Below, piece by piece: positions 1-64,000 of a DNA stretch of 64,000 nucleotides. The notes beneath the pieces are model-generated. The model was not told where the DNA came from. It saw only the letters and a list, made by a program, of their open reading frames with translations, and made no database searches. Origin of the DNA: Suillus spraguei (taxonomy: Eukaryota > Basidiomycota > Agaricomycetes > Boletales > Suillaceae). The translations under genes were made by a program, and so were the position numbers. Within the stretch, counting starts at the first letter, position 1, and each line of letters opens with the position of its first letter. Location: contig JABCPU010000240.1 in NCBI GenBank assembly GCA_016800925.1, positions 1 to 64,000 of the forward strand, in the 5' to 3' direction.

Positions 1-248
1 ACGCTTCACATCCCAACCGGTACTCGTAACCCTGATCCTTCCCGACAATTTGCTATTGCTACCGATGCTTCGCTCGTAGCAACTGGCGGAGTTCTCCTGC
101 CAGACTGTGAGAGAATATGCACATGGTGATAAACACATTCTCATCAGTCTGCAGGAGAACTCCGCAGTTGCTACGAGTGAAGCATCGGTAGCAATGGCAA
201 ATTGTCGGGAAGGATCAGGGTTACGGAGTACCGGTTGGGAGTGAAGCG
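1..248. repeat. Head-to-head foldback of gypsy pol sequence
   Basis: Bases 1 to about 118 are the approximate reverse complement of about 128 to 248, at roughly 90% identity with only a few bases between the arms. Both arms encode the same stretch of gypsy polymerase just after the reverse transcriptase. The left arm reads on the plus strand and the right arm on the minus strand. The minus-strand gypsy to the right therefore switches orientation here, and a second, inverted copy or fragment probably continues beyond the window edge. Confidence 0.85.
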
Positions 249-2417
249 TCGTTTCAGTTCTTCGAAGGTGTCCATACATTCGGTTGACCATTCAAAGGCC
301 TTATCTTTTTCTTCGTTAAATCGATAAGGGGTCGGGCAAATGTCAGAGTAATGGGAAATGAACGTGCGGTAAGAAGTTTGCAAAAGCCGAGGAATGACCG
401 AACGTCTTTTACAGATGTCGGGACTGGCCATTCGGAGATTCCCTTGGTCTTGGCGGTATCCATAGCAACTTGTCCGGGGCGAATTATCATTCCAAGGTAT
501 TCCACTTCTTCTGCATCGAAAGTGCATTTCTCCGGTTTCAAGAATAGGTGTTCTTTTCGTATTTTCATCAAAACTCGTCTGGTCCGTTCGCGGTGTTTCC
601 GCCACAGTCGTAGAGAAAATCAGGATATCGTCCATGTAGATAACCATCCATCCTCATTGATTTCTTGTTGAAAGGTGCGATTCATGTATGCTTGAAAAGT
701 TGCTGGGGAATTGCAAAGGCCAAAGAACATGACGTTCGGTTCGAAGAGGCCGAATTCCGTGGTAAAAGCAGCTTTCCACCTATCATCAGGATGGATGCGA
801 ATGTTGTTATAACCGGACCGAATATCCATTTTCGTAAAGAACTGTGCGTTGTGAAGATGTGCGACAAGGGAAATGGGGAGTGGGAGCGGATAGGCGTTCT
901 TGACTGTCCAATCATTGATGTAGCGATAATCTTGACAGGGGCGTAATTCTCCACTTTTCTTTCCCACAAAGAAGAAGCCACTGGCTTGGGGTGACTTCGA
1001 TTCTGAGATGAATCCTTTCGCAATGTTTTTCATCGATAAATGTTTTGACGGCAGCGCGTTCTTTTTCCGATAGCGGGTAGACCTTAGATGTGCGAGGAAT
1101 GAAACCAGGTTTAGTATTGATCCGATGATCTATACCAGGGCGTTCGGGGGTAGTTTGTTCAATCCGTCTTTAGCAAAGACGTCTACGAAGTCGTGCAAAT
1201 AATCTGGGACCAATTCTTCGAAAGATTTCTTTTTCTTTTCCTTCTCATCCGTGGCGAATTCCTGAGCTTTGTTACTGTATTTCGGAGGGGGAAGGGGAAT
1301 TGTGGAGTAGGGAGAGGATTGTTCGAGTTGAGAAGTTCCATCACGTGTCAAAGGTGTATCCATGGATACTTCCTCTATGATCCTCATGCTGACTCCGTCG
1401 GTATCATACTCCACAAGGAATTCTCCATCTCCAAGCTCATAAGAGGAAATTTCGCATACTTCTGGTGCGTGCCAGACATCTTGCATAGTGTTGAATTGGT
1501 CATCATCCTCTGTTGGGATCAACGAGGGCACGGGTTCTTCTTTATCAGGGGTTTCTTCAATTGAAGCTGAAAGAGTTTTCGGGGAATGTAGAACTTGGAA
1601 AGTTTCGGCACATTGGTATCCCGTCCAGGGATTTCTTCGTCAGCTTTTCGTTTTCCATGTTTCTGTTCCTCTATTGGTCGTTGCTCAATAGGTTCTTGTC
1701 CGACCCGATGCTCGGGTTCGGAGACGTTCTTGCGCTTTTCCGCGCGGGGAATCGGTGATACTGATCTCGGCAATTGGACGCGTGGAGTGAGGTCTGTAGT
1801 ACGTGGCATTCGTGCTTCTGGTTCTGGGTCTTCGGGGGCGTCAATAGGAGAAGCGATGAAAGGTTTCGGAAGGCGGGAATGTTGCCATCTAGTGTGGTGA
1901 TTGAAGAGTTGGGGCAACCCGTTCTTCTTCCGATCCGTATCTAGATCAATTTCGATCTCATCTGATTTCTCCGTCTGCAAGAGGACAAGTGTTTCAGCAG
2001 CCCAATCTATAATTGGGTTCATTGCCCGTAACCATGGAATTCCAAGAAGGATTTGATCTCTTCTTCCTAATTTGGTGATGTTGAATTTTCCATACATGGT
2101 TCGTTCATCAATTTTGACCACCAAGAGGCAGTAATGCGTAATTGGTCCTCCTTTTATAAGGGTTCCATCCGCCGTTGTAACTCGAAATGGTGTTTTGAGT
2201 TTTCGTCGTGTGATTTGATGGAGTTTCACAAACTCCTCAGAGATGAATGTTCCGCTGCTCCTGAATCGATAACAGCGGTGGTGTCGACGGATTTCAAGCG
2301 AGTACGCGAGTGAAGGGTGATAGGGACACGAAGTTCTTTTCTTTCACCTACAGCGCGTACAAGTCTTAGTATTACATTGGGAGAAACATACGTCGAGTCT
2401 TTGTTTCTCCACATCAA
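124..2417 (-). pseudogene. pol: gypsy pol: aspartic protease, linker, reverse transcriptase (frameshifted)
   Basis: The polyprotein would process Gag-Pol and copy the element RNA. Reading down the minus strand, the retroviral-type protease active site DSGA lies near 2260, with the ILLGIPWL motif near 2050. A proline-rich, acidic linker spans about 1900-1130. Reverse transcriptase fingers and palm lie at about 1033-620 ([33 protein letters not shown]). The catalytic YMDD lies near 640. The frame changes just after DSGA, near 1140, just before YMDD, and again after it, so the product cannot be made from this copy. The remainder of pol is replaced at the window edge by the foldback. The family assignment is secure; the copy is dead. 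Confidence 0.85.
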
Positions 2418-3253
2418 AAATCCTGAACAATCCGCCTCACGGTTTCTTCATCTTCTTCTTCTCCTTTGACTTCGGTTTGTCGGAGTGGGGTTTTCTTCTT
2501 TCTGTCAGGACAGTTATGGATGCGGTGTCCTGTCTTTCTGCATCCGAAGCATTGTCCTTTCTTCATGCATTTGGATCTCTCCATATCGGAGATTTGATCT
2601 ACGACCATTGCGTTGGAATCACGGTTCGGAATATACCGTGCATTCCCGTAGTTCTTTTTCTTCTGTTGTGGAGTATGACGTGTCCTCATGGCATTAAGCC
2701 GATGATGGGCGTTGTCAATAGCAACGCATTGCAGCACAACATCTCTGAATATTTCGGAGACATCTCCTGTATTGAAAAGCTTTGTAAGGATCCCCCAATT
2801 AAGGCTGTCTTGGAAGAACTGGATCTTCATTGCGTTGTCGGTGATCTGAGCCTTGGCTGCAAGTGCCTCAAAGTCAGCGACATAAGTGTGGAGATCTCCG
2901 GTTCCTTGTTTGAGATCCCTAAGCCTTGTGAGCGCGGTTCCTTTGGTATCCACCGGTTCGAATGCTTCTTTGAAGCTCTTCATAAAATCTACCATCGTCC
3001 CATAACCAACTTTTTGTCCCGAAGTGTCGGTAGATTGGGCGTGTTCAAGGAATTGTTCCTTCCACGATTTGGCGTTCTTTTCGGTCATAAAAGATGTTAT
3101 GTAGATGATCTTCTGCTTGTCGGTGGTGTAAAGCTTTTCATTGATGTCAAAGTGCAAATTGCACGACTGGATAAACTCGCGAGAGTTATCACGATCTCCA
3201 TCAAAACCAGTCGGTTGGCCGATCTTGTACTCGAATTCTTTGGTTGACGACAT
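2414..3253 (-). CDS. gag: gypsy Gag-like capsid/nucleocapsid protein
   Basis: This is an intact 279-residue reading frame starting MSSTKEFEYK. The first two thirds look like a retrotransposon Gag capsid region. A single CCHC zinc knuckle of the form CX2CX4HX4C (CFGCRKTGHRIHNC) lies at about residues 234-247 and would bind RNA. The last residues are highly charged, and the stop overlaps the start of the protease frame by 4 bp, so pol was probably expressed by frameshift or re-initiation. The start is the first ATG, about 200 bp after the LTR, which fits a normal leader. Gag is the only gypsy frame without a break, so this copy may have decayed recently. Confidence 0.85.
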   Translation of the reverse strand: MSSTKEFEYKIGQPTGFDGDRDNSREFIQSCNLHFDINEKLYTTDKQKIIYITSFMTEKNAKSWKEQFLEHAQSTDTSGQKVGYGTMVDFMKSFKEAFEPVDTKGTALTRLRDLKQGTGDLHTYVADFEALAAKAQITDNAMKIQFFQDSLNWGILTKLFNTGDVSEIFRDVVLQCVAIDNAHHRLNAMRTRHTPQQKKKNYGNARYIPNRDSNAMVVDQISDMERSKCMKKGQCFGCRKTGHRIHNCPDRKKKTPLRQTEVKGEEEDEETVRRIVQDF

Positions 3254-3439
3254 GGTTGATGTTTCTTCTAGTGCGTTATACTTTCTCGGTGCCTACACGC
3301 GCTGTCTTGCTGTCCGTCAGGGCTTTTCTTCGTCAGGGGCTTCCTCTTGACAATCTGCTCAGCGTACACGTACGCTAGTCTGCTGATCTAAGCGATCAGG
3401 GTTCAGGGTCGAAGACTCGATGGTCGACGATCAGAGTGG

Positions 3440-3450
3440 ACTTTAATCTT
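3440..3450 (-). promoter_or_regulatory. Putative self-priming primer-binding site
   Basis: On the minus strand the bases one nucleotide past the LTR edge read AAGATTAAAGT. They lack the TGG start expected of a tRNA-type priming site. Exactly 11 bases inside the LTR (3713-3723) are the reverse complement in the transcript. The 5' end of the element RNA could therefore pair with this site, as known for Tf1 and the sushi group. Confidence 0.65.
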
Positions 3451-3451
3451 T

Positions 3452-3926
3452 TGTTACGAACTGGGGTGGTGTCACCAGCGACAGTGAAAAGACACAGACG
3501 GTCTGCTGGGAGTTCTTTCAATGTTCAAAAGAGAACAAGGTGAAAGTACAAGGAACACGTTCCGAGTATGATCAAGGGTTCAGCCTCAAAGACAAGTCTA
3601 AGAGGTATCCGCGAGAATAGAGACTAAGGCTAAGGAGTGCTTAGACTTAGAGACGATTCAAGACGACTTAGGTTGGAGACCTAAGCGAAGGAGATTCCAG
3701 GTAAAACCCAGTAAGATTAAAGTAGTGAATCTACTACAAGTACACTGTGCTTAAATAGGCCAATATGTGCGCACAGACCAAGAGAGACGTGAGAATGTAA
3801 GTGCGTATCCAAAGAAGGAAGGCAACTTATAGTACAGATGCGTTGAGCATATGAGTCAGAGTCATGTTACGTAATATACAAGGTAAGTGAAGTAGAAAAT
3901 GAATAGGGGCACGTACAATTGTAACA
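3452..3926 (-). repeat. gypsy 5' long terminal repeat, 475 bp
   Basis: The plus strand begins TGTTACGAAC and ends AATTGTAACA, giving perfect 6-bp inverted ends TGTTAC/GTAACA. It lies directly upstream of the leader and gag on the minus strand. On the far side the sequence becomes LINE at once. CAGAC (3927-3931) would be the 5-bp target duplication if the partner LTR outside the window is followed by the same bases. The partner LTR is not visible, so the ends are inferred from the inverted termini and the LINE junction. Confidence 0.7.
3713..3757 (-). promoter_or_regulatory. LTR core promoter: TATA-like box and probable transcript start
   Basis: On the minus strand a TATTTAA box lies at 3757-3751. 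About 28 bases downstream, at 3723, begins ACTTTAATCTT, the 11-mer complementary to the primer-binding site. In self-priming elements the first bases of the transcript are the primer, so this spacing places the U3/R boundary near 3723. Confidence 0.55.
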
Positions 3927-4510
3927 CAGACACTCACACGAAACGCACCGCACGAGGCGAATCATCAGACACACGAGCCCAGCCAAAGTCGCTCCTAACC
4001 GAGGAAGGAGAACTCAGAATCCTACCAAGGAGCAAAGCGGCACTAAGACAACACTTCTACACAAAGATCAAAACAGAGGCCACCACCATCATGGAGAACT
4101 CACCGCGCTACACACTGCTCAAATCAGTCGACATGTCAGCACCATCAAAGAAGTTTGCAAAGAAGATAGAGAAGCTACCGAGACGTCACAGCTCACTGAT
4201 GTTTCAACTCCACACGGGACATATAGCGCTCAACAAACACCTCAAACGAATAGCGAAATCCCCAACGGCGCGTTGCCCAGCATGCGAAAACCATGACGAA
4301 ACGGTACACCACTTCATCCTAGTCTGCCCAGCATACGTGAACCAGAGAGAACAAATGAGGAAAGAAGTCGGAGCAAGACAATGCAAAATCGAGTACCTGC
4401 TGAACGAAAGCAAGGGAATGAGAGCAACGTTGACGTACATCGCGCGCACAAGAAGATTGGAACAAACCTTCGGAGATGTAACCCCCCCAGCGGAAAAGGA
4501 GAAGGAATAG
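3927..4510 (+). pseudogene. LINE ORF C-terminus (end of RNase H and CCHC tail), partial
   Basis: This frame encodes the last ~194 residues of the LINE's final reading frame, starting inside the RNase H motif at DTHTKR and ending at EKEKE. A C-terminal zinc-finger-like motif, CPACENHDETVHHF followed by C, is kept. It differs from the two full-length copies at several residues (DTHT for DTHA, HFYT for HFYA, VDM for VDT). The frame is open but has no start and lacks the catalytic part. The final stop is immediately followed by the inserted element. Confidence 0.85.
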
Positions 4511-4512
4511 AG

Positions 4513-4785
4513 CATCAGGAAATTCACACATTCCTTGACGTGCCCTTATGCGGACTTATTTACACTTAACTGCCTTGGTGAAATTGAATCTACTTGTCCA
4601 AAATTTCAATGTGAATGAATTCAGAAAAAAAAAGTTGAGATATATTAATATACATGTTTTATTGTATTTCGCACTCAAAAAATATAAGATATGCCAGGTG
4701 AATGATGTGAGAGAGAGCAAACAAGTTTTGAGATAAGTGAGTTAAGCTGATTAAGCATGTTAAGGAATGTGTGAATTTCCTGATG
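4513..4785. mobile_element. 273-bp inverted-repeat element (MITE-like), copy 1
   Basis: The element begins CATCAGGAAATTC and ends in its reverse complement, with about 30-bp terminal inverted repeats differing at two or three bases. It splits the LINE 3' region. The uninterrupted LINE reads GAATAGAGGAAAC, so AG (4511-4512 and 4786-4787) is a 2-bp target duplication. The AT-rich interior has no convincing gene; the 62-codon frame inside it has no coding features. The same length and ends recur at 18505-18777 and 34333-34605. The transposase family is unknown. Confidence 0.85.
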
Positions 4786-5101
4786 AGGAAACGCGACAAC
4801 AAGTCGCACAAATCATATCAAGAGCCTGAAGAAGGCCCTAACGTCCGCGCGCAAGCCAGGACCACTGTATAGCATAGACAACCAAAAAACGGACCAAAGC
4901 ATATACGAATAGATTAGATGTACAGTAGGTAGTGTCCATCATAGGGCATAGCCCCAACGGACAATAAACAAGGATCAAAAAAAAAAAAAAAAAAAAAACC
5001 ATACTGAGGGTCCTGCCCTGGACTGCTCTTAAACAATCCACGTCACTCAGTCCTGCGGACGTTCGTGCTCCTGATGCCCACCTCTGCCCGCTGTACCATT
5101 G

Positions 5102-5305
5102 CTAACCAGGAAGGTCTGGCTTTGTCCTGAAGTATTCGCAGGCATACTCGAACTGATGAAAAGAAGCGGAAGTCGCCATGGTAGTCAATGAAATAGCACA
5201 AAAAAGAGAACGAACGGTGAACAAATAATCAAACTGTCCGAGCTGAAATAAGATTCTATGTTCGCCAATACGGTCTACGAAAGCCGTGAATTGCGGGTCC
5301 CCCAT
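5102..5305 (-). CDS. Small conserved ORF, unknown (67 codons)
   Basis: The frame begins MGDPQFTAF and ends YFRTKPDLPG. The right-arm copy (61330-61533) keeps the full frame with six substitutions and no indels. It starts about 150 bp past the protease stop on the same strand. No known domain, signal peptide or membrane helix is evident. Conservation between the arms says little, because the arms are near-identical as DNA. It could be a remnant of a longer gene or chance. Confidence 0.25.
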   Translation of the reverse strand: MGDPQFTAFVDRIGEHRILFQLGQFDYLFTVRSLFCAISLTTMATSASFHQFEYACEYFRTKPDLPG

Positions 5306-5455
5306 AGTGCGAATTGACGTCGTTGAGACTCAAGATGCGAATGCTATGCCAACACGTCGATGACTTTGCCTACGCTGCGATTCACCCACCCGTATAAATC
5401 TGTATGCTACTTTGCGTCGGAAAAACCATTCCCTGTATATTTTGGCAATTCCATA

Positions 5456-6946
5456 CTAGTTAGTTGTGGCATCAGTGAACGGGGTTTTGGCAAAACCGAC
5501 TGCGCGATTGTCGCGATCTAAAACGGTGTATTAGCGATGCATAAATGTGTAGCCCAGGATAAAGCTGTATCGCCCTTCACCAGTTTCCGTGCCCAGGCTC
5601 TTAATGATGAGATATATACCACCTTCCTCAGCACCACAAAGCTTGGAGTTGAGAAAAAGAGGCCAGATTTGGGCGTTGGGAGTGAGACTGAGGATTTGCT
5701 GTGCAAAATGGTGAACAAGGGGTGTGAGAGCTGACAGAATTGACATACATTGCCAATATGGAACTTCAACTTCCGTAGGGCTTTATACTGGTCAATGTTA
5801 ATATGGAGATGACCAGTCGGCTGATCGATAGTAGCGCCGGTTGCAGCTTGGTACCTGGCATATGCATCTATCAAACGCTGATTAGACCACTATTACTCGC
5901 TACACTCTAAATGCACACCGGAGGCAAGGTAAATATAGATGCAGCCAGTATCGATGATACCAGCAGATAAGAATAAGATGTCCGTGTCGCCGTAAGTGAT
6001 TAGCATATCGATACCACAGTAGTCCGTGGTGGAAGGGGTGTTGGTGACATCACTGAAACAACATAATTACTAAGAGTCTGGATTGATCTGGGAGCTGAGG
6101 TAGCTTACGTGTATACAATGTCATCAATGCACTTGGTATAGTCAGGTTCACCAAAGGCGAGCTCTCCGACATCGGTGTCTGGATTCTTAGTAAGGGGATG
6201 GAAAAAGATACCAACAATGTTCCGATCAATGACGTCTGCGGTGACCAGCCAGTCAGTGAAGGTTGGATACGTGGCAGCCGCGTTATCTGGGAGGGTGTTG
6301 AGTGTCGAATCTCGAGGCCTGAGGCCAAGGATACCGTCATTTTCCAAGTTCATGGAAGTAGTAGAACCAACAGCGAGTTCGTACTTGGGGATGGTGAGCC
6401 CACGACCGAGAGAGACGGTATCAAGGAAGAAAGTTCCTATAGATAATTATAGGTATTTTCAACTTATGATATTGTTATATGTCATACCAGAGAAGGACCA
6501 AGAAAGAAGCCCCCCGCCACCGTAGGCTGCCCTCACACTCTGTCCGGTGTTGACACCAGTTCCGTCGTATGGAGTGTGGGTGCCAATCCATGTGACCACG
6601 CTACCGGTGTCGAGAAGCAATCTGTCTTCAATAATATATTAGCAGCCGCATGTTTTTTCAGTGTTGAACTAACAGGTCGTAGGGGGGCTGCCAACGTCAA
6701 GTGCTACGATGTATTGACCCGAACGGGTGAATAGTATGGGAATGATTTTAGCACGTCGTTCAAGCGCATTGTAGTCCGTGAAGGCCGCCACACGAGCTTT
6801 ATCGTGTTGCACGAGGTCAATAGTATCATTGGAGAAGTCCAGTTTCCTGGTAAGGGGGATATTAAGGGGGAATTGCGAACTTCAATGGGCGATCCCCTGA
6901 TTGACAAAGGCAGAAGAAGTATCAACAAGGATACAGTGAGGAACAT
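5456..6946 (-). pseudogene. A1 aspartic protease (polyporopepsin-like), left-arm copy, frameshifted
   Basis: This is the inverted copy of 59676-61179 and belongs to the secreted pepsin-like (A1) family. It has a signal peptide (MFLTVSLLILLLPLSIRG) and first catalytic motif DTGS. A second catalytic region reads DTGC where DTGT is usual. The conserved tail runs through NAQIWP to FAKTPF. Five short introns separate the exons. Compared with the right copy, one base is missing near 6862-6871, shifting the frame about 30 codons after the start, so no mature enzyme would be made. Around the second active site this copy is in better condition than the right one: it keeps DYCGIDM and has no stop there. 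The two copies carry different lesions. Confidence 0.8.
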
Positions 6947-7885
6947 GGCTTGTTGGAAGTCATATCATACTCAGTAGCACATTATATACTTCAAGTTATG
7001 TGCCAGTGAACGCGATGACCGTGGCACGTACTATATCGAAACGTCCCCCTCGAAAAAGCAATGATGAGGTGGTTCCGATCCGGGTCACATCATGAGTGCA
7101 AGAATAGAATTCGACCCCTCGATAACATGAGCGATTTGCTTTTGATTCTGGCAGGTGGCAGGAATTTCAATGCAATCATCTGCCTAGTAGTACCAATGGT
7201 TCAAACATTCATTGACTTACCCCCACGTTCATTTCCAGATGCCATCCATTATGAATACATTGCCCAGGCTAGTGTAACAAGCGTTACTGAGCTCTGAGGA
7301 GAGCGGTTGCAATATTCACATTGCGACCGTCCCCTGGGAGTCACGAGCCCTTGGGAGAAGAGTTTTGTCAGACGCAAATGACCCACGTCAATAATGTAGC
7401 GTTGACGATACGTCCTTGTTTCAGAGTGCCGGGTTCACTGCAGAAACGAGAATTTGATCAGACCCGGACAGGGTGCGAAAAGACGACATAGTAACCGGTC
7501 CATAATCGGAGGTGGTAAATCATGCAAAGCCTATCAACGAGTTTGGATTGTGCTACATTTAGTGACGAGCTCGACTCGGAAGGAGCCGAAACGGTGGCTT
7601 AAACCTTAAATCGTCGGTGGATAGCTAGTTTTTGTGTACGCTACCTTATGTCCTATCCTACGCTCGACGTCTGCTCTAAATTTATAACTTCGTATCTCGA
7701 ACTCGTAGCCTCGTTTACAACAGTAGATACATAGCATCGATAGCTGTAAATGCACAGTAACATGAGCGGTCCGCGATAACCCCTCCAATGCAGCACGAGT
7801 CACTCCGTACTTCTAATTTCAACAGCGATCGATGAAAATCAAGTAAGGCAAGTAAGTATACTCTGTTATAGCGATTGTAACGAAA
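6947..7885. other. Intergenic region between protease and membrane gene
   Basis: No gene is supportable here. A plus-strand frame at 7061-7297 and a minus-strand frame at 7606-7803 are open in both arms but show no domain or codon signature. The segment is mirrored at 58737-59675. The protease promoter should lie just above 6946, where the minus strand has a TATATAA box about 36 bp before the ATG, as in the right arm. Confidence 0.5.
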
Positions 7886-9596
7886 CTACAAATGTGGAAT
7901 AAACTCGGACCAAACTACAGTATGGTATGCGCCAGGAGGAAGTGATCGTAAGCTCAGGAACATAAGCACAATTATTGTATACCGTGCAAATAAGTAAAGA
8001 GATAGTGCGCCAGAAGAAACGCAAAAAATAGCAACACCTAGGCCAAGAGCGCAAGCAATTGTGATAACAGACATGACAATCATGACAATCACGATTACAA
8101 TTGCGAAAACAATTGTGATCGCTGTTAGGAAAGCAAGGATAATATGTCGTAGCCAGGATGGGGCTTTCCCCCATGCACGTTCCAACCATATTGGTACTTC
8201 AACTCTATCCAATGCACATCCCAAGTTCATTTCCGATGCAGGTTTCAACCAGCCCGTTAGTAGTTCAAAGACATCTTCCAAGTTAGTGACGCGATCTTGT
8301 GACAGCAAAACCACAGCACCGAGGAAAGGCACTATCAGTGAACATGGCAACCCAATAGAAGCCACACGCCATAAGATCTGCTCCGTGTGTCTTGGAAAAA
8401 AATTCCAGCCCAGACAATGTATCAGTCCAAACACCATTCCACAGGCACTTCCGATGGCTGTCGGGATCTTAGCCAAGCCAGAGTCTGGAAACCTAATGTA
8501 AACGTCTTTGAAGATAGATTGAAGACCTTGTTCTTGTTTCTGAAGCGGCGTTAGACTTGAATGCAGGACAATCAGAATAAGTTCTTCTAGGAATACTGAT
8601 AACATACTAGTACTTGTCGTGTAAGTTTTCATTGTCAGACGGAGAAGCAGTTGCTTCCGAGTTCCAATGAACAATGTAAGGGCGTCCTACGTCCTTGGGC
8701 TTCTTCAACCATAAGAGATAGGAAATGCATGCAACGACGGCTATAGCCAGGGTGTCAATTTCAAGCAGTGTTACTGGGAGGTTCTTGGCGTAGCGGGCGA
8801 AGATCTGGATGACAAACCACAGTAGCTGAAAAATAGCTGCGAATTTTGACAGTAGATCGCCCTTGCTCCTGTCTTCTATGTCTGCTTCCGTGATGTCGGG
8901 CATCTTCACGGAATTTGAACCAACGAACCGCAGGAGCTCCTCGGGTGTGAGAGTGGCCCACGGCTGACCGTTCACATGAAGCACGAATCCTCCCATGTGT
9001 GCGAAGAACCCGTGCCTCACTGTCCATACTGTAAATGCATACGTCTTACATTAGTTTCTTTCTGGTTGAAAAGTCTGAGTATGTGACTGACCGTTGCATA
9101 AACTGTTGCTTGATTTTGATCGTCGGCGGCAACAATTAATTGGGTTTAATCATCGGATGTAACCAAGTAACATAATCCCCAGCTTTCTCCACCATTTGTC
9201 ATGTTGTACACCATGACCTAAGAAATCGTTGAAATCGTTTGCGACTTTACATGCGTTCAAAAGCTCCCATGCGGCCAAGGTGGTTATGGCTTCCGGGGCG
9301 ATCAACGCCACTACCATGAGAGATAGACGACGACCGGTAATGTCCCATTTGTTGTGGTTCATATACGGAATGTTCATATGGACGGCGGTCCACGTGCATG
9401 CAAACAAAGTTAAGCCACAACTCGAAAGAATATCCCACACAGTCCTGGTGTTGCAGACTGGGGAGTTGCTGGCATCAAATGTATTGATACAGGTATCGTT
9501 GAGACCCGAGAGTGAAGCATGAGCAAATGGTACGCCGAAGAGAGCAGCACAAAGTAAGAGGACCATCGAAAAGTTGAGGGCATGGCGTCTGTTCAT
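7886..9596 (-). pseudogene. Multi-pass membrane protein, expanded Agaricomycete family, left-arm copy (gene 1L)
   Basis: It has the three-exon structure of the intact right-arm gene (56948-58736). Exon 1 runs from 9596 and carries a signal peptide and the SSCGLTLFACTWTAVH motif. Exon 2 lies at about 9029-8607 (GFFAHMGGF, LTPEELLRF, SKGD, KPKDVGRP). Exon 3 ends at 7886 with LSLRSLPPGAYHTVVW. A stop at 9150-9152 interrupts exon 1: the right arm has CGA CGA where this copy has CGA TGA, a CpG to TpG change. Exons 1 and 2 are otherwise almost identical to the right arm. Exon 3 is far more diverged and 28 residues shorter, yet still open. The function of the family is not known to me. Confidence 0.8.
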
Positions 9597-10848
9597 TCTG
9601 CTCCCTTTTTATGGGTGCAGCTGCCACCGCATGTATCAATATGTGAATGATAGATAAGCCAGGTTCAAGCGCTGACGTTTACACATACCTCGAGGCTATC
9701 ATACCACCGGCAGAGGGAACCTAAATACTATAGTCACATCCACTAACAATAAAAATCACTGGAAAATGCACTGATAGCTTATACTGAAATTGACATCAGA
9801 CCGCATTCCATCATAGAGTGCTAATTCTCAGTTTCAGTTGATAATCCTCATTCAAGTTGAACTGAGAGAATCATGGCGTTAGTGCAAAACGAATTTCAAA
9901 ATTTCCCGCATTCACAGGGTAGATTCACAAAATTTAAGGCCCTCTAATTTATCACGAATTTGGATAAATTACTCCCAAAGGCTCCGATCAGAAGGATGAG
10001 GTAGAATGAACTTCTGACTGCATGGATGCAGCAGCGCCGAGGCTGTAAAGCTTCTTTAGCGCTAAACGTAGAACGTAAATCAATATCATTATGTAACATC
10101 TAGCAAATTTTTCTCTACCGTCACAGACTGCAGAGTTCGCAGGAAGGCTATGATCCCCATTCAACCAATGCGTACTGTCATGAAATCTACCTCCAAATCC
10201 AAATCCGATGAGGATGATGCGAGAATGTGTGGAGGATATTTTCGACCAGCAACAGGTGAAAACGACATGACTCAGGGTCCTGACTCCAAATCATTCTATA
10301 CGAGTATATCTGTGCTCATGGAATGGAAGGAGTATGATCGAGAGTGTTGTGGAAACAGACTATAACGAGTCAATTGCAAAGACGTTCAACGCCTGGCCTT
10401 CAATAGAACGGGCGGACTTTCAAACCTACCCCGTTCTTAGTGCTTGTTGTAAGTAGAGCTTTCTTACATGTCTCCTCACGTTTATTGATTAACCTTGTGG
10501 TTTTTGGTAGCAAGTCATGAGCTATTTAATAACACACTAATTCCTGCTACCTTAAGGCAGTGGTCTTGTAGCAAGTGGCTAATTTGTAAGGATTTCGTAT
10601 CCTCTACGCCCTGACACTGCTTCAAAAACAAACTTAATCGGCAGGGCATGACATAAAGACTCACTGAGTGGCTGACAACAACCATGGTACTTGGATAAAA
10701 TAATACGCACAAACGCCAGATTTATCTTGTGTCGTTTGTCTTGAGTTATTCGCACCTATGATTTATTACGTGGCACAGTCTTAATTAGATATAAACAAGG
10801 GTGAAACATTTGAAGTTCGAACCCGTGCGTAAAGGGTATGAGGTGCTA
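9597..10848. other. Intergenic region upstream of membrane gene 1L
   Basis: A fragment of a dispersed motif (AAGCCAGGTTCAAGCGCTG) lies at about 9657, and a 71-codon plus-strand frame at 10150-10365 (MIPIQPMRTVMKS) has no recognisable domain. The frame is kept in the right arm (56394-56182, minus) with a one-residue deletion. I cannot support a function for either. The rest shows no gene. Confidence 0.4.
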
Positions 10849-11062
10849 GCGCCGGCCCTTATACATGTACATGCCTCAAGGCCACTATGGCCATTCTAGT
10901 GCCGAAGGATAGTGAATTTTTGGCATCGCTTGAAAAATGGTTGCATGATGTGCCAGCGCCGGCCCTTATACACATGTACATGCCTCAAGGCCACTATTGC
11001 GATTCTAGTGCCGAAGGATGGTGAATTTTTGGCATCGCTGCATATGAAAAATGGTAGCTGAT
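10849..11062. repeat. Tandem repeat, two units of about 107 bp
   Basis: Two adjacent units begin GCGCCGGCCCTTATACA at 10849 and 10956 and run through CATGCCTCAAGGCCACTAT to GGCATCGCT. They differ by a few substitutions and small indels. More diverged single copies of the first half lie at about 9657, 11114, 11693, 30545, 30787 and 31358. The pair is mirrored at about 55478-55691. Confidence 0.8.
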
Positions 11063-11099
11063 CATCCTGCTGTGTTTTGAAGGGTTACCACATGTATTA

Positions 11100-11900
11100 A
11101 TTCCCGCATAATAAGCCAGGTTCGAGTGCTGGCGCTTATGCACAGGCGCACGCCCTGAGGCCATCATAATCGCCGATAGCGCATGAATCTAAATATGTGG
11201 TGTCATGGTACATGTTGAATGCAGTATGCCTGGCTATGAGACGCGAGACGTACTTGTATAGTGTCATCAGTCTAACCCTATGAAATGCAGGGCAGAGTGC
11301 CTATAGTCGGACTATTGATTTGAAGGTTATCGGAAGGTTGAACATCACGGGCGATGAAACACGCAAGCTGAAGCATGGCGATACTGTTCGATAGTCCACC
11401 ACCTTTACTTCGATCTTCCATCTCTGCCTCACATAACAAGCATGACTATAATACATCACAAACAAGGTGCCGAAATTCATGAGGAGTATGAATAATGCGC
11501 AGCTTGCAATTGGCGTAGCCTGAGAGCATGAATTCGCCCATCCACCCATGGTACATTGTACATCCTATGAAGGTGTTGGTTGTATGTTCATCCTGCCTGA
11601 CTGAAGAGCCTGAACGCGTAACTGACCGTTGAACTCTGCCGCAGGCATGGGAGCGCTTAAACTTCCACTTGGGTTATCAATTTATCTATGGTAAGCCAGG
11701 TTCAAGGGTTGGCACTCACATGTGTATGCCTCGATGTTGCTGGAGCGAAGGCACAAGGAATCAAATTACATGCTTCGATCGGAACGAGCTGACTTCCATT
11801 GTACTTGACGTTTCGCGGTCTCCTCGAGTGTGACATATTTGATAACGTTCCAGGTGTACCACACCACCTATCACAATAAGGCTCGCACAGACGGTTCATA
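11100..11900 (-). pseudogene. Decayed second copy of the membrane-protein family
   Basis: The minus-strand frame at 11549-11301 ends with FNLPITFKSIVRL. At DNA level it lines up with the better copy at about 30800-31080 in the spacer, which reads LPITLLQIDTLAISALPCI. That segment matches the LPVTLLEIDTLAIAV stretch of membrane gene 1. Upstream, 11899-11702 keeps another frame (MNRLCEPYCDRWCG) also found in decayed form in the spacer. No continuous coding frame remains. It is mirrored at about 54640-55450. Confidence 0.55.
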
Positions 11901-12053
11901 TGACTCTCGAACTAGCAAAATTGTGAGTGGACGACAGAAACAATAGTAGATAGAGACGTTCACCAGTCATGTGCGTGGCTTCAAGGAATGCGTAACATTT
12001 AATAACTAGCTGCTATGGCAACACTGCAATAGGACGCAGTCATTGTGTCAAGA

Positions 12054-12640
12054 TCAAAGGATACAGGGCATCCTGTGATGCTTGCAGTTGCTAGCACTCA
12101 TCATGTAGCAGACGAAGATAAAAAGTAGAATACGATGGCATTTCATAGTGCAAATACAAAAACCGCCACGAGAAACACGAACAAAGGGTCCTCTATTGCC
12201 ATGGGGGAGATTGTTCAAGTTGTGGGAACGGTTTGCGAAGCTATGGCAAGTCGAATGCTGGATGCCCGGAAGCGGACTTTGAAACCCATTCCCTTCTTGA
12301 ATTTTTGCTGAACATGTCTCCTCGCCATACGGAGTGAACGCCATCATATTCTTGCTGCGCTGCACACACAAAGCTCGGCCATAACGAGTATAGTTTATTG
12401 TTACGCGCTCCTTATATGAGATCAAGGACGGCTCTGGCAGTGGAGCAATACGAGGGATTGTTTGAATATGCGAGTGTGAGATTGTGGGTGTACCCGTTTG
12501 CATGCAGTGATCCAGAGTTATTTTTTGGAGTGAAGTTGAGGATGCATTATTACGCGTGCAGAGGTTTCAAACTTGATTTGGAGGTATGTTGTCATCAATG
12601 GAATGGTATTTGACTTCCTGGCCGGAGAGCACGTGCAGGT
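12054..12640 (-). pseudogene. Cytochrome P450 N-terminal relic
   Basis: The DNA lines up with the P450 fragment at 26348-26821 between its IFNQSLIF and RRQRKLMQKA segments. The clearest protein match is MMAFTPYGEE, against MAAFTPYGDR in the better copy. Frameshifts and missing blocks leave no P450 frame; the 149-codon minus-strand frame here only partly follows it. No heme-binding region is present. It is mirrored at about 53900-54493. Confidence 0.6.
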
Positions 12641-13019
12641 AACATTGGCCTCGTTATTAAAGCCCAGTGAAAATCGACAAGTTAGAAGTAGATATGTATA
12701 GATACAAGGCGAGAAATATCCAAGCAGAAGTTTTTATCGATCCGTTTTGAGGTCGTTCGTCAAATTGTGACTTTTCGAGACACAGAAAGATAGAGACCGA
12801 GACAAGTTTTTAACGTTTAGATAGGATTCTCGATGGCTTTAGATTTCTAGATAGGCATTTACATACGAATTATCACTCAATTTGAATCGAAAAACATATC
12901 GATATACAACTAATATGGACAAATGAGGATATCTATGGGTATCGCTATCATCAGGGGAGGGTGTAGGGTATTGCTGCTCGCTGCGCCTCGCCTGCCAATC
13001 CCGCCAGTCCTGCCATCCA

Positions 13020-13591
13020 CTACTCCACATCGTTGCCGGTAGTACTGACTCCAGCTGATTTGAGCTGTAAAACAGGACTGTTAGTGTAGTATGAGATAGA
13101 ATATATAGCATGCAGCACTCACCTGAGTAGCTGCTTTGCACTTGTACACCTATAACAGTAGACAGTATTAGATAGATATCAGTATAAGAAAAAAGACGCA
13201 CCTCTTTGTCTGTTTTAGACAGCCCATTCCAGTAACAAGCAAAGACACTTGCTGGTTCCTTTTGATGGCCATTTGATTGCCAGCCGAGAGCACACAAGTT
13301 CCTGTGCGATATAAATCATAGAATCAGTTTTGATGGGTATAATAGTAAAAGAACACCTTACCGTGCCGTAATCTTTGCGCTCACCCGCATTGGCTTGGTA
13401 CTTGGCTGACGCTTTTTGATGGTATCGATCTTCGTATCGGTTACGATCGTGGTCTTGGTTTGATTAACGAGTTCGACCTTGACAGTCAACGAAGCTACAT
13501 GGTCACTCGATGGTACGGAGGCAGGTGTTGTGTTCTCGTTGATATTGGAATTGATTTCAGATGTAGAGGTATCGGTGAGAGGAACAATACA
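13020..13591 (-). CDS. Small four-exon gene, HMG-box-like (left-arm copy)
   Basis: This is the inverted copy of 52948-53519; the exon structure is described there. The protein is predicted to contain KKRQPSTKPMRVSAK followed by a WNGLSKTDKEVYKCKAA segment that resembles the second half of an HMG box. All splice sites used in the right copy are also present here. The N-terminal start is not resolved: an in-frame stop lies just upstream and there is no ATG in the first exon. It may be a partial gene. Confidence 0.35.
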
Positions 13592-15824
13592 TCATGTTCA
13601 TATATTCCGGCTTTGTTAGGATGCATGGAATGGGAGTGATTTGAACAAATTTGAACTTGGATTGCAACCAATGTTGCAGATGTGCACTCGCGACAATTTG
13701 CAAAGTTTCAAGCATTCTGGCATTTGCGTCTTCATATTTGCATCTTGAATCTCATATTTGCATTTTGCGTAATTTGTCATTTTTTTCATCTCAGATTATT
13801 TAGATTTCTATCTATTTCGTTCGGTACTTAGACGTCTATTGCTACCTATCTACCTCTAAATTGTTGATTTTCACTGGGATTGAAGCCTTAAATATCGTCA
13901 CCACAATATTCACATTTGAATTTGCTCATTCTAAACCCTTCTTCACTGGTAGTCCGTCGACATCACTGGTATAATCACCATTATTAACGGATACTTATGC
14001 TGAATGAACTGTAATAATTCTCTCAGTTGAGTTCAGCTAACTTTTCATCCAGATGTCCTATTCAGTTTGTGGGTTGTGACTCACAGGCATGCCCGCCATG
14101 GCAGACCAAAAATAGAATTGGGCAAGATCCCGATTAGTTCGATGACCAAAGTACATGTGCGTCAATATACTACTGACCTCGCCCTTTCTCCGTCGATAAA
14201 AATATCTCTTCTCTTTCCATCCAATCTATCTCATTCAATTTATCTCTTGTCTTATTAACCGTTAGGATGAGCCTTATTCAACGTGGGCGTTCTCGTTGAC
14301 ACACGAACCCAACCAACCATTGTGGAATGGGTTTGTACTGCCATTCCTCAGATCACAAGCAACATGTCGAACGACCCGACAAGTCTCGTCTGTAAGTTGG
14401 TACCTGGTTTTATCTTCATTCCCGCTGGTAGCATTCAAACTTGAGTTCCGCTCTCACAAGTCCTGTCCGCTGAATAGCACGGAAATTTAAAAACCATCGA
14501 ATTCGCCTTTCTTTTTCTGTCTTACTGAATTCCATCTAATACCATGCTCTCCGGTATTTTGAGCCTGAACGCCCTGTTGCCCATCTAGAAAAATGCAAGT
14601 TCCTCACTCGACCTCGCTTGGAACCTCACTGTCGTGCAAAATTCGTGTGGTTATGTTTGCTAGTGTAGAGAATAAAGCGATCTACCGTATGTCTTTCGTC
14701 CTTCATTGGCATCACTAGTGATCATTTTTTGTATTCAGCGCTCCGAGGATAGTAGAGCAAGTACACTTTTTTTTCATGTCCCACATAGTGGCATAACAAC
14801 GCCGATGAGGATGGCGTTCTAGATCTGCGAGTACGTTTCTCATTTATCTATCCATCCCGAACGTAAGACTGGTACCCGTCTCGCACTCTTCACCACCATT
14901 TAAAAAACTGGCATTTAGTTCATATTTGGAACTAGTTCTCGTTAAAAATTGAGCTGCATGTCTGTTCTTGATGTGCGGTACGATTGGCATGTGGTGTCTT
15001 GTATTCACGATGAGATTGTCTTTGGTTCTCTCCAAAACTTGGGTCTCATGGAAAACCATTTGTGTTCTTGATATTATTGCTTGAGGTTTTGTTTCCTCGA
15101 CTATTTATTGAGTTCTTCATCTGTTTCTTGATTGTCTTAGAAAACTCATTATTCTATACAGACCTCTCGCTTAAAAATACCCATCCATAGACCGCTTCTC
15201 GACCTCGTGTAGCCCGTGCGACCTACACGTGCTGTGCACTATCTGCCCATATTCCTACCCCACTACTGGATGGAGAATGTCAATTATCGAAGCTGACCAT
15301 CGTACATCTTCTCGTTTTCGTTTTCTAGCAGTAATTTTATATATTTTTCGAATCCCATTACTTGTCTGGCTCTTCTGGAACTCACACGAGCATATAATAT
15401 TGTAGATGTCAATCCTTGCTGCTATTGCTCTCTTCCCAACTGACAAACCCTCCTTCAGTGCATCCTTTATCGCTCATAATAAGTATGTGGTGCAACCACT
15501 TAGTGTATGCACCTGCATCCATGACTAGATCCACCGACTACTGCAGTGAGATATGGTGCCCGAGAGATATAGATATACCGCCATTGGACAGAATATTGAT
15601 CTCTCGTTATATGCACGTTCCATAACTGCAAGTCTCATGTCCTCCAGACCAAGTCAATATATGCGTACGACTCACGGGATCGATGGTAACGGTCTACGTT
15701 CCTGATCGTTGGCGCCGGAACGAATGAACTACGTATACAAGATGTCGTTGGTAGTCCCTTGACAGACGAATGTAAAGATGACTCTTCTCACAAAACAAGA
15801 TCGTTCTAGTATGATATACTGGAG
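13592..15824. repeat. Degenerate repeat module (copy in left arm)
   Basis: From about 14040 to 15720 the sequence is a diverged direct copy of about 32020-33394 plus 34251-34332 and 34606-34780 in the spacer, where two DNA elements have inserted. It contains short frames such as 14296-14490 that persist only as DNA similarity. The stretch 13592-14040 is AT-rich and without a gene. Related blocks lie at 27200-28345, 36213-37600 and 62800-63600. I see no intact gene in any copy. Confidence 0.6.
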
Positions 15825-16170
15825 TTAATCGAGGATTCTGAATCCTGAAAATAAATTAGATTGTCGCAGCTGCAGGCCAAGTTGAACGCCCGAAACATAG
15901 TACATTGATGTCGTCATACAAGAACACGAATCAGCATGTATAATCAGCCCGGAAAGCAAGCACACAAAAGGTCGATTACTCAACCTTTGTAACACTTTCA
16001 ATGGCTTTCTGCTGAACGCGTCTTTTGAGGTCCACCCGCATTGGGTATCCGAATATCGTCGTACAGCCAACATAAGCAGCCTGAATACAAAATTAAGGCG
16101 CGGGGTTCGGAAAGTTGTGAGATAGGCACACCGTCACTATAGCGCCCTTTACATATTGCCTGCGAAGTGA

Positions 16171-16808
16171 CTAGGTATAAAGTGTTTCGGCCCCATGAAT
16201 GGCGCAGGTTACTGCGCAAGTGGTTTGGAAGGAAAGACCGAGACCAGTGGCACTTCTAAACGCATGCGCTGAGAAGAATGCATCCATAGCGGTGACAGAG
16301 AGGAATGTAGTGTCAGGCGGTGGTGGCGAAAGGGAATAGACGTATGCGAACAACGCGATGCCTACGATGACAACTGTGCGAGGAATCTGGAATGTGGTTA
16401 TTTGGGGGACTTTGAATGGATATATATGTAATTGTCAGAGACAAGACTGACTGAAAGCAAAGGTCGAGACGCACCATACCAAGACCCTCCTGAGCCTCTG
16501 CTTTCATACTCAGAAGCCGAGTTTTGACTTCCTCGTATCCGGAAAGCAGCGGGTCAAATGACACCCGGGTCGTATTCGATTGTCTGGACTTGAGCTTATA
16601 CACAAACGTCATACCGTGGTAGATTCGTCAACATTAGCGAATGTAGGTCATCTACTTGCCTGAACCTACCTTGAAGTCAATGCTGGACATCTCACACTGG
16701 TGGTGAGCACGTTGCCCTGAACTTTCCCGAGATATTTGACATTGTGAATGATGGTTCTTCATGTACATGCATAGGAAACCGGACTTGGAAGCGACCGGGT
16801 CCGACATA
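16171..16808 (-). CDS. Single-helix membrane protein, unknown (left-arm copy)
   Basis: This is the inverted copy of 49729-50368, with three exons. It encodes about 164 residues beginning MSDPVASKSG, with PLLSGYEEVKTRLLSMKAEA in exon 2. Exon 3 has one hydrophobic helix (VVIVGIALFAYVYSL), then SPPPPDTTFL and GAETLYT. One codon is missing relative to the right copy, keeping the frame. Decayed paralogues lie at about 25640-26030, 34830-35440 and 47150-47545. No function is recognised. Confidence 0.45.
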
Positions 16809-16839
16809 GTTGCCTTAGAAGACTTCTTGGATAATGAAT

Positions 16840-17805
16840 TCTAGAGTTATAAAGCAAGGCGCCAATTCGAGATGTGCATGTCACATGATTCCAACCGACT
16901 CAGATGATCCAGTAATATTTCGTGAGTCGTGAAGTAGCTTGATGTAATTCTGAACAGTTGGTTTGAGTACCATATGTAAGTGACTATGTCCTTTGTTCGC
17001 GTATGACGGCGGAAGAGGGTTATACCTAAGGAAGTTGCCTCCAGCCGCAGGTACGTCTTTTCAACGACCAGAAATCCTCGTCCTTGTGGTTTTCATTCGT
17101 AAGGCACTTTTGCAAAATGGGTAGCGCAGCCCTACGCATTTTGCAAAAGTGCCTTACGGATGTACTAGCACATCAATAAAACCAAAATAAATAAATAGAT
17201 CAACCTTTACACGCTTATGTCAACAACACCCTAAGTCTGTTGCTAAAGCTCTGATAATGAACCCGTAGAAGGGAACTAGATTGATTGCTGGTTACAAGAC
17301 TGCGATGGTAGAATAAACGAGGTCGAAAACAGAGAATAGAACTACCGACGGACGCTTCCTAACTCATGTTGAAAGTCCGCTAGTTCCGGAAATGGTCGGA
17401 CCACTCTCTGCTTACTGATACTACTTGGGTGGCTGTAGCCTACTCCTTTGATGAAGCAATTGAGTCGCCCAGTATGCTTCTAAGAGTGCGATTCAGAACG
17501 ATGCTCGTAATAAGTCACAATGCCACCACAGTACTGTTGGGCCAGCAGCAGCTGCATTTCGAACTTCAAATAACACAACTCTTATGCTAACTTCAGCTTA
17601 CACGTAGTAAGATGCACCTTGAACTTCCATCTTAGCTGGGATTCGAAGCGAGCGCATATATAGGTCACGTCAAGCTTCGACTTACTCATACCATGTACTC
17701 CTTCAACTTGTTGCCTTTATTCTGAATCAGCAGTTAGATCAACAGCTTGCAGTACCGATGCCAAAGCAGAAACACTCACTAGTGTATCGCTACTTGCAAA
17801 TTGGT
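16840..17805. other. Intergenic region with one hairpin
   Basis: No gene is supportable. It contains the 61-bp hairpin at 17098-17158 and a segment (about 17560-17710) whose diverged direct copy appears in the right flank at about 62316-62460 in inverted orientation. It is mirrored at 48728-49728. Confidence 0.5.
17098..17158. repeat. 61-bp perfect-stem hairpin
   Basis: A perfect 22-bp stem (CGTAAGGCACTTTTGCAAAA plus TG) closes a 17-base centre whose own ends can pair further (GTAG with CTAC). No gene starts or ends next to it, so it is more like a tiny foldback element than a terminator. The mirrored copy is at 49378-49438. Confidence 0.85.
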
Positions 17806-18069
17806 TTATTCTCCGGGTTGTATGGTGCCGTTGTACTCGCAAAATTTGCCCTGGAACCCAGGCTGTGACAAAGGGCGAGTCGCATCAGATGAAAACCGGA
17901 CACGAAGCAAGATACTCACAAGGCAGGAAATGACCGGTTCAATTTCATTGCAGCAATCACTGTCATGGTTGCAACTCCCGCCCAGTGGGATACAACCTGA
18001 CTGCTGTGCTGTAACAGACATAATAGATGTCGTCAACGCAACGATGGCAGTAAGGAAGGAGAAATGCAT
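17806..18069 (-). CDS. Secreted six-cysteine (knottin-like) peptide precursor, left copy
   Basis: Exon 1 is 18069-17920 and exon 2 is 17862-17806, joined across a 57-bp GTGAGT...CACAG intron in phase 0, giving 68 residues. A signal peptide (MHFSFLTAIV to SVTA) precedes a mature part of about 46 residues with cysteine spacing C-X6-C-X5-CC-X8-C-X8-C. That is the pattern of an inhibitor cystine knot. The right-arm copy (48464-48727) encodes the same protein. A TATA box lies at 18159-18166. It is probably a small secreted effector or defence-type peptide; its target is unknown. Confidence 0.75.
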   Translation of the reverse strand: MHFSFLTAIVALTTSIMSVTAQQSGCIPLGGSCNHDSDCCNEIEPVISCLVSILLRVRFSSDATRPLSQPGFQGKFCEYNGTIQPGE

Positions 18070-18158
18070 TGTTTGGTTGGGATGGTATGATCTACTGAGA
18101 TGCTCAAATGATCTCTTTGAGGTGGGTCGAACCCTGGTGACAATAGGAAGATGACTCG

Positions 18159-18166
18159 CTTTTATA
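18159..18166 (-). promoter_or_regulatory. TATA box of left peptide gene
   Basis: TATAAAAG on the minus strand lies about 90 bp before the ATG at 18069. It is identical in the right arm at 48367-48374. Confidence 0.55.
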
Positions 18167-18504
18167 CGGTTTGGAAGAATAGTTATGCTCAGCGAATGAT
18201 ACTGCACGACGAGAAATTACACAAAACCTATCCCTTCCGGTAATTTCGCAGGTGACCGGGTAAAAAAGCCACGTCAAAGCTGTTGGCAACTTACCCGGCT
18301 GGCCTATAATTCCCAACTACACCTTTTGCTCTTCCTGTCTGCGTGAATTCCGAGATGCTTTTTTTTTTTTTTTTTTTTTTGATCCTTGTTTATTGTCCGT
18401 TGGGGCTATGCCCTATGATGGACACTACCTACTGTACATCTAATCTATTCGTATATGCTTTGGTCCGTTTTTTGGTTGTCTATGCTATACAGTGGTCCTG
18501 GCTT

Positions 18505-18777
18505 CATCAGGAAATTCACACATTCCTTGACGTGCTTAATCAGCTTAACTCACTTATCTCAAAACTTGTTTGCTCTCTCTCACATCATTCACCTGGCATA
18601 TCTTATATTTTTTGAGTGCGAAATATAATAAAACATGTATATTAATATATCTCAACATTTTTTTTCTGAATTCACTCACATTGAAATTTTGGACAAGTAG
18701 ATTCAATTTCACCAAGGCAGTTAAGTGTAAATAAGTCTGCATAAGGGCACGTCAAGGAATGTGTGAATTTCCTGATG
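18505..18777. mobile_element. 273-bp inverted-repeat element, copy 2
   Basis: It has the same ends and length as the copy at 4513-4785, in reverse orientation. It lies in the LINE 3' UTR. The uninterrupted LINE reads TGGCTTGCGCG, so TT (18503-18504 and 18778-18779) is the 2-bp target duplication. The LINE at 39448-45768 lacks it. Confidence 0.9.
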
Positions 18778-18846
18778 TTGCGCGCGGACGTTAGGGCCTT
18801 CTTCAGGCTCTTGATATGATTTGTGCGACTTGTTGTCGCGTTTCCT

Positions 18847-19806
18847 CTATTCCTTCTCCTTTTCCGCTGGGGGGGTTACATCTCCGAAGGTTTGTTCCAA
18901 TCTTCTTGTGCGCGCGATGTACGTCAACGTTGCTCTCATTCCCTTGCTTTCATTCAGCAGGTACTCGATTTTGCATTGTCTTGCTCCGACTTCTTTCCTC
19001 ATTTGTTCTCTCTGGTTCACGTATGCTGGGCAGACTAGGATGAAGTGGTGTACCGTTTCGTCATGGTTTTCGCATGCTGGGCAACGCGCCGTTGGGGATT
19101 TCGCTATTCGTTTGAGGTGTTTGTTGAGCGCTATATGTCCCGTGCGGAGTTGAAACATCAGTGAGCTGTGACGTCTCGGTAGCTTCTCTATCTTCTTTGC
19201 AAACTTCTTTGATGGTGCTGACGTGTCGACTGATTTGAGCAGTGTGTAGCGCGGTGAGTTCTCCATGATGGTGGTGGCCTCTTTTTTGATCTTTGCGTAG
19301 AAGTGTTGTCTTAGTGCCGCTTTGCTCCTTGGTAGGATTCTGAGTTCTCCTTCCTCGGTTAGGAGCGACTTTGGCTGGGCTCGTGTGTCTGATGATTCGC
19401 CTCGTGCGGCGCGTTTCGCGTGAGTGTCTGCCTCTTCATTCCCTGGTATCCCTACATGGCCTGGCGTCCATCTGACTTTGAGTTTTCTTTCGTCGTGCTC
19501 AGGGATGAGTCTTCTAAGATCATCGTGGAATTGGTCCATGAGGTAGTGTCCTGGCTGTGAGCGGAAAGCTTCGGTTGCTCTTATCGCTGCCTGATTGTCG
19601 ACACCTAGGGATATGGTGCCCCTTCTTCCCCCCGTCTCCTTCAGCAGTTGTACTGCTAATATCATCCCCACCAACTCTGCTTCATAGACCGTATGCTCGC
19701 GGTTGCTCCCCAAGTGAAACCTCTTGCTTCCTATCACTTCGTTGCCTCTCATGACCACTGCTGCTATTCCAACTCCCCCATCCACCATTGACCCGTCTGA
19801 GTACAC
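18847..19806 (-). CDS. LINE RNase H and C-terminal zinc-finger frame (copy 1)
   Basis: The 319-codon frame starts with the RNase H motif YSDGS. It continues with AEL, VDNQAA and GHVGIPGNEEADTHAK, covering the acidic residues expected of RNase HI. The C-terminal CPACENHDETVHHF...C motif resembles the CCHC tail of R1/I/Tad ORF2 proteins. It follows the stop of the EN-RT frame after only a few bases and is in the -1 frame. No ATG precedes YSDGS (GTG is the nearest possible start). The same arrangement occurs in the other full-length copy. It would remove RNA from the RNA:cDNA hybrid during integration. Confidence 0.8.
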   Translation of the reverse strand: MYSDGSMVDGGVGIAAVVMRGNEVIGSKRFHLGSNREHTVYEAELVGMILAVQLLKETGGRRGTISLGVDNQAAIRATEAFRSQPGHYLMDQFHDDLRRLIPEHDERKLKVRWTPGHVGIPGNEEADTHAKRAARGESSDTRAQPKSLLTEEGELRILPRSKAALRQHFYAKIKKEATTIMENSPRYTLLKSVDTSAPSKKFAKKIEKLPRRHSSLMFQLRTGHIALNKHLKRIAKSPTARCPACENHDETVHHFILVCPAYVNQREQMRKEVGARQCKIEYLLNESKGMRATLTYIARTRRLEQTFGDVTPPAEKEKE

Positions 19807-19808
19807 CC

Positions 19809-22800
19809 TTAGGTTTCATCGGTGAGTCCGTCTTCTATCTTTGCTGTCTCAGCCTTCTCCGCTATGTGGATGTCTACATCCGGCTCCCACTTGGGGTAGT
19901 GTCTGACTGGGTCTATCTTTTCCACCGTCAATGGGTTGATCCTGAATTCGTACATCAGCTTATGCAGTGGGGATGGATAGCGTTTTTTCCCCTTAAAATC
20001 TCTCTCTTTGCCGTAATCGTATGCGTTCTTGATTCCCTTGGCTAGTGGATGTTTCTGTGGGAGTGTCGCCATTCTGAGCGTGGCTCTGTAGCACGCTTTT
20101 CGAAGAGTCTGCTGAAAAGGTAGTACATTAGCGTGCGCGTCTAGCATGTCTGTGGGACTTGATCTTAGTCCTCCCGCAATTGATATGGTTGCCATTCTCT
20201 GCACTCGCACCATCTGCGAGGCGAAGCCTCTTGCTCCTCGCCCTTTCCCCCTTTTCCCCCTCCCCTTTTCTACTAGACCTGCGCACCACACATCTGCGGC
20301 GTACAACATCTTCGGGACGATTACTCCCTCATACAGTTTTTTCATCAGTTTCCCGTGTATTCCCTTCGTCGGACGTATCATCCGGCTACATGCTAGCGCG
20401 TACTTCGTTCCTTTGGCCAGTGCGTGGGCCGCCTGCTCCTTGAAGTTTAGATTTTCGTCGATGATGATTCCTAGAAATTTGTGCGACTTCGAAGGTTGGA
20501 TTGTGTGATCGCGGATGGTGATGGGTACTCGTGGCATAGGGACTGTCTTGTTGGGGTTTTCGGTGCTTCGAACTCATATCCTGGAAAGACAAATTAGTGC
20601 GGTTTTGTCTAGCTCAAACTCAGCGTTGTATTCCTCGCTCCAGTCAAGTGCACCTCCTTGCTTTTCCATCATGTTTTTGACCTTTGCGTTTGATTCCTCG
20701 TATGAGCGCCCTCTTGCTATTAGCGCTACATCATCGATGAATCCTAGACTCAGTTCTCCTTTGCTGGGTCTCGGGTCTGCGACTCGCAGGACTGGTGCGT
20801 TGTAGAAGATGAAGCCCATTGGGGATAGCAGACATCCCTGGTCTAGTCCATCTGACACATTGAACAAGTTTGACTGGTAGTCGTCGAAAAAGAGATGCGT
20901 CGTTCTGTTGTCCAGTCTTCGTTTGTACCAATCTACATATTCCTTTGGTATTCTTGCTTTTCTGAGGTTGTGTAGTAGCTTGCTTGCTACCACGCTCGGG
21001 AAGGCCACCTTTACGTCAAGGAAGAGTAGGGAAACGTGGTTGTTTGTTTTCGACGCCCAGGAATCTGTTATGAACTTAGTTAGCAGGTGGAGGGAGTCTA
21101 CCGTTGATCGTCCCGGTCGACCGCCGAAGTGGGTTGGGGGTAATAGATGGTGTTCTTCTGCAATATATGTTAGATCATCGGCAACACATGATGAAAGGAT
21201 CTTAGCCATCGTGTCTAATAGCGTTATCGGTCTATATGCCTTCGGGACACTGTAGTCTGGCCTTCCTGGCTTCCTGAGTACGATCGTCGAGGAACATTTC
21301 CATTCGTTCGGGTACACTTCGAGGGTGAACGTAGCTCTGTATATTGGTGCCATGAATGGTACAAGAAGGTCAGCGCATTTCATGAATACTACGTTGCTTA
21401 TCCCATTGGGTCCTGGGGCTTTGAATGGTGATAGTTTCGCGATTGCTCTGTGTACTTGCTGGTTCGTGATTGGTCTGAATTCACATATTGGAGGGTCGTA
21501 GTCGAAGTCCGGGTTCACTTGGTCATCGTCTGGCGGCGTTCTGAAGAATACCTCGTAAAGTAGCTCGCTCTTTCGGGTGTTATCTTGCATCGTGTTGTCC
21601 TGATTGTTTGCCCTCAGGTCTTGGAGGGTTTTGATCCTTGTGTGTATCTGGTCGGAAGGGTCGCCTGCTACATATCTATGAAAGGTCCATACTCCTGTGA
21701 ATGTCAGTTCCTCTAACCATTCTGTCCAATGGTTTGTCTTCGCTCGCTTGATACTTTCTGAGAATCGGTTTCGTGCGATTCTATATTCCTCGTGCACTGG
21801 GTCGTTTCGTCTCGCTAATTTCTTTCTTGATATCCTTCCTAGTTTGTGTGTTGCTTTTCGTTCGGTGTCCAGTTCCTTCGACCACCATCTCTTCGCGTAC
21901 GGGGATGGTTTGGTCTTCGGTACGCACTTCTCTACTGTTTCAGCAATGCTTGTTGTGAGTGCCTTGAACGCCTCGTCGAACTGTTCTCGTGTCTTGATTT
22001 CCGTTGCCTGTGGGATGTCGTCTAGTTTAGTTTCAAGGACCTCCCGGAACTCTTCCCAGTCCGTGTCTCTGAAGTTGCGCTTGGGGCTGGTTTCAATTCG
22101 TTCTGGTTGGAGGTTGATGGTACTAATTATGGGGAAATGGTCAGTTACTACTGGGCGTAGCTGGTACTCTACACTGCACTGCGTGAACGAGTACTCAAGA
22201 TCTGCTGAACAAAATACATTGTCTGGGCGCGTTAAGTTTTTGGTGTTTGATGCCTCTAGAGTGGCTATGTTTGGGGGGAGGACCTGGACTAAGTTATATA
22301 GTGATAGAAGGTTTATCAGTACTCCCGCGGCGTCTAAGTTCGCCGCGGTGAAGAGATGTACATTATTTTGCATTTCCCACATTGGGTGGTGGCGATTGAA
22401 ATCGCCTAGCCAGATTATATGTTCATTATATACAGTGTTGTCGCCTTGAGCGATTCGCTGCTGCGTGCGATGTCTCTGGGAGTTTCGTTCAGACACCATG
22501 TGCCTCTCCATGAAGTGGAGTGTGCTATCGCTATCGCAGGGGTTATATATGTTGTAGATACGCACCTTGCCGAAAGCCCCCGTTAGCTCTATCGCCATAG
22601 CATTCGCTGACTTGAGTGGTATAATGTGCCAATTGTTTTTCAATAGTCTCTTGTTGACTAGGATTATCGTCTGTGATCGTCCTGGGTTTGCGTGGTGGTC
22701 CGTTGGGTAGATTACGTCCCAGAACTGTCTTAGATTGGAGGCGTTAGCAAGATTCACGGGGTTGAGATATGGTTCTTGGATGCACGCTATATCGTATACG

Positions 22801-22943
22801 TGCGGGTTTAAGTTTTTCAGCATGTGCTCCCATGCGTTGTTGGATTTCCGAAGGTTTTGCTGCCAGATTTTCAAGTCTTCGCATTCTTGGTGTGTGTTGT
22901 CGGCATCATCCATCACTAGTTTCCAGCATGGTCCTGGTCCCAC
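19809..22943 (-). pseudogene. LINE ORF2 (endonuclease and reverse transcriptase), one nonsense codon
   Basis: The product would nick the target and copy LINE RNA. An APE-type endonuclease domain begins at IWQQNLRKSN and includes IIWLGDFNRHH. The reverse transcriptase includes FKAPGPNGISN, YRPITLLDTMAKIL, DQGCLLSPMGF and the active-site FIDD. This copy keeps FIDD, unlike copy 2. A TGA at 20574-20576 replaces CGA and cuts the frame after CLSRI. Other differences from copy 2 include V for A in LFLDVKVAFP and L for P in DQGCLLSP, all CpG to TpG changes. The frame after the stop (20537-19809) continues in register. Confidence 0.85.
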
Positions 22944-24781
22944 CCTCTTTGTGGGCTGTAGGGTTCGTGGGGGGAGCCGTAAGGGGAGCTAGACCATCTT
23001 GGAGGTGTTGATTGCGTTTCGGTCTCTTCTTGGGTGGGTGGTTTCCATTGTGTTCGGTGGTCTGCTTGAGGTCTTGTCATCTGCCATGCTTCTGGGATTC
23101 GGGATTGACCTCCCAATGGGATTCGGTTGGCGTTCCTGTTGTTGAGGTTCCGTTCCTCGCGTTCTTGGTTGTTGTTGTTGTTGGTGGGCCATCCATGTTC
23201 CGCTCTGTTTCTTGGTGGTGGGTATCGTTGTGGTTGATGATCCTCCGTCGCTTGCTGCCATATTGGGGCTGTCTCGTTGTTCTCTTCAAAATTTTGACTC
23301 GTTAGTGGTTCCCAGGTAAGAGGGTCTTCTGTGAGGAAAAATCGGTACTTAGCGTCTTCATTGCGGTTCTTGCGTCCATCCCACTTCTTCGTGAACGTCG
23401 GGCATTGTCGACTCCAGGCCGCGTGGCCCTTCACTTTGCAGTTCCTGCAGAAGAACTCGTTTTGATCTGTGACTTGGCACGCGGCTGTTCGGTGGTGTTC
23501 CCCGCATGTACCGCACGTCTCCTGTTCCTGTGGGCATTCTGCGGCCATGTGAGTGTTTTCGAACGAGTGGCATTTGAGGCATCTGGTCGGTTCTGGTATT
23601 AGCTTTCTTCCATATACTTTCTTACCTTCGATTGTCAGGCCGAACTTGATGGCTCGATTTGCTCCCTCCTTGGAGTTAAAGGTCACTATTATGTGGGCTG
23701 TTCGTTGTCCTGGTTTGCGCCTTGCTTCCGGTTTGATGTATCGCGCCTTGCTAATCGTTTTTGGTTTCAAGCCCGCCTTCTTCTCGACGTCCGCTAGTGC
23801 TGCTGGGTTGTTGGGTACAAAGGTTACTGGTACATTTTCCACTATAACGTTGTGCGTTCGCTCCTTGATCACTATTTCCGCTCCGAAGTGTTCCAGGAAG
23901 TATCCTCGGTTTGCTGCCACGTTGAACCACTCTGCTGCCTCGGGTGAGTTGAGCTCGTAAAGGACTCCTCCATGAGGGAGACGGCGTGCTGAGATGAAGT
24001 TGATTGATGTTGGAAGTACGACTTTCTCCTTTGACATTTGCTCCACTGCTAAGGTGGCCTTTGCTACTAGTTGCGCCTCCGTTAGGTCTTTCAGAGAGTT
24101 GGCGAAGAGCTGTGATCGTCTGTCGACTAGGATCTGCCTTGCCTGTGTCTCGCTTCTCGCTAGTACCTTCGTTAGTGGGGCAGGGATGTTAGTTTTGGCT
24201 GCGTCTGCAAACGTTCGTGGTCCGTCAGACCGTTCATCACTCGTTCTTTGTGGCGTTGTGCTCTTCATGTTTCCAGCTATCTTTCCCAAATCTTCCGCTG
24301 ATGATTTCAAGTTGGTGCGTACCTCCATCATCGACTCTATTGTTTTCTTTTGCGCGTCTATTGTTTCTGTTAATGTCTCGACTTTCTCGTCTAGGGTCGC
24401 AATCGGTCCGCCTATTAGGGCTTTGACTTTTTCTATGATGTTTTCCGTGTTTATTTCCATATCGACTTCCTGTATTATTAGTGCAATTGCTCGTAGTATG
24501 TCAGTATGTGTGGCGCCTAGATTTGCTGTGATACTAAATTCGAATAAAGCTACCGAGATTGATTGCAACATGCTACCGGCTGTTGGCATTACGAGACCGT
24601 GCATGGACAAGATTTTTCGTGCTGTGTTCAGGTTGACAACATCTGTCTTCGTTCCTGTGCCCGATATGTGGTCTTGTATGGGTCTACTGGTTGAAAGCAA
24701 AGGTTTATCAGCTGCTGTCCGTCGGTTGGCCCTACCTGTGGTTGTCGTGGTGACTGGGCTCATTGAGTTGATTGTTGGCAT
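22916..24781 (-). CDS. LINE ORF1 Gag-like RNA-binding protein (621 aa, intact)
   Basis: The protein starts MPTINSMSPV. A predicted coiled coil rich in Lys, Glu and Thr occupies about residues 110-170. Three zinc knuckles follow at about residues 400-461: CX2CX6HX4C (CLKC...), CX2CX3HX4C (CGTCGEHHRTAAC) and CX2CX4HX6C (CRNCKVKGH...). The C-terminal tail is rich in Asn, Gln, Arg and Pro. It would package LINE RNA. It overlaps the ORF2 frame by 28 bp, so ORF2 is probably translated by re-initiation or frameshift. Copy 2 has a premature stop in the tail; this copy does not. Confidence 0.9.
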   Translation of the reverse strand: MPTINSMSPVTTTTTGRANRRTAADKPLLSTSRPIQDHISGTGTKTDVVNLNTARKILSMHGLVMPTAGSMLQSISVALFEFSITANLGATHTDILRAIALIIQEVDMEINTENIIEKVKALIGGPIATLDEKVETLTETIDAQKKTIESMMEVRTNLKSSAEDLGKIAGNMKSTTPQRTSDERSDGPRTFADAAKTNIPAPLTKVLARSETQARQILVDRRSQLFANSLKDLTEAQLVAKATLAVEQMSKEKVVLPTSINFISARRLPHGGVLYELNSPEAAEWFNVAANRGYFLEHFGAEIVIKERTHNVIVENVPVTFVPNNPAALADVEKKAGLKPKTISKARYIKPEARRKPGQRTAHIIVTFNSKEGANRAIKFGLTIEGKKVYGRKLIPEPTRCLKCHSFENTHMAAECPQEQETCGTCGEHHRTAACQVTDQNEFFCRNCKVKGHAAWSRQCPTFTKKWDGRKNRNEDAKYRFFLTEDPLTWEPLTSQNFEENNETAPIWQQATEDHQPQRYPPPRNRAEHGWPTNNNNNQEREERNLNNRNANRIPLGGQSRIPEAWQMTRPQADHRTQWKPPTQEETETQSTPPRWSSSPYGSPHEPYSPQRGWDQDHAGN

Positions 24782-24971
24782 TTTGTTTGCTTTGTTGCTT
24801 CGTTCTTGGTTCTTGGTCTAGGGTTTTGGCGGTTTGTCTGGTGTCCTGGTGACCGCTGGGGCGCCTCTGGGCGTCCTTAGCGCTGTTGAGCGCATTGTTG
24901 GCGGTTGGTTTCCGGGGTCCTAGTCGGGGTGCCACCTGGTTCAGGTCCAAGAAGCGATTACTCCGAGATGC

Positions 24972-25639
24972 TTGAGGCATGGTGAACCAATTCAATGTCA
25001 ATGAATAATGTTTGACATGGTGCGGCATGGGTAAAGCTGACGCGACACACCGGTACGCTGTTCTCATCTGTAAGACATATGTGTCACATTACAACGTGTA
25101 CATCCGAGTCTTTGGAACATGAAAATTGCGAAGTTCTACCATGATGTACTTATCTTGATCCTCTATGGTGCCTTGTTATGAGTCGAACCTTCTTGGTTCC
25201 TTTGAAATTGTATCTCCCCGTCCAACTTCGACCAAGGGTCTTCAGACGGACAACACGTCAAAGTCATCGTCGACGTTCGAGTTGCCATTTGCGATTAGTA
25301 GAAGCTTGTCTGTCCTGCAGTAGTTGCAAGGGGAATACTCATGTTTTTAAATGTGGAAAATGAGCTTGCAGGTGTAGCCGCAGAGGGTGATGATGGCAGT
25401 ACTTGAAGTGCAAGCTCGTATTTTGGAATACCCGCTGAAGAAGATACTGCTAACATACAAACAGCGCGATCCCCCATACCTGCAGGCCTGGAAGAGGCGG
25501 TTGAGGCCAAAAACATCGATGTTGAATATTGACCACTAGCTCCTCATCTGGTGTGCACGTCCGACATTGGAAGGTGGATAGTCACTGGAATAGAGTATAT
25601 GGATACAGGTATCGTTATGACCCGCCGGTGGCATTTCTA
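24972..25639. other. Region with ORF remnants, unknown
   Basis: On the minus strand, 25516-25295 holds a 73-codon frame rich in Ala and Ser (MFLASTASSRPAG). The right arm has a longer version (47634-47882), because a 4-bp insertion near 25305 shifts the frame here. No domain is recognised. The stretch next to the LINE is the original flank of its insertion site. Confidence 0.4.
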
Positions 25640-26040
25640 AACGCATGCGCTAGGGGAAAGAATACATCCATAGTGATAACAGGTATGGAGAGGAATGTAG
25701 TGTCTGGCGGTGGTGGCAAATGAAAATAAAAGTATGCGAACAATGTGATTCCTACGATGGCAACTGTGCGAGGGATCTGGAATGTGGTTATTTGGGGAGC
25801 TTTGAGCTACAGTAGATGGATATATGTAACTGTCAGAAACAAGACTGACTGCAAGGAAAAATGAAACGCACCATATCAAGACTCTCCTGAGCCTCTGGCT
25901 TCATACTTAGATGTCGAGGTTTGACTTCCTTGTATCCAGAAAGTGGCAAGCCAAATGACACCCGGGTCGGATTCGATTATCCGGACTTGAGCTTACTCAC
26001 AAGCGTCGTACCCTGGTAGATTTAAAATGTGGAATATATG
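25640..26040 (-). pseudogene. Decayed copy of the 165-aa single-helix gene
   Basis: The sequence lines up with exons 2 and 3 of the gene at 16171-16808. The PLLSGYEEVK region survives as PLSGYKEVKPRHLSMKPEAQ and the SPPPPDTTFL region as a frameshifted remnant. An in-frame stop lies in exon 2. It is mirrored at 47150-47545, where the same stop occurs, so it decayed before the duplication. Confidence 0.6.
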
Positions 26041-26347
26041 AAGGCCAGCACTGGTGCATCAAGCTTCAAGTCAGCGCCTTGTCAAGACTCAGTATCAATG
26101 ACACGTCACACCATGTCACAGGAGACTCGGGCAGCAAGACCACGTCAAAATTATAGCTACGCTCATATGAGGGTTAGAAGAGGAGTAAAGGACCTGTAGT
26201 CAACGTCATTCAGTGCGGAAACAAGGTCTGGACAGTGACATAACCGGTATATAATCAGAGGTGGCAAATCAAATCCCTCGGAGGTAACCGTCAGAGCAGT
26301 AGTCAACATTGCAACTTCATTTTCCCACACGTCTGATTTACGTCGGA

Positions 26348-26821
26348 TTAGGAATATCCTCTGATCAATTTCGAGAGAGTCGTGATGGTTGTATCGATGC
26401 TGGCTTTTCGTGAGTTATTCCCGGTGAGTGAATTTTTCGCTTTCTGCATAAGCTTCCTCTGTCTCCTCGCACGGTCGCCATAGGGAGTGAACGCGGCCAT
26501 ATTCTCGCAGCCACAAAGCTCACCAGCCATAATGAGGTGCGGTTTATCACTATAGATAGACCCGCGTTTATCTAAGAGGTCGAATACTGCTTTTGGGGTG
26601 TTGAGGAATATGAGGGATTGGTTAAATATGCGGATATGGGTTACCGGTCCGTATGTGCGTGCCCATCTGAATGCGGTGAGCCAGAGTTCTTTTGGAGTGA
26701 TATTGAGGATGTTGCCTATGATTGGGAGGGGAGTTGGGCCTGGGGGGAAGGGGGGACGAGTGAGACGGGAATATGCGATGAGTGCGAGGGCTGAGAGGAG
26801 TAAAGCACCTGTCAAAGCCAT
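26348..26821 (-). pseudogene. Cytochrome P450 fragment with internal deletion
   Basis: P450s are membrane-anchored monooxygenases. This frame has an N-terminal anchor (ALTGALLLSALALIAY), a proline hinge (PPFPPGPTPLPIIGN) and a C-helix motif (FTPYGDRARRQRKLMQKA). It then jumps to NSLTGNNS...ASIDTTITTL, which belongs to the I-helix region in the other P450 copy. About 150 residues between the C and I helices are therefore missing, and nothing after the I helix is present. I take the start at MALTG; longer upstream codons look like leader. The right arm lacks this whole block, so it was lost there or gained here after duplication. Confidence 0.75.
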
Positions 26822-26899
26822 TGATTGACTTTTGTTCGATGCGCGGCGACTTATATCGTGCATTATCACGTGTGGAGGCTTCGAACTTGGTTTCAAGGT

Positions 26900-27199
26900 G
26901 CGTCCATTTGGAAGCGCATTTGACTTACTGAGCGGAGAGCACCACGCGCAGACAACATCGGTCCCAGTAATCCACCGTATGTCTATTTTCTTCCGCCGAT
27001 GATTTGAGGGTCCTATTTCATTACCCTTGAGTGGACTATGGCGTTAGCATGGTAGCACCAGAGGTAATTCAAACTTTCTAACGCCAGACTCCTAGTTCGA
27101 CAACCGGATAACTCTGCCATTTCTCAAACTGGAAATGACGTTGTTCTCCGTTCTGGTACGAAGTCGACAGGATCAAGTATGGCGAATATGGTGCTATGA
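26900..27199. other. Former P450 upstream region
   Basis: Only the first part (GGCTTCGAACTTGG and TTTGACTT) is kept in the right arm near 46755-46780. No gene is seen. Confidence 0.4.
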
Positions 27200-28345
27200 T
27201 GATCAGCGGCATTAGCTTGAAGTCCAATATCTCCCTAATTCCGTTTCTCATCATAGCATCTCTTCAAGCTTAAATATCGGCCCGGGTTCAACTATAGTAA
27301 ATGGTTGGCTAAACGCGACTCCAGATGATTACCTCCTGATCCTCCTTGATATTTGTCTGCGTTTGGTCGGTTGATTGCTCTTCATTTAATATTGACGACG
27401 TGTTTTCATTGTCCTGCATCGACCTCAATATTAACATTCTTCATCAGAGCGTACCCTACATGGTGGCATAACGGATGACTGACGACGACGAATCTGGTGT
27501 TTGGGGGTATAGCAGGATATTTTGATCTCATCCCAAATACCAGATTCGTTTCGTACTCTTCGGTACCCCTCAAGAAACGATAGCTGATTTATGTTGGGTA
27601 TAATTCTCGTTCAACATGAGTGAGCTTTCTGTTCATTATATGCAGCGCGATTAACGTGCGGTGTCTTACATTCACGACCGGATTGCCTTTGGTGCTATCT
27701 AAAATCCACGACAAGCAGTTTGCGTTGTTTGAGGCTTTGTACCCTCGTGAGTTCATCGTCCGTTTGTCGATTGACCTATATAGAAAACTCAATGAACCAT
27801 ACAGACACCCTCGTATTCATACCCCGTTTGGACCTACACGCTTCGTGCACGATCTGTCCATATTCGCGTGGCTAACGTTGGATGGAGGATAATATAATAT
27901 AATTGAAGTGAATCACTGTATGTTTCCTCTTTTTGATCTTTCTAGCGATATTTCTTTACGTTTTGCGTTTGGAACTGCCATCAATTCCGCTATACATATT
28001 TTATCGCCCTGTATACATTGACAGAGTGCATGATATAAAGGCCCACTGGGTGGGTGACGACGACAATGGCGTTAGGAGAGAAGAATCCAGAACAATGCAC
28101 TTTGACTTTCCTAACGCCAGATTCGTTTCGCACTTTTTGCTACCACTTCAAGAACTGATAACCAGAATACTGCTTTATGTGAAACGCTAGTGATCTAGTT
28201 CTCAGTTCTTGATATCTGGTACGATCAGCTTCAAATTGTATTGGCCTGCTTGATGACGAGATTATGCACGGTGTGTACTGTACTATAATGAGATATGGTG
28301 TTGGTGGCATGAAGATTTTCAAGATCCTTGATCTCGCCGATTCCA
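27200..28345. repeat. Degenerate repeat module, inner end of left arm
   Basis: 27201-27410 is a near-identical direct copy of 36213-36412. Similarity continues in patches through 27760 (to about 37260). The module contains short inverted repeats such as ACGAATCTGGTGTTTGGG near 27488 facing CCCAAATACCAGATTCG near 27533. Further on, GGCGTTAGGA near 28069 faces TCCTAACGCC near 28110. The inverted copy is 45769-46735. Short frames here (27620-27892) encode a hydrophobic stretch but no intact gene. Confidence 0.65.
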
Positions 28346-28918
28346 TATCAGCATATGGACCTACTGAGTCGGATATGCATACTATTACCCTGTGTTGATT
28401 GACAGAGTATGACATAAAAGACTTACTGTTTGGCTGACCATGACAATGGCGCTAGGATAAAATGATGGTCAACATGCGCTTTGACTTCGCGAACATGTCT
28501 TGCATTGTTTACCACCGCTTCAAGAACCGATGGCTGTATTGTTCTCTTATTCGGAAGCCATCCTGCTCTTGGTTCTTGATATTTGGCTTGATTGACTGAA
28601 TTTGATTGGTAATAGGATCACACACCGTCGTCGGTACGACAGAGTCACGAAACAAAACTCGCTTGTGTACTATCATTTGATGTTTGAATCTGACTTTGAA
28701 GCACTGGCGTAATCCTCAGCATCACATAATTCCAAACTTGAGTGAGCTGTGGCTCGCGAAATTCTTACCGGAAGGGCTACCACTCGGTGTTACAACCATA
28801 GCTGCTTTCCATGACCAATTTTTCAATCACATTCGTACTTGACTGAGTTACTCTCACTTCCGATTTCAATAGCGATCAATCATAAGACTAAGTAAGACAA
28901 GTTAGCATTGTGATGAAA
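28346..28918. other. Start of palindrome spacer, intergenic
   Basis: Similarity to the right arm stops at 28345. Part of this stretch (about 28420-28560) is another weak copy of the module. No gene is seen. Confidence 0.5.
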
Positions 28919-30459
28919 CTACGTATTTAAATGTGGAATCAAGTTGGTCCAAACTACTGTATGGTATGCGCCAGGAGGAAGTGATCGCAAGCTCAGGAAC
29001 ATCAGTACAATTATTGTAACACGTGCAAAAAGGTAAAAAAAATTAATTCCATTACCTATTACCAATGCGAAAGCAATGGAAATAAGCTGTAGGACTTTAA
29101 ATTTGACCCATATCCGCTTCAAGTACCCTGATACTTTGTAACATGACCTTTTCAAGTACCTTGGTACTTTGTCCCATATCAATAACAAGCACACAATTAA
29201 GAAAGACGCGACCAGAGAAAGGATGGCAAGCACCATTAGAAAACAGGCCAGCCCAACGGAAGCTATACGCCATAATATCTGCTCTGTGTGTCTCGGAAAC
29301 GTGAAGTTCCAGCCCAGACAATGTATCGCTCCAAACACCGTCCCACTAACAATCATAGCGGTGGTTAATGTGCCAAGCGAGCTATAAGTAAGGCCTTCTA
29401 GATCCAGGGGCCTAATGCAGCCATAGGTCCAACCAGCGAGCGGGATTTCCTTTTGTCTTCTGAGTAGTGACATTGAGCTTGAATGCAAGAAAATCAGAAC
29501 AAGCCCTGCCAGGAATGAATGTTGATAACTTACTAGTGCTTGTCAAATAAGCTGTCGCAAGACGGAGGAGCAGTTACCTCCGACTTCCAATGAATGATAT
29601 AAGGGTGTCTTACGTCCTTAGGCTTCTTGAACCATAAGCCATAGGAAATGCAGGCCAGAGCGGCTACACCCAGGGTGTCGATTTCAAGAGGTGTTACAGG
29701 GAGATTCTGGGCGTAACGGGTGATGATCTGGATAAAAAACCAGACTAATTGAAGAATAGCGACGCATTTTGAGAGTACATCGCCCTTGCTTCAGTCTTGT
29801 ATGTCTGCCTCCGTGATGACAGGCATATCAACAGATCTATCACGAACAAACTGCAGGAGCTCCTGGGGTCTGAGAGTGGCCCGCGGCTGATTGTCGACAT
29901 AGAGCACGAATCCTCCCATACATGCGAAAAACCCGTGCGTCAACGTCCATTCTGTGAAGGTATCAATTTCACGTTAATTTCTTCCTGGTTGAAGAGTACG
30001 AGTATGTGACTGACCGTAGCTCGAGTGTCTGCCGGAATTTGGGATATCACCAATTAACATGATTGCCAACTCGCTCGACATGGCTTGACGCAGGGTGCAC
30101 TGGGTACTCAAAGCATCATTGAAATCCTTTTTGACTTTATAAGCCCTGAATAACTGCAGTGTGGCCCAGAAGATCATGAATTCAGGGGCGATCAACACCA
30201 CAACCATGAGGAATAGACGACACAAGGTGATGCTAATTACCCCCTGGTCCATATGCGGAATGTCCGGATGGACGGCAGTCCATGTGCACGCAAATAATGT
30301 TAAGCCACAGCTTGAGAGGATGTCCCATAATGTTCTGGTGTTGTAGGGAGAACAGTCGCTGGCATCGAGTGTATGGATACAGGTATCATTGAGAGCCGCC
30401 GAGAGTGAAGCGCGAACGAACGGAACGCAGAAGAGGACTATGCAAAGTAAGGGGATCAT
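28919..30459 (-). pseudogene. Membrane-protein family, gene 2 (spacer)
   Basis: It has the same three-exon layout as gene 1R. Exon 1 contains SSCGLTLFACTWTAVHPDIP. Exon 2 retains the LTPEELL-type and LLEIDTLGV regions. Exon 3 ends LSLRSLPPGAYHTVVW. Two lesions are visible. The normal start reads ATG AAC AGA TGA, leaving an internal Met (MIPLLCIVLF) that still gives a signal peptide. In exon 2 a TGA at 29791-29793 lies where gene 3 has CGA, a CpG change. Exon 3 is shortened and carries two near-repeated peptide stretches (KVPRYLKRSCYKVSGYLKRI). It is a direct paralogue of gene 3, about 9 kb away. Confidence 0.8.
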
Positions 30460-31560
30460 CGAAAAGTTGAGGGCATATCATCTGTTCATTCTGCTCTTTT
30501 AATGGGTGCAGCCACATGTATCAATACACACATGATGGACCCGTTCACGCGTTCATGTGCTGGCCCTCATACACATGTCCATGCCTCAAAAGCTACCGTA
30601 CGTACTGTCCGGCACAGGAATTCGCCCCGCCGGATGATAAACAATGATTAAGAAATGCTTGAAAGTCACCATAGGGTCTGGCGCTGCAGGATGTATGCAG
30701 GGTCGCTGACATCACTGAGTGTACGGATAACGACGTCTGTCCATTCTTTCGAAGGGCTGCCACGTGTATTAATCCATGTGTAATATGCCAGGATCAAGCG
30801 CTGGCGCTTATGTACAGGTGTATGCCTTGAGGCCATCGTAATCGCCTACGACGCAGGAATCCAGATATAGGGTATAGTGGTACATGTCCAATGTGGTAAG
30901 TCTGGCTGTGAGACGCGAGACTTGCTTGTGTAGCTTCATCATTGTATATGGAATGCAAGGCAGAGCGCTTATAGCCAAAGTGTCGATTTGAAGCAAGGTT
31001 ATTGGAAGGTCGAACATAACGGACAATGAGCCGGAATGCGAGCCGGAGCATGGCGATGCCGTTTGATAGTCCACCACCCTGACTTCGATCTTCTATATCT
31101 GCCTCACATTATAGGCATGTCTGCGAATACGTCATGAACAAAGCGCTGAAGTTCATAGTGAGCACGAGTGGCCCAATTTGCCATTGGCGTAGAGCATCCA
31201 TCCACGCGAAGATGGGTCATTATGCATCCTATGAGATGTCCGTTGCATGTTGGTCCTGCCTTCTCGAAGAATCTAAGCGTGTGACTGGCCCTTGATCTCT
31301 GCCACAGGCATGGAAGCGCTTGAACATTCTACTTGCGTCATAAATTTATCCATGGTAAGCCAGGTTCAAGGGTTGGCACTCACACGTGCATGCCTCAATA
31401 TTACAGCCAGCACAGGGAATCGAGATATATGCTTAGATCGGTGGCGAGTTGACTTCCATTGTACTCGACGTCTCGTGGTCTCCTCCAGGGCGACGTATTT
31501 GAGAGTGTTTCAGGTGCATCATACCACCTATCACGAGTAAGGTTCATACAAACAGTCGTG
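30460..31560 (-). pseudogene. Decayed membrane-family copy in the spacer
   Basis: The minus-strand frame 31077-30808 includes LPITLLQIDTLAISALPCI, matching the LPVTLLEIDTLAIAV stretch of gene 1. Nearby frames (31742-31401) are mirrored in decayed form at 11899-11702. Single copies of the AAGCCAGG..CAAG dispersed repeat lie at about 30787 and 31358. No continuous gene remains. Confidence 0.55.
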
Positions 31561-32019
31561 ACAAAATTTATGACTTCAGGAACTAGCAAACTTGTGAGTG
31601 AATGACAGAATAGTAGATTGAGACGTTCACCAGTGATGTGTGACTTCAAAGTGTATGTAACCTTAAATGTAACACCGCAATAGGATGCAATTGTTTCAAG
31701 GTCCAAGGACACAGATCCATGACGGTTGCTAACACTCATCATTCAGCACACGAAGACAAAATGTAGAATCCGATGACATTTCATAGTGCAAAAACAAAAA
31801 CGACACGAAAAAAGGATCTTCTATACGAGTCTAGTGCCATGGGTGAATGCAGTGAGCCAGAGGAGGATGCATTGTCACGCGTAGGGAGGCTTCGGAGGTA
31901 TGTCGTTTACAATGGAATGACATTTGAGCGGAGAAATTGATTTGCTCATTCGTAGTCCCATGGCTATGTCGTGTCCGTTGACATCACTTCCATGATTGAC
32001 AAATGAGTCCGGCTCATTA
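31561..32019. other. Relic stretch, faint P450 similarity
   Basis: A short piece near 31840-31930 (GTGAGCCAGAGGAGGATGCA, then TTCGGAGGTATGTCGTT) matches the upstream part of the relic at 12480-12600. Nothing else is recognisable. Confidence 0.35.
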
Positions 32020-33394
32020 AGATTTCCTATTCAGTTTGTGGTTCGTGACTCATGAAGCGGAACAGGCAAGCTCCAGATACGTGCCATGGCAGTCCAAAAA
32101 TAGAATTGAGCAAGATCCTATGGTGCATTGATGCCCAAACATGAGTTGTATGTCCTTTCTCCGTTGATATGCGGCCGTTCTCGTTGATACACGACCCCAA
32201 CCAACCATGTACTGCCATTTCTCAGATCACAAGCACTATGTCGAACGACCCGACAAGTTTAGCAGTCTTGTCTGTAAGTCTGCATCTGGTTTTATCTTCA
32301 TTCCCGCTGGTAACATTCAAACTTTAGGTTTGCTCTCACAAGTCCCATCCGCTCGATAGCACGGAAATTTGGAAACAATTGAATCTGCCTTTCTTTTTCT
32401 GTCCTACTGAACTCAGTTTAATAGCGTGCTCTCCGGTCTTGAGCCTGAATGCCCTGTTCCCCATCCAGAAGATTACAATTGTTCCCCACTCGACCTTCCT
32501 TGGATCCTCGCTGTCGTGCAGAATTTGTATCATTATGCTTTGCTAGTGTAGAGAATAAAGCGAACTACCGTATGTTTCTCATCCTTCATTGGCTTTACTA
32601 GTGACCATCTTTCGTATTCAGCGCTCCGAGGACAGTGGAGCAAGTACACATTTCTTTTGTTGCCCTGCGTCGACATCAACATCAGCATTCTTCGTCAGAA
32701 CATGTCCCACACAGTGGCATAACAACTGCTTCGTGGATGACAACGTCGATGAGGATGGTGTTCTAGATCTGTAAGTACACTTCTCATTTATCTATCCATC
32801 CAGAACGCAAGACTTGGGCCCGTTTCACTCTTCACCACTACTTCAAAAAGCGACATTTAGTTCGTCTAGTTCTCGTTCAAAAACGAGCTGGATTTCCGTT
32901 CCTGATGTGCGGTACAATCAGTATGTGGTGCCTTGTATTCACGACGAGATTGTCTTTGATTCTCTCCAAAACTTGGGGTCGTATGACAAACTGTTTGCGT
33001 TTTTGAAGTTATTGCTTCAGGTTTCGTTCCCTCAGCTATTTTATGAGTTTTTCATCTGCTTCTCGATCGTCTTAGAAAACTCATTGTCCTATACAGACCT
33101 CTCGCTTGACAATGCCCATCCATACATCGTTCCTCGACCTCGCATGGCCCGTGGGACCTACACACGCTGTGCACAATCTGTCCATATTGCTACGATGGAT
33201 GAAGAATGTCAATTATCGAAGCTAACTACCGTATATCTCCTCGTTTTTGTCTTTCTAGCAATGATTCTTTCCGGAACTTACGCACGAGCATACATTATAG
33301 TAGACATCAAACCTTGCCGCTATTCCCAACTCTGACAAACCCTCCTTCAGTGCATCATTTATCGCTCATAGTAAGTATGTAGTGCAAACACTTA
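32020..33394. repeat. Degenerate repeat module (spacer copy)
   Basis: It is a diverged direct copy of about 14040-15490. A plus-strand frame at 32814-33335 encodes a hydrophobic segment (LLVFVFLAMILSGTYARAYI) and can be followed in other copies only with frameshifts. It is probably a dead membrane-protein gene, family not recognised. Confidence 0.5.
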
Positions 33395-34248
33395 TGGTGC
33401 GAATCACTTAGAGGCCGCCTACTTTGTGCAAATATTTAAACCCTTCAAAAAAAGTCAAATTTTAATTCCTCTTGGGAAAACACTCCTTTTGAAGGTAAGT
33501 ACAAAATCCCAAGACGGATTTTTCATTGAGTCAAAAATCAGCGAGCAAAATACTTTGTCAGGTCCAATTTGGCGCATGGGTACTATGCTTTTGGCATGTT
33601 CTCCTTCAGCGTGTCGAAAGTATAGTCGCAATTATCACGAAGATATTTTTCACCACGTCCCAAAAGAACTCAATGAAATTGAGCTCGCAATGAAACTTTG
33701 GTAAGAAAAGGCATAAATGACTGGCTGCCTCGATTACTTCCTACACCAGAGACCTTTGTTCAACAAGTTTTTAGCCTCCTCACGAATTGCTGCTTGATCC
33801 TGCGCCTCCTTTGCTCCAAGAGCTTTATCAAGAGCTTTCTTCCTGAGCTTGCATCAACCCATCGGACCACTCTGACTCTGTCGCAGAATCATATTTGGTG
33901 TCGGAGAACTGACAATCCACACCTCCAGTGTATCCACAGTCCTGTTCACTGGAGGAGTTGTAATCGATCTCGATCACTGCCGCAGGATTGGATGCGGCAG
34001 GTACAGTGTTAGAGTTGTAGGTTTTAGGCCATCTTGCAGCTCTTGCCCGTGCGGCGGCAGCCCTTTGATGTTTAGTGACCATAGTGCTACTACACAGACT
34101 CAATGTACTATTTTTCTCGGTATTTTCATTAACATTTTCTGCTCGTCGAGCTAGTACATTTTTGAAGTATGCTGACATCATTTCCATTTTTTTTCGCCTT
34201 CAATTTGGCGCTTGCACAAAGTAGGCGGCCTCTAAGCGATTCGCACCA
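33395..34248. mobile_element. 854-bp non-autonomous DNA transposon, TA target
   Basis: The ends TGGTGCGAATC...GATTCGCACCA are part of terminal inverted repeats of about 36 bp with one mismatch. TA flanks it on both sides (33393-33394 and 34249-34250). The uninterrupted equivalent near 15500 shows a single TA. The minus-strand frame 34187-33828 (MEMMSAYFKNV...) with an Ala/Arg run looks like the N-terminus of a transposase-type protein, then breaks. TA duplications suggest Tc1/mariner/pogo, but no DDE core is present to test this. Confidence 0.85.
33828..34187 (-). pseudogene. N-terminal fragment of unknown element protein
   Basis: The 119-codon frame has a basic Ala/Arg run (HQRAAAARARAARWPKT), then an acidic segment (SEQDC...ATESEWSDG). 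Below it, another frame continues with KALDKALGAKEAQDQAAI, suggesting a frameshift in a longer coiled-coil protein. There is no catalytic domain. Confidence 0.4.
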
Positions 34249-34332
34249 TAGGGTATACACCTGCATGCATCGCTAGGTCCACTGACTACTGCAGTGAGAT
34301 ATGGTGCCCGAGAGATGTACCATCGTTAGACA

Positions 34333-34605
34333 CATCAGGAAATTCACACATTCCTTAACATGCTTAATCAGCTTAACTCACTTATCTCAAAACTTGTTTG
34401 CTCTCTCTCACATCATTCACCTGGCATATCTTATATTTTTTGAGTGCGAAATACAATAAAACATGTATATTAATATATCTCAACTTTTTTTTTCTGAATT
34501 CATTCACATTGAAATTTTGGACAAGTAGATTCAATTTCACCAAGGCAGTTAAGTGTAAATAAGTCCGCATAAGGGCACGTCAAGGAATGTGTGAATTTCC
34601 TGATG
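34333..34605. mobile_element. 273-bp inverted-repeat element, copy 3
   Basis: It has the same ends and length as copies 1 and 2. It sits outside any LINE, in the repeat module. Flanking CA (34331-34332 and 34606-34607) is the 2-bp target duplication; the corresponding left-arm sequence near 15586 reads GGACAGAATA without the element. Confidence 0.9.
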
Positions 34606-34607
34606 CA

Positions 34608-35440
34608 GAATATCAACCTCTCATCATATGCACGTTCCACGACTGCAAGTCTCATGTCCCCCGGACTGAGTCAATATATGCGTCCGACTCGCCGGACCGA
34701 TGGTTATGGTCTACATTTCTGATCATTAGCACCAGGACGAATGAATTACTTGTACAAGATGTCGTTAGTAGTCCCCTTGACAGACTAATGCAAAAACAAC
34801 TCTTCCCGATCGTTCTAGTATGTCGCACTGGAGTCCATCGAGGTTTCTGAATCCTGAAAAAAAATCAGATTGTCGCAGCTGCCGGCCAAGTTGAACGCCC
34901 GGGACATTAAAGTACATTGATGTCGTCAGCATGTATCATCAGCCCAGAAAGCAGCGCGCAGAAGGAAGGTCAATTACTCAACCTTCACAACGCTTTCAAT
35001 GCGTTTCTGCTGGACGCGTCTTTTGAGGTCCACCCACATCAGGTATCCGAATATCATCGTACAGTCAACATAAGCAACCTGAATACGAAGGTAAGACACG
35101 AGGCTCAGAAAGTTGCGAGACAGGCACACGGCATCACTATAGCGCCCTTTACATATTGCATGCAAAGTGACCAGGTATAAAGTGTTTCGGCCCCATGAAT
35201 GGCGCAGGTCATTGTGCAAGCGTTCGGAAGGAAAGACTGAGACCAGTAGCATTTCTAAATGCGTGCGCTGGGGAGAAGAATGCATCCATAGTGGTGACAG
35301 GAATGGAGAGGAATGTGGGGTCAGGCGGTGGTGGCGAAAGGAAATAAAAGTATGCGAATAATGTAACGTTGTGATGGATGGTGGGGTAGACGGAACGCCA
35401 AGTGATTTAAAGGAGGATAAAGGTAGAAAACACAATCAAC
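34608..35440 (-). pseudogene. Module end and decayed single-helix gene copy
   Basis: 34608-34830 continues the repeat module (equivalent to about 15590-15820). 34974-35435 holds a minus-strand 153-codon frame that crosses exon 3 of the single-helix gene in shifted frames (MDAFFSPAHAFRN is readable in one of them). The exons are not joinable into the 165-aa product. Confidence 0.5.
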
Positions 35441-35454
35441 CCCGTCAATATCTA

Positions 35455-36270
35455 ATACGAGGAAGATCACTCACTAAGTGGAACAGGCACGCCCCATCTA
35501 AGTGTCTTGGTGAACACCCATCGCAATACGGAAGCTTTGCATGATCTTCGAAGGTGGGTAGGCGGTTTGCTTTCGATGCTGATCCCAACCCATCTCCCCC
35601 CGATCCAAGGACATCATCGAGTTCTGCTTGAGCGCGCCGGAGTACATGGGGGTATTGAACCATCGTAAGGATGAAATGGGAAAGAGTCGCGATGGTTGTA
35701 TCGATGCTGGCTTTTGGTGTGAGTTGTTCCCAGTGAGTGAGTTTTTCGGGCGTGGATGGTGTTGGTGTTGGTCACGGTTAGCATGGCGCGAATGTGCGAC
35801 GTAGGGCACGTTGGAATTAGCTGTCCACCAGATATGATGGTCAGGCTACCTTTATGTTATCGGATGAGGAGTCACGGTCGCTCGAGGATGCGAGGGATAC
35901 CTCGTCGTCCATGGTGGTGGAATCGAAGAATGTGTCAAAGGAGGAGGGTTTTGGAGCTTCCAGGAGGGTGGACACGAAAGAGGGACGGGCGGTTCCTTTT
36001 TTCTATAAGAGAGTTGGTTTTGCGATACAGAAGGGAGGAAGAGCTCACGATTTCGTTTTTCATGATTCGTATGGGCAGTCTACGAATCCTTCCATTTTTA
36101 CTTCCCAGATTCTGGCATTTCTCTTGAAAGATGCGCCAGGAAACCACATAGGGAGATGCTTGACTAGGACAGAAAAGGTGAGTTTGGACAGCGGAAGAGA
36201 AAAGAGACTGACAGGGTTGATCAGCGGCATTAGCTTGAAGTCCGATATCTCCCTAATTCTGTTTCTCATC
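35455..36270 (-). pseudogene. Cytochrome P450, middle part (F/G to K helix), frameshifted
   Basis: On the minus strand the order is a typical basidiomycete P450 F/G region (KHLPMWFPGASFKRNA, then CPYESVKNE) near 36160-36060. Next come a GTARPSF-like stretch, an acidic segment, an I-helix stretch (ASIDTTIATLSHFILTM), HVLRRAQAELDDVLG and TFEDHAKLPYCD. The K helix is readable in another frame as KTLRW, with Lys where the ExxR motif should have Glu. The N-terminus and heme-binding region are absent. Between frames the reading shifts at least twice. The 178-codon plus-strand frame over this region is only its antisense shadow. Confidence 0.75.
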
Positions 36271-37925
36271 TCTTCAAGCTTAAATATCGGCCCGGGTTCA
36301 ACTATAGTAAATGTAAATGGTTGGCTAAACGCGACTCCAGATGATTACCTCCTGATCCTCCTTGATATTTGTCTGCGTTTGGTCGGTTGATTGCTCTTCA
36401 TTTAATATTGACGACATATCTAGCCTTCAAGCTTCAAGCTTCACCTTTCGCACCCTCGTCCAAGTTACCTCTTGTCCGATAGACCGTTGGTACAGTCCTG
36501 CTGAAAAATGCTTGTACTCCAGTCACTCAGATCACACTCACCACAGCCTTGTCTGTGAGTTTCAATCGTATATATCTTTATGGACTGCTCAATTCATGCT
36601 CTTCATTGCCTGTGACTTTATATTTGTATTCAGAGGCTCCACGTCTGCAGATCTATTTAGACATCATTGAGTTTGTTGTGCATCGTTTGACTGTTCTAGC
36701 GAATTCAATTTCTAATAGCATACTCTTCAGCGTTGACGACCATCCGTTCCTCACTCAAGATTCTGCTCTGGTATTATTCCACATTCGCGTGATGTTCGAG
36801 TTATTTTCTGGCATAGATGATGAAGCAACCCGTCGTATGTCTCTTTTCTACTTCACCTACCATGGATCAATATTCAGCGTTTCCAAGGGACATTGCCACG
36901 TATGTTTTCATTGCCCTGCATTGACCTCAATATTAACATTCTTCATCAGAGCGTATCCTACATGGTGGCATAATGGATGGCTGACGACAATGAATCTGGT
37001 GTTTGGGGGTATAGCAGGATATTTTGATCTCATCCCAAATACCAGATTCGTCTCGTACTCTTTGGTACCCCTCAAGAAATGATAGCTGATTTATGCTGGG
37101 CATAATGTCTCGTTCAACATGAGTGAGCTTAGATCTGTTCATTATATACAGCGCTGTTAACGTACGGTGTCTTGCATTCGCGACCGCATTGCCTTTGGTG
37201 CTATCTAAAATCCATGACGACAAACAGTTTGCGTTGTTTGAGGTGTACCCTCGTGAGTTCGACATCCGTGTGATGTCCAAGTTGTTTACTGGTCTCTTTC
37301 CTACTTCACTATCAGCGATCAATTTTCATATTCAACATTTCCAGGGGACATTGCCACGTATATTTTCATTGCCCTGCATCGACCTCAATACCAATATCGA
37401 TATCCTTCGTCAGAGCGTACCCCATATGGTGGCATAATTCCAGTTTATGGATGACTGACGATGCTGACGAGGATGGTGTTTGGGGGTATAGCAGGATATG
37501 TTGATCGTTTTCTACTCATCCCAAACGCCAGACTCGTCTCGCACTCTTCGGCACCCCTCAAAAACTAGCTGATTTATGCTGGACATAATGTCTCGTTCAA
37601 CGTGAGTGAACTATTGCTCTTATGTGTTCATAAACTATTTCAGGACTGCCCTTTTCCATCCCCTGATGGCATACACGCACGCAGTGTATCCAGACACTGT
37701 CGCAGCCACATTTCGATTGAACTATTTGTTGTTCACTTGTATTTGCTATGCGGGAGCCTTTCAATATATCATCGAGCATCGCTCGTGTGGTATGTAAGTG
37801 GAACAGCGGCTTGTTAATTAGTATTAGGTTTGAACTGGGTACTACTCGCACTTCAGATCTCAGATCTGTCAGATTTCAATTTCAACAGCGATCGATGAAG
37901 ACTAAGTAAAGTTACCATACTGAAA
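36213..37925. repeat. Degenerate repeat module (third direct copy)
   Basis: 36213-36412 matches 27201-27410 almost base for base. 36950-37260 matches 27470-27760. A further partial repeat of the same inverted-repeat block lies at 37380-37570. The plus-strand frame 36549-37082 (177 codons) is hydrophobic in places and is not conserved in the other copies. No gene is supported; 37600-37925 shows nothing clear. Confidence 0.6.
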
Positions 37926-39444
37926 CTACAAATGTGGAATAAACTTGGTCCAAACTACTGTATCGTATGCGCCAGGAGGAAGTGATCGTAAGTTCAGGAA
38001 CATAAGTACAATTATTGTAACACGTGAAAAAAGGTAAAGATAGATGATGCCGTTGTAAAGAAGTCCACCAAGTACCGCAAAAACAATGATGATAACCCAT
38101 TGTAGAGGGGATGGGTCTTCCCATGCTTTTTTCCATGTCCCCCAGGTGAAGTCCGTGTCTTCAAGTCCAAATTCGTCGCATAGCCAGGCACCGCACGTCC
38201 ATAACATGGACAGCATACTAATGATAAAAGCCACCATTAGCAAAGATGCCATCCCAGCGGAAGCCACACGCCATAATATCTGCTCTGTGTGTCTCGTAAA
38301 CAAGAAATTCCAGGCCAGACAATGTATCACTTTAAATGCCACTCCACTAATACTTCCGATCATCGTTGCGATCATAGACAAGTAAGAAAAGCTTGGAGGC
38401 CTAATGGAGCCAGCAGCACAAGTCAACAACGGGTCTACCACGGGAGATCGGCGTAGTGCTGATATAAATCTTGAATGGAGGAAAATCAGAACAAGCTCTT
38501 TCAGGAATATTGATAACATACCTATCGTCGTCTAAGCTTTTACCGGGTGGAGGAGCAGTTACCTCAGAGTTCCAGTGAACAATATAAGGGCGGCCCACAT
38601 CCTTAGGCTTCCTCAACCATAAGCCATAGGAAATGCAAGCCAGAGCGGCAACACCCAGGGTATCAAATTCAAGCAGTGTTGCAGGAAGGTTCTGAACGTA
38701 ACGGGCGATGAGCTGGATCAAAAACCACACTATTTGAAGAATAGCGATGCATTTTGATAGTATATCGCCCTTGCTTCGGTCTTCTATGTCTGCCTTTGTG
38801 ATGACAGGCATCTCCACAGATCCCTCACGAACAAACCGCAGGAGCTCCTCAGGTGTGAGAGTGGCCCGCAGCTCACCATCGACATAGAGCACGAATCCAC
38901 CTATCTGTGCAAAGAACCCGTGTGTTAGTGTCCATTCTGTGAAGGTATCAGTTTGATGTTAGTTTCAAGAGTCTGAGTATCATAGTGACTAACTGGCACT
39001 TGAGCTTCTGCTGGAATTTGGGATGTCACCAAGTAATGTGACTGCCAGCTCGCTCGGGTTCTGCCACATGGCTCGATGCCGGGTGCGTTGGGTACCAAAG
39101 ACATTGTTGAAATCCTTTGCAACTTGACGAGCACCGATAAACTGCAATGCAGCCAAGGTAACTATGGCTTCAGGGAGGATGAATGCTACAATCATGAGGA
39201 TCAGACGACAAAAGGCATTGCCAATCGGCCACTGGTCCATGTACGGAATGTCCGGATGGACAGCAGTCCATGTGCATGCAAACAAAGTTAAACCACAGCT
39301 CGACACAATGTCCCACAAGGTTCTGACATTGCAGGATGGACAGTTACTGGCATCGAGTGTATGGATACAGGTATCGTTGAGACCCGAGAGTGAAGCGCGA
39401 ACAAATGGAATGCAGAAGAGGACAGCACAAAGTAAAAAGATCAT
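37926..39444 (-). CDS. Membrane-protein family, gene 3 (open, 5' end cut by LINE)
   Basis: Exons 39444-39000, 38936-38522 and 38469-37926 join in phase to 467 residues with no stop. Introns are 63 and 52 bp (GTGCCA...CACAG and GTATGT...TCAAG). A signal peptide (MIFLLCAVLFCIPFVRA) leads into SLSGLNDTCIHTLDAS and SSCGLTLFACTWTAVHPDIP. Exon 2 has LTPEELLRFV, IEDRSKGD and KPKDVGRPYIVHW. Exon 3 has the HCLAWNF/HTEQILWRVAS segment, membrane helices, and LSLRSLPPGAY. The paralogue starts about ten codons earlier; here the LINE joins at 39447, removing promoter and first codons but leaving an in-frame Met. Whether it is expressed is unknown. Confidence 0.75.
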
Positions 39445-39624
39445 TGGATCGCTTCTTGGACCTGAACCAGGTGGCACCCCGACTAGGACCCCGGAAACCA
39501 ACCGCCAACAACGCGCTCAACAGCGCTAAGGACGCCCAGAGGCGCCCCAGCGGTCACCAGGACACCAGACAAACCACCAAAACCCTAGACCAAGAACCAA
39601 GAACGAAGCAACAAAGCAAACAAA

Positions 39625-41352
39625 ATGCCAACAATCAACTCAATGAGCCCAGTCACCACGACAACCACAGGTAGGGCCAACCGACGGACAGCAGCTGATA
39701 AACCTTTGCTTTCAACCAGTAGACCCATACAAGACCACATATCGGGCACAGGAACGAAGACAGATGTTGTCAACCTGAACACAGCACGAAAAATCTTGTC
39801 CATGCACGGTCTCGTAATGCCAACAGCCGGTAGCATGTTGCAATCAATCTCGGTAGCTTTATTCGAATTTAGTATCACAGCAAATCTAGGCGCCACACAT
39901 ACTGACATACTACGAGCAATTGCACTAATAATACAGGAAGTTGATATGGAAATAAACACGGAAAACATCATAGAAAAAGTCAAAGCCCTAATAGGCGGAC
40001 CGATTGCGACCCTAGACGAGAAAGTCGAGACATTAACAGAAACAATAGACGCGCAAAAGAAAACAATAGAGTCGATGACGGAGGTACGCACCAACTTGAA
40101 ATCATCAGCGGAAGATTTGGGAAAGATAGCTGGAAACATGAAGAGCACAACGCCACAAAGAACGAGTGATGAACGGTCTGACGGACCACGAACGTTTGCA
40201 GATGCAGCCAAAACTAACATCCCTGCCCCACTAACGAAGGTACTAGTGAGAAGCGAGACACAGGCAAGGCAGATCCTAGTTGACAGACGATCACAGCTCT
40301 TCGCCAACTCCCTGAAAGACCTAACGGAGGCGCAACTAGTAGCAAAGGCCACCTTAGCAGTGGAGCAAATGTCAAAGGAGAAAGTCGTACTTCCAACATC
40401 AATCAACTTCATCTCAGCACGCCGTCTCCCTCATGGAGGAGTCCTTTACGAGCTCAACTCACCCGAGGCAGCAGAGTGGTTCAACGTGGCAGCAAACCGA
40501 GGATACTTCCTGGAACACTTCGGAGCGGAAATAGTGATCAAGGAGCGAACGCACAACGTTATAGTGGAAAATGTACCAGTAACCTTTGTACCCAACAACC
40601 CAGCAGCACTAGCGGACGTCGAGAAGAAGGCGGGCTTGAAACCAAAAACGATTAGCAAGGCGCGATACATCAAACCGGAAGCAAGGCGCAAACCAGGACA
40701 ACGAACAGCCCACATAATAGTGACCTTTAACTCCAAGGAGGGAGCAAATCGAGCCATCAAGTTCGGCCTGACAATCGAAGGTAAGAAAGTATATGGAAGA
40801 AAGCTAATACCAGAACCGACCAGATGCCTCAAATGCCACTCGTTCGAAAACACTCACATGGCCGCAGAATGCCCACAGGAACAGGAGACGTGCGGTACAT
40901 GCGGGGAACACCACCGAACAGCCGCGTGCCAAGTCACAGATCAAAACGAGTTCTTCTGCAGGAACTGCAAAGTGAAGGGCCACGCGGCCTGGAGTCGACA
41001 ATGCCCGACGTTCACGAAGAAGTGGGATGGACGCAAGAACCGCAATGAAGACGCTAAGTACCGATTTTTCCTCACAGAAGACCCTCTTACCTGGGAACCA
41101 CTAACGAGTCAAAATTTTGAAGAGAACAACGAGACAGCCCCAATATGGCAGCAAGCGACGGAGGATCATCAACCACAACGATACCCACCACCAAGAAACA
41201 GAGCGGAACATGGACGGCCCACCAACAACAACAACAACCAAGAACGCGAGGAACGGAACCTCAACAACAGGAACGCCAACCGAATCCCATTGGGAGGTCA
41301 ATCCCGAATCCCAGAAGCATGGCAGATGACAAGACCTCAAGCAGACCACTGA
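39625..41352 (+). pseudogene. LINE ORF1 Gag-like protein, truncated tail
   Basis: The 575-residue frame is the same protein as 22916-24781, including the three zinc knuckles at about residues 400-461. It stops at TGA 41350-41352 where copy 1 has CGA (PQADH then R). This CpG to TpG change removes 46 tail residues but no zinc knuckle. The product might still bind RNA. Confidence 0.85.
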
Positions 41353-41461
41353 ACACAATGGAAACCACCCACCCAAGAAGAGACCAAAACGCAATCAACA
41401 CCTCCAAGATGGTCTAGCTCCCCTTACGGCTCCCCCACGAACCCTACAGCCCACAAAGAGG

Positions 41462-44400
41462 GTGGGACCAGGACCATGCCGGAAACTAGTGATGGATGAC
41501 GCCGACAACACACACCAAGAACGCGAAGACTTGAAAATCTGGCAGCAAAACCTTCGGAAATCCAACAACGCATGGGAGCACATGCTGAAAAACTTAAACC
41601 CGCACGTATACAATATAGCGTGCATCCAAGAACCATATCTCAACCCTGTGAATCTTGCTAACGCCTCCAATCTAAGACAGTTCTGGGACGTAATCTACCC
41701 AACGGACCACCACGCAAACCCAGGACGATCACAGACGATAATCCTAGTCAACAAGAGACTATCGAAAAACAATTGGCACATTATACCACTCAAGTCAGCG
41801 AATGCTATGGCGATAGAGCTAACGGGGGCTTTCGGCAAGGTGCGTATCTACAACATATATAACCCCTGCGATAGCAATAGCACACTCCACTTCATGGAGA
41901 GGCACATGGTGTCTGAACGAAACTCCCAGAGACATCGCACGCAGCAGCGAATCGCTCAAGGCGACAACACTGTATATAATGAACATATAATCTGGCTAGG
42001 CGATTTCAATCGCCACCACCCAATGTGGGAAATGCAACATAATGTACATCTCTTCACCGCGGCGAACTTAGACGCCGCGGGAGTACTGATAAACCTTCTA
42101 TCACTATATAACTTAGTCCAGGTTCTCCCCCCAAACATAGCCACTCTAGAGGCATCAAACACCAAAAACTTAACGCGCCCAGACAATGTATTTTGTTCAG
42201 CAGATCTTGAGCACTCGTTCACGCAGTGCAGTGTAGAGTACCAGCTACGCCCAGTAGTAACTGACCATTTCCCCATAATTAGTACCATCAACCTCCAACC
42301 AGAACGAATTGAAACCAGCCCCAAGCGCAACTTCAGAGACACGGACTGGGAAGAGTTCCGGGAGGTCCTTGAAACTAAACTAGACGACATCCCACAGGCA
42401 ACGGAAATCAAGACACGAGAACAGTTCGACGAGGCATTCAAGGCACTCACAACAAGCATCGCCGAAACAGTAGAGAAGTGCGTACCGAAGACCAAACCAT
42501 CCCCGTACGCGAAGAGATGGTGGTCGAAGGAACTGGACACCGAACGGAAAGCAACACACAAACTAGGAAGGATATCAAGAAAGAAATTAGCGAGACGAAA
42601 CGACCCAGTGCACGAGGAATATAGAATCGCACGAAACCGATTCTCAGAAAGTATCAAGCGAGCGAAGACAAACCATTGGACAGAATGGTTAGAGGAACTG
42701 ACATTCACAGGAGTATGGACCTTTCATAGATACGTAGCAGGCGACCCTTCCGACCAGATACACACAAGGATCAAAACCCTCCAAGACCCGAGGGCAAACA
42801 ATCAGGACAACACGACGCAAGATAACACCCGAAAGAGCGAGCTACTTTACGAGGTATTCTTCAGAACGCCGCCAGACGATGACCAAGTGAACCCGGACTT
42901 CGACTACGACCCTCCAATATGTGAATTCAGACCAATCACGAACCAGCAAGTACACAGAGCAATCGCGAAACTATCACCGTTCAAAGCCCCAGGACCCAAT
43001 GGGATAAGCAACGTAGTATTCATGAAATGCGCTGACCTTCTTGTACCATTCATGGCACCAATATACAGAGCTACGTTCACCCTCGAAGTGTACCCGAACG
43101 AATGGAAATGTTCCTCGACGATCGTACTCAGGAAGCCAGGAAGGCCAGACTACAGTGTCCCGAAGGCATATAGACCGATAACGCTATTAGACACGATGGC
43201 TAAGATCCTTTCATCATGTGTTGCCGACGATCTAACATATATTGCAGAAGAACACCATCTATTACCCCCAACCCACTTCGGCGGTCGACCGGGACGATCA
43301 ACGGTAGACTCCCTCCACCTGCTAACCAAGTTCATAACAGATTCCTGGGCGTCGAAAACAAACAACCACGTTTCCCTACTCTTCCTTGACGTAAAGGCGG
43401 CCTTCCCGAGCGTGGTAGCAAGCAAGCTACTACACAACCTCAGAAAAGCAAGAATACCAAAGGAATATGTAGATTGGTACAAACGAAGACTGGACAACAG
43501 AACGACGCATCTCTTTTTCGACGACTACCAGTCAAACTTGTTCAATGTGTCAGATGGACTAGACCAGGGATGTCCGCTATCCCCAATGGGCTTCATCTTC
43601 TACAACGCACCAGTCCTGCGAGTCACAGACCCGAGACCCAGCAAAGGAGAACTGAGTCTAGGATTCATCGACAATGTAGCGCTAATAGCAAGAGGGCGCT
43701 CATACGAGGAATCAAACGCAAAGGTCAAAAACATGATGGAAAAGCAAGGAGGTGCACTTGACTGGAGCGAGGAATACAACGCTGAGTTTGAGCTAGACAA
43801 AACCGCACTAATTTGTCTTTCCAGGATACGAGTTCGAAGCACCGAAAACCCCAACAAGACAGTCCCTACGCCACGAGTACCCATCACCATCCGCGATCAC
43901 ACAATCCAACCTTCGAAGTCGCACAAATTTCTAGGAATCATCATCGACGAAAATCTAAACTTCAAGGAGCAGGCGGCCCACGCACTGGCCAAAGGAACGA
44001 AGTACGCGCTAGCATGTAGCCGGATGATACGTCCGACGAAGGGAATACACGGGAAACTGATGAAAAAACTGTATGAGGGAGTAATCGTCCCGAAGATGTT
44101 GTACGCCGCAGATGTGTGGTGCGCAGGTCTAGTAGAAAAGGGGAGGGGGAAAAGGGGGAAAGGGCGAGGAGCAAGAGGCTTCGCCTCGCAGATGGCGCGA
44201 GTGCAGAGAATGGCAACCATATCAATTACGGGAGGACTAAGATCAAGTCCCACAGACATGCTAGACGCGCACGCTAATGTACTACCTTTTCAGCAGACTC
44301 TTCGAAAAGCGTGCTACAGAGCCACGCTCAGAATGGCGACACTCCCACAGAAACATCCACTAGCCAAGGGAATCAAGAACGCATACGATTACGGCAAAGA

Positions 44401-44596
44401 GAGAGATTTTAAGGGGAAAAAACGCTATCCATCCCCACTGCATAAGCTGATGTACGAATTCAGGATCAACCCATCGATGGTGGAAAAGATAGACCCAGTC
44501 AGACACTACCCCAAGTGGGAGCCAGATGTAGACATCCACATAGCGGAGAAGGCCGAGACAGCAAAGATAGAAGACGGACTCGCCGATGAAACCTAA
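41462..44596 (+). CDS. LINE ORF2: endonuclease and reverse transcriptase, 1044 aa, active site altered
   Basis: Uninterrupted EN-RT frame. APE-type endonuclease occupies roughly residues 20-250 (CIQEPYLNP, WLGDFNRHH). The reverse transcriptase occupies about 480-800: FKAPGPNGISN, RPITLLDTMAKIL, LFLDVKAAFPSV, DQGCPLSPMGF. The catalytic FIDD reads FIDN (AAT at 43673-43675), which should abolish polymerase activity by family knowledge. Copy 1 has GAT GAT at this place and this copy GAC AAT, so both arose by opposite-strand changes of one CpG. A thumb and connection region follows to the TAA at 44594-44596. The start overlaps ORF1's untruncated reading frame. Confidence 0.9.
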   Translation: MGPGPCRKLVMDDADNTHQEREDLKIWQQNLRKSNNAWEHMLKNLNPHVYNIACIQEPYLNPVNLANASNLRQFWDVIYPTDHHANPGRSQTIILVNKRLSKNNWHIIPLKSANAMAIELTGAFGKVRIYNIYNPCDSNSTLHFMERHMVSERNSQRHRTQQRIAQGDNTVYNEHIIWLGDFNRHHPMWEMQHNVHLFTAANLDAAGVLINLLSLYNLVQVLPPNIATLEASNTKNLTRPDNVFCSADLEHSFTQCSVEYQLRPVVTDHFPIISTINLQPERIETSPKRNFRDTDWEEFREVLETKLDDIPQATEIKTREQFDEAFKALTTSIAETVEKCVPKTKPSPYAKRWWSKELDTERKATHKLGRISRKKLARRNDPVHEEYRIARNRFSESIKRAKTNHWTEWLEELTFTGVWTFHRYVAGDPSDQIHTRIKTLQDPRANNQDNTTQDNTRKSELLYEVFFRTPPDDDQVNPDFDYDPPICEFRPITNQQVHRAIAKLSPFKAPGPNGISNVVFMKCADLLVPFMAPIYRATFTLEVYPNEWKCSSTIVLRKPGRPDYSVPKAYRPITLLDTMAKILSSCVADDLTYIAEEHHLLPPTHFGGRPGRSTVDSLHLLTKFITDSWASKTNNHVSLLFLDVKAAFPSVVASKLLHNLRKARIPKEYVDWYKRRLDNRTTHLFFDDYQSNLFNVSDGLDQGCPLSPMGFIFYNAPVLRVTDPRPSKGELSLGFIDNVALIARGRSYEESNAKVKNMMEKQGGALDWSEEYNAEFELDKTALICLSRIRVRSTENPNKTVPTPRVPITIRDHTIQPSKSHKFLGIIIDENLNFKEQAAHALAKGTKYALACSRMIRPTKGIHGKLMKKLYEGVIVPKMLYAADVWCAGLVEKGRGKRGKGRGARGFASQMARVQRMATISITGGLRSSPTDMLDAHANVLPFQQTLRKACYRATLRMATLPQKHPLAKGIKNAYDYGKERDFKGKKRYPSPLHKLMYEFRINPSMVEKIDPVRHYPKWEPDVDIHIAEKAETAKIEDGLADET

Positions 44597-44616
44597 GGGC
44601 GTACTCAGACGGGTCA

Positions 44617-45558
44617 ATGGTGGATGGGGGAGTTGGAGGAGCAGCAGTGATCATGAGAGGCAACGAAGTGATAGGAAGCAAGAGGTTTCACTTGGGGAGC
44701 GACCGCGAGCATACGGTCTATGAAGCAGAGTTGGTGGGGATGATATTAGCAGTACAACTGCTGAAGGAGACGGGAGGAAGAAGGGGCACCATATCCCTAG
44801 GTGTCGACAATCAGGCAGCGATAAGAGCAACCGAAGCTTTCCGCTCACAGCCAGGACACTACCTCATGGACCAATTCCACGATGATCTTAGAAGACTCAT
44901 CCCTGAGCACGACGAAAGAAAACTCAAAGTCAGATGGACGCCAGGCCATGTAGGGATACCAGGGAATGAAGAGGCAGACACTCACGCGAAACGCGCCGCA
45001 CGAGGCGAATCATCAGACACACGAGCCCAGCCAAAGTCGCTCCTAACCGAGGAAGGAGAACTCAGAATCCTACCAAGGAGCAAAGCGGCACTAAGACAAC
45101 ACTTCTACGCAAAGATCAAAAAAGAGGCCACCACCATCATGGAGAACTCACCGCGCTACACACTGCTCAAATCAGTCGACACGTCAGCACCATCAAAGAA
45201 GTTTGCAAAGAAGATAGAGAAGCTACCGAGACGTCACAGCTCACTGATGTTTCAACTCCGCACGGGACATATAGCGCTCAACAAACACCTCAAACGAATA
45301 GCGAAATCCCCAATGGCGCGTTGCCCAGCATGCGAAAACCATGACGAAACGGTACACCACTTCATCCTAGTCTGCCCAGCATACGTGAACCAGAGAGAAC
45401 AAATGAGGAAAGAAGTCGGAGCAAGACAATGCAAAATCGAGTACCTGCTGAACGAAAGCAAGGGAATGAGAGCAATGTTGACGTACATCGCGCGCACGAG
45501 AAGATTGGAACAAACCTTCGGAGATGTAACCCCCCCAGCGGAAAAGGAGAAGGAATAG
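44617..45558 (+). CDS. LINE RNase H and zinc-finger frame (copy 2)
   Basis: The 313-codon frame begins at ATG within YSDGSMVDGG, so the first catalytic Asp lies just upstream of the ATG but within the open frame. It carries the remaining RNase H residues (AEL, VDNQAA, GHVGIPGNEEAD) and the C-terminal CPAC...H...C motif. It is in the -1 frame relative to ORF2. The intervening TAA and frame offset are the same as in copy 1, so the arrangement was already in their common source. Confidence 0.8.
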   Translation: MVDGGVGGAAVIMRGNEVIGSKRFHLGSDREHTVYEAELVGMILAVQLLKETGGRRGTISLGVDNQAAIRATEAFRSQPGHYLMDQFHDDLRRLIPEHDERKLKVRWTPGHVGIPGNEEADTHAKRAARGESSDTRAQPKSLLTEEGELRILPRSKAALRQHFYAKIKKEATTIMENSPRYTLLKSVDTSAPSKKFAKKIEKLPRRHSSLMFQLRTGHIALNKHLKRIAKSPMARCPACENHDETVHHFILVCPAYVNQREQMRKEVGARQCKIEYLLNESKGMRAMLTYIARTRRLEQTFGDVTPPAEKEKE

Positions 45559-45768
45559 AGGAAACGCGACAACAAGTCGCACAAATCATATCAAGAGCCT
45601 GAAGAAGGCCCTAACGTCCGCGCGCAAGCCAGGACCACTGTATAGCATAGACAACCAAAAAACGGACCAAAGCATATACGAATAGATTAGATGTACAGTA
45701 GGTAGTGTCCATCATAGGGCATAGCCCCAACGGACAATAAACAAGGATCAAAAAAAAAAAAAAAAAAA

Positions 45769-46735
45769 TGGAATCGGCGAGATCAAGGATCTTGAAAATC
45801 TTCATGCCACCAACACCATATCTCATTATAGTACAGTACACACCGTGCATCATCTCGTCATCAAGCAGGCCAATACAATTTGAAGCTGATCGTACCAGAT
45901 ATCAAGAACTGAGAACTAGATCACTAGCGTTTCACATAAAGCAGTATTCTGGTTATCAGTTCTTGAAGTGGTAGCAAAAAGTGCGAAACGAATCTGGCGT
46001 TAGGAAAGTCAAAGTGCATTGTTCTGGATTCTTCTCTCCTAACGCCATTGTCGTCGTCACCCACCCAGTGGGTCTTTATATCATGCACTCTGTCAATGTA
46101 TATGTATACAGGACGATAAAATATGTGTAGCGGAATTGATGGCAGTTCGAAACGCAAAACGTAAAGAAATATCGCTAGAAAGATCAAAAAGAGGAAACAT
46201 ACAGTGATTCACTTCGATTATATTATCCTCCATCCAACGTTAGCCACGCGAATATGGACAGATCGTGCACGAAGCGTGTAGGTCCAAACGGGGTATGAAT
46301 ACGAGGGTGTCTGTATGGTTCATTGAGTTTTCTATATAGGTCAATCGACAAACGGACGACGAACTCACGAGGGTACAAAGCCTCAAACAACGCAAACTGC
46401 TTGTCGTGGATTTTAGATAGCACCAAAGGCAATCCGGTCGTGAATGTAAGACACCGCACGTTAATCGCGCTGCATATAATGAACAGAAAGCTCACTCATG
46501 TTGAACGAGAATTATACCCAACATAAATCAGCTATCGTTTCTTGAGGGGTACCGAAGAGTACGAGACGAATCTGGTATTTGGGATGAGATCAAAATATCC
46601 TGCTATACCCCCAAACACCAGATTCGTCGTCGTCAGTCATCCGTTATGCCACCATGTAGGGTACGCTCTGATGAAGAATGTTAATATTGAGGTCGATGCA
46701 GGACAATGAAAACACATCGTCAATATTAATCAAGT
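45769..46735. repeat. Degenerate repeat module (right arm)
   Basis: It is the inverted copy of about 27390-28345. A further, more diverged copy in the same orientation lies at about 62980-63600. It contains only short frames (46223-46495, 46323-46526) that are mirrored on the left. Confidence 0.65.
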
Positions 46736-47149
46736 TGCATAAGTGCAAGTCAAACGCGCTTCCAAGTTCGAAGCCTACGCACGATTGAAAGTCAATCACT
46801 GCGGAAACAAGAAATTGATCAGAGGATATTCCTAATCCGACGTAAATCAGACGTGTGGGAAAATGAAGTTGCAACGGTTACCTCCGAGGGATTTGATTTG
46901 CCACCTCTGATTATATACCGGTTATGCCACTGTCCAGACCTTGTTTCCGCACTGAATGACGTTGACTACAGGTCCTTTACTCCTCTTCTAACCCTCATAC
47001 GAGCGTAGCTATAATTTTGATGCGGTCTTGCTGCCCGAGTCTCCTGTGACATGGTGTGACGTGTCATTGATACTGAGTCTTGACAAGGCGCTGACTTGAA
47101 GCTTGATGCACCAATGCTGGCCTTCATATATTCCACATTTTAAATCTAC
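46736..47149. other. Site of missing P450 block
   Basis: About 100 bases here (46736-46830) replace about 1 kb in the left arm. Short pieces of the left flanks remain (AAATTGATCAGAGGATATTC, and CCAAGTTCGAAGCCT). The rest of the stretch is intergenic and mirrors about 26040-26360. Confidence 0.7.
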
Positions 47150-47545
47150 CAGGGTACGACGCTTGTGAGTAAGCTCAAGTCCGGATAATCGAATCCGACC
47201 CGGGTGTCATTTGGCTTGCCACTTTCTGGATACAAGGAAGTCAAACCTCGACATCTAAGTATGAAGCCAGAGGCTCAGGAGAGTCTTGATATGGTGCGTT
47301 TTCATCTTTCCTTGCAGTCAGTCTTGTTTCTGACAGTTACATATATCCATCTACTGTAGCTCAAAGCTCCCCAAATAACCACATTCCAGATCCCTCGCAC
47401 AGTTGCCATCGTAGGAATTACATTGTTCGCATACTTTTATTTCCATTTGCCACCACCGCCAGACACTACATTCCTCTCCATACCTGTCACCACTATGGAT
47501 GTATTCTTTCCCCTAGCGCATGCGTTTAGAAATGCCACCGGCGGG
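47150..47545 (+). pseudogene. Decayed single-helix gene copy (right arm)
   Basis: It is the inverted copy of 25640-26040. The exon 2 equivalent contains an in-frame TAA; exon 3 reads SPLA-HAFRNATG only in pieces. It decayed before duplication. Confidence 0.6.
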
Positions 47546-47633
47546 TCATAACGATACCTGTATCCATATACTCGATTCCAGTGACTATCCACTTTCCAAC
47601 AGATGAGGGGCTAGTGGTCAATATTCAACATCG

Positions 47634-47882
47634 ATGTTTCTGGCCTCAACCGCCTCTTCCAGGCCTGCAGGTATGGGGGATCGCGCTGTTTGTATGTTAG
47701 CGGTATCTTCTTCAGCGGGTATTCCAAAATACGAGCTTGCACTTCAAGTACTGCCATCATCACCCTCTGCGGCTACACCTGCGAGCTCGTTTTCCACATT
47801 TAAAAACATGAGTATTCCCCTTGCAACTACTGCAGGACAAGCTTCTACTAATCGCAAATGGCAACTCGAACATCGACGATGA
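47634..47882 (+). CDS. Ala/Ser-rich ORF, unknown (83 codons)
   Basis: The frame starts MFLASTASSRPAG and ends KWQLEHRR. The left-arm counterpart is shortened by a 4-bp insertion. No domain is recognised and it may be part of a longer dead gene. A coding role is doubtful. Confidence 0.2.
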   Translation: MFLASTASSRPAGMGDRAVCMLAVSSSAGIPKYELALQVLPSSPSAATPASSFSTFKNMSIPLATTAGQASTNRKWQLEHRR

Positions 47883-48174
47883 CTTTGACGTGTTGTCCGT
47901 CTGAAGACCCTTGGTCGAAGTTGGACGGGGAGATACAATTTCGAAGGAACCAAGAAGGTTCGACTGATAACAAGGCACCATAGAGGATCAAGATAAGTAC
48001 ATCATGGTAGAACTTCGCAATTTTCATGTTCCGAAGACTCGGATGTACACGTTGTAATGTGACACATATGTCTTACAGATGAGAACAGCGTACCGGTGTG
48101 TCGCGTTAGCTTTACCCATGCCGCACCATGTCAAACATTATTCATTGACATTGAATTGGTTCACCATGCCTCAA

Positions 48175-48184
48175 GCATCTCGGA
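48175..48184 (+). other. Empty target site of the left-arm LINE
   Basis: GCATCTCGGA occurs once here with continuous flanks (CCTCAAG before, ATTCACGC after). The left arm has it twice, bracketing LINE copy 1. This is a natural pre-insertion allele. Confidence 0.95.
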
Positions 48185-48366
48185 ATTCACGCAGACAGGA
48201 AGAGCAAAAGGTGTAGTTGGGAATTATAGGCCAGCCAGGTAAGTTGCCAACAGCTTTGACGTGGCTTTTTTACCCGGTCACCTGCGAAATTACCGGAAGG
48301 GATAGGTTTTGTGTAATTTCTCGTCGTGCAGTATCATTCGCTGGGCATAACTATTCTTCCAAACCG

Positions 48367-48374
48367 TATAAAAG
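48367..48374 (+). promoter_or_regulatory. TATA box of right peptide gene
   Basis: TATAAAAG lies 90 bp before the ATG at 48464 and is identical in the left arm. Confidence 0.55.
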
Positions 48375-48463
48375 CGAGTCATCTTCCTATTGTCACCAGG
48401 GTTCGACCCACCTCAAAGAGATCATTTGAGCATCTCAGTAGATCATACCATCCCAACCAAACA

Positions 48464-48727
48464 ATGCATTTCTCCTTCCTTACTGCCATCGTTGCGTTGA
48501 CGACATCTATTATGTCTGTTACAGCACAGCAGTCAGGTTGTATCCCACTGGGCGGGAGTTGCAACCATGACAGTGATTGCTGCAATGAAATTGAACCGGT
48601 CATTTCCTGCCTTGTGAGTATCTTGCTTCGTGTCCGGTTTTCATCTGATGCGACTCGCCCTTTGTCACAGCCTGGGTTCCAGGGCAAATTTTGCGAGTAC
48701 AACGGCACCATACAACCCGGAGAATAA
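48464..48727 (+). CDS. Secreted six-cysteine (knottin-like) peptide precursor, right copy
   Basis: Exons 48464-48613 and 48671-48727 join in phase 0 to 68 residues. The intron is 57 bp (GTGAGT...CACAG). The signal peptide ends at about SVTA; the mature peptide starts QQSGC. Cysteine spacing is C-X6-C-X5-CC-X8-C-X8-C, the classic order of an inhibitor cystine knot. The protein is identical to the left copy. Nearest neighbours are the LINE insertion site and intergenic sequence, so it is a free-standing gene. An unspliced reading gives a longer frame with a clearly non-peptide middle; the intron is favoured because its borders and length are typical and it restores the sixth cysteine at a sensible spacing. 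Confidence 0.75.
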   Translation: MHFSFLTAIVALTTSIMSVTAQQSGCIPLGGSCNHDSDCCNEIEPVISCLVSILLRVRFSSDATRPLSQPGFQGKFCEYNGTIQPGE

Positions 48728-49728
48728 ACCAATTTGCAAGTAGCGATACACTAGTGAGTGTTTCTGCTTTGGCATCGGTACTGCAAGCTGTTGATCTAAC
48801 TGCTGATTCAGAATAAAGGCAACGAGTTGAAGGAGTACATGGTATGAGTAAGTCGAAGCTTGATGTGACCTATATATGCGCTCGCTTCGAATCCCAGCTA
48901 AGATGGAAGTTCAAGGTGCATCTTACTACGTGTAAGCTGAAGTTAGCATAAGAGTTGTGTTATTTGAAGTTCGAACTGCAGCTGCTGCTGGCCCAACAGT
49001 ACTGTGGTGGCATTGTGACTTATTACGAGCATCGTTCTGAATCGCACTCTTAGAAGCATACTGGGCGACTCAATTGCTTCATCAAAGGAGTAGGCTACAG
49101 CCACCCAACTTGCAAGTAGTATCAGTAAGCAGAGAGTGGTCCGACCATTTCCGGAACTAGCGGACTTTCAACATGAGTTAGGAAGCGTCCGTCGGTAATT
49201 CTATTCTCTGTATTCGACCTCGTTTATTCTACCATCGCAGTCTTGTAACCAGCAATCAATCTAGTTCCTTTCTACGGGTTCATTATCAGAGCTTTAGCAA
49301 CAGACTTAGGGTGTTGTTGACATAAGCGTGTAAAGGTTGATCTATTTATTTTGGTTTTATTGATGTGCTAGTACATCCGTAAGGCACTTTTGCAAAATGC
49401 GTAGGGCTGCGCTACCCATTTTGCAAAAGTGCCTTACGGATGAAAACCACAAGGACGAGGATTTCTGGTCGTTGAAAAGATGTACCTGCGGCTGGAGGCA
49501 ACTTCCTTAGGTATAACCCTCTTCCGCCGTCATACGCGAACAAAGGACATAGTCACTTACATATGGTACTCAAACCAACTGTTCAGATTTACATCAAGCT
49601 ACTTCACGACTCACGAAATATTACTGGATCATCTGAGTCGGTTGGAATCATGTGACATGCACATCTCGAATTGGCGCCTTGCTTTATAACTCTAGAATTC
49701 ATTATCCAAGAAGTCTTCTAAGGCAACT
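48728..49728. other. Intergenic region with hairpin
   Basis: It mirrors 16840-17805. A segment at about 48833-48985 recurs in diverged form at about 62316-62460 in the same orientation. No gene is supportable. Confidence 0.5.
49378..49438. repeat. 61-bp perfect-stem hairpin (right copy)
   Basis: It has the same 22-bp stem as at 17098-17158, here extendable by one pair (CCGT...ACGG). The 17-base centre is inverted as expected for the palindrome. Confidence 0.85.
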
Positions 49729-50368
49729 ATGTCGGACCCGGTCGCTTCCAAGTCCGGTTTCCTATGCATGTACATGAAGAACCATCATTCACAATGTCAA
49801 ATATCTCGGGAAAGTTCAGGGCAACGTGCTCACCACCAGTGTGAGATGTCCAGCATTGACTTCAAGGTAGGTTCAGGCAAGTAGATGACCTACATTCGCT
49901 AATGTTGACGAATCTACCAGGGTATGACGTTTGTGTATAAGCTCAAGTCCAGACAATTGAATACGACCCGGGTGTCATTTGACCCGCTGCTTTCGGGATA
50001 CGAGGAAGTCAAAACTCGGCTTCTGAGTATGAAAGCAGAGGCTCAGGAGGGTCTTGGTATGGTGCGTCTCAACCTTTGCTTTCAGTCAGTCTTGTCTCTG
50101 ACAATTACATATATATCCATTCAAAGCCTCCCAAATAACCACATTCCAGATTCCTCGCACAGTTGTCATCGTAGGCATCGCGTTGTTCGCATACGTCTAT
50201 TCCCTTTCGCCACCACCGCCTGACACTACATTCCTCTCTGTCACCGCTATGGATGCATTCTTCTCCCCAGCGCACGCGTTTAGAAATGCCACCGGTCTCT
50301 GTCTTTCCTTCCAAACCACTTGCGCAGTAACCTGCGCCATTCATGGGGCCGAAACACTTTATACCTAG
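49729..50368 (+). CDS. Single-helix membrane protein, unknown, 165 aa
   Basis: Exons 49729-49866, 49921-50061 and 50150-50368 join in phase 0. Introns are 54 and 88 bp with GT and AG borders. The N-terminal part is Ser/His/Cys-rich (KNHHSQCQISRESS). Exon 2 carries TTRVSFDPLLSGYEEVKTRL and KAEAQEGLG. Exon 3 starts IPRTVVIVGIALFAYVYSL, one clear helix, followed by SPPPPDTTFLSVTAMDAFF and a short tail with three Cys. It is open in both arms. At least two older paralogous relics exist in the window. I do not recognise the family; the third acceptor is chosen to keep frame. Confidence 0.45.
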
Positions 50369-52947
50369 TCACTTCGCAGGCAATATGTAAAGGACGCTAT
50401 AGTGACGGTGTGCCTATCTCACAACTTTCCGAACCCCGCGCCTTAATTTTGTATTCAGGCTGCTTATGTTGGCTGTACGACGATATTCGGATACCCAATG
50501 CGGGTGGACCTCAAAAGACGCGTTCAGCAGAAAGCCATTGAAAGTGTTACAAAGGTTGAGTAATCGACCTTCTGTGTGCTTGCTTTCCGGGCTGATTATA
50601 CATGCTGATTCGTGTTCTTGTATGACGACATCAATGTACTATGTTTCGGGCGTTCAACTTGGCCTGCAGCTGCGACAATCTAATTTATTTTCAGGATTCA
50701 GAATCCTCGATTAACTCCAGTATATCATACTAGAACGATCTTGTTTTGTGGGAAGAGTTATCTTATCTTTACATTCGTCTGTCAAGGGACTACTAACGAC
50801 ATCTTGTATACGTAGTTCATTCGTTCCGGCGCCAACGATCAGGAACGTAGACCGTTACCATCGATCCCGTGAGTCGTACGCATATATTGACTTGGTCTGG
50901 AGGACATGAGACTTGCAGTTATGGAACGTGCATATGACGAGAGATCAATATTCTGTCCAATGGCGGTATATCTCTCGGGCACCATATCTCACTGCAGTAG
51001 TCGGTGGATCTAGTCATGGATGCAGGTGCATACACTAAGTGCTTGTACCACATACTTATTATGAGCGATAAAGGATGCACTGAAGGAGGGTTTGTCAGTT
51101 GGGAAGAGAGCAATAGCAGCAGGGATTGACATCTACAATATTATATGCTCGTGTGAGTTCCAGAAGAGCCAGACAAGTAATGGGATTCGAAAAATATATA
51201 AAGTTACTGCTAGAAAAACGAAAATGAGGAGACGTACAATGGTTAGCTTCGATAATTGACATTCTCCATCCAGTAGTGGCGGTAAGAATATGGGCAGATA
51301 GTGCACAGCACGTGTAGGTCGCACGGGCTACACGAGGTCGAGAAGCGGTCTATGGATGGGTATTTTTAAGCGAGAGGTCTGTATAGAATAATAAGTTTTC
51401 TAATACGATCAAGAAACAGATGAAGAACTCAATAAATAGTCGAGGAAACAAAACCTCAAGCAATAATATCAAGAACGCAAATGGTTTGCCATGAGATTCA
51501 AGTTTTGGAGAGAACCAAAGACAATCTCATCGTGAATACAAGACACCGCATACCAATCGTACCGCACATCAAGAACAGACATTCAGCTCAATTTTGAACG
51601 AGAACTAGTTCCAAATATGAACTAAATGCCGGTTTTTTAAATGGTGATGAAGAGTGCGAGACGGGTACCAGTCTTACGTTCGGGATGGATAGATAAATGA
51701 GAAACGTACTCGCAGATCTAGAACGTCATCCTCATCGGCGTTGTTATGCCACTATGTGGGACATGAAAAAAAGTGTACTTGCTCTACTATCCTCGGAGCG
51801 CTGAATACAAAAAATGATCACTAGTGATGCCAATGAAGGACGAAAGACATACGGTAGATCGCTTTATTCTCTACACTAGCAAACATAACCACACGAATTT
51901 TGCACGACAGTGAGGTTCCAAGCGAGGTCGAGTGAGGAACTTGCATTTTTCTAGATGGGCAACAGGGCGTTCAGGCTCAAAATACCGGAGAGCATGGTAT
52001 TAGATGGAATTCAGTAAGACAGAAAAAGAAAGGCGAATTCGATGGTTTTTAAATTTCCGTGCTATTCAGCGGACAGGACTTGTGAGAGCGGAACTCAAGT
52101 TTGAATGCTACCAGCGGGAATGAAGATAAAACCAGGTACCAACTTACAGACGAGACTTGTCGGGTCGTTCGACATGTTGCTTGTGATCTGAGGAATGGCA
52201 GTACAAACCCATTCCACAATGGTTGGTTGGGTTCGTGTGTCAACGAGAACGCCCACGTTGAATAAGGCTCATCCTAACGGTTAATAAGACAAGAGATAAA
52301 TTGAATGAGATAGATTGGATGGAAAGAGAAGAGATATTTTTATCGACGGAGAAAGGGCGAGGTCAGTAGTATATTGACGCACATGTACTTTGGTCATCGA
52401 ACTAATCGGGATCTTGCCCAATTCTATTTTTGGTCTGCCATGGCGGGCATGCCTGTGAGTCACAACCCACAAACTGAATAGGACATCTGGATGAAAAGTT
52501 AGCTGAACTCAACTGAGAGAATTATTACAGTTCATTCAGCATAAGTATCCGTTAATAATGGTGATTATACCAGTGATGTCGACGGACTACCAGTGAAGAA
52601 GGGTTTAGAATGAGCAAATTCAAATGTGAATATTGTGGTGACGATATTTAAGGCTTCAATCCCAGTGAAAATCAACAATTTAGAGGTAGATAGGTAGCAA
52701 TAGACGTCTAAGTACCGAACGAAATAGATAGAAATCTAAATAATCTGAGATGAAAAAAATGACAAATTACGCAAAATGCAAATATGAGATTCAAGATGCA
52801 AATATGAAGACGCAAATGCCAGAATGCTTGAAACTTTGCAAATTGTCGCGAGTGCACATCTGCAACATTGGTTGCAATCCAAGTTCAAATTTGTTCAAAT
52901 CACTCCCATTCCATGCATCCTAACAAAGCCGGAATATATGAACATGA
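50369..52947. repeat. Repeat module and intergenic region (right arm)
   Basis: It mirrors about 13592-16170. The part 50820-52500 corresponds to the module also seen at 32020-33394. Short frames (52049-52243, 52281-52472, 50466-50714) are shared with the left arm but have no recognisable coding features. Confidence 0.55.
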
Positions 52948-53519
52948 TGTATTGTTCCTCTCACCGATACCTCTACATCTGAAATCAATTCCAATATCAA
53001 CGAGAACACAACACCTGCCTCCGTACCATCGAGTGACCATGTAGCTTCGTTGACTGTCAAGGTCGAACTCGTTAATCAAACCAAGACCACGATCGTAACC
53101 GATACGAAGATCGATACCATCAAAAAGCGTCAGCCAAGTACCAAGCCAATGCGGGTGAGCGCAAAGATTACGGCACGGTAAGGTGTTCTTTTACTATTAT
53201 ACCCATCAAAACTGATTCTATGATTTATATCGCACAGGAACTTGTGTGCTCTCGGCTGGCAATCAAATGGCCATCAAAAGGAACCAGCAAGTGTCTTTGC
53301 TTGTTACTGGAATGGGCTGTCTAAAACAGACAAAGAGGTGCGTCTTTTTTCTTATACTGATATCTATCTAATACTGTCTACTGTTATAGGTGTACAAGTG
53401 CAAAGCAGCTACTCAGGTGAGTGCTGCATGCTATATATTCTATCTCATACTACACTAACAGTCCTGTTTTACAGCTCAAATCAGCTGGAGTCAGTACTAC
53501 CGGCAACGATGTGGAGTAG
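52948..53519 (+). CDS. Small four-exon gene, HMG-box-like
   Basis: Exons 52948-53177, 53238-53337, 53390-53416 and 53475-53519 join in frame across 60-, 52- and 58-bp introns, all with GT and AG borders (GTAAGG, GTGCGT, GTGAGT). The protein has an acidic/Ser/Thr N-terminal part with VELVNQTKTTIVTDTK, then KKRQPSTKPMRVSAK. It continues NLCALGWQSNGHQKEPASVF and WNGLSKTDKEVYKCKAA, and stops after NDVE. The W...LS..KE.Y...A pattern is like helices 2-3 of an HMG box, a DNA-binding fold. No ATG lies in the first exon, so the start is missing or in an unseen exon. Confidence 0.4.
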
Positions 53520-53899
53520 TGGATGGCGGGACTGGCGGGATTGGCAGGCGAGGCGCAGCGAGCAGCAATACCCTACACCCTCCCCTGATGATAGCGATAC
53601 CCATAGATATCCTCATTTGTCCATATTAGTTGTATATCGATATGTTTTTCGATTCAAATTGAGTGATAATTCGTATGTAAATGCCTATCTAGAAATCTAA
53701 AGCCATCGAGAATCCTATCTAAACGTTAAAAACTTGTCTCGGTCTCTATCTTTCTGTGTCTCGAAAAGTCACAATTTGACGAACGACCTCAAAACGGATC
53801 GATAAAAACTTCTGCTTGGATATTTCTCGCCTTGTATCTATACATATCTACTTCTAACTTGTCGATTTTCACTGGGCTTCAATAACGAGGCCAATGTTA

Positions 53900-54493
53900 C
53901 CTGCACGTGCTCTCCGGCCAGGAAGTCAAATACCATTCCATTGATAACAACATACCTCCAAATCAAGTTTGAAGCCTCTGCACGCGTAATAATGCATCCT
54001 CAACTTCACTCCGAAAAATAACTCTAGATCACTGCATGCAAACGGGTACACCCACAATCTCACACTCGCATATTCAAACAATCCCTCGTATTGCTCCACT
54101 GCCAGAGCCGTCCTTGATCTCATATAATGAGCACATAACAATAAACTACACTCGTTATGGCCGAGCTTTGTGTGTGCAGCGCAGCAAGAATATGATGGCG
54201 TTCACTCCGTATGGCGAGGAGACATGTTCAGCAAAAATTCAAGAAGGGAATGGGTTTCAAAGTCCGCTTCCGGGCGTCCATTTTGCATTCGACTTGCCAT
54301 AGCGAAGTTCGCAAACCGTTCCCATAACTTGAACAATCTCCCCCATGGCAATAGAGGATCCTTTGTTCGTGTTTTTCGTGGCGGTTTTTGTATTTGCACT
54401 ATGAAATGCCATCGTATTCTACTTTTTATCTTCGTCTGCTACATGATGAGTGCTAGCAACTGCAAGCATCACAGGATGCTCTGTATCCTTTGA
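53900..54493 (+). pseudogene. Cytochrome P450 N-terminal relic (right arm)
   Basis: It is the inverted copy of 12054-12640. MMAFTPYGEE near 54195 is the clearest P450 trace. Small indels relative to the left arm (near 54280) change the frames, as expected without selection. Confidence 0.6.
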
Positions 54494-55477
54494 TCTTGAC
54501 ACAATGACTGCGTCCTATTGCAGTGTTGCAATAGCAGCTAGTTATTAAATGTTACGCATTCCTTGAAGTCATGCACATGACTGGTGAACGTCTCTATCTA
54601 CTATTGTTCCTGTCGTTCACTCACGATTCTGCTATTTCGAGAGTCATATGAACCGTCTGTGCGAGCCTTATTGTGATAGGTGGTGTGGTGCACCTGGAAC
54701 ATTATCAAATATGTCACACTCGAGGAGACCGCGAAACGTCAAGTACAATGGAAGTCAGCTCGTTCCGATCGAAGCATGTAATTTGATTCCTTGTGCCTTC
54801 GCTCCAGCAACATCGAGGCATACACATGTGAGTGCCAACCCTTGAACCTGGCTTACCATAGATAAATTGATGATCCAAGTGGAAGTTTAAGCGCTCCCAT
54901 GCCTGCGGCAGAGTTCAACGGTCAGTTACGCGTTCAGGCTCTTCAGTCAGGCAGGATGAACATACAACCAACACCTTCATAGGATGTACAATGTACCATG
55001 GGTGGATGGGCGAATTCATGCTCTCAGGCTACGTCAATTGCAAGCTGCGCATTATTCATACTCCTCATGAATTTCGGCACCTTGTTTGTGATGTATTATA
55101 GTCATGCTTGTTATGTGAGGCAGAGATAGAAGATCGATGGAAGATCGAAGTAAAGGTGGTGGACTATCGAACAGTATCGCCATGCTTCAGCTTGCGTGTT
55201 TCATTGCCCGTGATGTTCAACCTTCCGATAACCTTCAAATCAATAGTCCGACTATAGGCACTCTGCCCTGCATTTCATAGGGCTAGACTGATGACACTAT
55301 ACAAGTACGTCTCGCGTCTCATAGCCAGGCATACTGCATTCAACATGTACCATGACACCACATATTTAGATTCATGCGCTATCGGCGATTATGATGGCCT
55401 CAGGGCGTGCGCCTGTGCATAAGCGCCAGCACTCGAACCTGGCTTATTATGCGGGAATTAATACATGTGGTAACCCT
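54494..55477 (+). pseudogene. Decayed membrane-family copy (right arm)
   Basis: It mirrors 11063-12050. A short duplication (GGAAGATCGA region near 55130) not present on the left breaks the frame further. It ends with the dispersed AAGCCAGG-type repeat near 55436. Confidence 0.5.
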
Positions 55478-55691
55478 TCAAAACACAGCAGGATGATCAG
55501 CCACCATTTTTCATATGCAGCGATGCCAAAAATTCACCATCCTTCGGCACTAGAATCGCAATAGTGGCCTTGAGGCATGTACATGTGTATAAGGGCCGGC
55601 GCTGGCACATCATGCAACCATTTTTCAAGCGATGCCAAAAATTCACTATCCTTCGGCACTAGAATGGCTATAGTGGCCTTGAGGCATGTAC
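55478..55691. repeat. Tandem repeat, two units of about 107 bp (right arm)
   Basis: It is the inverted copy of 10849-11062, with the same two-unit structure and a few base differences. Confidence 0.8.
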
Positions 55692-56947
55692 ATGTATAAG
55701 GGCCGGCGCTAGCACCTCATACCCTTTACGCACGGGTTCGAACTTCAAATGTTCCACCCTTGTTTATATCTAATTAAGACTGTGCCACGTAATAAATCAT
55801 AGGTGCGAATAACTCAAGACAAACGACACAAGATAAATCTGGCGTTTGTGCGTATTATTTTATCCAAGTACCATGGTTGTTGTCAGCCACTCAGTGAGTC
55901 TTTATGTCATGCCCTGCCGATTAAGTTTGTTTTTGAAGCAGTGTCAGGGCGTAGAGGATACGAAATCCTTACAAATTAGCCACTTGCTACAAGACCACTG
56001 CCTTAAGGTAGCAGGAATTAAATAGCTAATGACTTGCTACCAAAAACCACAAGGTTAATCAATAAACGTGAGGAGACATGTAAGAAAGCTCTACTTACAA
56101 CAAGCGCTAAGAACGGGGTAGGTTTGAAAGTCCGCCCGTTCTATTGAAGGCCAGGCGTTGAACGTCTTTGCAATTGACTCGTTATAGTCTGTTTCCACAA
56201 CACTCTCGATCATACTCCTTCCATTCCATGAGCACAGATATACTCGTATAGAATGATTTGGAGTCAGGACCCTGAGTTATGTCGTTTTCACCTGCTGGTC
56301 GAAAATATCCTCCACACATTCTCGCATCATCCTCATCGGATTTTGATTTGGAGGTAGATTTCATGACAGTACGCATTGGTTGAATGGGGATCATAGCCTT
56401 CCTGCGAACTCTGCAGTCTGTGACGGTAGAGAAAAAATTGCTAGATGTTACATAATGATATTGATTTACGTTCTACGTTTAGCGCTAAAGAAGCTTTACA
56501 GCCTCAGTGCTGCTGCATCCATGCAGTCAGAAGTTCATTCTACCTGATCCTTCTGATCGGAGCCTTTGGGAGTAATTTTTCCAAATTCGTGATAAATTAG
56601 AGGGCCTTGAATTTTGTGAATCTACCCTGTGAATGCGGGAAATTTTGAAATTCGTTTTGCACTAACGCCATGATTCTCTCAGTTCAACTTGAATGAGGAT
56701 TATCAACTGAAACTCAGAATTAGCACTCTATGATGGAATGCGGTCTGACGTCAATTTCAGTATAAGCTATCAGTGCATTTTCCAGTGATTTTTATTGTTA
56801 GTGGATGTGACTATAGTATTTAGGTTCCCTCTGCCGGTGGTATGATAGCCTCGAGGTATGTGTAAACGTCAGCGCTTGAACCTGGCTTATCTATCATTCA
56901 CAGATTGATACACGCGGTGGCAGCTGCACCCATAAAGAGGGAGCAGA
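55692..56947. other. Intergenic region upstream of membrane gene 1R
   Basis: It mirrors 9597-10848. The 70-codon minus-strand frame at 56394-56182 (MIPIQPMRTVMKS) has no recognisable function. No gene is otherwise supported. Confidence 0.4.
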
Positions 56948-58736
56948 ATGAACAGACGCCATGCCCTCAACTTTTCGATGGTCCTCTTACTTTGTGCTGC
57001 TCTCTTCGGCGTACCATTTGCTCATGCTTCACTCTCGGGTCTCAACGATACCTGTATCCATACATTTGATGCCAGCAACTCCCCAGTCTGCAACACCAGG
57101 ACTGTGTGGGATATTCTTTCGAGTTGTGGCTTAACTTTGTTTGCATGCACGTGGACCGCCGTCCATATGAACATTCCGTATATGGACCACAACAAATGGG
57201 ACATTACCGGTCGTCGTCTAACTCTCATGGTAGTGGCGTTGATCGCCCCGGAAGCCATAACCACCTTGGCCGCATGGGAGCTTTTGAACGCATGTAAAGT
57301 CGCAAACGATTTCAACGATTTCTTAGGTATAAAACATGACAAATGGTGGAGAAAGCTGGGGATTATGTTACTTGGTTACATCCGACGATTAAACCCAATT
57401 AATTGTTGCCGCCGACGATCAAAATCAAGCAACAGTTTATGCAATGGTCAGTCACATACTCAGACTTTTCAACCAGGAAGAAACTAATGTAAGACGTATG
57501 CATTTACAGTATGGACAGTGAGGCACGGGTTCTTCGCATACATGGGAGGATTCGTGCTTCATGTGAACGGTCAGCCGTGGGCCACTCTCACACCCGAGGA
57601 GCTCCTGCGGTTCGTTGGTTCAAATTCCGTGAAGATGCCCGACATCACGGAAGCAGACATAGAAGACAGGAGCAAGGGCGATCTACTGTCAAAATTCGCA
57701 GCTATTTTTCAGCTACTGTGGTTTGTCATCCAGATCTTCGCCCGCTACGCCAAGAACCTCCCAGTAACACTGCTTGAAATTGACACCCTGGCTATAGCTG
57801 TCGTTGCATGCATTTCCTATCTCTTATGGTTGAAGAAGCCCAAGGACGTAGGACGCCCTTACATTGTTCATTGGAACTCGGAAGCAACTGCTTCTCCGTC
57901 TGACAATGAAAACTTACATGACAAGTACTAGTATGTTATCAGTATTCCTAGAAGAACTTATTCTGATTGTCCTGCATTCAAGTCTAACGCCGCTTCAGAA
58001 ACAAGGTCTTCAATCTATCTTCAAAACGCTTTACATTAGGTTTCCAGACTCTAGCTTGGCTAAGATCCCGACAGCCATCGGAAGTGCCAGTGGAATGGTG
58101 TTTGGAGTGATACATTGTCTGGGCTGGAATTTTTTTCCAGGACACACGGAACAGATCTTTTGGCGTGTGGCTTCTATTGGGGTGCCATGTTCACTGATAG
58201 TGCCTTTCCTTGGTGCTGCGGTTTTTCTGTCACACGATCACGTCACTGACTTGCAACATGCCTTTGAACCACTAATGGGCTGGTTGAAACGTGCATCGGA
58301 ATGGGGACGCGAAGTTGAAATAGGAGAGGGCTTGGACCGTGCATTGGATAGAGTTGAAGTACCAACATGCTTGGAACGTGCATGGGAGAAAGTCCCATCC
58401 TGGCTACAACGTATTATCCTTGCTTTCCTATTAGCGATCGCAATTGTTGTCGCAATTGTTTTCGTAATTATTGCAATTGCACTCATAATTGTCATGACTG
58501 TTGTCGCGATTGTCATGACTGTTGTCGCAATTGCTTACTCTCTTGGCCTAACTGTTGCTTTTTTTGGCGCTTTTGTTGGCATTCTTGTTGGCACGTTTGT
58601 TAGTGTTACCTGCTGCATATTTCTTTACTTATTTGCACGGTTTACAATAATTGTGCTTATGTTCCTGAGCTTACGATCACTTCCTCCTGGCGCATACCAT
58701 ACTGTAGTTTGGTCCGAGTTTATTCCACATTTGTAG
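56948..58736 (+). CDS. Multi-pass membrane protein, expanded Agaricomycete family, intact (gene 1R, 557 aa)
   Basis: Exons 56948-57446, 57510-57930 and 57983-58736 total 1674 bases in exact phase. Introns are 63 bp (GTCAGT...TTACAG) and 52 bp (GTATGT...TTCAAG). Exon 1: a signal peptide or anchor (SMVLLLCAALFGVPFAHA), then DTCIHTFDASNSPVC, SSCGLTLFACTWTAVH, and a helix. Exon 2: GFFAYMGGF, LTPEELLRFV, IEDRSKGDLLSK, two helices, KPKDVGRPYIVHW. Exon 3: HCLGWNFFP and HTEQIFWRVAS, an unusually long Ile/Val/Ala-rich hydrophobic segment (about 58430-58640), and SLRSLPPGAYHTVVWSEF. The family occurs in many copies in Agaricomycetes; its function is not known to me. This is the best-preserved gene in the window. 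Confidence 0.85.
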
Positions 58737-59675
58737 TTTCATTACAATCGCTATAACAGAGTATACTTACTTGCATTACTTGATTTTCATCAATCGCTGT
58801 TGAAATTAGAAGTACGGAGTAACTCGTGCTGCATTGGAGGGGTTATCGCGGACCGCTCATGTTACTGTGCATTTACAGCTATCGATGCTATGTATCTACT
58901 GTTGTAAACGAGGCTACGAGTTCGAGACACGAAGTAATAAATTTAGAGCAGACGTCGAGCGTAGGATAGGACATAAGGTAGCGTACACAAAAACTAGCTA
59001 TCCACCGACGATTTAAGGTTTAAGCCACCGTTTCGGCTCCTTCCGAGTCGAGCTCGTCACTAAATGTAGCACAATCCAAACTCGTTGATAGGCTTTGCAT
59101 GATTTACCACCTCCGATTATGGACCGGTTACTATGTCGTCTTTTCGCACCCTGTCCGGGTCTGATCAAATTCTCGTTTCCGCAGTGAACCCGGCACTCTG
59201 AAACAAGGACGTATCGTCAACGCTACATTATTGACGTGGGTCATTTGCGTCTGACAAAACTCTTCTCCCAAGGGCTCGTGACTCCCAGGGGACGGTCGCA
59301 ATGTGAATATTGCAACCGCTCTCCTCAGAGCTCAGTAACGCTTGTTACACTAGCCTGGGCAATGTATTCATAATGGATGGCATCTGGAAATGAACGTGGG
59401 GGTAAGTCAATGAATGTTTGAACCATTGGTACTACTAGGCAGATGATTGCATTGAAATTCCTGCTACCTGCCAGAATCAAAAGCAAATCGCTCATGTTAT
59501 CGAGGGGTCGAATTCTATTCTTGCACTCATGATGTGACCCGGATCGGAACCACCTCATCATTGCTTTTTCGAGGGGGACGTTTCGATATAGTACGTGCCA
59601 CGGTCATCGCGTTCACTGGCACATAACTTGAAGTATATAATGTGCTACTGAGTATGATATGACTTCCAACAAGCC
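58737..59675. other. Intergenic region between membrane gene and protease
   Basis: It mirrors 6947-7885. A TATATAA at 59634-59640 lies about 36 bp before the protease ATG and is its likely core promoter. No gene is supportable. Confidence 0.5.
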
Positions 59676-61179
59676 ATGTTCCTCACTGTATCCTTGTTGA
59701 TACTTCTGCCTTTGTCAATCAGGGGATCGCCCGTTGAAGTTCGCAATTCTCCCGTTAATATCCCCCTTACCAGGAAACTGGACTTCTCCGATGATACTAT
59801 TGACCTCGTGCAACACGATAAAACTCGTGTGGCGGCCTTCACGGACTACAATGCGCTTGAACGACGTGCTAAAATCATTCCCATACTATTCACCCGTTCG
59901 GGTCAATACATCGTAGCACTTGACGTTGGCAGCCCCCCTACGACCTGTGAGTTCAACACCGAAAAAACATGCGGTTGCTAATATATTATTGAAGACAGAT
60001 TGCTTCTCGACACCGGTAGCGCGGTCACATGGATTGGCGCCCACACTCCATACGACGGAACTGGTGTCAACACCGGACAGAGTGTGAGGGCAGCCTACGG
60101 TGGTGGGGGGCTTCTTTCTTGGTCCTTCTCTGGTATGACATATAACAATATCATAAGTTGAAAATACCTATAATTATATATAGGAACTTTCTTCCTTGAT
60201 ACCGTCTCTCTCGGTCGTGGGCTCACCATCCCCAAGTACAAACTCGCTGTTGGTTCTACTACTTCCACGAACTTGGGAGATGACGGTATTCTTGGCCTCG
60301 GGCCTCGAGATTTGACACTCAACACCCTCCCAGATAACGCGGCTGCCACGTATCCAACCTTCACTGACTGGCTGGTTACCGCAGACGTCATTGATCGGAA
60401 CATTGTTGGTATCTTTTTCCATCCCCTTACTAAGAATCCAGACACCGATGTCGGAGAGCTCGCCTTTGGTGAACCTGACTATACCAAGTGCATTGATGAC
60501 ATTGTATACACGTAAGCTACCTCAGCTCCCAGATCAATCCAGACTCTTAGTAATTATGTTGTTTCAGTGATGTCACCACGGACTTCTGAAATATCGATAT
60601 GCTAATCACTTACGGCGACACGGACATCTTATTCTTCACTTACGGCGACACGGACATCTTATTCTTATCTGCTGGTATCATCGATACTGGCTGCATCTAT
60701 ATTTACCTTGCCTCCGGTGTGTATTTAGAGTGTAGCGAGTAATAGTGGTCTAATCAGCGTTTGATAGATGCATATGCCAGGTACCAAGCCGCAACCGGCG
60801 CTACTATCGATCAGCCGACTGGTCATCTCCGTATTAACATTGACCAGTACAATGCCCTACGGAAGTTGAAGTTCCATATTGGCAATGTATGTCAATTCTG
60901 TCAGCTCTCACACCCCTTGTTCACCATTTTGCACAGCAAATCCTCAGTCTCACTCCCAACGCCCAAATCTGGCCTCGTTTTCTCAACTCCAAGCTTCGTG
61001 GTGCTGAGGAAGGTGGTATATATCTCATCATTAAGAGCCTGGGCACGGAAACTGGCGAAGGGCGGTACAGCTTTATCCTGGGCTACACATTTATGCATCG
61101 CTACTACACCGTTTTAGATCGCGACAATCGCGCAGTCGGTTTTGCCAAAACCCCGTTCACTGATGCCACAACTAACTAG
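59676..61179 (+). pseudogene. A1 aspartic protease (polyporopepsin-like), right-arm copy, one nonsense codon
   Basis: Exons 59676-59946, 59995-60132, 60184-60511, 60568-60716, 60768-60886 and 60937-61179 follow the family reading frame. A signal peptide and propeptide precede GQYIVALDVGSPPTT. The first active site is LLLDTGSAVTW. GILGLGPRD and the DVGELAFGEPD region follow. The second active site reads IIDTGCIYIYLASD, with Cys after DTG where Thr is usual. The C-terminus has NAQIWPRFLNS and a normal end. Two lesions flank the second active site: a 15-base loss leaving TGA at 60587-60589, and an in-frame 30-bp tandem duplication (YGDTDILFFT) at about 60625-60665. It would have been a secreted acid protease. 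Confidence 0.8.
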
Positions 61180-61329
61180 TATGGAATTGCCAAAATATAC
61201 AGGGAATAATTTTTCCTACGCAAAGTAGCATACGGATTTATACGAGTGGTTGAATCGCAGCGTAGGCAAAGCCATCGACGTTTTGGCATGACATTCGCAT
61301 CTTGAGTCTCGACGACGTCAATTCGCACT

Positions 61330-61533
61330 ATGGGGGACCCGCAATTCACGGCTTTCATAGATCGTATTGGCGAACATAGAATCTTATTTCAGCTCGGACA
61401 GTTTGATTTTTTGTTCACCGTTCGTTCTCTTTTTCGTGCTCTTTCATTGACTACCATGGCGACTTCCGCTTCTCTTCATCAGTTCGAGTATGCCTGCGAA
61501 TACTTCAGGAGAAAGCCAGACCTTCCTGGTTAA
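61330..61533 (+). CDS. Small conserved ORF, unknown (67 codons, right copy)
   Basis: It is the inverted copy of 5102-5305 and starts MGDPQFTAFI. It lies 150 bp past the protease on the same strand. No domain is visible. Confidence 0.25.
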   Translation: MGDPQFTAFIDRIGEHRILFQLGQFDFLFTVRSLFRALSLTTMATSASLHQFEYACEYFRRKPDLPG

Positions 61534-61650
61534 CAATGGTACAGCGGGCGGAGGTGGGCATCATGAGCACGAACGTCTGCAGGACTAAGTGACGTGGATT
61601 GTTTAAGAGCAGTTCATCACCCAGGGCAGGACCCTTGGTATGGTTGTGGT

Positions 61651-61781
61651 GCGGAGTGCTGCCGATTTGATCCCAAGACGCCCATTGGGGTTCTGACAAT
61701 CAGATTGCGAGCAAATTCTCTACCATTCATGAATGGATCAGCGAGTTGGATTGTGCTATGGAGTGCTCCATAGCACTCCGC
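61651..61781. repeat. Possible small foldback element just outside the palindrome
   Basis: GCGGAGTGCT (61651) and AGCACTCCGC (61772) are exact inverted repeats 131 bp apart. Inside the right end lies a perfect hairpin, GTGCTATGGAG (61753-61763) facing CTCCATAGCAC (61766-61776). It begins eight bases after palindrome similarity ends. It could be a MITE fragment; no target duplication is evident. Confidence 0.4.
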
Positions 61782-61784
61782 AGT

Positions 61785-62315
61785 ACCCTGGAGTCAATTA
61801 CGTTTCCCTGATGTGCTTACCGGTTTGCCACTACCAACCCTCCCAGTGTTGGACCCCCGTATGCAACGCCCCCGCGCTGCTCAGATGCTCCAAACCCGAA
61901 TGCGAAATCCTCTGTCATGTGCTTGTGTCGTGGCATGACACGTACTGAATGACTGGTTGGTGGTCTTGGTGGTATTCTAATTGTGGGCTTCTTCAGAGCA
62001 AGTTTCTTTCCTTTTGCTATGGCAAATATGTGCTTATAGCACATAGTGAAAGTAGTAGGGAGGGCTTGTTGAAGCCTGACGCACCAGAGAGAGAAGGGAA
62101 GGGAATGGCCGAAGAAGAGAAGCAAGGCAAGAGGGGGAGAAGCTGAGGAACGTGGTTCGAGCGCAAGCCTAAAGAGGCCAATGAGGTGCAGCGCGCTGAC
62201 GTCGGCCGAGCCTCTGCGATATATGTCAATGAGTCACTTACTATAAAGTCCAGCGCCATAGGGTAGAAACATCTCAGTTCTTCGAGAGAGACTGAGATGT
62301 AAGTCTAAGAGTACA
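61785..62315. other. Unassigned right flank
   Basis: Overlapping short frames on both strands (61733-62146, 61817-62259) show no domain and no repeat in the window. Nothing is supported here. Confidence 0.4.
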
Positions 62316-63600
62316 TGGTATGAGTGAATTGACGTATTTGCGTACTTGGTGTGACCTATGTATGCGCTCGCTTCCAGTCACAGCTAAGATAGAAGTTCAA
62401 GGTACATCTTATGTGCAGACTAAAGGAGTTGTGTTGTTTGAAGTTCGAACTTGCAGGTGCTACCAGAAATCCCATCTTTAGATCTACCTCTCAGATCCAA
62501 TTGGGGCATCGACGATCGATGACATCATGAGTAATTAAGCTACTATACCCTTTACGCACGAGTTACGTTCCACCCCTGAATTCTGTTAAGACTGGGCCAT
62601 GATGAAATCGGAGGTGCGAATAACTAGTAAGATTAATATACAAACGAGTTTTGTTTAGTGTTCCTTTGTATAGATAACCGCCACCGTGTGTAATCTTAGT
62701 CCTTATTCTTATCACTAATCAGATTCAACGCATCATACCAGATATTGCAAGAGCCAGATGGTTTACAAACAAGAAAATAATACAGCCATCGGTTCTTGAA
62801 GCAGTGACAAATGACGTTTGGGTGTATCATTTTATCCAAGTGCCATGATCATTGTCAGCCACTCAGTGAGTCTCTATGTCACGCTCTGTCGATCAATACA
62901 GGGTTATAGCATGCATATATGACTCAGTATGGTCTATATGCTGAGATGGAATCAGGGTGATAAAGGCTCTTGAAAATCCCATGCCGCCAACACCATATTT
63001 CATTATAGTACAGTACACACCGTGCATGATCTCGTCTTGAAGCTGATCGTACCAGATATCAAGAGCTGAGAACTAGATCACTAGCATTTCACAAAATACA
63101 GTATTCTGGTTATCAGTTCTTGAAGTGGTAGAAAAGAGTGCGAAACAAATCTGGCATTGGGAAAGTCGGGGTGCAATATTCTCTCCTAACGTTGTTGTCA
63201 TCATCAGCCACGCAGCAGGTCTTTATACCATGCGCTCTGTCAATAAATGCAGGGTGCTAAAAACGCTAAACACAAAGAATTATCGCTGGAAACACAAAAC
63301 AGGAGAGACATACTGTTATTTGCTTCAATTATATGCCTCCAACAGTGGCTGTGCGAATATGGATAGATCACCCACAAAGCGCATGAGTCCAAATGGCTTG
63401 TGGATGCGAAGGGTCTGTATGGTCCAATGAGTTTTATGCATAAGAAGATCGAAAATCTCACAAATCTGTAAGGACACAAAGCATCAAGGAATGCAAACTG
63501 ATCACCACAGATTCTAGAACTTAGATAGAACAGAAGGCACACGTTAATTGTACCGCATATCATGAACAAAAGCCTCACTCATTTTGAACGAGACATTAGT
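62316..63600. repeat. Degenerate copies of array modules beyond the palindrome
   Basis: In order and in the right arm's orientation: 62316-62460 resembles 48833-48985; 62545-62640 resembles 55720-55820; 62800-62900 resembles 55840-55920; and 62980-63600 resembles 45800-46530. Identity is clearly lower than between the arms. These are older duplicates, so the locus was repetitive before the palindrome formed. No gene is intact. Confidence 0.6.
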
Positions 63601-63748
63601 GGTTCTCAAAGTTAACTTCGTATAGAAATTTCAAACGTTGAGCATTTTGGAATTTGCCGGTTAATTGAGGCTCCGACGCTGACACATCAACCCTAACCTT
63701 ATACTCAGACCGTCATCATCTACTGCGACACCATCTTTCAATATCATT

Positions 63749-64000
63749 ATGCCTCGGGAATCCGATCGTTCAAGGCTCCTTCGCAGCCTCAAACAAACTA
63801 GTCATGACCTTACTATCGCGCGATACATGGAGTTAGTTGAGTTTATGGTAGATGAACTACTAGTAGATGAGGAGGAGGACTCATCAGAGATCAGCGACAC
63901 TGCCAGTGGTCATGGTCTGATATCAGCATACAGACAGCACCACCAGCATGGCCTGAATCCCCTACCTCATCGGTCACATCTGCCTCGTCAATCAATTCGC
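63749..64000 (+). CDS. Start of an unidentified ORF, cut by the window end (84 codons)
   Basis: An open frame begins MPRESDRSRLLRSLKQ and continues through a helical, acidic stretch (ELVEFMVDELLVDEEEDSSE) and a His/Gln/Pro-rich part to the last base. The N-terminal style (basic start, Leu-rich helix, acidic run) is like that of fungal PIF/Harbinger-type transposase genes, but no catalytic part is in view. Sequence beyond 64000 would settle it. Confidence 0.4.
   Translation, partial: MPRESDRSRLLRSLKQTSHDLTIARYMELVEFMVDELLVDEEEDSSEISDTASGHGLISAYRQHHQHGLNPLPHRSHLPRQSIR

What the first reader, a model, noticed from the sequence alone, without database searches (positions are those of the whole stretch)
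4999..61643. Giant imperfect palindrome with arms of about 23 and 16 kb around a 17-kb spacer
Gene order, hairpins, tandem repeats and even intergenic sequence at 4999-28345 recur inverted at 45769-61643, mostly near-identical. Structures of this size are unstable, so it is either recent, protected by low recombination, or maintained by gene conversion between arms. It could also be a haplotype-joining assembly artefact: two allelic haplotypes head to head would look alike.
Basis: seen in the sequence. Interest (0 to 1): 0.9.

Follow-up and report, generated by a model that had tools for sequence, protein, structure and literature searches.

The report
Palindrome from a LINE-flipped tandem repeat
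In a mushroom genome a stretch of a direct tandem repeat has been turned around between two opposite copies of the same jumping element, which makes two same-way repeats look like one giant palindrome; whether the flip is in the fungus or only in the assembly needs long reads to settle.

Summary
The palindrome is in the sequence as described: 4997-28346 recurs inverted at 45769-61645, 98.2% identical over 15,706 ungapped columns, with a 17,422-bp spacer. Contig C415 (104,829 bp; host Suillus spraguei) carries a direct tandem array in which 45769-67811 is flipped between two opposite, about 99%-identical, 6.3-kb Tad-like LINEs (LINE-a 39448-45768; LINE-c 67812-74412, outside the window). Neither LINE has a target-site duplication of its own. 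LINE-a's 5' flank matches LINE-c's 3' flank (the only one of 625 cross pairings). The LINEs look like recombinants with a switch at LINE position 1919-2053 (few sites). Contig C336 of the same genome runs uninterrupted through the un-flipped order. The array has at least four long copies of the arm unit, so head-to-head alleles are unlikely. The arms are the closest pair in 7 of 15 one-kb windows, with one roughly 2-kb conversion-like tract. Ectopic recombination between LINEs is preferred. A mis-join by the assembler inside the LINEs remains possible: the second pair of flanks does not match and its partner junctions were not found.

The parts
4997..28346 (+). Left arm (array unit X-left, holding LINE-b)
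45769..61645 (-). Right arm (array unit X', inverted)
28347..45768 (.). Spacer: paralogous units U2 and U3 (first part) in the same orientation as the left arm, then LINE-a
39448..45768 (+). LINE-a, full-length LINE at the flip junction; no TSD of its own; 5' flank AAAGATCATTGG, 3' flank TGGAATCGGCG
41366..41500 (.). Inferred exchange point inside LINE-a (LINE positions 1919-2053), between the last a/b-shared and the first b/c-shared site; rests on few sites
18362..24958 (-). LINE-b, ordinary insertion in the left arm with TSD AGCATCTCGGA; empty site in the right arm, C336, C428 and C415:74.7 kb
3927..4995 (+). 3' part of another LINE copy, at the outer end of the left arm (empty site in the right arm); bounded at 3926 by other sequence, probably the Ty3/Gypsy-type element that fills the contig start
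37878..39447 (+). U3 first part, cut by LINE-a; continues un-flipped at C415:67811 reading leftwards, and uninterrupted in C336
61646..64000 (-). Far part of the flipped U3 unit (continues to C415:67811, where LINE-c, 67812-74412, begins outside the window)
12665..13878 (.). About 1.2-kb element with ~36-bp inverted ends in both arms, absent from C336 and C428 (9-base overlap at the empty site); lies in the conversion-like tract

Best explanation
The locus is a direct tandem array of roughly 10-20 kb units in Suillus spraguei (Boletales). A Tad-like LINE inserted into unit U3 with a normal target-site duplication; other LINE copies inserted near by in the opposite orientation. Homologous (ectopic) recombination between LINE copies in opposite orientation turned the stretch between them around, so a unit that had been a direct repeat of the left arm now faces it and reads as a giant palindrome. 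A second LINE-LINE event (most simply a deletion between two same-way LINEs in neighbouring X units) is needed to explain the other junction. Shown: one exchanged flank pair, collinear empty sites, un-flipped second contig. Suggested: mosaic LINEs. Inferred: that it happened in the fungus, the order of events, and the deletion.
For: LINE-a and LINE-c lie in opposite orientation and are 98.6-99.2% identical. Of 18 LINE copies with a complete or nearly complete 5' end and both ends read (LINE-a, -b, -c and 15 outside C415), 15 show a target-site duplication on inspection; the three without are LINE-a, LINE-c and C580. LINE-a 5' flank (..AAAGATCATTG G|) matches LINE-c 3' flank (|AAAGATCATTG..); in an all-against-all scoring of 650 flank pairs this was the only one of 625 cross pairs scoring 7 or more, the next being 6. 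Joined there, the flanks are collinear with intact sites in X-left, U2 and C428 and with C336, where U3 (= C415 37673-39446, 96.0%) runs straight into the reverse of C415 67813-66913 (97.2%), sharing 13 bases. C336:120501-140500 goes on in un-flipped order through the X unit into C415:74413-77122 at 99.96%. C428 also carries the units as direct repeats. LINE-a and LINE-c look like complementary recombinants: 6 of 6 a/b-shared sites lie at LINE 197-1919 and 6 of 6 b/c-shared sites at 2053-4422 (exact p 0.002; label switches 4 of 15, reached by 45 of 100,000 permutations, tested after the pattern was seen). Of 22 LINE copies outside C415 listed, 1 lies within 2 kb of a contig end.
Against: The second exchanged pair fails: LINE-a 3' flank (TGGAATCGGCG) and LINE-c 5' flank (GTCTGTTACAG) do not match, so one clean inversion is not enough. 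Their partner junctions were not found (0 matches each, exact patterns only). Identity to C336 jumps from 93-98% to 99.96% exactly at LINE-c, which a mis-join would also give. The strict scoring recovered 10 of 25 own pairs (9 with complete 5' ends, LINE-b among them, and C301); the count of 15 rests on reading the flanks. Of five copies I took for 5'-truncated, only C301 showed a duplication; for C329, C367 and C47 a LINE 5' end lies further along the same contig in the same orientation, so they are probably interrupted copies and that comparison was not valid; C847 stays unexplained. The mosaic test uses 10 LINE copies and 16 sites; by distance LINE-c at 1986-3400 is closer to L003 (9.9 per thousand) than to LINE-b (12.0), and sites at the 3' end are shared by a and c, so other exchange is mixed in. 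The 22 copies are the best-scoring ones (24 of 463 candidates scored), which leaves out copies cut short by contig ends.
Confidence: 0.58

Rival explanations
1. Assembly artefact: the contig takes wrong paths through near-identical LINE copies, joining U3 to the inner end of X' and the reverse of 67811 to the X'' haplotype. In the fungus the array is entirely direct and there is no palindrome.
For: Both anomalous joins lie exactly at 6.3-kb repeats; no TSD at either; partner junctions not found; identity to C336 jumps at LINE-c; genome of 86.2 Mb in 1,256 contigs with near-identical contig pairs, as in an unphased dikaryon (the dikaryon is inferred); contig C807 begins exactly at a LINE end; the start of C415 looks like an uncorrected fold-back.
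Against: 14 of 15 LINE copies outside C415 with complete or nearly complete 5' ends carry matching TSDs, so the assembler crossed those correctly; 21 of 22 listed copies lie at least 2 kb inside contigs, and of 33 exact LINE 5' ends none lies within 2 kb of the first base of its contig (distance to the far ends not known for all). The one search set is biased towards whole copies. C415 right of LINE-c is a separate haplotype from C336 (about 3.95-kb insertion in C415 absent from C336).
Confidence: 0.35
2. Two allelic haplotypes of one locus joined head to head: the arms are alleles.
For: Arms differ by about 1.8% and by one LINE insertion, and over all they are a little closer to each other than to C336 or C428; both would suit alleles.
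Against: More than two copies: X-left, X', C336, about 9 kb on C428, and a truncated copy at C415:74413-76215. The arms are the closest pair in only 7 of 15 windows, while the C336 / C415-right pair is 99.96% identical over 2,711 bp. LINE-a lacks a TSD and its 5' flank matches LINE-c, which head-to-head alleles do not predict.
Confidence: 0.03
3. A palindrome kept alike by arm-to-arm gene conversion, as on sex chromosomes (comparison recalled).
For: A 1,755-bp run without a difference (13012-14766; 0 of 20,000 random placements of the 329 events reach it, 12 of 20,000 with a third of the events), including most of an element that C336 and C428 lack; in 13879-14766 the arms have 0 differences against 11 and 15 to C336 and C428. 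Arms are the closest pair in 7 of 15 windows and over all.
Against: In 8 of 15 windows another copy is closer to one arm than the arms are to each other. The tract may predate the flip, since direct repeats convert too.
Confidence: 0.04

Closest known systems
Transposon-mediated inversions by ectopic recombination: Galileo in Drosophila buzzatii, inversion 2z3 (PMC2775673; nine passages seen, one from the abstract)
   Same: Two copies of one element in opposite orientation at the ends of the turned stretch, exchanged target-site duplications (here one of two pairs), recombinant-looking elements, un-flipped sequence available for comparison.
   Different: The element here is a LINE, not a DNA transposon; the stretch between the LINEs is about 22 kb; it lies in a tandem array so that turning it makes a palindrome; the second pair of flanks does not match; not confirmed by reads.
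Large inverted-repeat palindromes with arm-to-arm conversion (mammalian sex chromosomes; recalled, no call)
   Same: Long, near-identical inverted arms around a spacer; one conversion-like tract.
   Different: In 8 of 15 windows an arm is closer to a copy elsewhere, and the arrangement is explained by LINEs at the ends.
Unphased dikaryon assemblies with duplicated haplotypes (Laccaria trichodermophora, PMC10995626; twelve passages seen)
   Same: Contig pairs nearly identical and differing by insertions.
   Different: Explains the extra contigs, not the inverted order; that this strain is a dikaryon is inferred.

Membership tests
Inversion by ectopic recombination between transposable elements (criteria as in PMC2775673) | Two homologous copies in opposite orientation at the two ends | tested here: met
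   LINE-a (+) 39448-45768 and LINE-c (-) C415:67812-74412, 98.6-99.2% identical
Inversion by ectopic recombination between transposable elements (criteria as in PMC2775673) | Target-site duplications exchanged between the two copies | tested here: inconclusive
   One exchanged pair matches (11 bases in the flanks, 13 in C336); the other pair does not
Inversion by ectopic recombination between transposable elements (criteria as in PMC2775673) | Both elements are recombinants of the two parents | tested here: inconclusive
   Complementary mosaic with a switch at LINE 1919-2053 (16 sites, 10 copies); distances support LINE-a's first 2 kb as b-like but not LINE-c's middle as closest to b; parents not available
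Inversion by ectopic recombination between transposable elements (criteria as in PMC2775673) | Un-flipped chromosome with single-copy target site | tested here: met
   C336:117501-120500 crosses the site without a LINE; C336:120501-140500 goes on un-flipped
Inversion by ectopic recombination between transposable elements (criteria as in PMC2775673) | Junctions present in single DNA molecules | not testable with these tools
   No reads available
Conversion-maintained palindrome | Arms more alike to each other than to any other copy along their length | tested here: not met
   Met in 7 of 15 one-kb windows, not in 8 (two end windows had no comparison); over all the arms are the closest pair (1.86% against 2.15-3.01%)
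Head-to-head allelic haplotypes | Exactly two copies, diverged as alleles are | tested here: not met
   At least four long copies (one of them about 9 kb) and one truncated copy; an allele-like pair is 99.96% over 2,711 bp
Tad-like LINE (name recalled) | Endonuclease, reverse transcriptase and RNase H domains, poly-A 3' end, TSDs | tested here: met
   Pfam PF14529/PF03372, PF00078, PF00075; poly-A and TSDs. Named relatives among the 120 listed of 257 hits are Agaricomycetes (class recalled)
Tad-like LINE (name recalled) | Falls in the Tad clade of a reverse-transcriptase tree | not tested
   No tree was made

The most novel reading that the evidence does not exclude
The array flips reversibly: opposite LINEs, and now the long inverted arms themselves, let the same stretch turn back and forth, so the two nuclei of one dikaryon carry opposite orders of a Suillus-rich membrane-protein-like gene array, with arm-to-arm conversion spreading sequence (such as the 1.2-kb element) once the units face each other.
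Probability: 0.12. Interest if true: 0.6.

Novelty: new member of a known kind. Interest (0 to 1): 0.35.

Why it matters
It replaces an apparently exotic giant palindrome by a mechanism that can be read base by base: an exchanged target-site duplication and recombinant-looking LINEs inside a tandem gene array of an ectomycorrhizal mushroom. If the join is real it is a clear case of LINE-driven inversion differing between contigs of one fungus. If it is not, the same signature (two full LINEs without own duplications whose flanks match crosswise) is a cheap test for mis-joined contigs in dikaryon assemblies.

Tried and rejected
Alleles head to head: rejected on copy number and on the exchanged flank. 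A single clean inversion: rejected, because the second pair of flanks does not match. Finding the missing partner junctions: four pattern searches for LINE-a 3' / LINE-c 5' partners and one for the partner of the outer-left LINE gave 0 matches; exact letters only, so a diverged junction could be missed. Testing whether LINEs sit at contig ends: one search lists 33 exact LINE 5' ends, none within 2 kb of a contig's first base, but contig lengths were not known for all. Finding the assembly's sequencing method in print: searches 'Suillus spraguei' + 'PacBio' (1 paper, PMC10387565, two passages seen) and 'Suillus spraguei' + 'genome' (8 papers, listing only) did not give it; 10.1111/nph.17160 (recalled) is not held, and PMC11019867 holds none of the terms asked. 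Searches were seen as listings; from their results passages were seen of PMC4168063, PMC10995626 and PMC2775673. No tRNA was found in the window. I made no search for reports of palindromes in Suillus and claim nothing about what is in print.

The odds of the conversion reading went from 0.02 to 0.04 and of the best explanation from 0.60 to 0.58.
Full report
Observation. The inverted repeat is real as sequence: 4997-28346 against 61645-45769. Without the LINE that only the left arm holds, the arms align at 98.19% over 15,706 columns. The window is the first 64 kb of contig C415 (104,829 bp) of an 86.2-Mb genome in 1,256 contigs. Two database proteins found with an arm-encoded frame lie on contigs of 104,829 and 401,651 bp and are named Suillus spraguei; these are the lengths of C415 and C336, so I take both to be contigs of that species.

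The arms are units of a direct array. U2 (28856-35361) and U3 (37878-39444) in the spacer are mostly 71-82% paralogues of the left arm in the same orientation, with short stretches up to 92%. Outside the window, C415 bears another truncated copy at 74413-76215. C336:120501-140500 and C428:27433-56843 carry near-identical copies, all in direct order. C428 joins the first part of U3 to the later part of X, a sign of unequal exchange. The arms are therefore two of at least four long copies (the C428 one about 9 kb).

Both visible ends of the palindrome are LINE ends. A 6.3-kb LINE with endonuclease, reverse transcriptase and RNase H, 98-100% identical in 34 matching pieces (24 of 463 candidates scored) and with 33 exact 5' ends in the genome, lies at 39448-45768 (LINE-a, +), 18362-24958 (LINE-b, -), C415:67812-74412 (LINE-c, -) and, as a 3' part, at 3927-4995. 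The inner end of the right arm begins at LINE-a's poly-A; the left arm has the empty site there. The outer end of the left arm begins at the poly-A of the 3' part; the right arm has the empty site there.

Target-site duplications tell the history. LINE-b and 14 of 15 copies outside C415 with complete or nearly complete 5' ends show matching flanks (read; C580 does not). LINE-a and LINE-c do not, but LINE-a's 5' flank matches LINE-c's 3' flank. In an all-against-all scoring of 26 by 25 flanks this was the only cross pair of 625 at 7 or more, the next best being 6. That strict scoring recovered 10 of 25 own pairs; others were lost, as far as I can see, to the way poly-A was trimmed or to mismatches. 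Five further copies looked 5'-truncated and only one of them showed a duplication; for three of these a LINE 5' end lies further along the same contig, so they are probably interrupted and were compared wrongly. Bringing the LINE-a 5' and LINE-c 3' flanks together restores a unit collinear with X-left, U2 and C428. In C336 the same sequence is uninterrupted: C415 37673-39446 and the reverse of C415 67813-66913 follow each other with a 13-base overlap. So 45769-67811 is turned round relative to the state in which the LINE inserted.

The LINEs look recombinant. With seven other full copies as background, 16 sites distinguish LINE-a, -b and -c. Sites shared by a and b all lie at LINE 197-1919, sites shared by b and c at 2053-4422, sites shared by a and c at 4178-6029 (the pattern had been seen). 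The first 2 kb of LINE-a is closest to LINE-b (5.5 per thousand; next 10.6), the rest closest to other copies (3.8-4.2 per thousand). This fits an exchange near LINE 1919-2053 between a b-like parent and another. Against it: at 1986-3400 LINE-c is by distance closer to L003 (9.9) than to b (12.0), and the a/c sites at the 3' end point to further exchange.

What does not fit. LINE-a's 3' flank and LINE-c's 5' flank should match too after one clean inversion, and do not. A second event is needed; the simplest is a deletion between two same-way LINEs in adjacent X units, which would also explain why C415 holds X' complete to 28346 and X'' only from 18009 on. The lost partner junctions were not found in the assembly (exact patterns). 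C415 just right of LINE-c matches C336 at 99.96% but left of it only at 93-98%. A mis-join would give both. C415 right of LINE-c is nevertheless its own haplotype: it carries a roughly 3.95-kb insertion that C336 lacks, and beyond it the two are listed as 99% identical. Of 22 listed LINE copies outside C415, 21 lie more than 2 kb from a contig end, but that list favours whole copies. On balance this favours, without proving, a real rearrangement.

Gene conversion. The arms share a 1,755-bp run without a difference (13012-14766), preceded by 351 more bases after one difference; the longest run in any other pair of copies is 575. Random placement of the 329 differences never reached it in 20,000 trials, and 12 of 20,000 did with a third of them. 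It includes most of a 1.2-kb element absent from C336 and C428. Over all, the arms are the least diverged pair that involves an arm (1.86%; XL-C428 2.15, XR-C428 2.54, XR-C336 2.65, XL-C336 3.01, where XL is the left and XR the right arm), but by 1-kb windows they are closest in 7 of 15 and not in 8. The picture is a mosaic: the copies have exchanged sequence, the arms perhaps more with each other, but conversion between the arms does not explain the inverted order.

Verdict. The sequence relation (a direct array with one stretch turned between opposite LINEs) I hold at about 0.93. That it happened in the fungus by ectopic recombination, 0.58; that the assembler made it inside the LINEs, 0.35. 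The kind of event is known from Drosophila Galileo inversions (PMC2775673, passages).

Noticed in passing
window 1-249: The first 249 bases of the contig are their own reverse complement at 88%, next to frames of a Ty3/Gypsy-type element; looks like an uncorrected fold-back read at the contig end.
   Followed up: partly
window 4512-4785, 18504-18777, 34333-34606; C415:70299-70572: A 274-bp element with inverted ends sits in three LINE copies of C415 and in the spacer; many of the listed genome copies are 99-100% identical over about 280 bases, so it moved very recently.
   Followed up: no
window 33393-34251: About 860-bp element with ~39-bp inverted ends, 12 listed genome copies at 90-98%.
   Followed up: no
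window 7889-8686 and paralogous frames in the units: The array encodes a family of predicted proteins (relatives of 430-450 aa) whose named relatives are Suillus except one Russula; no Pfam match in the frames and relatives tested. Membrane nature is only my reading of the hydrophobic stretches.
   Followed up: partly
C415:83115-87065 (L041:115-4065): About 3.95-kb mobile element, 95-99% in 12 other listed contigs, present in C415 and absent at the same site in C336: a haplotype difference.
   Followed up: no
window 26351-27043: Fragment with a cytochrome P450 start (PF00067) inside the left arm; the arm alignment has gaps of several hundred bases around there.
   Followed up: no
C580:129754-136059: Another nearly complete LINE copy without matching flanks; may mark a further rearrangement.
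   Followed up: no
C329, C367, C47: LINE copies with a LINE 5' end about 1.8, 6.4 and 9.7 kb away from the main piece on the same contig and strand: probably interrupted by later insertions.
   Followed up: no
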